Assembly: GCA_014843695.1 (NCBI GenBank)
Contig: CM026398.1
Location: 43,455,372 to 43,519,371 of the forward strand
Length of the DNA: 64,000 nt
Source: Archivesica marissinica
Taxonomy: Eukaryota > Mollusca > Bivalvia > Venerida > Vesicomyidae
Direction of reading: 5' to 3'
Shown: piece by piece, positions 1 through 64,000 of the stretch
Layout of the letters: each line of letters opens with the position of its first letter
Position numbering within the stretch: position 1 is the first letter of the stretch
Position numbers and translations under genes: made by a program
The notes under the pieces: model-generated
Seen by the model: only the letters and a program-made list of their open reading frames with translations
What the model was told of the DNA's origin: nothing
The model's database searches: none

Positions 1-1649
1 GCTTAGTTGTGTACCAGGTCTAGTGGTGTACCAGGTCTAGTTGTGTACCAGGTGTAGTTGTGTACCAAGCTTAGTTGTGTACCAGGTGTAGTGGTGTACC
101 AAGCTTAGTTGTGTACCAGGTCTAGTGGTGTACCAGGTCTAGTGGTAGTGGTGTACCAGGCCTAGTGGTGTACCAGGTCTAGTGGTGTACCAGGTCTAGT
201 TGTGTACCAGGCCTAGTGGTGTACCAAGCTTAGTTGTGTACCAGGTCTAGTGGTGTACCAGGTCTAGTTGTGTACCAGGTTAGTGTGTACCAAGCTAGTT
301 GTGTACCAGGTGTGTACCAGTAGTGTGTACCAGCTAGTGTGTACCAGGTGTACCAAGCTAGTGTGTACCAGCTAGTTGTGTACCAAGTAGTTGTGTACCA
401 GTAGTGGTGTACCAAGCTTAGTTGTGTACCAGGCTAGTTGTGTACCAAGCTTAGTTGTGTACCAGGCCTAGTGGTGTACCAAGCTTAGTGTGTACCAGGC
501 CTAGTGTGTACCAGGCCTAGTGGTGTACCAAGCTTAGTTGTGTACCAGGTCTAGTGGTGTACCAGGTCTAGTTGTGTACCAGGTGTAGTTGTGTACCAAG
601 CTTAGTTGTGTACCAGGTGTAGTGGTGTACCAAGCTTAGTTGTGTACCAGGTCTAGTGGTGTACCAGGTCTAGTGGTGTACCAGGCCTAGTGGTGTACCA
701 GGCCTAGTGGTGTACCAGGTCTAGTGGTGTACCAGGTCTAGTTGTGTACCAGGCCTAGTGGTGTACCAAGCTTAGTTGTGTACCAGGTCTAGTGGTGTAC
801 CAGGTCTAGTTGTGTACCAGGTGTAGTTGTGTACCAAGCTTAGTTGTGTACCAGGTGTAGTGGTGTACCAAGCTTAGTTGTGTACCAGGTCTAGTGGTGT
901 ACCAGGTCTAGTGGTGTACCAGGCCTAGTGGTGTACCAGGCCTAGTGGTGTACCAGGTCTAGTGGTGTACCAGGTCTAGTTGTGTACCAGGCCTAGTGGT
1001 GTACCAAGCTTAGTTGTGTACCAGGTCTAGTGGTGTACCAGGTCTAGTTGTGTACCAGGTGTAGTTGTGTACCAAGCTTAGTTGTGTACCAGGTGTAGTG
1101 GTGTACCAAGCTTAGTTGTGTACCAGGCCTAGTTGTGTACCAAGCTTAGTTGTGTACCAAGCTTAGTTGTGTACCAGGCCTAGTTGTGTACCAAGCTTAG
1201 TTGTGTACCAGGCCTAGTGGTGTACCAAGCTTAGTTGTGTACCAGGCCTAGTTGTGTACCAAGCTTAGTTGTGTACCAGGCCTAGTGGTGTACCAAGCTT
1301 AGTTGTGTACCAGGCCTAGTTGTGTAACAGGCCTAGTGGTGTACCAAGCTTAGTTGTGTACCAGGCCTAGTTGTGTACCAGGCCTAGTGGTGTACCAGGT
1401 GTAGTGGTGTACCAAGCTTAGTTGTGTACCAGGTCTAGTTGTGTACCAAGTCTAGTTGTGTACCAGGTCTAGTGGTGCACCAGGTCTAGTTGTGTACCAA
1501 GCTTAGTTGTGTACCAGGCTTAGTTGTGTACCAAGTCTAGTGGTGTACCAAGCCTAGTTGTGTACCAGGCCTAGTGGTGTACCAGGTCTAGTTGTGTACC
1601 AGGCCTAGTGGTGTACCAAGTCTAGTTATGTACCAGGCCTAGTGGTGTA
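1..1649. repeat. 17-bp satellite with higher-order structure
   Basis: There are about 95 tandem copies of a unit such as GTGTACCAGGTCTAGTG, continuing past the left edge. Variants alternate AAGCTTAG, AGGCCTAG and AGGTCTAG. A block of 14 units recurs with a 238-bp period from 541, 779 and 1017. A degenerate stretch lies at 270-420. No coding potential is credible. Confidence 0.97.
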
Positions 1650-2076
1650 AATCATCTCCACCACATAATTAGATGATTTCTTGCATATATATCGAAGATT
1701 TCAAACATTATTTATCCAAACAATTTCTTCTAACCCACTGGCCAGGTTTTGAGGAGACTTGTAACGGCTCCTGCAGGGCTCAAACTCCGGACATTTCGAA
1801 CAGATTCCATTGAAAACTAGGTGGCTAGGTCAAATAGAATAAACAACTTGCAGGCACTAGCAACAGCAAAGTAAAGCGAGGAACATAATAACACAGATAT
1901 TGACACGTGGTTTATGCCCGTTTATTTTTAAAATTACATAACACATGATTATTTACAATAAACAACGATCGGATTGGACAGAAAGCTATTGACTTAATAA
2001 TGTGTTTTATGTGAAAAAGAGATATCAATCATCGGGTGACACTGGCTAAGATATTTTGACGGTCCAAACTCACAGG
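1650..2076. other. Intergenic spacer with SINE D remnant
   Basis: A short piece at about 1755-1805 matches the tRNA-like end of SINE family D (GGCTCCTGCAGGGCTC, minus orientation). The rest is AT-rich with nothing recognisable. Confidence 0.6.
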
Positions 2077-2320
2077 CTCCGTGGTCTAGTGGTTACGGTT
2101 GCTGACTTGTATACCACTGTAACCTATCAACACTGATGGTCACGGATTCGAGCCCCGTTCAGACTGTGTCTCTTTTATGAAAAAATGGCAGTTTCTTATG
2201 GAGGTTGGTGCACCAAGTACTGGTTAACCGTTGGAGCCTGCCCAGGAGAGGTGTTGTTAGGTAAACTGTCGCTCAAATGGGCAACATGTAGCGACGTTAA
2301 ATAAACATAAAAAATAAAAA
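2077..2320 (+). mobile_element. SINE, family E
   Basis: It has a tRNA-like head (box A-like GTGGTCTAGTGGTTACGG and box B-like GATTCGAGCCCC), a body reading GGTTGGTGCACCAAGTACTG, and a tail GTAGCGACGTTAAATAAAC followed by an A-rich end. The tail is shared with family A. Confidence 0.8.
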
Positions 2321-2775
2321 AAACAACAGGCTATTCATTTTGATCCAGCTTTGTTCAAACTTGGTCATGTTGAATATTGTCATCCTTTAAGAAATGAATG
2401 TGAACCTTAGTTTTCCGTCTGCCAACACCTGAATACTGTGACTGTTGCCCCCAAAATAACTGATATGAAAGCTGTGACTGGAAATAATGTTATATATACA
2501 CTATTCACTCACTACGCAGAAAACATAGAGCAATTTCCGGGGGGGGGGGGATTATTTTCATATATAAAACGCATCTGATAGAAAGAAATTAATCAAAACT
2601 TGCAAAGGTCCAAAACAAATGAGTAGTCTGATACCCAAACGTCATTATTACGTTTCGTAATGCTTACGAATCACCAAATGAATCACAGTATGTCTCATTA
2701 GTTTTGCATTTTCGCAAGTACTTATATTCCCTAGCAACCTAAAGAGAAATTAACAACTGTTGGTTGGACAGTTAC
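2321..2775. other. Spacer without recognised features
   Basis: AT-rich sequence with one G homopolymer at about 2539-2550. I see no gene or repeat. Confidence 0.5.
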
Positions 2776-5253
2776 TTTAATGCAGCAGTACAGTATTACA
2801 TCATCACGTATTACATCATCACGTATTACATCATCATGTATTACATCATCACGTATTACATCATCACGTATTACATCATCACGTATTACATCATCAAGTA
2901 TTACAGTATCATGTATTACATCAAGTATTACAGCATCAAGTATTACATCATCATGTATTACATCAAGTATTACAGCATCACGTATTACATCATCACGTAT
3001 TACATCATCAAGTATTACATTATCACATATTACATCATCACGTATTACATCATCAAGTATTACATCATCATGTATTACATCAAGTATTACAGCATCACGT
3101 ATTACATCATCACGTATTACATCATCAAGTATTACATCATCAAGTATTACATTATCACATATTACATCATCATGTATTACATCATCAAGTATTACATCAT
3201 CATGTATTACATCATCAAGTATTACAGCATCATGTATTACATCATCAAGTATTACATCATCAAGTATTACAGCATCACGTATCATCATGTATTACATCAT
3301 CAAGTATTACATCAAGTATTACATCATCAAGTATTACAGCATCATGTATTACATCATCAAGTATTACATCATCAAGTATTACATCAAGTATTACAGCATC
3401 ATGTATTACATCATCAAGTATTACATCATCAAGTATTACAAACACACAAACACAATACACATCAAGTATTACATCATCATGTATTACATCAAGTATTACA
3501 GCATCACGTATCATCATGTATTACAGCATCAAGTATTACATCAAGTATTACATCATCAAGTATTACATCAAGTATTACAGCATCATGTATTACATCATCA
3601 AGTATTACATCATCATGTATTACATCATCAAGTATTACACATCAAGTATTACAGCATCATGTATTACATCATCAAGTATTACAGCATCATGTATTACATC
3701 ATCAAGTATTACATCATCATGTATTACATCAAGTAACAGCATCAAGTATTACATCATCAAGTATTACATCATCATGTATTACATCATCAAGTATTACATC
3801 ATCAAGTATTACAGCATCATGTATTACATCATCAAGTATTACACATCATGTATTACATCAAGTATTACATCATCATGTATTACATCAAGTATTACAGCAT
3901 CACGTATCATCATGTATTACAGCATCAAGTATTACATCAAGTATTACAGCATCATGTATTACATCATCATGTATTACATCAAGTATTACAGCATCATGTA
4001 TCATCAAGTATTACAGCATCATGTATTACATCATCATGTATTACATCATCAAGTATTACAGCATCATGTATTACATCATCATGTATTACATCAAGTATTA
4101 CATCATCATGTATTACATCAAGTATTACAGCATCACGTATCATCATGTATTACATCAAGTATTACAGCATCATGTATTACATCATCATGTATTACATCAA
4201 GTATTACATCATCATGTATTACATCAAGTATTACATCATCATGTATTACATCAAGTATTACAGCATCAAGTATTACAGCATCACGTATCATCATGTATTA
4301 CATCATCATGTATTACATCAAGTATTACATCAAGTATTACATCATCATGTATTACATCAAGTATTACATCATCATGTATTACATCAAGTATTACATCATC
4401 ATGTATTACAGCATCACGTATTACATCAAGTATTACAGCATCAAGTATTACATCAAGTATTACAGCATCATGTATTACATCAAGTATTACAGCATCAAGT
4501 ATTACATCAAGTATTACAGCATCACGTATTACATCAAGTATTACAGCATCATGTATTACATCAAGTATTACAGCATCATGTATTACATCAAGTATTACAG
4601 CATCATGTATTACATCAAGTATTACAGCATCACGTATTACATCAAGTATTACAGCATCATGTATTACATCAAGTATTACAGCATCATGTATTACATCAAG
4701 TATTACATCATCATGTATTACAGCATCATGTATTACATCATCACGTATTACAGCATCATGTATTACATCAAGTATTACATCATCATGTATTACATCAAGT
4801 ATTACAGCATCATGTATTACATCATCAAGTATTACAGCATCACATATCATCATGTATTACATCAAGTATTACAGCATCATGTATTACATCAAGTATTACA
4901 GCATCATGTATTACATCAAGTATTACAGCATCAAGTATTACATCATCATGTATTACATCAAGTATTACAGCATCATGTATTACATCAAGTATTACAGCAT
5001 CATGTATTACATCAAGTATTACAGCATCATGTATCATCATGTATTACATCATCAAGTATTACAGCATCACGTATTACATCATCATGTATTACATCAAGTA
5101 TTACAGCATCACGTATTACAGCATCACGTATTACATCATCATGTATTACATCAAGTATTACAGCATCACGTATTACATCATCATGTATTACATCAAGTAT
5201 TACAGCATCACGTATTACAGCATCACGTATCATCATGTATTACATCATCAAGT
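2776..5253. repeat. 12/15-bp satellite (TATTACATCATCANG)
   Basis: There are about 170 tandem units of 15 bp (TATTACATCATCATG, -AAG or -ACG, and TATTACAGCATCATG) mixed with 12-bp units (TATTACATCAAG). All lengths are multiples of three, so several frames stay open for hundreds of codons. That is a by-product, not a gene. The sequence context next to the gene's 3' end is intergenic. Confidence 0.97.
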
Positions 5254-5651
5254 CATTAGAACTCTGTCCATAAGAAATGCCTTTTTCAATACTATTACGG
5301 TAATACAATCACACACATAACCTCTGGAAGCATAATTTCATGTTGTGTAACAGTCATGTCCATCAACTTTATTAATATTATCTACTGTAGTATGGACATA
5401 CGCAGAGGCGTTCGGATGATGATGCCGTGCAGATTGTGTTATAGTATACCCTTACATGTGTAAATATATATAATATATACAAGTTTCATCCATTACAATA
5501 TACACTTATCAATGTACATGTATATATATATAAATTTCAGTCAATACAAATTACAATATATACACATATCAATATTTAATATACATGTACACAACTTTCA
5601 TTCATTATAATGTACATTTATCAATATACAAGTTCCATTCATTATAATAAA
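5254..5651. repeat. AT-rich degenerate repeat
   Basis: Loose repeats of ACAAGTTTCATTCATTA with TATATA runs occupy 5466-5645. The rest is unremarkable spacer. Confidence 0.6.
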
Positions 5652-5885
5652 AGTTTAAACTTTATTTATTTTACAACAATTGCGAAGCCAGTTTTAACAA
5701 CTTATGTTAATCACTCTCGTTGGCGCGGATGAAAGCGTATATGTGGTCATTCGTGTGGGAGGAAACCGGAGAAAACCCACCTATATGGCGACCACCGTAC
5801 CATCTCGCATACTTCCAGGTACGAGGATCAAACTCGGGTTGCATTGGTGAGAAGCGAGCGCGCTAACCACTGCGCTAATCGGACA
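5652..5885 (-). mobile_element. SINE, family C
   Basis: In minus orientation it begins TCCGATTAGCGCAGTGGTTA (box A-like) with a box B-like motif (TTTGATCCTCG here, GGTTCGATCC in other copies) and ends in the tail ATATAAGTTG...TTGTAAAATAAATAAAGTTT. It belongs to the same family as copies at 17.8, 20.8, 27.4, 51.3 and 59.2 kb. Confidence 0.85.
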
Positions 5886-5930
5886 TTATAATATACATGT
5901 ACATTAATCAATAGAAAAGTTTCATTCATT

Positions 5931-6294
5931 ACAAATTACAATATATACACGTACATTTATCAATATACAAGTTTTATTCAGAATAATATACATGTATAAA
6001 TTTATTAATATACAAGTTTTATTCAGAACAATATACATGTATAAATTTATTAATATACAAGTTTTATTCAGAACAATATACATGTATAAATTTATCAATA
6101 TACAAGTTTTATTCAGAACAATATATATGTATAAATTTATCAATATACAAGTTTTATTCAGAACAATATACATGTATACATTTATTAATATACAAGTTTT
6201 ATTCAGAACAATATACATGTATAAATTTATCAATATACAAGTTTTATTCAGAACAATATACATGTATAAATTTATTAATATACAAGTTTCATTC
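5931..6294. repeat. 45-bp tandem repeat, 8 copies
   Basis: The unit includes ATACATGTATAAATTTAT and ATATACAAGTTTTATTCAG. It lies just beyond the 3' end of the plexin gene. The 45-bp length keeps frames open on both strands. Confidence 0.93.
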
Positions 6295-6493
6295 TCGATA
6301 TGATAGTATAGTACGTTCAGAAGATGCAACCTCTGTATGCATGTGTAAGTCCATTCTGTGTGCAGCATACCTGTAGAGATGAATGTACCGGTAATCTAGT
6401 TTGACTGCAGGTGGAGAACATCAGTCTGCAGGATCGGTTACAATACACACTTATATATATAATTATAGAAGTCATATCCTGTCAGAAGCAGGC
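6295..6493 (-). other. Probable plexin 3' UTR and flank
   Basis: About 200 nt following the stop codon. No canonical AATAAA is evident, so the transcript end cannot be placed; the 45-bp repeat could lie within the UTR. Confidence 0.4.
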
Positions 6494-6601
6494 TCATTTT
6501 GTGTACATGTCCATAGACATGAGTATGTACTGTAGCTTGGAGGTGAGGGGCGAAAAGCTGCCCGGGGACTCTGCCTCCAGGTTGTCCATCTCTTTATAGA
6601 T
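6494..6601 (-). CDS. Plexin exon 26 (coding part): C-terminus and stop
   Basis: This 108-nt terminal exon encodes [20 protein letters not shown], then [15 protein letters not shown] and TGA at 6494-6496. Plexins end shortly after this helix. I do not see the usual plexin C-terminal PDZ-binding or A-type tail, so the tail appears diverged or shortened. The 3' UTR continues below 6494 with no clear poly(A) signal. Confidence 0.92.
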   Translation of the reverse strand: MYKEMDNLEAESPGSFSPLTSKLQYILMSMDMYTK

Positions 6602-9600
6602 CTGCAAAGTGAATACATTATTGTCAGTTTAATCATTGTATTCATGACCGTTACAAGGGATACAAGTTTTGTAATGGCTGTAAGAATTTGCATGTTAGAG
6701 AGTGTTGACAGAGTATTACAGACAATTTTTGGAATATTGTTTACAAGGTTGTATTACCTCCCCTGCCATGCATTAAACCACAAACATGTTATATTACCTC
6801 CCCTACCATGCATTAAATCATAAATAGGTTGTATTACCTCCCAGGCCATGCATTAAATCATAGATAAGTTGTATTACCACCCCTGCCATGCATTAAACCA
6901 TAGACAGGTTAAATTACCTCCCCTGTCATGCATTAAACCATAGACAGGTTGTATTACCTCCCCTGCCATGCATTAAACCATAGATAGGTTGTATTACTTC
7001 CCCTGTCATGCATTAAACCATAGACATGTTTTATTACCAACCTCGTTCCTGTATTTTGATGTGTAGCTGTACATATCCAGTAAGGCACTGGACTGGTGGA
7101 ACTGCCCAGAAAATTTCTGCAAAAAGGAACAGTTATTACAATTCAAATTGAAGGAGCATGCTATCGCTATAAGACTTGATGGCTTTCATGTATAAATAGT
7201 ATTGCTACTACACATTTTTGAGGATATGTAGTCCAGTGGTAACACACTGGACTGGTAATCCAGGGATCGCAGGTTCAATCCCCCATCTGACCCTAATAAA
7301 ATTAACAGTCTTTCAGATGGGACGTTAAACCGAGGTCTCGTGTCGGTGCTTTACACCGTGCACGTAAAAGAACCAGAGGAGATTCTGGAATGGGTCTCTG
7401 TCTGTATCATACACTATCCTCCAAAATCTAAAATAACTAATCTCTTCAGGAGGCGTCGCTCATATGGGCAACCGGTAGCGACGATAAATAAACGTAAACA
7501 AAAACAAAAAACATGCTTGAGGAACAATTTTAAATTATTTCCGAGTTAAATTATTTCAGATTAGTCCAAAAATAATCGTTGATGTTTCATGTTATTTATG
7601 ATTTTATGTTGCTTTACAGATCAAATGAATACTCCAGTAGTAAATTGGTACACTTAGAACACATTTAGAAAAACAGAATTGGTACACATACAATAAATTG
7701 CTTCCCCAGATTTACTGATCATGCTATAGTAGCTATGTTACAAGACAGGGATCATTCTAGAGGGCGATATTGTCGCCCTAGGGACCCTAACTTCGCCCTC
7801 TGGTGGCCCCACTTCTTTTTTTTTGGTTTTTACGATTTTCAAACAAAATGTTGTCTAGTAAGATACACTGGCCCATTATAAAGCACTCCTTCTATTCAAA
7901 TGTTGTATTTAATGGTTGTACTGTGCATTTTAACCCTATTTTGCAGAAGTATATTAAAGAACACCATTTAAGGAAGCGATCACGCGCTTTCTCCCTTCTC
8001 CCAAAAATTCTGACCTAGAATGAACCCTGAAGTATTTACTTGGCACGTAATTGGCACAGCGCCGGTGGCAAGATCCGCGTAAATGGGGATATTAAATTTT
8101 ATGACATTTTCATGGGGGACTCTATCTAATCTGGTCAAATCATATGCTGTCTCCGTGGCCTAGTGGTTAATGGTGTCCACCTACGAAGCGGGAGGTCGAA
8201 GGTTCGAACCTTGTCAGGGGTTTGTTCTGATATGGCCAGTTGATGAGCCGCCAGCTAGTTAAATAATGGTTACCGATTGCCTACCAGCCTAGCATACAAG
8301 CATAGGATTCGGGAAGTACTGATGTTCATAAAAAGAGGTGTGTCATGAGTCAGAAATGGCTGGCCCTTTAACTAGGGGTGACACTATAATAAACAAACAC
8401 TTTACTTTACTTATAATAGCAAATTTTATACAGTCCACCCTCCCAACAACACCCACAATGAAGGGGATTACTTCTGTCTAGCAGAGAATCTGGACAGCCG
8501 AAGAGACACGACTGGACTGGCATGCAAGCTGAACAACAGAAAGACATGGTACTGCACACATGCAAGACTTCTGTGTACAATATGTATTTCGATCCTGGCC
8601 CGGGATAGCGGGTGTCGGTGTATACATGTGACACTTTCTGTGTACAATATGTATTTCGATCCTGGCCTTGGATAACGGGTTTCGGTGTATACATGTGACA
8701 CTTTCTGTGTACAATATGTATTTCGATCCTGGCCCGGGATAATGGGTGTCGGTGTATACATGCAAGACTTTCTATGTACAATATGTATTTCGATCCTGGC
8801 CCGGGATAATGGGTGTCGGTGTATACATGCAAGACTTTCTGTGTACAATATGTATTTCGATCCTGGCCCGGGATAACGGGTGTCGGTGTACACATGCAAG
8901 ACTTTCTGTGTACAATATGTATTTCGATCCTGGCCCGGGATAACGGGTGTCGGTGTACACATGCAAGACTTTCTGTGTACAATATGTATTTCGATCCTGG
9001 CCCGGGATAACGGGTGTCGGTGTACACATGCAAGACTTTCTGTGTACAATATGTATTTCGATCCTGGCCCGGGATAACGGGTGTCGGTGTACACATGCAA
9101 GACTTTCTGTGTACAATATGTATTTCGATCCTGGCCCGGGATAACGGGTGTCGGTGTATACATGCAAAACTTTCTGTGTACAATATGTATTTCGATCCTG
9201 GCCCGGGATAACGGGTGTCGGTGTACACATGCAAGACTTTCTGTGTACAATATGTATTTCGATCCTGGCCCGGGATAACGGGTGTCGGTGTACACATGCA
9301 AGACTTTCTGTGTACAATATGTATTTCGATCCTGGCCCGGGATAACGGGTGTCGGTGTATACATGCTAATCTTTCTGTGTACAATATGTATTTCGATCCT
9401 GGCCCGGGATAACGGGTGTCGGTGTACACATGCAAGACTTTCTGTGTACAATATGTATTTCGATACTGGCCTGGGATAACGGGTGTCGGTGTATACATGC
9501 AAGACTTTCTGTATACAATATGTATTTCGATCCGGGATAACGGGTGTAGGCGCACACATGCGTGTCTTTCTGTGTACAATAGGTATTTCGATCCTGGCCC

Positions 9601-12600
9601 GGGATAACGGGTGTAGGTGTACACATGCAAGACTTTCTGTGTACAATATGTATTTCGATCCTGTCCTGGGATAACGGGTTTCGATGTATACATGTGACAC
9701 TTTCTGTGTACAATATGTATTTCGATCCGGGATAACGGGTGTAGGCGCACACATGCGTGTCTTTCTGTGTACAATATGTATTTCGATCCTGGCCCGGGAT
9801 AATGGGTGTCGGTGTACACATGCAAGACTTTCTGTGTACAATATGTATTTCGATCCTGGCCCGGGATAATGGGTGTAGGTGTACACATGCAAGACTATCT
9901 GTGTACAATATGTATTTCGATCCTGGCCCGGGATAACGTGTGTCGGTGTACACATGCAAGACTTTCTGTGTACAATATATATTTCGATCCTGGCCCGGGA
10001 TAACGGGTGTCGGTGTACACATGCAAGACTTTCTGTGTACAATATGTATTTCGATCCTGTCCTGGGATAATGGGTTTCGATGTATACATGTGACACTTTC
10101 TGTGTACAATATGTATTTCGATCCTGGCCCGGGATAACGGTTGTCGGTGTACACATGCAAGACTTTCTGTGTACAATATGTATTTCGATCCTGGCCCGGG
10201 ATAACGGGTGTCGGTGTACACATGCAAGACTTTCTGTGTACAATATGTATTTCGATCCTGGCCCGGGATAACGGGTGTAGGTGTACACATGCAAGACTAT
10301 CTGTGTACAATATGTATTTCGATCCTGGCCCAGGATAATGGGTGACGGTTTATACATGCAAGACATTCTGTGTACAATATGTATTTTGATCCTGGCCCGG
10401 GATAACGGGTGTCGGTATATACATGTGACACTTTCTGTGTACAATATGTATTTCGATCCTGGCCCAGGATAACGGGTGTCTGTGTACACATGCAAGACAT
10501 TCTGTGTACAATATGTATTTCGATCCTAGCCCGGGATAATGGGTGTCGGTGTACACATGCAAGACTTTCTGTGTACAATATGTATTTCGATCCTGGCCCG
10601 GGATAACGGGTGTCGGTGTACACATGCAAGACTTTCTGTGTGCAATATGTATTTCAATCCTGGCCCGGGATAACGGGTGTTGGTGTATACATGCCAATCT
10701 TTCTGTGTACAATATGTATTTCGATCCTGGCCTGGGATAATGGGTGTCGGTGTATACATGTGACACTTTCTGTGTACAATATGTATTTCGATCCTGGCCT
10801 TGGATAACGGGTTTCGGTGTACACATGCAAGACTTTCTGTGTACAATATGTATTTCGATCCTGGCCTGGGATAATGGGTGTCGGTGTATACATGTGACAC
10901 TTTCTGTGTACAATATGTATTTCGATCCTGGCCTTGGATAACGGGTTTCGGTGTATACATACAAGACTTTCTGTGTACAATATGTATTTCGATCCTGGCC
11001 CGGGATAACGGGTGTCGGTGTACACATGCAAGACTTTCTGTGTACAATATGTATTTCGATCCTGGCCTGGGATAACGGGTGTCGGTGTATACATGTGACA
11101 CTTTCTGTGTACAATATGTATTTCGATCCTGGCCCGGGATAACGGGTGTCAGTGTACACATGTCACACTTTATGTGTACAGCTTGAGCTTAGATCCGAGT
11201 TTCGGTATATACATGTACCTGTGAGACATTTTGTGTAAGGTACGAGTTTAGATCCTGATCACTGATGGCGGGTCTCTGCTTCATCTCCTCGAAGTACTGA
11301 TGCACCATGGTCTTGTAGCGAGGTATGTCCTTAGCAAACAGCAGTTTGTTGGACGGCGACGCCTTGCAGACAAAAGAGAAACAAACAGATATTACATAGG
11401 TCATGGTAAATTATTGCTAGCTTGTCGCTCGATATAGAAACTGGGTGCTCTCATGCATCAAATATTTAATACTTTTGTAAATTGGCAATAAAATATATCA
11501 ATAATTTATATTATATATATATGTAAAGTACATGCTTCATGGCCCACGTTGGTGTAAAGTGCAGGCTTCACACCCCATGTTGGTGTAAAGTATAGGTATC
11601 ATGCCCCATGTTGGTGTAAAGTACAGGCTTCATGCCTCACGTTGGTGTAAAGTGCAGGCTTCACACCCCATGTTGGTGTAAAGTATAGGTATCATGCCCC
11701 ATGTTGGTGTAAAGTATAGGCTTCACGCCCCATGTTGGTGTAAAGTATAGGTTTCATGCCCCATGTTGGTGTAAAGTATAGGCTTCACACCCCATGTTGG
11801 TGTAAAGTACAGGCTTCATGCCCCATGTTGGTGTAAAGTATAGGTTTCATGCCCCATGTTGGTGTAAAGTACAGGCTTCATGCCCCATGTTGGTGTAAAG
11901 TACAGGCTTCATGCCCCATGTTGATGTAAAGTACAGGCTTCATGCCCCATGTTGGTGTAAAGTACAGGCTTCATGCCCCATGTTGGTGTAAAGTATAGGC
12001 TTCACGCCCCATGTTGGTGTACAGTATAGGCTTCATGCCCCATGTTGGTGTAACGTATAGGCTTCATGCCCCATGTTGGTGTAAAGTATAGGCTTCATTG
12101 CCCATGTTGGTGTAAAGTATAGGCACCATGCCCCATGTTGTAAAGTATAGGCTTCATGCCCCATGTTGGTGTAAAGTATAGGCTTCATTGCCCATGTTGG
12201 TGTAAAGTATAGACTTCATGCCCCATGTTGTTGTAAAGTATAGACTTCATGCCCCATGTTGTTGTAAAGTATAGGCGTCATGCCCCATGTTGTTGTAAAG
12301 TATAGGCTTCATTGCCCCATGTTGATATAAAGTATAGACTTCATTGCCCATGTTGGTGTAAAGTATAGGCTTCATGCCCCATGTTGTTGTAAAGTATAGA
12401 CTTCATGCCCCATGTTGTTGTAAAGTATAGGCTTCATGCCCCATGTTGGTGTAAAGTATAGGCTTCATTGCCCCATGTTGATATAAAGTATAGGCTTCAT
12501 GCCCCATGTTGGTGTAAAGTATAGGCTTCATTGCCCCATGTTGGTGTAAAGTATAGGCTTCATGCCCCATGTTGGTGTAAAGAATAGGCTTCATGCCCCA

Positions 12601-15600
12601 TGTTGGTGTAAAGTATAGGCATCATGCCCCATGTTGGTGTAAAGTATAGACTTCATGGCTCATGTTGGTGTAAAGTATAGGCTTCATGCCCCATGTTGGT
12701 GTAAAGTACAGGCTTCATGGCTCATGTTGATGTAAAGTATAGGCTTCATTGCCCATGTTGGTGTAAAGTATAGACTTCATTGCCCATGTTGGTGTAAAGT
12801 ACAGGCTTCATGCCCCATGTTGTTGTAAAGTATAGGCGTCATGCCCCATGTTGGTGTAAAGTATAGACTTCATTGACCATGTTGGTGTAAAGTATAGGCG
12901 TCAGCCCCATGTTGGTGTAAAGTATAGGCTTCATTGCCCATGTTGGTGTAAAGTATAGACTTCATTGCCCCATGTTGGTGTAAAGTATAGGCTTCATGGT
13001 ATTTTCTTTTCTTCGTAGGCTGTACCGTATATGTATTTATATGGTGGGATATTGTAGATAAAGATGAATTTACCGGGCCGAGCACCAGGTTAGTAGTAGA
13101 ACAGCTGTCCATTAGTGTCTGAGCAACGACAGAGAGGCAGGAGTTGACGATGTGCGGCTTGTGAACATCAAACACAAACTCAGGATTCTTTATGATATTC
13201 ACCCAGAAACGCAACAACAGGCTAAAAATAAACACAAGAAAGGCAACACTGGGCTAAAAATAAACACACAAAAGGGAACTTTGAAGCCAAAATTAATCAC
13301 ATGAAAACAAGAAAGGCAACACAAGGCTAAAAATAAACACAATAAATATAACACCAGGATAAAATAAATATCAGATATGCCACACCAGGCTAAAAAATAA
13401 CATTCGGAAATGCAACAAAATAAACATATATATGTATGTATGTACATCGCATTCTTAAAAGCCAGGTATTGCACAGTATTGCCATATTTCAGTTTTATAT
13501 TCGACATTTTTAAATGATATAAGTATATATAATATTTATACAGACGGATCTGTAGTCCAGTGGATGTAGTCCAGTGGTAACATGCTGGACTGGTAATCCA
13601 GGAATCGCAGGTTCGATCCCCCGTCTGACCATAATAAAATTAACAGTCTTAACAGATGAGACTTAAAACCGAGGTCTCATGTTGGTGCTTTACAACTGTG
13701 CATGTAAAAGAACCAGAGGAGACTCTGGAATGGGTCTCTGTCTGTATCATTGCACTATCCTCCAAAACTCTAAAATGACTAATCTCTTCAAGAAGCGTCG
13801 CTCATATGGGCAACCGATAGCGACGAAAATTAACGTAAAACACAAACACACACGATATAAGTACCGGTATTTAATATTTGGAGAGTATCCTTCATTATTG
13901 GTTGTTTCTCTGTACATGATCTGACATACCTGTTACACTTCCATGTATGTAAAACATCGGGATCTGTAACACCACACCTGGCAGCGGAGCTATCTAAGAA
14001 ATCAAACAGGTACTTGATGATGATTGGTGGCTCCTCCCCTACACAAAGCACTGCCTCAAACAGGTCATCAATGTATTTCTGCAGCGTCCCCTGTGTTAAT
14101 AAGCAGGTTTATAACAGGTCATCAATGTATGTCTGCAGCGTCCCCTGTGTTAATAAGCACGTTTATAACCAATTCTTACAGACATTAGGGTTGAACATAT
14201 TTATGTTCTATCTACATATGTACATGATTATTTACAACAATTGAAAAAAGGAATTGGACAGAAAGCTATACAGCTGATGGTTGTCCTCTCCTTAGACATT
14301 TTGTATCCCTTACAAAATATTCCGTGAAACAGAAGATCTGTCTCTAATGTTGTAATAACTTGTGACTCTACACTTTTTTGCATTCTTTGTATATATTGTA
14401 TGTATATTCTGTGTCAAAATAGAGCAAAATAAAATATGATTAAACTAAAAACAGAAAGTGTTGCCAATGAATGTATGTTCATGAGGTCAATGAACATGAT
14501 TTACAGATAATTCACACAATCATAATTATTTGAACAAGGTTGAAATCGGGATGGCCAGCTAATTCCTCACAATCGGGAAGGCCAGCTAATTCCTCACAAT
14601 CGGGATGGCCAGCTAATTCCTCACAATCGGGAAGGCGAGCTAATTCCTCACAATCGGGAAGGCCAGCTAATCCCTCACAATCGGGAAGGCCAGCTAATCC
14701 CTCACAATCGGGAAGGCCAGCTAATCCCTCACAATCGGGAAGGCCAGCTAATTCCTCACAATCGGGAAGGCCAGCTAATCCCTCACAATCGGGAAGGCCA
14801 GCTAATCCCTCACAATCGGGAAGGCCAGCTAATTCCTCACAATCGGGAAGGCCAGCTAATCCCTCACAGCATGTAACCACTCAACCACTCAATTATAATT
14901 TGAATATTATAATTGAATAAGTCATAGAGATAATCTAAATAAGCTACAAGCTTTCGATTTAATCCATTTTTGTTTTGTATACAATAGATATGTACTGTAC
15001 ATTATGAACAGTTAATATGCTTAAACAAATGGAATTATATTTGCACAGATAGGAACTACCTTTCGGAGCTTCATGTACAAATTAGCTACAAATAGAGTTT
15101 AATGACAGAACTACCTTAGTGTGGCATCCGTGGTCCAGTGGTAGAGCATCGGATTTGGAATCCATCAGTCCCGGTTCATAACTGGTCAGGCCACATACAC
15201 GTATGTAGTATGAGCAAGGCACCTCACACACATTGCTTAGTACTGGTTAACCACTTAGGTCGACCACACACACACGCACACACGCACACACGCACACACA
15301 CACACCTTTGTATTGAACAGTCTGGGCAGGAATAAATCACTACAAATCAGCTACAAATAGAGTTTAATGATGGAACTACCTTTGTATTGATAAGTCTGGG
15401 CAGGAATAAATCACTGGCTAACTGTACTTCATCATCTGTCTGGTGTTTCTTCGTCTGAAACAGTTTAAAGTGCTTTCATCAGACTCGTTGCTACACAAAG
15501 AAAACGGGAGGCATTTGCCTATGGGGCGCCGTTTTGCTATTAATTCAGTATTTATGGATATCCATAATTCCATTATTGGATATCCATAATTCGATATATG

Positions 15601-18600
15601 GATATACATTTGTACATAATTCCAAGCTATTTATCGATATCCAAAAATCTATTTTTGAATATCCATAATTCTATTTTTGGATATCCATTATTCGATTTTT
15701 GGATATCCATAATTTGAATTATGGATATCCAATAATCAAAAGAGATTATGTAGTGCATATACTTTTGCATTCAAATACAACTCTGAGTAGGCTGTATACG
15801 CATATACACATGTTACAGATATTTGGACTCTCTCGAGCTGATTGTAGCCCCTGAAGAGGGATACTTCAGGTGTGGAAAGCCCGGATTTCTTACCACGTTT
15901 GATATTGAAAAAGTCAGACACAAATCTATTATTAGTTATGGTCAATACTGTCAAATGCTTTTTCAAAATCAGTGAAAAAGAGTATATCTGGTTTGTTAGT
16001 CTCATTTAAAAAATCAATAATGTCGTTAATAAGTCTAATATTTTCTCCAATACATGTATATCTTCCTTTTATAAAACTGTCTGTCACCAGAAGCTAATGA
16101 CAGTACATCATTGAATCAACTAATCATAAGAGGGAAACATCACCAGAAGCTACTGACAGTATATCATAATGAATCAACCAATCACAAGATGAGATGCTTC
16201 ACCTAAGGCGACTGACAGTACTTCATAATGAATCAACCAATCACAAGATGGGATGCTTCCTTAGGCGACTGACAGTACTTCATAATGAATCAACTAATCA
16301 CAAGATGGGATGCTTCCTAAGGTGACTGACAGTACTTCATAATGAATCAACTAATCACAAGATGGGATGCTTCCTAAGGTGACTGACAGTACTTCATAAT
16401 GAATCAACCAATCACAAGATGGGATGCTTCACCTAAGGCGACTAACAGTACTTCATAATGAATCAACCAATCACAAGATGGACTGCTTCCTAAGGTGACT
16501 GACAGTACTTCATAATGAATCAACCAATCACAAGATGGGATGCTTCACCTAAGGCGACTGACAGTACTTCATAATGAATCAATCCATCACAAGACGGGAT
16601 GCTTCACCTAAGGCGACTGACAGTACTTCATAATGAATCAACCAATCACAAGACGGGATGCTTCACCTAAGGCGACTGACAGTACTTCATAATGAATCAA
16701 TCCATCACAAGACGGGATGCTTCACCTAAGGCGACTGACAGTACTTCATAATGAATCAATCCATCACAAGACGGGATGCTTCACCTAAGGCAACTGACAG
16801 TACTTCATAATGAATCAACCAATCACAAGATGGGATGCTTCACCTAAGGCGACTGACAGTACTTCATAATGAATCAACCAATCACAAGATGAGATGCTTC
16901 ATCTAAGGCAACCGACAGTACTTCATAATGAATCAACCAATCACAAAATGGGATGCTTCACCTAAGGCGACTGACAGTACTTCATAATGAATCAATCCAT
17001 CACAAGACGAGATGCTTCAAATAAGGCGACTGACAGTACTTCATAATGAATCAACCAATCACAAGAGGAGCTACATCATCATTGGCTACTGACAGTGTAC
17101 ATGATGATGATGATGAATCAACCAATCTGAAGAAGGGAGATATCAAGGGAGGTTACTGACTATACATGTATATCATATTAAAACAAGAAATCAAAATGGA
17201 GTTATGATTCTAAAATATTTTTCCATAATTCAAGTTATCTTATATGTGATTGTTCACCATTTTGTTTTATTAATTTAATTTAAACATTATTTATTTCAGT
17301 ATTTGCACATGTAATCAAGAAATGAACATTTTACATATAAATTAACAGCAGTAGACTGGAAAGGGATTAGAACGAAAGAAAACTTATATAGTTCTTCTCC
17401 CTATCAATTCATTGATATACAATAGGCAGGAGAATAATTTTGTTTGTGGTACACATACTTCATTTTGTTTTATTGTCATCCTACACTATATTAGTTATAC
17501 GTACAGAGCTGGAATAGAGACTGGGGGTGGTGGGGGTGGATCATAGTCAATTAGGAGCAGACCTCTGGTGAGTGTACATACCTGTGCCACGAGGTGAACA
17601 TTGAGATATGTAGTAAGAAACAGAATATCAAACCTCATTTAAAGGAAGTTCAATTCATGCAGAATAGCAGTGTATTTGGGTCAGTTATAAGGAACTAGCC
17701 TGGGTTCCGGTCTGTCGAATTTTCACTTTTTAGCTTCTGGCAAAATGACATTGATATTATCAGAAACTCAATTCGGCCCAATGGTCTCGGTGTTGAAATA
17801 TATTTTGTTTAAACTTTATTTCTTGCGATTGCGAAGAAAGTTCTAACAACTTATATTAATCACTCGTTGGCACGGATGAAAGCGTATTTATGTGGTCATT
17901 CAGAGAAAAACCCACCTGTCCAATCTGGCGACCACCGTACCATCTCACATACTTCCTGGTCCGAGGATCGAACCCGGGTTGCATTGGTGAGAAGCGAGTG
18001 CGCTAACCACTGCGCTAATCGGACAGTCTATAAAATATATTTATTTGACTGACCAGGCAAAATATATCGACACCTGTTCCCAGGCTAATAAGGAACATGC
18101 TCACAAGTGTATCATACTGAGTAAAGAGATTATATATCATGTAGGTATTGAACAGTGTGCTGATGCTGTAGATGTAGAATTTCATTCCAGAGTTACCAGA
18201 TGCCAAAAGTTGGAGCCACTAATGGTGCGCACCACCGGCTTTGATCTCCTAAAACTGTCAACAATGAAGGAATCTGGAGACGCTGTGACATAAACAAACC
18301 AATTACATCTGTTAGAATAATTTCTTATTTTAAAAACATATACATAGGATGTGGGTTTATAAATGGAAAAGCTAAGTGGTGCAGTATGGCAGGTAATCCA
18401 TGTTGTCATGGAAATAGTATTCGTACACAATGTGACACCTTGCTGGTGCAGTATGGCAGGTAATCAATGTTGTCGTGGAAACAGTACTCGTACACAATGT
18501 GACACCTTGCTGGTGCAGTGTGGCAGGTAATCCATGTTGTCATGGAAACAGTACTTGTACACAATGTGACGCCTTGCTGGTAAAGTGTGGCAGGTAATCC

Positions 18601-21600
18601 ATGTTGTCATGGAAACAGTACTTGTACACAATGTGACGACTTGCTGGTGCAGCATGGCAGGTAACCCATGTTGTCATGGAAACAGTACTTGTACACAATG
18701 TGACGACTTGCTAGTGCAGTATGGCAGGTAATCCATGTTGTCATGGAAACAGCACTTGTACACAATGTGACGACTTGCTAGTGCAGTATGGCAGGTAATC
18801 CATGTTGTCATGGAAACAGTACTTGTACACAATGTGACAACTTACTAGTGCAGTATGGCAGGTAATCCATGTTGTCATGGAAACAGTACTCGTACACAAT
18901 GTGACGCTTTGCTGGTGCAGTATGGCAGGTAATCCATGTTGTCATGGAAACAGTACTTGTACACAATGTGACGACTTGGTGGTGCAGCATGGCAGGTAAC
19001 CCATGTTGTCATGGAAACAGTACTTGTACACAATGTGACGACTTGCTAGTGCAGTATGGCAGGTAATCCATGTTGTCATGAAACAGCACTTGTACACAAT
19101 GTGACGACTTGCTAGTGCAGTATGGCAGGTAATCCATGTTGTCATGGAAACAGTACTTGTACACAATGTGACAACTTGCTAGTGCAGTATGGCAGGTAAT
19201 CCATGTTGTCATGGAAACAGTACTCGTACACAATGTGACGCTTTGCTGGTGCAGTATGGCAGGTAATCCATGTTGTCATGGAAACAGTACTTGTACACAA
19301 TGTGACAACTTTCTAGTGCAGTATGGCAGGTAATCAATGTTGTCATGGAAACAGTACTTGTACACAATGTGACGCCTTGCTGGTGCAGTATGGCAGGTAA
19401 TCCATGTTGTCATGGAAACAGTACTTGTACACAATGTGACGCTTTGCTGGTGCAGTATGGCAGGTAATCCATGTTGTCATGGAAACAGTACTTGTACACA
19501 ATGTGACGCCTTGCTAGTGCAGTATGGCAGGTAATCCATGTTGTCATGGAAACAGTACTTGTACACAATGTGACGCCTTGCTGGTGCAGCATGGCAGGTA
19601 ATCCATGTTGTCATGGAAACAGTACTTGTACACAATGTGACGCCTTGCTGGTGCAGTATGGCAGGTAATCCATGTTGTCATGGAAACAGTACTTGTACAC
19701 AATGTGACGCCTTGCTAGTGCAGCATGGCAGGTAATCCATGTTGTCATGGAAACAGTACTTGTACACAATGTGACGCCTTGCTGGTGCAGTATGGCAGGT
19801 AATCCATGTTGTCATGGAAACAGTACTTGTACACAATGTGACGCCTTGCTAGTGCAGCATGGCAGGTAATCCATGTTGTCATGGAAACAGTACTTGTACA
19901 CAATGTGACGCCTTGCTGGTGCAGTATGGCAGGTAATCCATGTTGTCATGGAAACAGTACTTGTACACAATGTGACGCCTTGCTAGTGCAGCATGGCAGG
20001 TAATCCATGTTGTCATGGAAACAGTACTTGTACACAATGTGACGCCTTGCTGGTGCAGTATGGCAGGTAATCCATGATCAAGTTTTAAACTACTGTAAAG
20101 GAGCTGCTATTTGCTCGTATTTTAATTTTCCATATTTCACAGTCGCATTAGTTAATGTTCTGTAAAATTTAAACATTGGAAACGTTTTGTGAATTACAAT
20201 GTATATAATTAGCTGATTTGTTTTGTTACATTTCGTGAAATTAAGGAATAACAAATTTCTAACTTTACAAAATGGAAGCGCCTCTAAATGGATATTTAAT
20301 GGATACAGGCAATATGATACAAATATCTGGTTTACCTCCAGCAAGAGAAAGTGCTGATGTTTCCATCTCTCTGTTCAGGCGAAGATTGACCTTTGTCCCA
20401 TCCGGCACATTGTAATGTTGAAGCGTGTTGATTTTCTTCCACAGTCCTTCCTTCAGGCTACAAGCATCTTCATCACTCAAAACACGTCTTGACCCGCCAT
20501 CACCCTCTTCAAGTTCTGAAGAAAACAAGGAAAAGACATGTACCATCGAATCATTCAGTGACAGTGTGTTTTACGTTTATTTATCGTCGCTACCGGTTGC
20601 CCATATGAGCGACGCCTCCTGAAGATATTAGTCATTTTAGATTTTTGGAGGATAGTGCAATGATACAGACAGAGACCTCGGTTTAACATCCTATCTGAAA
20701 GACTTAATTTTATTAGGGTCAGACGAGGGATCGAACCTGCGATCCCTGGATTATTCAGTGACAGAACAACACTTTGTTTACTTAATTTAGTTTAAACTTT
20801 ATTTATTTTACAACGATTACGAAGCAAGTTTTATCAACTTATATTAATCACTCTCGTTGGCGCGGATGAAAGCGTAAATGTGGTCATTCATGTGAGAGGA
20901 AACCGGAGTACCAGGAGAAAACCCACCTGTCCGATCTGGCGCCCACGGTACCATCTCACATATTTCCCGGTCCGAGGATCGAACCTGGGTTGCATTGGTG
21001 AGAAGAGAGCGCTAACCACTGCTCTAATAGGACAGCCTGTTTGTTGTTTACTTAACTCTTTGCATGCTGGGTAAAATAAAGGCTATAAATAATTCAAATA
21101 AGTAGCAGATGAAAATTGGTCAATGTGTTTTCCTTATTTGTACCTGAAAACGCTGGAAGTATGTCTTGTAATTTCATTACGATAGATTTCTAATGAAATT
21201 CCATGACATATTTGACTGTTATTTTCATCGCTAGCATGCAGAGAGTTAAATTAGTAGTGTGTAGAGCCTACATGTACAGCTAGTTATTCTAACAAAAATT
21301 ACTAGTAGTCCAAGGAACAGCCATTTGGAGATACTGTTTACCTATATTAGTGTTGTGTACAGCCATTTGGAGATACTGTTTACCTATATTAGTGCTGTGT
21401 ACAGCCATTTGGAGATACTGTTTACCTATATTAGTGTTGTGTACAGCCATTTGGAGATACTGTTTACCTATATTAGTGTTGTGTACAGCCATTTGGAGAT
21501 ACTGTTTACCTATATTAGTGCTGTGTACAGCCATTTGGAGATACTGTTTACCTATATTAGTGTTGTGTACAGCCATTTGGAGATACTGTTTACCTATACT

Positions 21601-24600
21601 AGTGCTGTGTACAGCCATTTGGAGATACTGTTTACCTATATTAGTGTTGTGTACAGCCATTTGGAGATACTGTTTACCTATATTAGTGTTGTGTACAGCC
21701 ATTTGGAGATACTGTTTACCTATATTAGTGCTGTGTACAGCCATTTGGAGATACTGTTTACCTATATTAGTATTGTGTACAGCCATTTGGAGATACTGTT
21801 TACCTAAATTAATACTGTTGTACAGCAACTTGGAGTGATTGTTTACCTAAATTAGTGCTGTGTACAGCCATTTGGCGATACTGTTTACCTATATTAGTGC
21901 TGTGTACAGCCATTTGGAGATACTGTTTACCTAAATTAGTGCTGTGTACAGCCATTTGGAGATACTGTTTACCTAAATTAGTGCTGTTGTACAGCAACTT
22001 GGAGTTATTGTTTACCTAAATTAGTGCTGTGTACTGTCATTTGGAGGTACTGTTTACCTAAATTAGTGCTGTTGTACAGCAATTTGGAGATATTGTTTAC
22101 CTAAATTAGTGCTGTGTACAGCCATTTGGAGACACTGTTTACCTATATTAGTGTTGTGTACAGCCATTTGGAGATACTGTTTACCTATACTAGTGTTGTG
22201 TACAGCCATTTGGAGATACTGTTTACCTATATTAGTGCTGTGTACAGCCATTTGGAGATACTGTTTACCTATACTAGTGCTATGTACAGCCATTTGGAGA
22301 CACTGTTTACCTATATTAGTGTTGTGTACAGCCATTTGGAGATACTGTTTACCTATACTAGTGTTGTGTACAGCCATTTGGAGATACTGTTTACCTATAC
22401 TAGTGCTGTGTACAGCCATTTGGAGATACTGTTTACCTATACTAGTGCTGTGCACAGCCATTTGGAGACACTGTTTACCTTAATTAATACTGTTGTACAG
22501 CACCTTGGAGTTATTGCTTACCTAAATTAGTGCTGTGTACAGCTGGTCTCTGTGAGTAGGGGACGTTTTTGTAGAGAATCTCAAGCATTTTGCTCTTGGC
22601 TTGCGTGATGGTATCACAATCTAACACCTGCACAGAGATCTGCTTCTCAATGTTGTCAATATAGACAAAGTGCTGAACCTCCAGCGTCTGAAACAGTGAC
22701 GAAATTTATCATTAATTGATTAATTCACTAAAGTGCGAGATATCTTTCATACCTCATGTAGCTAATCAAACCAACAAGAGGGCCTGAAAGTGCCTGGATC
22801 GCTCACCTAAGTTGAAAAACTCAAAATACTATAAAAACATATGAGTGTTCGGGAAGTTTGCACATTCGTTTTAAAACGAATTCACTTAATATTATTATCA
22901 ATATAGCTAGTTTGGTATGTTTATGTGTAAACATATAGGAAATATAGCCAAGAGATTTCTGATGGATGTGATAATGCTGCAAAGTTTCATGTCACAGCAC
23001 CCATATTTTGGTATGCAACAAACAGCTATCATTAGATGTATCCACATGCCAATTAGTATCTGTATAAGTAAAAGTAAAGTGTTTGTTTATTATAGTGTCA
23101 CCCCTATTGAAAGGGCCAGCCATTAACGACTTATGAGACACCTTTTTATCTATACATTGTACTTCCCGAATCCTATCCTTGTAAGCCCAGACAATGCTGG
23201 TAGGCAATCGGTAACCATTATTTAACTAGCTGACGGCTCACCAACAGGCAATATCAGAACGAACCCCTGACAAGGTTTGAACCTTCGACCTCTCGTGCCA
23301 TAGATGGACACCCTTAACCACAGAGACGTGTATGTGTTCAAGTAGTGAATAAAAAATTATATGGTTCAGATAACAATCCTGGAAATATATAACAGGCCGT
23401 GAATTAAATTACTTAAATTATGTATCGTCTGTATATAAATCAGGTATTGAAGTGGTATGGAAACTTTATACAGTCAAATCTGTGTTAGTGATCACCTCTA
23501 TTAAGCAGCCAACCTGTATTAAGCAGCCAGTTTCCACATTCCCAATATGTTGTTTTACTATACATTTGACCTCTAATAAGCAGCCACCTGTGCTAAGCAG
23601 CACTTTCTTTGGTTCCCTTGGCTGGCTGTTTAAGACAGGTCTGACTGTATGTACATTAATACAAATTTATTTTAGCTCGATTGCGAAACAAGTTCTTTCA
23701 ACTTATATTAATCACTCTCGAGACCTCATTCCTGATGGAATCCATCGCCACGAGGGAGAGAAGAGGCAACGTGGAATTTAAATGCCTTGCCTAAGGACAC
23801 GATCATAATGGCTCCAGCGGGGCTTGAACTCCGGACCTTTCGCACCTGAAGCGAACGCGCATCCACTGCGCTATCACGACTTCCATGTACATTGACGCAT
23901 AACCTCTGTAAAAGGGAACATTGAAGATTATATATATATTTGTACAGAAAATATAATGTAACAAAATCTTACGAGAGTGACAGGGTTTATTTCAGTATCA
24001 GCCGAGGTGAAAAGTTTATCCTCGGACAGGGTGTACTTCCCACAGCTAGAGATGTAGTCTATCGGTCCTTTCTCTGTCTGTATCTTGATGGCCTTATACA
24101 GGATGTACAGAGCTGAGCCTGATCGTTCCTTCAAATAGTGATACAGACAGACAGACAGCCAGTGAGTTAGCAGTTTCTCGCCTACACATTCTGACCTGCG
24201 GTAGAAATATTACATTTATAAGAACACGTGCGTGAATCGGCTAGCTTAAATGTTGAGTTTTTAAACAGCCCATGTGTTGTTCACATAACTACTATGTATA
24301 AATTTACTGGTGGAGGAGAAGTTTTGGTGTCTGTGAGGCGATGTTTTTGTGTATATTATTGATGGGTATAAGCTTACCGGCGGAGGAGAAGTTTTACCAA
24401 CTGTGAGGCGATGTTCTTGTCTATATTATTTATGAGTATAAACTTACCGGCGGAGGAGAAGTTTTGGTGTCTGTGAGGCGATGTTCTTGTCTACATTATT
24501 TATGAGTATAAACTTACCGGCGGAGGAGAAGTTTTGGCGTCAGTGAGGCGATGTTCTTGTCTACATTATTTATGAGTATAAACTTACTGGCGGAGGAGAA

Positions 24601-27600
24601 GTTTTGGCGTCTGTGAGGCGATGTTCTTGTCTACATTATTTATGAGTATAAACTTACTGGCGGAGGAGAAGTTTTGGCGTCTGTGAGGCGATGTTCTTGT
24701 CTATCAGATCATTGAGTAATGTAGTTAGTATGCTGCAGGATGGAAAATATCAAATTAATTAATCATACATGTCGACCTTCTCACCATACAAATGTAGCCC
24801 ATGTAGCCGAGTGGTTCAGTCCGCTGTTGTTTGAGGTCACCTTGCTAGGACCAGGAGTACACTCTCTAACGGGAATATATGATGATATGTGAGAACGTTG
24901 ACAGTCGCTAACGGAGATTGGGAAGGTGTGTACTGGTTATTAACCCGGAACTATTACTGGTCTTCTGTACTCCATAACATGATGAGTACTGGTTATTAAC
25001 CCGGAACTATTACTGGTCTTCTGTACTCCATAACATGATGAGTACTGGTTATTAACCCGGAACTATTACTGGTCTTCTGTACTCCATAACATGATGAGTA
25101 CTGGTTATTAACCCGGAACTATTACTGGTCTTCTGTCCTCCATAACACGATGAGATACTGGTTATTAACCCGGAACTATTACTGGTCTTCTGTACTCCAT
25201 AACACGATGAGATACTGGTTATTAACCCGGAACTATTACTGGTCTTCTGTTCTCCATAACACGATGAGATACTGGTTATTAACCCGGAACTATTACTGGT
25301 CTTCTGTACTCCATAACACGATGAGATACTGGTTATTAACACGGAACTATTACTGGTCTTCTGTACTCCATAACACGATGAGATACTGGTTATTAACCCG
25401 GAACTATTACTGGTCTTCTGTACTCCATAACACGATGAGATACTGGTTATTAACCCAGAACTATTACTGGTCTTCTGTCCTCCATAACACGATGAGATAC
25501 TGGTTATTAACCCGGAACTATTACTGGTCTTCTGTACTCCATAACACGATGAGATACTGGTTATTAACACGGAACTATTACTGGTCTTCTGTTCTCCATA
25601 ACACGATGAGATACTGGTTATTAACCCGGAACTATTACTGGTCTTCTGTACTCCATAACACGATGAGATACTGGTTATTAACACGGAACTATTACTGGTC
25701 TTCTGTACTCCATAACACGATGAGATACTGGTTATTAACCTGGAACTATTACTGGTCTTCTGTACTCCATAACACGATGAGATACTGGTTATTAACCTGG
25801 AACTATTACTGGTCTTCTGTACTCCATAACACGATGAGATACTGGTTATTAACCCGGAACTATTACTGGTCTTCTGTCCTCCATAACACGATGATGATTG
25901 AGCTTATTTACTCTCATCTCCGGTGAACCATGTGGGCGAGCGTTCCATAACACGATGAGTACTGACCTCCCTTATAATCAGAAAATGAGGGAAGAAAGAG
26001 ACACGTTTACTGAAAGAGAGGAACATGTGACAGCTAGGTGAGCTGAGCTCACAAGAGTGATTTCTTTAATTTGTACTACAGTCAAACCTGTCTTAAGCAG
26101 CCAGCCAAGGGAGTTAGAGAAAGTGGCTGCTTAACACAGGTGGCTGCTTAATAGAGGTCAAATGTATAGTAAAACAACATATAGGGAATCTTGAAACTGG
26201 CTGCTTAAACCAGGGTGGTTGCTTAATAGAGGTGACCACTAACACAGGTTTGACTGTATAAGCATAATTACATATAATTATGATATTGCAAAGGAAAATG
26301 AGAGAATCTAAGCAAATTTAAAAAAAAAAGTTTTAGAGCTTAAAAATAAATATATCAGACTAAGAAATGTCACATTGACATTTCAATCTTCGGGTACGAT
26401 ACAAATTTAGAAGTTTATACAAATTTATTTTAGCTCGATTGCGAAACAAGTTGTTACAACTTACATTGCTCATGCTCGAGACCTCATTCCTGATGGAATC
26501 CATCGCTCTAGATTTCTGGTTTTAGATGCAAGTTCACTAGCGGTGACGTCACAGGAAAGATTGCTTAGGAAATGTGTTCCACATAGAAAGGACCATGAGT
26601 ACTTAACGTTACTGCTTTGGTAATGTTTCTGTAGTCCAGTGGCTAACACGTTGGACTGGGAATCCAGAGATCACAGGTTCAATCCCCAGTCTAACACTAA
26701 TAAAATTAACAGTCTTTCAGATGTTTAAACCGAGGTCTTGTATCGGTGCTTTACACTGTGCATGTAAAAGAACCAGAGGAGACTCTGGAATGGATCTATG
26801 TCTGTATCATTGCACTATCCTCCAAATGACTAATCTCTTCAGGAGGCGTCGCTCATATAGGCAACCGGTAGCGACGATAAATAAACGTAAAACACACATG
26901 TTTCAACAAGGGACATATAATTAGAATATTCTTTTCATCCTCAGAGAGAGATCTTGTCTGGATCATGTTACAAGAATGCAATACAAAATAAGAGTATCAC
27001 AAGGGTAACCTAATTCTTTTATTTTATTACAACTTGAACTGTGCATTGATACTTGGTCCAACTTACTCAGTGATATATTCCATGTTGTTGTGATTTAGGG
27101 CCATCAGGATGGTTGCAACGTTGGATCTGTGAAGTTATAAACAGAAAAAAAATGATACACAATCTTCTAACATTGGATCCAATATGTTACAATTGGATAA
27201 AAAATGATACACAATCTTCTAACATTGGATCCAATATGTTACAATTGGATAAAAAATTATACAGAATCTTCTAACATTGGATCCAATATGTTACAATTGG
27301 ATAAAAAATTATACAGAATCTTCTAACATTGGATCCAATATGTTACAATTGGATAAAATTGATACAGAATCTTCTAAAATGTGAAGTTAAAAGTTAAAAC
27401 TTCAACGATTGCTAAGCAAGTTTAAACGACTAATACTAAACACTCTTGTTGGAGTGGATGAAAGCGTAAATGTGGTCATTTGTGTGGGAGGAAACCAGAG
27501 TACCCGGAGAAAACCCACCTGTCCGATCTGGTGACCACTGTACCATCTCACATACTTCTCGGTCCGAGGATCAAACCCGGGTTGCATTGGTGAGAAGCGA

Positions 27601-30600
27601 GCGCACTAACCACTGCGCTAATCGGAAGGTATAAAAGTTCAGTTTTTGCTGATTTCATGAGTGTATTAACAGAACAAAGAATGTGGGCTAACAATGGGAG
27701 TATTGCATGCATACACAGCTAACAATGGTAGTATTGCATGCATACACAGCTAACAATGGTAGTATTGCATGCATACACAGCTAACAATGGTAGTATTGCA
27801 TGCATACACAGCTAACAATGGTAGTATTGCATGCATACACAGCTAACAATGGTAGTATTGCATGCATACACAGCTAACAATGGTAGTATTGCATGCATAC
27901 ACAGCTAACAATGGTAGTATTGCATGCATACACAGCTAACAATGGTAGTATTGCATGCATACACAGCTAACAATGGTAGTATTGCATGCATACACAGCTA
28001 ACAATGGTAGTATTGCATGCATACACAGCTAACAATGGTAGTATTGCATGCATACACAGCTAACAATGGTAGTATTGCATGCATACACAGCTAACATGTT
28101 GGTAATAGTCTAGTTACCGGGCACAGTTATTTATTGTTCAAATGTTTTCAAATTTATTTATTGTCAAGACTTCAAATTCCTATGGTCAAAGTAGTGCATA
28201 TTGGTCATTTGTCAATACTTTGAGAATTGTGATATAAATGGTAGATCTATCAGACGGATCTGTAGTCTAGTGGTAACATGCTGGACTGGTAATCCAGGGA
28301 TCGCAGGTTTGATCCCCCGTCTGACTCTAATAAAATTAACAGTCTTTCAGATGGGATGTTAAACCGAGGTATCGTGTCGGTGCTGTACACCGTGCACGTA
28401 AAAGAACAAGAGGAGACTCTGGAATGGTTCTCTGTCTGTATCATGCACTATCCTCCAAAATCTAAAATAACTAATCTCTTCACGAGGCGTCTCTCATATG
28501 GGCAACCGGTAGCGACGATAAATAAACGTAAAACACACACACAAATTGTGTACCTATCATGGACAGTGAATGACCTCGCCTTCTCCAGGGTCTTAATCAG
28601 CATCAACAGGAACTGGCGGTTGCGTAGAAGTCCTTTAAATGTTTCCATAGCCTGCTGCGATTGTTCAGTCTAAAACAGATAGTTTGCATACACCGTCAAT
28701 AGTCTGTATACACTGGTATTACAGTCAAATCTGTCTTAAGCAGCCAGCCAAAAAATCACAGAAAGTGGCTTCTTAGCACAGGTGGCTACTTAATAGAGGG
28801 CAAATGTATAATATCTGGAAACTGACAGTTTAATACAGGTTGGCTGCTTGAAGGTGACCACTAACACAGGTTTGACTGTATAGCAAGCAGCTTTACGGGA
28901 GAAATCTCCAAAATACTAGTAACAGTGTTGGGGCCCAAAGAAACGGACGATGCTATTCAAGAATAACTAGAGACCGAATTGAAAGGAACTTGTAAACAAA
29001 ACATTTATACATGATTTGAATAATTGATTTGTATATTAGTAGGATATACAGTGTACATCCGTTATGTCGAATTCCGTCGGACCGAACAAAATACTTCGAC
29101 ATAACCAAAGATTGACTTAACGAAATACGATATAAACAGAGTCAGTTATATGTAAAATGATAGTGTCTGAAACGGGACTTTGATCCGACTTCGAGATAAC
29201 CAGAGAATTCGACATAACTGACTTTGACATAGCGGATGTAGACTGTATTATAAACCATTAAATTAATTTTAATAACAGTTGTCCATAACATTTCATGCAC
29301 TCAATACTCTAAGAAACATTGATAAAGCTTTACTCACAGACACAAGACACAATTTATTTTGCCATATGGTCATATAGTAAGTAATTTTTACTGTCATAGG
29401 GCCCAAAAAAAGATTTGCGTCTTGTGCCTGTGGATTTTCCTGTCAACTTTTAACAAAACCTGAGCGCTAAACATTTGTATTGAAACTGAATCATGTATAA
29501 TTTGGCAACTTACAACCACTGCAGGTGGGCTCATTAAGGGATCCATCTTTTGAGCGGTAAACAGTGTTTTACAGGCATACACGTCATAATCTCGGAACAA
29601 TACGTTTCCACCTTCTAAATCACTGGTAAGGTCAGACACCGCAGTCTGTAGTGCAGCAAATTCTATAAATAGAAAACATGTCATGATCACTATAGTAACA
29701 ACTTTGGTATCCTTTCTCCTTCTTTAGCATCATTTACTTTCCTTTGCATCATTTACTTACTTCCCTTTGCATCATTTACTTCCCTTTGCATCATTTACTT
29801 TCCTTTGCATTATTTACTTTCCTTTGCATCATTTACTTTCTCTAAACTAATTTCTATTTCTATAGCATCATTTCTCTTTCTTTGTCATATTTTCTCTTTT
29901 ATTTACATAAATTAACATTCTTTAGCATCATTTCCATTTCTTCAGTATCAATTAATTAGTATCAATTAGTTTACTTAGCATCATTTCTACATCTGTTGCA
30001 TCAATTTTCTTTTATCTTTGGCTGAATCTCCAAACTGATATTGTTAATATCAGTAAAGAGGCAAGTACAGGCTTAGTTTTTATTTGGAATTTATTTTGAA
30101 ATTCAGTCAAATTAGAAATATCTCTGACGGAAATTAATACCCCTCCCATAATTGGGCAGATTGTGACCAAAATATATACAACTGGGCTTGGTACTGGTCA
30201 TTCTCTTCAAATACTTTTGTAATTTAATCCAGACAATCTTTATAGTTCATTTTAATCTTCAAATGGCAATAACTCTGTCAGAAATTAATGAAACAAACCA
30301 TGATCATTCATGACAGCACAACTAGACTCAGTACTGTTCAACATTTTGTATAGTTGACATTCGACAGGTGGTTTAGCAGTATCAGCATGTGCGTTTTACG
30401 TTTATTTATTGTTGCTACTGGTTGCCCATATGAGCGACGCCGCCTGAAGAGATGAGTAATTTTAGATTTTTGGAGGATAGTGCAATGATACAGACAGAGA
30501 CCCATTCCAGAATCGCCTCTGGTTCTTTTACGTGCACGGTGTAAAGCACCGACACGAGAACTCGGTTTAATGTCCCATCTGATAGACTGTTAATTTTATT

Positions 30601-33600
30601 AGGGTCAGACGGGGGATCGAACCTGTGATCCCTGGATTACAAGTCCAACATGTTAACCACTGGACTACAGATCTATCTGAGCAGTATCAGTGTGGATGCC
30701 ATTGTTCTTTAAAGTCTTCACATGGTGATAATTCTGTCACACACAACTGGTTATATGCTTGAATTCTCTATACTTTATACTCTATGTCCATACCTTCTCT
30801 CTACTTCTCCTTACCATTTCCTCACTGTTTACTTACCTCTTTTTATCTTCTCTTCACTGATTTCTTACCATCTTATCACTGCTTCCAAACCTTTTTTAGA
30901 CTGTCTCTTTACCTTCTCTCGACTGTTCCTTATCCTCTCTACACAGTTTCCTTACCCTATCTACATTGTGTCATTTCCTTCTCTACACAGTTTCCTTACC
31001 TTATCTACATTGTGTCATTTCCTTCTCTACAAAGTTCCTTATCTTATCTTCATTGTGTCATTTCCTTCTCTACATGGTTTCCTTACCAGTGCTTCAACAT
31101 TTACTTATATTCTTAACACTATCGCTTTATCTTCTTTTAATTTATTCTTTATCTTCTCTTCACTGATTTCTTACCATCTTATAACTGCTTCCTTACCTTC
31201 TCTTGACTGTTTCTTTTCCACTCTACACGGTTTCCTTACCAGTTCTTCAACATTTACTTATATTCTTAACACTATCTCTTTATCTTCTTTTAATTTATTC
31301 TTTATCTTCTCTTCACTGATTTCTTACCATCTTATAACTGCTTCCTTACCGTCTCTTCACTGTTTCTTTTCCACTCTACACGGTTTCCTTACCAGTTCTT
31401 CAACATTTACTTATATTCTTAACACTATCTCTTTATCTTCTTTTAATTTATTCTTTATCTTCTCTTCACTGATTTCTTACCATCTTATAACTGCTTCCTT
31501 ACCGTCTCTTCACTGTTTCTTTTCCACTCTACACGGTTTCCTTACCTTATCTACATTGTACTTTCCTTCTCTACATTGTTTCCTTACCAATTCTTCAACA
31601 TTTACTATTATTCTTTACACTATCTCTTTATCGTCTTTTAATTGATTCTTTACCTTCCTTTCAATGTTTCTTTACACAGTTTCCTTATCAGTTCTTCAAC
31701 ATGTACTTATCTTAACACTATCTGTTTATCTTCTTTAAAATTGATTCTCTTCCTTCTCTTCAATATCTCCGTACATTCTTTACAATATTTATTTACATTC
31801 TCTTCATTTTTTACTTTCTCTTCACTACCTCCTTACCTTCTCTACACTGTGTCCTGAATTTTCCTTCCAACTTGTCCATCTTGTATTCCAGACTGACTTT
31901 CTCTTTTTTCATGTGTTTACGTTTTCTCCACATGACTACAACGGCAATGGCAAATGCTAGCAAACATAGAACGAGGAATCCAACCACACTTCCCGCAATT
32001 ATGAACTCATTCTTCGTCACAGTCAGTCTGGGGTGACCAAATATTCTCGGTGGTTCATACTCTATCATTCCAACAGAACGATGCAGAAAGCCTATGGTTA
32101 CCTTGGTAGAAAAGACAGAAATCATAAATTTAATGCAGTCATCTACATGTTCTGTTTCAAATCTACACACCAATGTGGACGACTCTGTGACCTCAAATCT
32201 ACACACCAATGTGGACGACTCTGTGACCTCAAATCTACACACCAATGTGGGGTGACTCTGTGACCTCAAATCTACACACCAATGTGGACGACTCTGTGAC
32301 CTCAAATCTACACACCAATGTGGACGACTCTGTGACCTCAAATCTACACACCAATGTGGACGACTCTGTGACCTCAAATCTACACACCAATGTGGGTGAC
32401 TCTGTGACCTCAAATCTACACACCAATGTGGACGACTCTGTGACCTCAAATCTACACACCAATGTGGGGTGACTCTGTGACCTCAAATCTACACACCAAT
32501 GTGGACGACTCTGTGACCTCAAATCTACACACCAATGTGGACGACTCTGTGACCTCAAATCTACACACCAATGTGGACGTACACACCAATGTGGACGACT
32601 CTGTGACCTCAAATCTACACACCAATGTGGGGTGACTCTGTGACCTCAAATCTACACACCAATGTGGACGACTCTGTGACCTCAAATCTACACACCAATG
32701 TGGACGACTCTGTGACCTCAAATCTACACACCAATGTGGACGACTCTGTGACCTCAAATCTACACACCAATGTGGACGACTCTGTGACCTCAAATCTACA
32801 CACCAATGTGGATGACTCTGTGACCTCAAATCTACACACCAATGTGGGGTGACTCTGTGACCTCAAATCTACACACCAATGTGGACGACTCTGTGACCTC
32901 AAATCTACACACCAATGTGGACGACTCTGTGACCTCAAATCTACACACCAATGTGGGGTGACTCTGTGACCTCAAATCTACACACCAATGTGGACGACTC
33001 TGTGACCTCAAATCTACACACCAATGTGGACGACTCTGTGACCTCAAATCTACACACCAATGTGGGGTGACCTCAAATCTACACACCAATGTGGGTGACT
33101 CTGTGACCTCAAATCTACACACCAATGTGGGGTGACTCTGTGACCTCAAATCTACACACCAATGTGGACGACTCTGTGACCTCAAATCTACACACCAATG
33201 TGGACGACTCTGTGACCTCAAATCTACACACCAATGTGGGGTGACCTCAAATCTACACACCAATGTGGGGTGACTCTGTGACCTCAAATCTACACACCAA
33301 TGTGGGGTGACTCTGTGACCTCAAATCTACACACCAATGTGGATGACTCTGTGACCTCAAATCTACACACCAATGTGGACGACTCTGTGACCTCAAATCT
33401 ACACACCAATGTGGACGACTCTGTGACCTCAAATCTACACACCAATGTGGATGACTCTGTGACCTCAAATCTACACACCAATGTGGACGACTCTGTGACC
33501 TCAAATCTACACACCAATGTGGACGACTCTGTGACCTCAAATCTACACACCAATGTGGATGACTCTGTGACCTCAAATCTACACACCAATGTGGGGTGAC

Positions 33601-36600
33601 TCTGTGACCTCAAATCTACACACCAATGTGGACGACTCTGTGACCTCAAATCTACACACCAATGTGGACGACTCTGTGACCTCAAATCTACACACCAATG
33701 TGGACGACTCTGTGACCTCAAATCTACACACCAATGTGGACGACTCTGTGACCTCAAATCTACACACCAATGTGGGGTGACTCTGTGACCTCAAATCTAC
33801 ACACCAATGTGGACGACTCTGTGACCTCAAATCTACACACCAATGTGGACGACTCTGTGACCTCAAATCTACACACCAATGTGGGTGACTCTGTGACCTC
33901 AAATCTACACACCAATGTGGACGACTCTGTGACCTCAAATCTACACACCAATGTGGACGACTCTGTGACCTCAAATCTACACACCAATGTGGACGACTCT
34001 GTGACCTCAAATCTACACACCAATGTGGACGACTCTGTGACCTCAAATCTACACACCAATGTGGGGTGACCTCAAATCTACACACCAATGTGGGGTGACT
34101 CTGTGACCTCAAATCTACACACCAATGTGGGGTGACTCTGTGACCTCAAATCTACACACCAATGTGGACGACTCTGTGACCTCAAATCTACACACCAATG
34201 TGGACGACTCTGTGACCTCAAATCTACACACCAATGTGGGGTGACTCTGTGACCTCAAATCTACACACCAATGTGGACGACTCTGTGACCTCAAATCTAC
34301 ACACCAATGTGGACGACTCTGTGACCTCAAATCTACACACCAATGTGGACGACTCTGTGACCTCAAATCTACACACCAATGTGGACGACTCTGTGACCTC
34401 AAATCTACACACCAATGTGGATGACTACCACCAATCTACACACCAATGTGGACGACTCTGTGACCTCAAATCTACACACCAATGTGGGGTGACTCTGTGA
34501 CCTCAAATCTACACACCAATGTGGACGACTCTGTGACCTCAAATCTACACACCAATGTGGACGACTCTGTGACCTCAAATCTACACACCAATGTGGACGA
34601 CTCTGTGACCTCAAATCTACACACCAATGTGGACGACTCTGTGACCTCAAATCTACACACCAATGTGGACGACTCTGTGACCTCAAATCTACACACCAAT
34701 GTGGGGTGACTCTGTGACCTCAAATCTACACACCAATGTGGACGACTCTGTGACCTCAAATCTACACACCAATGTGGACGACTACACACCAATGTGGACG
34801 AATACACACCAATGTGGACGACTCTGTGACCTCAAATCTACACACCAACGTGGGGTGACTCTGTGACCTCAAATCTACACACCAATGTGGACGACTCTGT
34901 GACCTCAAATCTACACACCAATGTGGACGACTCTGTGACCTCAAATCTACACACCAATGTGGGGTGACCTCAAATCTACACACCAATGTGGACGACTCTG
35001 TGACCTCAAATCTACACACCAATGTGGGGTGACTCTGTGACCTCAAATCTACACACCAATGTGGACGACTCTGTGACCTCAAATCTACACACCAATGTGG
35101 ACGACTCTGTGACCTCAAATCTACACACCAATGTGGACGACTCTGTGACCTCAAATCTACACACCAATGTGGACGACTCTGTGACCTCAAATCTACACAC
35201 CAATGTGGACGACTCTGTGACCTCAAATCTACACACCAATGTGGGGTGACTCTGTGACCTCAAATCTACACACCAATGTGGACGACTCTGTGACCTCAAA
35301 TCTACACACCAATGTGGACGACTACACACCAATGTGGACGAATACACACCAATGTGGACGACTCTGTGACCTCAAATCTACACACCAATGTGGGTGACTC
35401 TGTGACCTCAAATCTACACACCAATGTGGACGACTCTGTGACCTCAAATCTACACACCAATGTGGACGACTCTGTGACCTCAAATCTACACACCAATGTG
35501 GACGACTCTGTGACCTCAAATCTACACACCAATGTGGACGACTCTGTGACCTCAAATCTACACACCAATGTGGGGTGACTCTGTGACCTCAAATCTACAC
35601 ACCAATGTGGACGACTCTGTGACCTCAAATCTACACACCAATGTGGACGACTCTGTGACCTCAAATCTACACACCAATGTGGACGACTCTGTGACCTCAA
35701 ATCTACACACCAATGTGGACGACTCTGTGACCTCAAATCTACACACCAATGTGACGACTCTGTGACCTCAAATCTACACACCAACGTGGGGTGACTCTGT
35801 GACCTCAAATCTACACACCAATGTGGACGACTCTGTGACCTCAAATCTACACACCAATGTGGACGACTCTGTGACCTCAAATCTACACACCAATGTGGAC
35901 GACTCTGTGACCTCAAATCTACACACCAATGTGGACGACTCTGTGACCTCAAATCTACACACCAATGTGGACGACTCTGTGACCTCAAATCTACACACCA
36001 ATGTGGACGACTCTGTGACCTCAAATCTACACACCAATGTGGATGACTCTGTGACCTCAAATCTACACACCAATGTGGACGACTCTGTGACCTCAAATCT
36101 ACACACCAATGTGGACGAACACACCAATGTGGACAATACACACCAATGGACGACTCTGTGACCTCAAATCTACACACCAATGTGGGGTGACTCTGTGACC
36201 TCAAATCTACACACCAATGTGGACGACTCTGTGACCTCAAATCTACACACCAATGTGGACGACTCTGTGACCTCAAATCTACACACCAATGTGGACGACT
36301 CTGTGACCTCAAATCTACACACCAATGTGGGGTGACTCTGTGACCTCAAATCTACACACCAATGTGGATGACTACACACCAATGTGGACGACTCTGTGAC
36401 CTCAAATCTACACACCAATGTGGACGACTCTGTGACCTCAAATCTACACACCAATGTGGACGACTCTGTGACCTCAAATCTACACACCAATGTNNNNNNN
36501 NNNNNNNNNNNNNNNNNNNNNNNNNNNNNNNNNNNNNNNNNNNNNNNNNNNNNNNNNNNNNNNNNNNNNNNNNNNNNNNNNNNNNNNNNNNNNNNNNNNN

Positions 36601-39600
36601 NNNNNNNNNNNNNNNNNNNNNNNNNNNNNNNNNNNNNNNNNNNNNNNNNNNNNNNNNNNNNNNNNNNNNNNNNNNNNNNNNNNNNNNNNNNNNNNNNNNN
36701 NNNNNNNNNNNNNNNNNNNNNNNNNNNNNNNNNNNNNNNNNNNNNNNNNNNNNNNNNNNNNNNNNNNNNNNNNNNNNNNNNNNNNNNNNNNNNNNNNNNN
36801 NNNNNNNNNNNNNNNNNNNNNNNNNNNNNNNNNNNNNNNNNNNNNNNNNNNNNNNNNNNNNNNNNNNNNNNNNNNNNNNNNNNNNNNNNNNNNNNNNNNN
36901 NNNNNNNNNNNNNNNNNNNNNNNNNNNNNNNNNNNNNNNNNNNNNNNNNNNNNNNNNNNNNNNNNNNNNNNNNNNNNNNNNNNNNNNNNNNNNNNNNNNN
37001 NNNNNNNNNNNNNNNNNNNNNNNNNNNNNNNNNNNNNNNNNNNNNNNNNNNNNNNNNNNNNNNNNNNNNNNNNNNNNNNNNNNNNNNNNNNNNNNNNNNN
37101 NNNNNNNNNNNNNNNNNNNNNNNNNNNNNNNNNNNNNNNNNNNNNNNNNNNNNNNNNNNNNNNNNNNNNNNNNNNNNNNNNNNNNNNNNNNNNNNNNNNN
37201 NNNNNNNNNNNNNNNNNNNNNNNNNNNNNNNNNNNNNNNNNNNNNNNNNNNNNNNNNNNNNNNNNNNNNNNNNNNNNNNNNNNNNNNNNNNNNNNNNNNN
37301 NNNNNNNNNNNNNNNNNNNNNNNNNNNNNNNNNNNNNNNNNNNNNNNNNNNNNNNNNNNNNNNNNNNNNNNNNNNNNNNNNNNNNNNNNNNNNNNNNNNN
37401 NNNNNNNNNNNNNNNNNNNNNNNNNNNNNNNNNNNNNNNNNNNNNNNNNNNNNNNNNNNNNNNNNNNNNNNNNNNNNNNNNNNNNNNNNNNNNCACCAAT
37501 GTGTATGACTCTGTGACCTCAAATCTACACACCAATGTGGACGACTCTGTGACCTCAAATCTACACACCAATGTGGACGACTCTGTGACCTCAAATCTAC
37601 ACACCAATGTGGACGACTCTGTGACCTCAAATCTACACACCAATGTAGGGTGACTCTGTGACCTCAAATCTACACACCAACGTGGGGTGACTCTGTGACC
37701 TCAAATCTACACACCAATGTGGACGACTCTGTGACCTCAAATCTACACACCAATGTGGACGACTCTGTGACCTCAAATCTACACACCAATGTGTACGACT
37801 CTGTGACCTCAAATCTACACACCAATGTGGACGACTCTGTGACCTCAAATCTACACACCAATGTGGACGACTCTGTGACCTCAAATCTACACACCAATGT
37901 GGACGACTCTGTGACCTAAATCTACACACCAATGTGTACGACTCTGTGACTCAAATCTACACACCAATGTGGGGTGACTCTGTGACCTCAAATCTACACA
38001 CCAATGTGGACGACTCTGTGACCTCAAATCTACACACCAATGTAGACGACTCTGTGACCTCAAATCTACACACCAATGTGGGGTGACCTCAAATCTACAC
38101 ACCAATGTGGACGACTCTGTGACCTCAAATCTACACACCAACGTGGGGTGACTCTGTGACCTCAAATCTACACACCAATGTGGACGACTCTGTGACCTCA
38201 AATCTACACACCAATGTGGACGACTCTGTGACCTCAAATCTACACACCAATGTGGACGACTGTGACCTCAAATCTACACACCAATGTGGACGACTCTGTG
38301 ACCTCAAATCTACACACCAATGTGGACGACTCTGTGACCTCAAATCTACACACCAATGTGGACGACTCTGTGACCTCAAATCTACACACCAATGTGGGGT
38401 GACTCTGTGACCTCAAATCTACACACCAATGTGGACGACTCTGTGACCTCAAATCTACACACCAATGTGGACGACTCTGTGACCTCAAATCTACACACCA
38501 ATGTGGACGACTCTGTGACCTCAAATCTACACACCAATGTGGACGACTCTGTGACCTCAAATCTACACACCAATGTGGGTGACCTCAAATCTACACACCA
38601 ATGTGGACGACTCTGTGACCTCAAATCTACACACCAACGTGGGGTGACTCTGTGACCTCAAATCTACACACCAATGTGGACGACTCTGTGACCTCAAATC
38701 TACACACCAATGTGGACGACTCTGTGACCTCAAATCTACACACCAATGTGGACGACTGTGACCTCAAATCTACACACCAATGTGGACGACTCTGTGACCT
38801 CAAATCTACACACCAATGTGGACGACACCCAACACAACTCTGTGACCTCAAATCTACACACCAATGTGGACGACTCTGTGACCTCAAATCTACACACCAA
38901 TGTGGACGACTCTGTGACCTCAAATCTACACACCAATGTGGACGACTCTGTGACCTCAAATCTACACACCAATGTGGGTGACTCTGTGACCTCAAATCTA
39001 CACACCAATGTGGACGACTCTGTGACCTCAAATCTACACACCAATGTGGACGACTCTGTGACCTCAAATCTACACACCAATGTGGGGTGACTCTGTGACC
39101 TCAAATCTACACACCAATGTGGACGACTCTGTGACCTCAAATCTACACACCAATGTGGGGTGACTCTGTGACCTCAAATCTACACACCAATGTGGACGAC
39201 TCTGTGACCTCAAATCTACACACCAATGTGGACGACTCTGTGACCTCAAATCTACACACCAATGTGGAGGACTCTGTGACCTCAAATCTACACACCAATG
39301 TGGACGACTCTGTGACCTCAAATCTACACACGAATGTGGGGTGACTCTGTGACCTCAAATCTACACACCAATGTGGACGACTCTGTGACCTCAAATCTAC
39401 ACACCAATGTGGACGACTCTGTGACCTCAAATCTACACACCAATGTGGAAGACTCTGTGACCTCAAATCTACACTTCAATGTGGACGACTCTGTGACCTC
39501 AAATCTACACACCAATGTGGACGACTCTGTCTGTGACCTCAAATCTACACACCAACGTGGGGTGACTCTGTGACCTCAAATCTACACACCAATGTGGACG

Positions 39601-42600
39601 ACTCTGTGACCTCATATCTACACACCAATGTGGACGAGTACACACCAATGTGGACGACTACACACCAATGTGGACGAATACACACCAATGTGGACGACTC
39701 TGTGACCTCAAATCTACACACCAATGTGGTGACTCTGTGACCTCAAATCTACACACCAATGTGGACGACTCTGTGACCTCAAATCTACACACCAATGTGG
39801 ACGACTCTGTGACCTCAAATCTACACACCAATGTGGGTGACTCTGTGACCTCAAATCTACACACCAATGTGGGGTGACTCTGTGACCTCAAATCTACACA
39901 CCAATGTGGACGACTCTGTGACCTCAAATCTACACACCAATGTGGGGTGACTCTGTGACCTCAAATCTACACACCAATGTGGGGTGACTCTGTGACCTCA
40001 AATCTACACACCAATGTGGACGACTCTGTGACCTCAAATCTACACACCAATGTGGACGACTCTGTGACCTCAAATCTACACACCAATGTGGACTACACAC
40101 CAATGTGGACGACTCTGTGACCTCAAATCTACACACCAATGTGGGTGACTCTGTGACCTCAAATCTACACACCAATGTGGACGACTCTGTGACCTCAAAT
40201 CTACACACCAATGTGGACGACTCTGTGACCTCAAATCTACACACCAATGTGGACGACTCTGTGACCTCAAATCTACACACCAATGTGGACGACTCTGTGA
40301 CCTCAAATCTACACACCAATGTGGGGTGACTCTGTGACCTCAAATCTACACACCAATGTGGACGACTCTGTGACCTCAAATTACACACCAATGTGGACGA
40401 CTACACACCAATGTGGACGACTACACACCAATGTGGACGACTCTGTGACCTCAAATCTACACACCAACGTGGGGTGACTCTGTGACCTCAAATCTACACA
40501 CCAATGTGGACGACTCTGTGACCTCAAATCTACACACCAATGTGGACGACTCTGTGACCTCAAATCTACACACCAATGTGGACGACTCTGTGACCTCAAA
40601 TCTACACACCAATGTGGACGACTCTGTGACCTCAAATCTACACACCAATGTGGACGACTCTGTGACCTCAAATCTACACACCAACGTGGGGTGACTCTGT
40701 GACCTCAAATCTACACACCAATGTGGACGACTCTGTGACCTCAAATCTACACACCAATGTGGACGACTACACACCAATGTGGACGACTACACACCAATGT
40801 GGACGACTCTGTGACCTCAAATCTACACACCAATGTGGACGACTCTGTGACCTCAAATCTACACACCAATATGAATGACTCTGTGACCTCAAATCTACAC
40901 ATCAATGTGGACGACTCTGTGACCTCAAATCTACACACCAATGTGGACGACTCTGTGACCTCAAATCTACACACCAACGTGGGGTGACTCTGTGACCTCA
41001 AATCTACACACCAATGTGGACGACTCTGTGACCTCAAATCTACACACCAATGTGGACGACTCTGTGACCTCAAATCTACACACCAACGTGGGGTGACTCT
41101 GTGACCTCAAATCTACACACCAATGTGGACGACTCTGTGACCTCAAATCTACACACCAATGTGGACGACTACACACCAATGTGGACGACTACACACCAAT
41201 GTGGACGACTCTGTGACCTCAAATCTACACACCAATGTGGACGACTACACACCAATGTGGACGACTACACACCAATGTGGACGACTCTGTGACCTCAAAT
41301 CACTTGCTCGTCACTGCTGTAGGTTCAAATCAAATTCCTTCCTAGGAGGAAGCTAATCAGCTGGTGTGCAGAAGGTCAATGGTTCTATGTGGGAGCCTGA
41401 ACTACTATTTGGAGTGATACCTGTGGTGCTGAATTACCCACATTGCATTGCATTTGAAACATTATCTCGATACGGTACATATATAGGGATACAGATCATG
41501 GTGTGAGGGCACAAATAGTTTTAGTTATTCTGCATATTTAGGGGTCTAGATATTGAGTGTGATACATTGTTTAGCCATAGCGCATATATTTGGATACAAG
41601 TCTATGTGTGGGGGACACAGTAAACTGTTTATCTACAAACTATAGCCTTGACAAGGGGAGTAACTAACATCTACAGTAAACTGTTTATCCACAAACTACA
41701 GCCTTGACAAGGGGAGTAACTAACATCTACAGTAAACTGTTTATCTACAAACTACAGCCTGGACAAGGGGAGTAACCAACCCTTCACAGTAAACTGTTTA
41801 TCTACAAACTACAGCCTCGACAAGGGGAGTAACTAACATCTACAGTAAAGTGTTTATCTACAAACTACAGCCTGGACAAGGGGAGTAACCCACCCTTCAC
41901 AGTAAACTGTTTATCTACAAACTACAGCCTCGACAAGGGGAGTAACTAACATCTACAGTAAATTGTTTATCTACAAACTACAGCCTGGACAAGGGGAGTA
42001 ACCCACCCTTCTCATTAAACTGTTTATCTACAAACTGCAGCCTGGACAAGGGGAGTAAACCAACCTACACAGTAAACAGTTCATCCACAAGCTACAGCCT
42101 GCACAAGGGTAGTAACCCACCCTTCACAGTAAACTGTTTATCTACAAACTACAGCCTCTGCACAAGGGTAGTAACCCACCCTTCACAGTAAACTGTTTAT
42201 CTACAAACTGCAGCCTGGACAAGGGGAGTAACCCACCCTTCACAGTAAACAGTTCATCCACAAACTACAGTCTGGACAAGGGGAGTAACCCACCATTCAC
42301 AGTAAACTGTTTATCTACAAACTGCAGCCTGGACAAGGGGAGTAACCCACCCTTCACAGTAAACAGTTCATCCACAAACTACAGTCTGGACAAGGGGAGT
42401 AACCCACCCTTCACAGTAAACTGTTTATCTACAAACTACAGTCTGGACAAGGGGAGTAACTCACCTTCACAGTAAACAGTTCATCCACAAACTACAGCCT
42501 GGACAAGGGGAGTAACCCACCCTTCACAGTAAACTGTTTATCTACAAACTGCAGCCTGGACAAGGGGAGTAACCCACCTTTCACAGTAAACTGTTTATCT

Positions 42601-45600
42601 ACAAACTATGCAGCCTGGACAAGGGGAGTAACCCACCCTTCACAGTAAACTGTTTATCTACAAACTATACAGCCTGGACAAGGGGAGTAACCCACCCTTC
42701 ACAGTAAACTGTTTATCTACAAACTATACAGCCTGGACAAGGGGAGTAACCCACCCTTCACAGTAAACTGTTTATCTACAAACTATACAGCCTGGACAAG
42801 GGGAGTAACCCACCCTTCACAGTAAACTGTTTATCTACAAACTATACAGCCTGAATAAGGGGAGTAACCAACCTTTACAGTAAACTGTTTACTGATTTGT
42901 TCAGCAGCACATATAGGTTGTTTCGTGGGCGGCACACATATGATACTCTCCTCTGTCAGTGCGGTCAAGTTACATTTCTCACACCCAATATACACAATCA
43001 CATCTTCCGCATTTGCTGCCATTGTCAAACGTTCACCCTACAAGTAGAATCGAGTATCACTGTAGGAAAAACAACATAATGGACATGAAACCTTGTGAAA
43101 CAGTATCGATTGTATGTTAACTTCAGTATCATATTCATGCTTATATATACTGCCACTCAGTGCAACCAAATGCATTGAATTGGTATCCCATGCCAAATGC
43201 ATTGAATTGGTATCCCATGCCAAATGCATTGAATTGGTATCCCATGCCAAATGCATTGAATTGGTATCCCATGCCAAATGCATTGAATTGGTATCCCATG
43301 CCAAATGCATTGAATTGGTATCCCATGCCAAATGCATTGAATTGGTATCCCATGCCAAATGCATTGAATTGGTATCCCACGCCAAATGCATCGACTTGGT
43401 ATCCCACGCCAAATGCATCGAATTGGTATCCCACGCCAAATGCATTGAATTGGTATCCCATGCCAAATGCATTGAATTGGTATCCCATGCCAAATGCATC
43501 AAATTGATATCCCACGCCAAATGCATTGAATTGGTATCCCATACAAATGCATTGAATTGGTATCCCACGTCAAATGCATCAAATTGATATCCCACGTCAA
43601 ATGCATCAAATCGATATCCCACGTCAAATGCATCAAATTGATATCCCACGTCAAATGCATCAAATTGATATCCCACGTCAAATGCATCAAATTGATATCC
43701 CACGTCAAATGCATCAAATTGATATCCCACGTCAAATGCATCAAATTGATATCCCACGCCAAATGCATCAAATTGATATCCCACGTCAAATGCATCAAAT
43801 TGATATCCCACGTCAAATGCATCAAATTGATATCCCACGTCAAATGCATCAAATTGATATCCCACGTCAAATGCATCAAATTGATATCCCACGCCAAATG
43901 CATCAAATTGATATCCCATGCCAAATGCATCAAATTGATATCCCATGCCAAATGCATCAAATTGATATCCCACGCCAAATGCATTGAATTGATATCCCAC
44001 GCCAAATGCATTGAATTGATATCCCACGCCAAATGCATTGAATTGATATCCCACGCCAAATGCATTGAATTGATATCCCACGTCAAATGCATTGAATTGA
44101 TATTTTTTTGATAACGGATGGGAATTGTGACCAATCTGAATAGATTTGAATACAGGTCACGGTCAGTTAGAGCAGAAATGAAACATTATTAAATTAAATT
44201 TTTAATTACATGTGAAAAATTAGTATAATAAATGACCTTGACAGTGTGTTGGCAGGTTTTATTACACTAAATGGTAATTAGTAAGGGCCATAACCCCGGT
44301 ATTCCTTATGCGATTTGAATAACACTTACATCTCCCCATACCATCAAACATTTCTACAAAGTTGTATTCAAATCAGCCATACCATGTCTGAGATATTGCT
44401 CCAGACACATTTTTGAAATGGACGCATGGACATACCTGTCAAAACAATATCCCACCATCGTCGTGGGCGATAATAAAGAAGGAAAACTAATAGAACCAGG
44501 AAATGTCTGGTTTGTATGGGCGGGGTTCTCCACTGTACAGAACAGTAGTACAATCACATAAGGATTAAATTGAAAAATAAAGAATTGAAATCATAACTGG
44601 CATGGTCTCGGGGGGTTATAAAACTTTGCTCAAGTCTTAGACTCAAGCTCAAGTGATATGATTGGTTGAATTTGAGATATACACTCGCTGAACCATGTGT
44701 GTTTTACGTTTATTTATCGTCGCTACCGGTTGCCCTATATGAGCGACGCCTCCTGAAGATATTAGTCATTTTAGATTTTTGGAGGATAGTGCAATGATAC
44801 AGACAGAAACCCATTCCATAGTCTCCTCTGGTTCTTTTACGTGCACGGTGTAAAGCACCGACATGAGACCTCGGTTTAACGTCTCATCTGAAAGACTGTT
44901 AATTTTATTATGGTCATACGGGGGATCGAACCTGTGATCCCTGGATTACCAGTCCAGCGTGTTACCACTGGACTACAGATCCGTCTGTTCCAAGCTGAAC
45001 CAAGATTGGAGAACAGTTTTATAACCTCCAGGCACGGTCTCATAGTGTATACCTTAATGATGAGGCTCTCTTGGAGTTCATCATAGATCTTGATGGAAGT
45101 GAAGTTATCTAATGCAGGGTTTGGATAATACATGAGCAGTGCTATGTTGCTAGGCAACCTGTCCGCAGTAACAGAAGACACATCATCCATCTCAAAGCTG
45201 AGTCTGTAAGCACACAAATGTGGTAATAATAACAACAACAAGCTGTACTTAGATTAAGCTTAAGAACAAAACTGTGTTATCTAATTAAGAACAAATCTGT
45301 GTTATCTAATTAAGAACAATCTGTGTTATCTAATTAAGAACAAATCTGTGTTATCTGATTAAGAACAACTCTGTGTTATCTAATTAAGAACAAATCTGTG
45401 TTATCTAATTAAGAACAAATCTGTGTTATCTGATTAAGAACAAATCTGTGTTATCTGATTAAGAACAAATCTGTGTTATCTGATTAAGAACAATATTGTT
45501 TTAACTAATTAAGAACAAATCTGTGTTATCTAATTAAGAACAATCTGTGTTATCTAATTAAGAACAAATCTGTGTTATCTGATTAAGAACAAATCTGTGT

Positions 45601-48600
45601 TATCTGATTAAGAACAATATTGTTTTAACTAATTAAGAACAAAACTGTGTTATCTAATTAAGAACAATATGTGTTATCTGATTAAGAACAAATCTGTGTT
45701 ATCTAATTAAGAACAAATCTGTGTTATCTAATTAAGAACAAATCTGTGTTATCTGATTAAGAACAAATCTGTGTTATCTGATTAAGAACAAACATGTGTT
45801 ATCTGATTAAGAACAAATCTGTGTTATCTAATTAAGAACAAACATGTGTTATCTAATTAAGAACAAATCTGTGTTATCTGATTAAGAACAATATTGTTTT
45901 GACTAATTAAGAACAAATCTATGTTATCTAATTAAGAACAAATCTGTGTTATCTGATTAAGAACAAATCTGTGTTATCTAATTAAGAACAAATCTGTGTT
46001 ATCTAATTAAGAACAAATCTGTGTTATCTGATTAAGAACAAATCTGTGTTATCTAATTAAGAACAAACATGTGTTATCTAATTAAGAACAAATCTGTGTT
46101 ATCTGATTAAGAACAATATTGTGTTATCTAATCAAGAATGATACATAAAACAGAAATAGTTGCAACAGCATAGTTAGGATTGGGAAAAAAGTTACACAGT
46201 AACTTATTTGAATGCCTTTCCTCTGTCTTTGATGGGCGATATAACTATGAGACATGGTAAGCATTTTACAAACCTTGCGGGCACTGCCTCAACACTCCGG
46301 CGATTCCTCTCGCCCATTCTACGAGAATCATGAGATGCTGGAACGTGTATGTTCCTGGGGCTAGGGCAGTAGATCAAACCAGCCATGTCATCTCTAGTAC
46401 AGTCCTGTGTTGCACAATACTTATATAATACAAGGTGTCAAAACAATCACTCAAACCAGCCATGTCATCTCTAGTACAGTCCTGTGTTGCACAATACTTA
46501 TATAATACAAGGTGTCAAACCAGCCATGTCATCTCTAGTACAGTCCTGTGTTGCACAATACTTATATAATACAAGGTGTCAAACCAGCCATGTCATCTCT
46601 AGTACAGTCCTGTGTTGCACAATACTTATATAATACAAGGTGTCAAACCAGCCATGTCATCTCTAGTACAGTCCTGTGTTGCACAATACTTATATAATAC
46701 AAGGTGTCAAAACAATCACTCAAACCAGGTATCTCCTCCACTATGTGCATGTCGTGACCTCGGCACAGCTCACAACAGGAATATGGTTCAAGGACTTCGC
46801 TGACGGAAGCCGCGCCATCGGAATCGCGTGACTCTATACATTTACATATAGAGTACCATACGACTAACTTCCCTACTTGGCGAGACAGCAACATTTAGTG
46901 CTGGCGACGACGGATAACTGGTTTTCTTTTAGCTGGCTCCTTCAAGGGGAGCGATCTCCTTCAAGGAAGACGGTGGGACGCAGACTTCTTGATGGCGTGA
47001 GGACCCCAGCGAAGAAACCGGAAACATTATTGCTGCTGTGAGCTGACAAATCGTGGAGGATGTGGTCCTACAAGGGACCCCTTCGAAAGATGATACAGGA
47101 CTTGTCACTCTGAGAAGAACGAAGATGCCTTTCCAGTTGTCTACATAAACAACTTAGATGACAACGTAAACTTCTTAGAGAAACCAGTCGCCTAAATGCC
47201 TCGGCGGAGGCAACAATAAAGAAAACTTATTTGGAAATCACAGATCACAGACACAGATTGGAAATGTTTGCAATAACTCAATTCTAACTACAATGATAGC
47301 GTGGAATCCATCAGTATGATTCTAGTACTAACCATTCACCAGTTGCAAGCCTAATAATGCTTCTGTTTGTTTGTTCGGGTTGACACATTTTGGTCTCTAT
47401 CGCAAGCGGGCAGTTTACCTGACAACACCTTTCCTGGGCAGGCTCAAGTGGTTAACAAGTACTGGGTGCACCAACCTCCATAAGAAACTGCCAACTTTTT
47501 CATATCAATGAGATACGGCCTAAGAAGGGCTCGAACCCGTGACCATCAGTGATGATAGGTTACAGTGGTATACAAATCAGCAATCGTTAACAGGTGCACC
47601 AACCTCCATAAGGAACTGCCAACTTTTTCATGTAAATGAGACATGGCCTGAGTGGAGCTCGAACCTGCAGCCATCAGTGATGATGGGTTACTGTGGTATA
47701 CAAGTAAGCAACCGTAACCACTCAACCACGGAGTCATACTCAATCACGTTTTTCTAATCACGTTTATACATACAATGTATTAAGAGATATTGAATCAGAA
47801 TTGTTGGACTCCCAGAAATTCAGCAAAAGTGTTCAGACCACATTAGTTGCCACTTACAATTGTGCAAGGGTAGCATGTAAAGAAATTGGGATCTTAATAT
47901 ATAAATAATGAGAGAAGCTTGTGATCCAGTAGCTACACATACAGTCTGTGTTAGTGGGCACCTCTATTAAGCAGCCAACCTGTATTAAGCAGCCAGTTTC
48001 CAGATTCCCAATATATTGTTTTATTATACATTTGACCTCTATTAACCCTTTGCGTGCTAGCGGCAGATAAAAATCACTTTTGCAAATGGCATAGAGCCGG
48101 ATCAAATGGCACAGATAGTGCCATCTGAGGCTCTATGCTGTTTGCTATTCGGATAGTGGAGCTAAAACACTTGGCTGAATAGCAAACAACATAGATCCTG
48201 ATCAGTCATGGTGTTATGTCACGGCTGATCTGGATCTATGTTGTTTGATTTTATTTACTCAGCAGGAAAAGAGTTAAGCACCCACCTGTGCTAATCAGCC
48301 ACTTTCTATGGTTCACTTGGCTGACTGCTTAAGACAGGTTTGACCGTACATGTATATATATCAACACATTTATATAGAGTACAGTACCTCTGTTTTAGAC
48401 TTAACTCCATCAAACACTGCATAGATCTTCGGTTCCTGTATAGCATATAGATTGGTACCTTCTATTGTCAGAATTCTTCCTCCGCTGAAAGGTAACAGTA
48501 CACAGTTCAACTTGTCTATACAGGTCACCCGCGGGAATAGAAACATTTTACTGGGTATTTATTGTCATGTGACCTTTATATGAAGTAACATTAGTAAACG

Positions 48601-51600
48601 GCCTGTAACCAGAATGTCACAGAAACGTTTCATTAAACTAATTAAAGAAAATGAGTTAAAAAATAATGTTGTCAACTTTATAATTATTTTGATGAAATTT
48701 TTTATATTCCGGTATACTGGAAATGTATACCATTTTTGAGAGATGATTTATCACATATTTAAACATACAAATCAGCTTAGAATGTGAGATTGCCTTCTTA
48801 CATGATAAATTATACAAACATGAACAAAAATAGAATAGCACAAATTGTCAAGAAACGTTTTTAAAAATTTCCTTTCTTTTTATTATTCTTTTAAATCTAC
48901 TCTTATTGTTCCTCATTTTGCTATCCGATAATTACGTATTTTTTTACGTACAACGATATAATTTTGTCAATGGACATATCATTTTTTACCAGAAAGATAT
49001 CCACCAAAAATTTCACAATAAATAAAAAATGTTTTTTGGTCCGAAATATTCAGTTTGGTGGAATGGAGCTGTATTCTAGACTGCATGTGTATTATTAAAA
49101 TTGATTACAATCGAATCATGAATGCACTAATGATGCAAATTCACTATGAGCAGTATTAGTATTGTTAATGTGTTAAGAAATCATTGCAATCTGTCGAATG
49201 TGGAATAAAAATAAATAATAATTTTTTTTTTTAAATTGATGCATATAGGAACACTTGTTTCACAATAGCAATATCTTAGGTCCAGTTCCCCAGTGTATGT
49301 ATCAGTGTCACACAAAAAGGTATGCTACAGGTAATATAATGATAGCAGGTTACATGTTTGATAGCGTTTCTAAGATTTGTTTTAGACTAGATGGTTAAGA
49401 TGGCTCTAGGTCGACACCTGCATACATGAAAGACCTCCTTCAGGCATGGCTGTCCCCTTTGAGTCCAAATGTTTGTAAAATGAAAATGTGTTCACCAAAT
49501 TAAAAATTGTCTTCCTTGAGAAGCCATAAGCTTTATTCTATATACAGAGAATATTAGGTTACTGTCTTATAAATTTTAATTCATTAGGCGAGTTGGAGAA
49601 TATATACACGGTTAGAGACAAGCCGACTAATTTAAAATTTATAAGACAGTAACCTAATATTCTATTTATCCTATCTTCTGATAAAATAGAAGTTTTAGAG
49701 AGGAAAGATCATGATTCATGACCCGAAGTTTATCATACTATCTGTGAAAATATAACGTCACATGAGGCACTGACTAATAAAGCTTTAGAGGCCGTTTTTT
49801 TACAATTATTACGCATGAAGGTAGGACAAAATACTTGAAGTATCCCCCTCTGCAATGTGGGGTGCCACCCCTCTGCAATGTGGTGCGCCACATTTGGGCT
49901 CCTGAAATGGTTATCATGTCTGCATCTTATCTACGGTATACATGCACGGTCTCGGCACATTCGTGTAAAGTTTTATATTAAAGAACGGTTTTTGAGGAGA
50001 TGTTGAGTGGATGCTAGTTTTGACACAGTTTGTTCACAATGCTCATCTTCAGCACGTATCTAGACCACTGTGTACTCTGGTGATATAAATAATCATCTTC
50101 AGCACGTATCTAGACCACTGTGTACTCTGGTGATATAAATAACCATCTTCAGCACATATCTAGACCACTGTGTACTCTGGTGAGATAAATAACCATCTAC
50201 GGCACGTATCTAGACCACTGTGTACTCTGGTGAGATAAATAACCATCTACGGCATGTATCTAGACCACTGTGTACTCTGGTGAGATAAATAACCATCTTC
50301 AGCACGTATCTAGACCACTGTGTACTCTGGTGAGATAAATAACCATCTTCAGCACGTATCTAGACCACTGTGTACTCTGGTGAGATAAATAACTGACAAT
50401 AAGTCTTACCTTTGGAAGCTTTTCTTTGGTTGTATGGATGTGATGTTTGGGTCTGTGACATATTTGTATGTTACGTTCTCATTCCCCAATACTGCAGCTC
50501 CATCAAACCCCACCTCAACCTTCAGAGCTTCACTAAGTCTACTGGGATTCCAAGATACTGTCTTGCACACAAACTTAGGTGGGTCAGGTCTGAAATATCA
50601 TTTTTGGTTTGTAACACTCTAGACTTAGCCTGGGTTCCAGTCTGTTGATTTTTCACATTTTAACTTCTGGCAAATGATCAGAAACTCAATACGGACTGAG
50701 TATGATGATGATTGAGCTTATTTACCCTCACCTCCGGCGAACCATGTGGGCGAGCGTCGGCCAGATTAATGCTCTTAGTGTTAAAATACATTTATTTGAC
50801 TGACCAGGCAAAGTATATGAATGCCTGTTCCCAGGCTACTCTAGACTGTGAAATTCTATTAAACAAGATTCAATTAAAACGGACACCAATCAGTAGGAAA
50901 TGTTTGCTAAACAGTCAAACCTGTGTTAGTGGTCACCTTCATTAAGCAGACAACTTATATTAAGCAGTCAGTTTCCAGATTCCGAATATGTTGTTTTATT
51001 ATACAATTCACCTCTGTTAAGCAGCCACCTTTGCTAAGCAGCCAGTTTCTGTGATTATCTTGACTGGCTGCGACAGGTTTTGATTGTATATACATAAGAC
51101 TGATATTTAAAGAGGTCTGGTTTTTTTAACAATCATAGGTTATACAAATTTATTTTAGCTCGATTGCAAAACATGTTCTTATAACTTATATTAATCACTC
51201 TCGAGACCTCATTCCTGATGGAATCCATCGCCATGACAATCATAACTCCCAAGTGTAACTTCAGTAAATAAGTTGCACAGTGGTGGCCAGTACTAGTATA
51301 TGTTAGCGCGCTCGCTTCTCACCAATGCAATGAAGTATTTGAGATGGTACGGTGGTCACCAGATCGAACAGGTGGGTTTTCATCCGAGTACTCCAGTTTC
51401 CTCCCACATGAATGACCACATATACGCTTTCATCCGCACCAACGAGAGTGATTAATATAAGTTGTTAAAACTTGCTTTGCAATCTTATTTACAGTATTTA
51501 CTTGATAATATATCCTATCTTGTGATCAAGTGATAGAGGGTTGGATTTACGATTGAGGGGTGTCCCGGTGTCACAGGAAATCTTCCCCCCTGGAAATCTT

Positions 51601-54600
51601 CCCCCCAGGGGGGTAAATATCCTAGGAAATATACCCCCCTGGGGGGGAGATTTCCTAGGAAAAAATACCCCCACCCTGGAAATTTACCCCCCACTACACA
51701 TTGAAATACGTTTTTTTAAACAAATACATATTACCCAACCAATGAAAACAATAAAACAATAAAATTGACATCAATGTCAGTAAATCTTTATTGCAAAAAT
51801 GGTCAATTTGTTATATATTTCACACACAAAAATTTGGTTAAATGATACTAGATGTCCAATTAAAAAATATCTCACCCTTTTGATCAAAAACCAAACAATC
51901 AAATCTATAATTTGTTGTTAACAAATATATTTTAATATGAGGTAAAACAGTAATATATATTATACTCAAATCATCATACCTAAAATAAAGAAATATATTA
52001 ACAACAACAAAATTGAGGGGAGGGGGGGAAATTTTCAGGGATGGGGGGTATATTTCCTAGTAATTCTAGGGGGGGGGGGGGAGATTTTCAGGGGGCGTAA
52101 ATTTCCTGTTACACCGGGTTAGATACTCAGTCACAGTATGCATGCAGTTTCCATCCGTCACAGTATGCATGCAGTTTCCATCCATCACAGTATGCATGCA
52201 GTTTCCATCCGTCACAGTATGCATGCAGTTTCCATCCATCACAGTATGCATGCAGTTTCCATCCGTCACAGTATGCATGCAGTTTCCATCCGTCACAGTA
52301 TGCATGCAGTTTCCATCCACGTGGCATCTCACACAGATTAACTAGTATGAGTTAACAGCTTAGGTAGGCTAAGCCTGGCTGGGAAAGATATCTAAGTCCC
52401 TACAAGGAGTTTCAAATTGAATAGAAAATAAGAATACCCACATTTTACGAACTATGTAGAAATATTTAAGATTGTTTCTAGCTTGCATCAACGTTGCATG
52501 TAACCTATTCCGCATGGAAGTGTTAGGTAACATGGTGCATGTCTGTCCACCTATCTTAACATCTTGTTCCCGGCCTGTATCCAGATAATCACCAGATATG
52601 GTAACAGTTGTACCTCCGGACTGAGGACCATGTTCTGGCTTTATAGCAGTCACTACTGGGACCTACAATAAATAAGTAATATATTATAGATTCGCTTCAG
52701 GGGCTAAAGATCCGGAGTTAAAGGCCCGCTGGAACCGTTACGATTGTGCCATTAGGCAAGGCATTTAAATTCCACATGCCTCTTCTCTCTCCCTCATGGC
52801 GATGGATTCCATCAGGAATGAGGTCTCGAGAGTATTTAATATAAGTTGTAAGAACTTGTTTTGCAATCGAGCTAAAATAAATTTGTAATAAAATAGGTTA
52901 CAAGATCTATTAACAGAGGTAGGGGCCACCACTGGGATCTACAATAAATACTATAATTCTACATGTATCACATAATAGGGTACCAGATCCTGTGATAGAG
53001 ATAGGGGCCATCACTGGGATCTACAATAAATACTGTAATTCTACATGTATCACATAATAGGGTACCAGATCCTGTGATAGAGATAGGGGCCATCACTGGG
53101 ATCTACAATAAATACCGTAATTCTACATGTATCACATAATAGGGTACCAGATCCTGTGATAGAGATAGGGGCCACCACTGGAATCTACAATAAATACTGT
53201 AATTCTACATGTATCACATAATAGGGTACCAGATCCTGTGATAGAGATAGGGGCCACCACTGGGATCTACAATAAATACCATAATTCTACATGTATCACA
53301 TAATAGGGTACCAGATCCTGTGATAGAGATAGGGGCCACCACTGGAATCTACAATAAATACTGTAATTCTACATGTATCACATAATAGGGTACCAGATCC
53401 TGTGATAGAGATAGGGGCCACCACTGGGATCTACAATGAATACTGTAATTCTACATGTATCACATAATAGGGTACCAGATCCTGTGATAGAGATAGGGGC
53501 CACCACTGGGATCTACAATAAATACCATAATTCTACATGTATCACATACATAATAGGGTACCAGATCCTGTGATAGAGATAGGGACCACCACTGGGATCT
53601 ACAATAAATACTGTAATTCTACATGTATCACATAATAGGGTACCAGATCCTGTGATAGAGATAAGGGCCACCACTGGGATCTACAATAAATACCGTAATT
53701 CTACATGTATCACATAATAGGGTACCAGAGCCTGTGATAGAGATAGGGGCCACCACTGGGATCTACAATAAATACTGTAATTCTACATGTATCACATAAT
53801 AGGGTACCAGATCCTGTAATAGAGATAGGGGCCACCACTGGAATCTACAATAAATACTGTAATTCTACATGTATCACATAATAGGGTACCAGATCCTGTG
53901 ATAGAGATAGGGGCCACCACTGGCATCTACAATAAATACCGTAATTCTACATGTATCACATAATAGGGTACCAGATCCTGTGATAGAGATAGGGGCCACC
54001 ACTGGGATCTACAATAATGATAGAGGTAAGTAAGCCCCAGCCTCTAACAACTGTTAGTTTTCTTTAAACTGTACCGGTATATCAGATATATCGTGTGTCT
54101 TGTTATGAGAATAAACGAGAATGGTTCGCTTAATAGAACATAAACTTCCATTTATCGTCGCTACCGGTTGCCCATATGAGCGACCCCTCCTGAAGAGATT
54201 AGTCATTTTAGATTTTGGAGAATAGTGCAATGATACAGACAGAGACCCATTCCAGAGTCTCCTCTGGTTCTCTTACGTGCACAGTGTAAAGCACCGACAC
54301 GAGACCTCAGTTTAACGTCCCATCTGAAAGACTGTTAACTTTATTAGGGTCAGACGGGGGATTGAACCTGCGAACCCTGGATTACCAGTTCAGCGTGCTA
54401 CCAATGGACTACCGATCCGTCTGTTTGTGCGCTATCCACTCTGACAAACAGTGTTAGTAAATGTTTGTTTGTTTGTGCGCTAACCACTCTGACAAACAGT
54501 GTTAGTAAATGTTTGTTTGTTAGTGCGCTATCCACTCTCACAAACAGTGTTAGTAAATGTTTGTTTGTTTGTTCGGGTTTTACGCCCTCCTCAGCACCAT

Positions 54601-57600
54601 TTTGTGATATATCGCCGGCTGGTAGTTTACCTAATAACACCTTTCCTGGGCAGGCTCCTTTGGTTAACCAGTACTTGGTGCACCAACCTCCATAAGAACT
54701 TTTTGCATATAAACATACACAGCATGAGCCGGGCTCGAACCAGTGACCATCAGTGATGATAGGTTACAGTGGTATACAAGTCAGAGACCTTAACCACTCG
54801 ACCATACCGCAGACTATGTTAGGAAATGATCTGGGGCTTTAAGTCATTATATTATGATATCGTAAAATACCAGATATATAATAAGGATAACACAATAACT
54901 TATCAGGAAAACCCTACTCATCCGCCCATCAATATAATCACTCTATGACACTGTACACACTTAAAACATTACTAGATTATATAATACATGAAGTCTCAAT
55001 TGTTTCAGTACATTATAAACAATATCTACTGACTGGGCAATACAATACTACCACACAGTAAAATGCTTGTGTCATTATAAACAATATATACTGACTGGGC
55101 AATACAATACTACCACACAGTAAAATGCTTGTGTCATTATAAACAATATCTACTGACTGGGCAATACAATACTACCACACAGTAAAATGCTTGTGTCTGT
55201 ACATTATAAACAATATATACTGACTGGGCAATACAATACTACCACACAGTAAAATGCTTGTGTCATTATAAACAATATCTACTGACTGGGCAATACAATA
55301 CTACCAATAGTAAGATGCTTGTGTCTGTACATTATAAACAATATCTACTGACTGGGCAATACAATACTACCACACAGTAAAATGCTTGTGTCTGTACATC
55401 TGACAAAGCAAAAGCAGGAAGTACTTACCCTGAACTGGAAGTTCTGAGAATATTGTCCTGTAGCATTGTTACCCATCGCTACAGTTACCTTGCCCTCTGT
55501 TACATTGTAGCTTGGGCCCAAGTTACACACTATCCTGAAATCATGTTTAATTGCAGAGTCGATTACTTTATCAACATATGTTGTCTACAACAATTCGAAA
55601 TAAAAATTATTAATATTGTTATTTTCTCAAATTCCATAATATTAAATTATTACAGATTTGTTTGTTCGGGTTTTACACCTGCATCAGCACCATTTTTGGG
55701 ATATATCCCGGCAGGTAGTTGACCTAACAACACCTTTCCTGGGCAGGCTCCAGCGCCTAACAAGTACTTGGTGCACCAACTTCAGTAAGAAACTGCAACC
55801 TTTTTACATAAATGAGACATGGCCTGAGCTGGGCTCTTTCATATAAATGAGACATGGCCTGAGTAGGGCTCGAACCTGTGACCATCAGTAATGATAGGTT
55901 GCAGTGATATGTAAGACAGTGACCTTAACCACTTGACCACAGAGGCGGTAAATTGTTACAGAATCAAGCATGGCCAGAATAAAATTTATTACAGTTTATA
56001 GCAAGTACATGCTTATTGAGGATATGTAGATAGTTACCTTATACCCGGTACATAGAGATCTCTTATTGACATACATGGTATACCAGCAATGGTCACTGCA
56101 TCTATGGTGTCGTTGAAGACTGCGCCGAGATTCACACCCTCCAGCTCTATCATGGTGGTAGAATTCACATGTGCACTCAGTGGATATACCTGCATGTCAA
56201 AGTTGGTGAGATCGGACAAGTAATTACATGACACCTATTATATATACCTGTGTGCCAATGTTGGTGAGGCCAGACAGGTAACTACACAACACTCATTAAA
56301 TATACCTGCATGTCAATGTTGGTGAGGCCAGACAGGTAATTACATGACACCCATTATATATACATGTGTGCCAATGTTGGTGAGGCCAGACAGATAATTA
56401 CATGACACCCATTATATATACCTGTGTGCCAATGTTGGTGAGGCCAGACAGGTAATTACATGACACCCATTATATATACATGTGTGCCAATGTTGGTGAG
56501 GCCAGACAAGTAATTACATGACACCCATTATATATACCTGTGTGCCAATGTTGGTGAGGCCAGACAGGTAATTACATGACACTCATTATATATACATGTG
56601 TGCCAATGTTGATGAGGCCAGACAGGTAATTACCTGACATTCATTAGTGTTTGTGTTTTATTGACATCAATAGGTTAAGGATACAGTTGATAATTATAAG
56701 AAATTCCCTGGTAAGCACAGACTAACTTCGGTTTAACCTTTACATTTACAATTGCGAAACAAGTTCTAACAACTTATATTAATTAGCCCCGTTAGTGCGT
56801 ATGTGTGAGTATATAATATATATAAGTCCTTCAAGTGGGAGGAAATTGTTTACCGTTACAATTTCAGACCACATAGCTGGGTACCAGACAATTCCAGACT
56901 ACATAGCTGGGTACCAGACAATTCCAGGACATAGATGGGTACCAGGCAATTCCAGACCACATAGCTGGGTACCAAACAATTCCAGGACATAGATGGGTAC
57001 CAGGCAATTCCAGGACACACAGCTGGGTACCAGACAATTCCAGACCACATATCTGGGTACAAGACAATTCCAGACCACATATCTGGGTACCAGACAATTC
57101 CAGGACATAGCTGGGTACCAGACAATTCCAGACCACATAGCTGGATACCAGACAATTCCAGGACACATAGCTGGGTACCAGACAATTGCAGGACACATAT
57201 CTGGGTACCAGACAATTGCAGGACATAGATGGGTACCAGACTTCCAGACCACATAGCTGGTACCAGACAATTCCAGACCACATAGCTGGATACCAGACAA
57301 TTCCAGGACACATAGCTGGGTACCAGGCAATTCCAGACCACATAGCTGGATACCAGACAATTGCAGACCACATAGCTGGATACCAGACAATTGCAGGACA
57401 TATATGGGTACCAGGCAATTCCAGGACACATAGCTGGGTACCAGGCAATTCCAGGACATAGATGGGTACCAGGCAATTCCAGGACACATAGCTGGATACC
57501 AGACAATTGCAGGACATATATGGGTACCAGGCAATTCCAGGACACATAGCTGGGTACCAGGCAATTCCAGGACATAGATGGGTACCAGGCAATTCCAGGA

Positions 57601-60600
57601 CATAGATGGGTACCAGGCAATTCCAGGACACATAGCTGGACACCAGACAATTCCAGGACATATATGGGTACCAGGCAATTCCAGGACATAGATGGGTACC
57701 AGGCAATTCCAGGACATAGATGGGTACCAGGCAATTCCAGGACACATAGCTGGGTACCAGACAAATCCAGACCACATAGCTGGGTACAAAGACAATTCCA
57801 GGACACACAGCTGGGTACCAGACAATTCCAGACCACATAGCTAGGTACAAAGACAATTCCAGGACACATAGCTGGGTACCAAACAATTCCAGACCACATA
57901 GCTGGATACCCGGCAATTCCAGGACATATATGGGTACCAGGCAATTCCAGGATACATAGCTGGGCACCAAACTATTCCAGGACATAGATGGGTACCAGGC
58001 AATTACATGACACATAGCTAGGTACCAGGCAATTGCAGGACACATAGATGGGTACCAGCTAATGACAGGACACACAGCTAGGTACTAGACAATTCCAAGA
58101 AATACCTTCGTAATTTGTGGATCTCCACATTGAGACTCGGTAACATTGCACAGTTTGTCCCTGAATATACAGCTGTCTTCGCACCAGTGACAGTGGTAGT
58201 ACGACTGATAGGTGGCAAAACTCTTACATTGTCCACAGTTACTGGATGGCTGTACCAGATCTCCACACTCGTAAATAACAACTGAAATACAGGGAATAAA
58301 TGACCATTAAATACATGTATGTTTATTAAAGTGTTACCTCTATTTAAAGGGCCAGGCATTACTGACTTATGAGACACCTATTAGTTTACGAACATCAGTA
58401 CTTCCCAAATCCTATCCTTGTAGGCTATTATTTAACTAGCTGGCATGGCAGCTCACCAAACTGCCATGCATTACATAACACATAAATATAACAATTTATC
58501 GAGATAAGCAGAGTAAATTAATCCATATTTCCAGACAATTAGATAATGATAATTATTTGGTGGAGACCAACAGATACTAATATGATATGAACATTGACCT
58601 CAGTGACCTTGGAACCAACCTGTCTGAATATCATCTCGATACAGTGAACCTGGGTACGAAGATATTTATAAACCTTTCTAAATAGGCCATACAAAAAGCG
58701 TAGATCCAGATGAGCCGGCTCGTAACGAGCCGTCTCATCAGGATCTACACTTTTTGCCAGTAATATTACTATTTTTAGACAAAATTACCCATTTTGATAA
58801 ATGAACTGGTCCAAATGCAATTTTCTTATTAATATATTGGTCTAAAAATATCATGCACAAGTCCATGTCAGTTACTTGGTGCTGAATGGGTTAAGGGAAA
58901 CGGACACTGACTATGTAAATCCAATGTACCTCTACTCAACCTATCTTTGCAGGCGTCCACTAAACAAAATTTATAAAAAAAAAATATCGGTCAACAGACG
59001 ACTTATAATATTTGTAGCCAATTCATAATCATACAATATAAATATATTCATATTGTTATTTAATGCATTTTATTGTAGATGATTATAAAGAAATGTATTG
59101 CATAACTATCTGTAATCAAATGTATCAAAAAAGATAATATGAATATTGATACATTGTATTACATGGTTATTGGTTTTTTTTTTTTAACTTTATTTGTTTT
59201 ACAACGATTGCGAAGCAAGTTTTAACAACTTATATTAATCACTCTCGTTGGCTCGGATGAAAGCGTATATGTGGTCATTTGTGTGGGAGGAAACCGTAGT
59301 ACCCGGAGAAAACCCACATGTCCGATCTGGCGACCACCGTACCATCTCACATACTTCCCGGTCCGAGGATCGAACCCGGGTTGCATTTGTGAGAAGCATG
59401 CACGCTAATCACTGCGCTAATCGGACAGCATATTGTTATTGGTTTGCTTCAAATTCAAATACCATGTCTTGTAAAACATCAGGAGACCTAGTAGGAATTT
59501 TGTCAAGTGTATAATTATATGTAGCCAGAGCCCCACTGGAGCCGTTACGATTGTACCCTTAGGCAAGGCATTTAAATTCCACATTGCCTCTTCTCTCTCC
59601 CTCGTGGCGATGGATTACATCAGGAATGAGGTCTCGAGAGTGATTTATATAAGTTGAAATAACTTGTTTCGCAATCGAGCTAAAATAAATTTGTATAAAC
59701 TATAATTATAGCATATTGACGGTGTTCTGGACAAGGCTACAAGGTCTCATACTGCGCTACCTGGCAGGGTATCACCATATAGCATATTGATGGTGTTCTG
59801 GACAAGGCTACAAGGTCTCATACTGCATTACCTGGCAGGGTATCACCATATAGCATATGATGGTGTTCTGGACAAGACTATAAGGTCTCATACTGCGTTA
59901 CCTGGCAGGGTATCACCATATAGCATATTGACGGTGTTCTGGACAAGGCTACAAGGTCTCATACTGCGTTACCTGGCAGGGTATCACCATATAGCATATT
60001 GACGGTGTTCTGGACAAGACTATAAGGTCTCATACTGCGCTACCTGGCAGGGTATCACCATATAGCATATTGACGGTGTTCTGGACAAGACTATAAGGTC
60101 TCATACTGCGCTACCTGGCAGGGTATCACCATATAGCATATTGACGGTGTTCTGGACAAGACTATAAGGTCTCATACTGCACTACCTGGCAGGGTATCAC
60201 CATATAGCATATTGACGGTGTTCTGGACAAGGCTACAAGGTCTCATACTGCGTTACCTGGCAGGGTATCACCATATAGCATATTGACGGTGTTCTGGACA
60301 AGGCTACAAGGTCTCATACAGCATTACCTGACAGGGTATCACCATATAGCATATTGACGGTGTTCTGGACAAGGCTACAAGGTCTCATACTGCCATACCT
60401 GACAGGGTATCATCATATAGCATATTGACGGTGTTCTGGACAAGACTATAAGGTCTCATACTGCGTGACCTGGCAGGGTATCACCATATAGCATATTGAC
60501 GGTGTTCTGGACAAAGCTACAAGGTCTCATACTGCGTTACCTGGCAGGGTATCACCATCAATCTGCGACTCTCCCCACATCACCTGTAAGGCTGTATCCA

Positions 60601-61830: not shown

Positions 61831-61979
61831 CTGTAGGAAATAGAAACAAGTAATACCATAAACTTCTATGCTACAGAACATGTCCGAACAAACATAACAT
61901 CCAAAGGTTCAAGAATTCTATTCATTAATAAATGGATCCAGGTGATCAGTATTTACTCATTTGCTGTATTTTAATTGAT

Positions 61980-62203
61980 ACAAATCTATATCAGCTCGAT
62001 TGTGAAACAAGTTCTTACAACGTATATTAATCACTCTCAAGACCTCATTCCTGATGGAATCCATCGCCACGAGGGAGAGAGAAGAGACATGTGGAATTTA
62101 AATGCCTTGCCTAAGGGCACAATCGTAACAGCTCCAGTGGGGCGGTGAACTCTGGACCTTTCACACCAGAAGCGAATGAGCTACCACTGCGCTATCACGA
62201 CAT
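61980..62203 (-). mobile_element. SINE, family D
   Basis: Minus-orientation copy with TCAGCTCGATTGTGAAACAA tail and CATTCGCTTCTGGTGTGAAA near the head. Slightly diverged. Confidence 0.84.
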
Positions 62204-62299
62204 GCACTGCACTATCTGTTCTTTGATCGTAGGTGCTCAGTAACACAGATGTATTGGAATATGCATGTCAAGTTGTAAAATATCTACACTTAAATATAT

Positions 62300-64000
62300 G
62301 CTGCCAATCAATTTGCATTAAAACTGCCAATAAACGTTAAAGTAAAAGATCACCATCCTGCCAATAAACGTTAAAGTAAAAGATCACCATCCTGCCAATA
62401 AACGTTAAAGTAAAAGATCACCATCCTGCCAATAAACGTTAAAATAAAAGATCACCATCCTGCCAATAAACGTTAAAGTAAAAGATCACCATCCTGCCAA
62501 TAAACGTTAAAGTAAAAGATCAAGATCCTGCCAATAAACGTAAAAGTAAAAGATCACCATCCTGCCAATAAACGTTAAAGTAAAAGATCAAGATCCTGCC
62601 AATAAACGTTAAAGTAATAGATCACCATCCTGCCAATAAACGTTAAAGTAATATATCACTATCCTGCCAATAAACGTTAAAGTAAAAGATCACCATCCTG
62701 CCAATAAACGTAAAAGTAAAAGATCACCATCCTGCCAATAAACGTTAAAGTAATATATCACAATCCGGCCAATAAACGTTAAAGTAAAAGATCACCATCC
62801 TGCCAATAAACGTTAAAGTAAAAGATCACCATCCTGTCAATAAACGTTAAAGTAATATATCACCATCCAACCAATAAACGTTAAAGTAATATATCACCAT
62901 TCTGCCAATAAACGTTAAAGTAAAAATCACCATCCTGCCAATAAACGTTAAAGTAAAAATCACCATCCTGCCAATAAACGTTAAAGTAAAAGATCACCAT
63001 TCTGCCAATAAACGTTAAAGTAAAAGATCACCATCCTGCCAATAATCATTAAAGTAAAAGATCACCATCCTGCCAATAAACGTTAAAGTAATATATCATC
63101 ATTCTGCCAATAAACGTTAAAGTAAAAGATCACCATTCTGCCAATAAACGTTAAAGTAAAAGATCAAGATCCTGCCAATAAACGTTAAAGTAATAGATCA
63201 CCATCCTGCCAATAAACGTTAAAGTAAAAGATCACCATCCTGCCAATAAACGTTAAAGTAATATATCATCATTCTGCCAATAAACGTTAAAGTAAAAGAT
63301 CACCATTCTGCCAATAAACGTTAAAGTAAAAGATCAAGATCCTGCCAATAAACGTTAAAGTAATAGATCACCATCCTGCCAATAAACGTTAAAGTAAAAG
63401 ATCAAGATCCGGTCAAAAACGTTAAAGTATTATACATGTATCACCATCCTGCCAATAAACGTTAAAGTAAAAGATCAAGATCCTGCCAATAAACGTAAAA
63501 GTAAAAGATCAAGATCCGGCCAATAAACGTTAAAAGTATTATACATGTATCACCATCCTGCCAATAAACGTTAAAGTAAAAGATCAAGATCCGGCCAATA
63601 AACGTTAAAGTAAAAGATCAAGATCCTGCCAATAAACGTAAAAGTAAAAGATCAAGATCCGGCCAATAAACGTTAAAAGTATTATACATGTATCACCATC
63701 CTGCCAATAAACGTAAAAGTAAAAGATCAAGATCCTGCCAATAAATGTAAAAGTAAAAGATCAAGATCCGGCCAATAAACGTTAAAGTATTATACATGTA
63801 TCACCATTCGGCCAATAAACGTTAAAGTATTATACATGTATCACCATTCGGCCAATAAACGTTAAAGTATTATACATGTATCACCATTCGGCCAATAAAC
63901 GTTAAAGTATTATACATGTATCACCATTCGGCCAATAAACGTTAAAGTATTATACATGTATCACCATTCGGCCAATAAACGTTAAAGTAAAAGATCAAGA
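62300..64000. repeat. 34-bp satellite (with 40-bp variants), about 48 copies, runs off window
   Basis: The unit is GCCAATAAACGTTAAAGTAA then AAGATCACCATCCT. Towards the right a longer form with TATTATACATGTATCACC increases and becomes regular from 63770. It lies upstream of exon 1 of the plexin segment, presumably in an intron. Confidence 0.96.

Follow-up and report, generated by a model that had tools for sequence, protein, structure and literature searches.

The window analysed here, a 64-kb stretch of the Archivesica marissinica genome (source assembly size 1.54 Gb), carries on its minus strand the 3′ part of a plexin gene, encoding about 60% of the protein. Our exon model, made by hand and by eye from open frames and splice sites, has 26 exons and 25 introns in the window, with AG/GT sites and an unbroken reading frame through the spliced exons. 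The predicted protein is hit by the Pfam Plexin_cytopl (E 1.6e-135) and also by Plexin_RBD and TIG. A spliced protein-to-genome aligner, with a Dreissena protein as query, reproduced 23 of the 26 exons exactly; the mismatches concern the partial first exon, the exon 13 donor (3 nt) and the stop. Among the matches listed, the top protein is plexin-A1-like from Ruditapes philippinarum, with identities of 67 and 77% in the parts that match, followed by proteins of Mya and Dreissena. Exon coordinates below are those of the gene model and the aligner, and the exons and the arrays beside them are given on the minus strand.

More than half of the plexin intron sequence consists of tandem arrays (29.4 of 51.8 kb, a figure that includes a 1-kb gap and small exon overlaps). 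Interspersed repeats occupy at least 7.5 kb, a third or more, of the 22.4 kb of intron outside the arrays (examples at 59031-59429, 52690-52903 and 27403-27636). The intron preceding exon 12 holds a 9-kb array with a 36-bp unit (32157-41301); it encloses 1,000 N at 36494-37493, so its length is uncertain.

Arrays that contain splice junctions

We compared each of 36 arrays with each of 51 junctions, 1,836 pairs in all, and scored every pair by its best ungapped alignment running across the junction, with the self match left out. Any match at all was found for 52 pairs. The top 11 scores (86, 71, 55.5, 54.5, 52, 36, 32, 25.5, 20.5, 19.5 and 15) all join a junction to an array of its own intron; in descending order these are the exon 16 donor, exon 9 acceptor, exon 2 donor, exon 18 donor, exon 22 acceptor, exon 4 acceptor, exon 11 donor, exon 23 acceptor, exon 12 donor, exon 6 acceptor and exon 24 donor. 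The 12th-ranked pair, also within one intron, scored 11.0 and was left uncounted, and the best different-intron pair scored 10.5. Aligning array units to their flanking junctions had been put forward as a check by a sequence-only reading of this DNA made earlier, and the similarity does stand above the non-neighbour background (15-86 against 10.5). Exon 21 brings the total to 12 junctions, seven donors and five acceptors, so that 12 of the 50 intron ends in view are affected in this gene. The junction-containing units measure from 32 to about 150 bp.

On the donor side, a 71-bp array (59707..60558, from TRF and the match test) contains the end of exon 2 (60541..60643) with its donor, including 18 exon bases, and a 57-bp array (41616..42891) contains the end of exon 11 (42873..43037) with its donor, including 19. 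Exon 12 (31837..32101), which holds the apparent membrane span, is the source of a degenerate 22/44/153-bp array (30926..31552) derived from its end and donor. The unit of a 70-bp array (24296..24703) comprises 46 bases of exon 16 (24658..24732) and the donor. The end and donor of exon 18 (22522..22687) recur in about 29 copies of a 42-bp unit (21317..22543), and a 67-bp array of about 39 copies (8556..11180) has diverged from the end and donor of exon 24 (11219..11362). Exon 21 (15380..15454) has a single extra copy of its end and donor (15302..15343), with about 35-38 exon bases, lying 74 bp downstream and 86% identical over 42 bp; there is no TRF array here. Another partial copy around the exon 21 donor, mostly of its intron side, is seen at 15073-15122, 265 bp away (84% over 50 bp).

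On the acceptor side, TRF and the match test place a 58-bp array (56184..56646) with the acceptor and start of exon 4 (56038..56189), and an 82-bp array (52915..54017) with the acceptor and about 20 bases of exon 6 (52505..52662), which encodes TIG domain sequence; the latter array stops 252 bp short of the exon, with an interspersed repeat in between. The near-identical 64-bp (and 77-bp) array at 46374..46711 contains the acceptor and 31 bases of exon 9 (46274..46404). The two remaining cases are short duplications: 2.1 copies of a 54-bp unit (14059..14169) with the acceptor and 32 bases of exon 22 (13930..14090), and 2.3 copies of a 32-bp unit (13205..13279) with the acceptor and 17 bases of exon 23 (13074..13221).

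Boundary-spanning units thus occur at both the 5′ and the 3′ edges of exons in the window. They are unrelated to one another (mean local score 13.4 over the 55 pairs of the 11 arrays, against 13.1 for shuffled units), and their seeding was therefore independent. Spread of a single repeat family, for which the best different-intron pair reached only 10.5, is ruled out.

These results bear out most of what the sequence-only reading had described: all eleven of its exons (2, 4, 6, 9, 11, 16, 18, 21, 22, 23 and 24) hold, exon 21 as a single copy rather than an array, and so do its statements that donors and acceptors are both involved and that unrelated units were seeded repeatedly and independently. 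The three exons for which it noted weaker traces divide. Exon 12 passes the match test. The 52-bp array beside the exon 15 acceptor (27147..27377) has just a 10-bp overlap in TRF extent, in the minus-strand TRF run only, with no extension score, and the 40-bp array that begins 3 bp from the exon 25 donor (6746..7038) fails. At exon 3 an array lies 1 bp from the donor, a weak trace outside the list of 12 junctions.

Chance expectation in this gene and at other loci

How many arrays should contain a junction by chance? In our basic null each array is collapsed to one unit and its founding duplication may be seeded anywhere in the introns. Under this whole-intron null 2.2-2.8 of the 31 arrays in the window's plexin gene, hereafter the index gene, are expected to contain a junction, where 11 do (P 3e-6 to 5e-5). 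Interspersed repeats in the introns, many of which may be younger than the arrays, affect this figure: with them removed the expectation becomes 3.1-4.1 of 31 (P 8e-5 to 0.001), and with each array held in its own intron as well, 3.9-5.2 of 31 (P 5e-4 to 0.007). Assuming half of the intron to be later insertion gives P 0.001-0.011, and assuming two thirds gives P 0.019-0.12. When only arrays whose TRF extent runs into the exon are counted, the count is 8 of 31, and P ranges from 0.003 to 0.12 across the nulls. GC-rich seeding was considered as a confound and ruled out; weighting by unit GC moves the whole-intron expectation only from 2.2-2.8 to 2.5-3.1.

An automatic pipeline found 12 of 32 arrays with a junction in the index gene, against 2.9-5.2 expected across the nulls (P 6e-6 for whole introns, 5e-4 with repeats removed and 0.002 within introns); by geometry alone it found 9 of 32 (P 0.001, 0.02 and 0.056 in the same order). 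The pipeline count differs from the manual 11 of 31 plus exon 21 because the automatic geometric rule counts exon 15. The excess is 4.2-fold for whole introns, 2.7-fold with repeats removed, and 2.3-fold with repeats removed and arrays kept in their own intron. It is likely real but moderate, in a gene selected post hoc, noticed for its striking arrays.

One explanation of this excess, proposed in the sequence-only reading, is that tandem duplication starts preferentially at junctions. They would then be mutational hotspots, and polymerase pausing or the junction sequence might be the cause. The persistence of the excess under GC weighting fits this explanation, and the low-copy cases at exons 21, 22 and 23 suggest that births at junctions are still ongoing. 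Arrays that contain no junction also lie near exons when judged against plain intron length (within 60 bp, 8 of 20 where 4.4 are expected, P 0.03; within 100 bp, 11 of 20 where 6.9 are expected, P 0.018), but this closeness is gone once repeats are removed (8 of 20 against 5.9 expected, P 0.17). A general tendency of arrays to hug exons was accordingly rejected, with P 0.02-0.05 for plain length but 0.13-0.19 after removal of interspersed repeats. Weighing further against a hotspot are the post hoc choice of the index gene and the P of 0.02-0.12 reached there if two thirds of the intron is later insertion.

A second explanation yields an excess with no hotspot at all. Deletion of a whole junction array would also remove the splice site that the gene needs, and junction arrays would on that account last longer than others. 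This would follow from the anatomy of the arrays, and it predicts that junction arrays are older and more diverged; TRF percentages, read informally, show no greater divergence, and we regard such survivorship as improbable.

A further comparison uses other loci of this genome. They comprise the 5′ part of the index gene, three plexin paralogs, a Na/K-ATPase and a SERCA-like gene. Both the criterion and the list of planned loci were fixed before sequence retrieval; the plan was later extended by the SERCA-like locus and by 5′ pieces of two paralogs. VCP and EEF2, which had been planned, and MYH9 are not in the count. Of the predicted exon rows, 93 of 115 passed the filter (a few exons are doubled in overlapping pieces), and an intron was counted only where both flanking exons passed; exons of the SERCA-like gene were filtered by frame and length, not by identity. 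One of the paralog loci, PLXE (L020-L024), is a copy from a cluster of diverged plexin-like matches at G000 C13:55.87-56.63 Mb, which suggests tandemly duplicated plexin genes. At the Na/K-ATPase locus, two matches to residues 658-734, both at 82%, stand 1.7 kb apart (L019:2165-2395 and L019:3849-4079), as if one exon had been duplicated.

Junction arrays are widespread in the genes sampled. Across 80 introns, 13 of 82 arrays contain a junction, and 12 of these qualify by geometry. The 5′ part of the index gene contributes 0 of 8 arrays. The paralogs contribute 2 of 20 and 0 of 1 (first), 4 of 17 and 1 of 5 (second) and 1 of 7 (third), the Na/K-ATPase 2 of 8 and the SERCA-like gene 3 of 16. 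The interim count, before the added loci, was 8 of 55. Two arrays in one intron match the same donor, so the independent events may number 12. Of 1,750 different-intron pairs at these loci, 1 reached the threshold of 12 (at a score of 12.5).

Against the whole-intron null, for which 6.9 such arrays are expected, the 13 found are in excess (P 0.017; geometry only, P 0.039). With repeats removed 10.8 are expected (P 0.27), and within introns 11.3 (P 0.33). The ratios for the three nulls are 1.88 (95% CI 1.0-3.2), 1.21 (0.64-2.06) and 1.15 (0.61-1.97). The index gene, chosen post hoc, exceeds the other loci (12 of 32 against 13 of 82, Fisher P 0.022).

The claim that junctions are preferred starting points thus finds an excess in the gene where it was made, and outside that gene, with repeats removed, a ratio of 1.15-1.2 (P about 0.3). 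The sequence-only reading had named the absence of a genome-wide excess of junction arrays as an outcome that would count against it. Over these 80 introns the result comes close to that outcome, but with only 82 arrays a modest preference stays compatible with the count. A preference for junctions is therefore not secured: it amounts to about 2-3-fold at most, and a strong one is unsupported outside the gene that was noticed. We consider a junction hotspot rather unlikely as the main cause of the pattern.

Decoy splice sites, intron age and the edge of exon 16

Among the array copies caught, 119 of 127 keep their GT or AG (for exon 11, 5 of about 22 copies were caught), in agreement with the earlier remark that tens of decoy splice sites lie beside the true ones. 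With a small scoring matrix built from the real sites of this gene, 27 array sites equal or exceed the median real site, and at 7 of the 12 junctions the array holds a site at least as strong as the junction's own real site. Such strength is what one might expect if junction arrays were retained since repeated splice sites reinforce exon recognition, as the sequence-only reading had suggested. The exon 18 array agrees with that suggestion, in that all 28 copies caught keep GT and its splice core is well conserved (rank 0.06 among unit windows). It is an exception. For the nine arrays in which four or more copies were caught, the core has a mean rank of 0.64, where chance gives 0.5 and higher values mean less conserved; the near-invariant exon 9 array, with copies nearly identical, says little about core conservation. 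The AG is lost in 3 of 7 copies caught at exon 4, and the best donor-like site of the exon 24 array scores 2.8 against 8.7 for the real donor. Since the splice cores, averaged over these arrays, show no more conservation than the remainder of the unit, retention for exon recognition lacks support, and we hold it to be very improbable.

Nor do the decoys look kept as coding alternatives, an idea that finds no support for the donor cases. In each of the seven, translation continued beyond the real donor reaches a stop within 1-39 nt, and only 5 of 25 unit lengths are divisible by 3 (taking exon 12 as 153).

Another possibility is that the introns themselves were born by tandem duplication of exon pieces, with the arrays as remains of that birth. 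The duplications do carry AG/GT signals, as supposed by the intron-gain model set out in the available text of PMC3087553. Gain of this kind implies a new intron, absent from relatives. At seven junction-array sites among the junctions of exons 12-26, however, the protein alignment places an intron of one or more of the genome's plexin paralogs at the matching column (the comparison covers the junctions of these exons, at a resolution of one residue and with phase aside). The intron positions common to paralogs mean that the introns at those seven junctions predate the arrays, and birth of the introns in this way is contradicted there. We find it scarcely credible as a general account, the least probable of those considered.

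The paralogs also furnish the strongest hint left that certain junctions are liable to duplication. The acceptor corresponding to that of exon 23 has a junction-containing repeat in three plexin paralogs (window 13221; L013 near 9308; L021 near 2206). The unit lengths there are 32, 37 and 61 bp, and the surrounding intron sequence differs by eye. The exon 22-like acceptor has such a repeat in two paralogs. Over all mapped junctions there are four such coincidences against 1.5 expected (P 0.05, tested post hoc). This recurrence, at acceptors, is what a hotspot would produce. By eye, some acceptor repeats in the plexin paralogs match the real acceptor across its pyrimidine-rich stretch and the first exon bases.

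The array at exon 16 reaches 46 bases into the exon (24296-24732 region), and here the coding sequence itself may be involved. Exon 16 and the first decoy end in CCA, and the other three copies found end in CCG. Across the exon 16-17 join the A gives Gln in this gene, where G would give Arg. Arg occupies this position in all 112 plexins bearing the searched motif, 110 of them as Arg-Arg; these came from the best 120 of 2,095 matches, among which closely related vertebrates are numerous. Arg-Arg also stands at this place in the plexin-A1 and plexin-B1 chains. We take this pair to be among the catalytic arginines of the plexin GAP domain; a literature search on plexin arginine fingers returned no result. 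We tentatively raise the possibility, one we judge to fall well short of an even chance, that array turnover rewrites the coding end of exon 16 by gene conversion at the RasGAP Arg-Arg, that the array archives the ancestral codon, and that junctions are somewhat favoured for seeding. The Gln could instead reflect a simple substitution, allelic variation or a fault in the assembly. If the conversion reading were true, the exon edge would be a member of the minisatellite, and exon ends in this clam would be under a repeat-driven evolutionary force.

Mirage minisatellites in a mollusc

Repeats that include splice signals have precedents. The human interferon gene 6-16 contains a minisatellite whose unit includes a splice donor, giving multiple splice donors, and there are reportedly human introns derived from tandem arrays. 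The closest precedent is found in amphioxus.

According to the available text of PMC3087553, 'mirage' minisatellites are tandem repeats that span exon-intron boundaries in amphioxus Adh3, troponin C and the globins BflGb6 and BflGb9; they occur at both boundary types, carry AG/GT in many repeats and show length instability, and the Adh3 data together with RT-PCR of the globins suggest that they leave splicing undisturbed. Similar repeats are described for one more gene, PGBD5 (PMC3902484, available text). The unit lengths given in the accessible parts of these sources are 10-72 bp for Adh3, 150-160 bp for a globin, and 60 and 108 bp for PGBD5 (PMC3087553, PMC3902484). On their sequence we file the clam arrays as mirage minisatellites, here in a mollusc and at high density, because their units span the exon-intron boundary, lie on the donor or the acceptor side, and mostly keep AG/GT. 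Further traits of mirages are copy-number instability between haplotypes or cells and concerted evolution inside a cluster, boundary copies excepted. As to the second, the clam's exon 9 copies are nearly identical, whereas at exon 16 the exon copy and the first decoy have a base in common that the other three copies found lack. The clam arrays differ from the amphioxus repeats in that they belong to a bivalve, affect 12 junctions in one gene as well as several other genes, and are known from the sequence of one assembly.

Titles and abstract openings, in a search that lay mostly outside subscription journals, gave no earlier report of junction-spanning minisatellites in molluscs; an abalone minisatellite has a 27-bp unit and lies within an intron, and the available text mentions no junction (PMC6905558). 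In human genes within segmental duplications, variable minisatellites lie at exon-intron boundaries, and the accessible part of that report connects them with new introns and altered coding sequence in primate paralogs of recent origin (PMC2812944); in the clam, by contrast, the introns compared are old and the decoys show no sign of being coding. A potato RdRp gene is presented, in the text available, as a case of intron gain through tandem genomic duplication (PMC4974935). The clam arrays resemble it in the tandem duplication of sequence with splice signals and differ in the outcome, a new intron in potato, where the clam introns compared predate their arrays.

We think the arrays are probably mirage-type minisatellites that arose when duplications straddled junctions by chance and were tolerated through exon definition. 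The clam genome would make many short tandem duplications all over its introns, and these would grow into arrays. Where the duplicated stretch straddles a junction, the copy at the exon body would stay in use and the others would become decoys on the intron side. Splicing would still join the site at the exon body, paired with the exon's other end as in exon definition, and the mRNA would be unchanged; we propose that junction duplications survive because splicing continues to use that site. Both the mode of duplication and the splicing outcome are what we infer from the arrangement of the copies. Such an origin would require no attraction to junctions beyond about 2-3-fold and no benefit from decoys.

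Several results speak for straddling by chance. Matches are confined to the same intron, the units are unrelated, decoy cores are on average unconserved, the seven introns compared are older than their arrays, and the count at other loci is not significant against the repeat-excised null. Pulling the other way are the index gene, which stands above all three nulls and above the other loci, the whole-intron P of 0.017 at those loci, the post hoc recurrence at exon 23-like acceptors, and the well-conserved decoy cores of exon 18.

Mirage minisatellites would then not be peculiar to amphioxus. Each clam case may serve as a natural test of exon definition, in which the spliceosome must choose the site at the exon body among near-identical donors or acceptors. 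Gene predictors should be wary of false exons, which are possible in such genomes.
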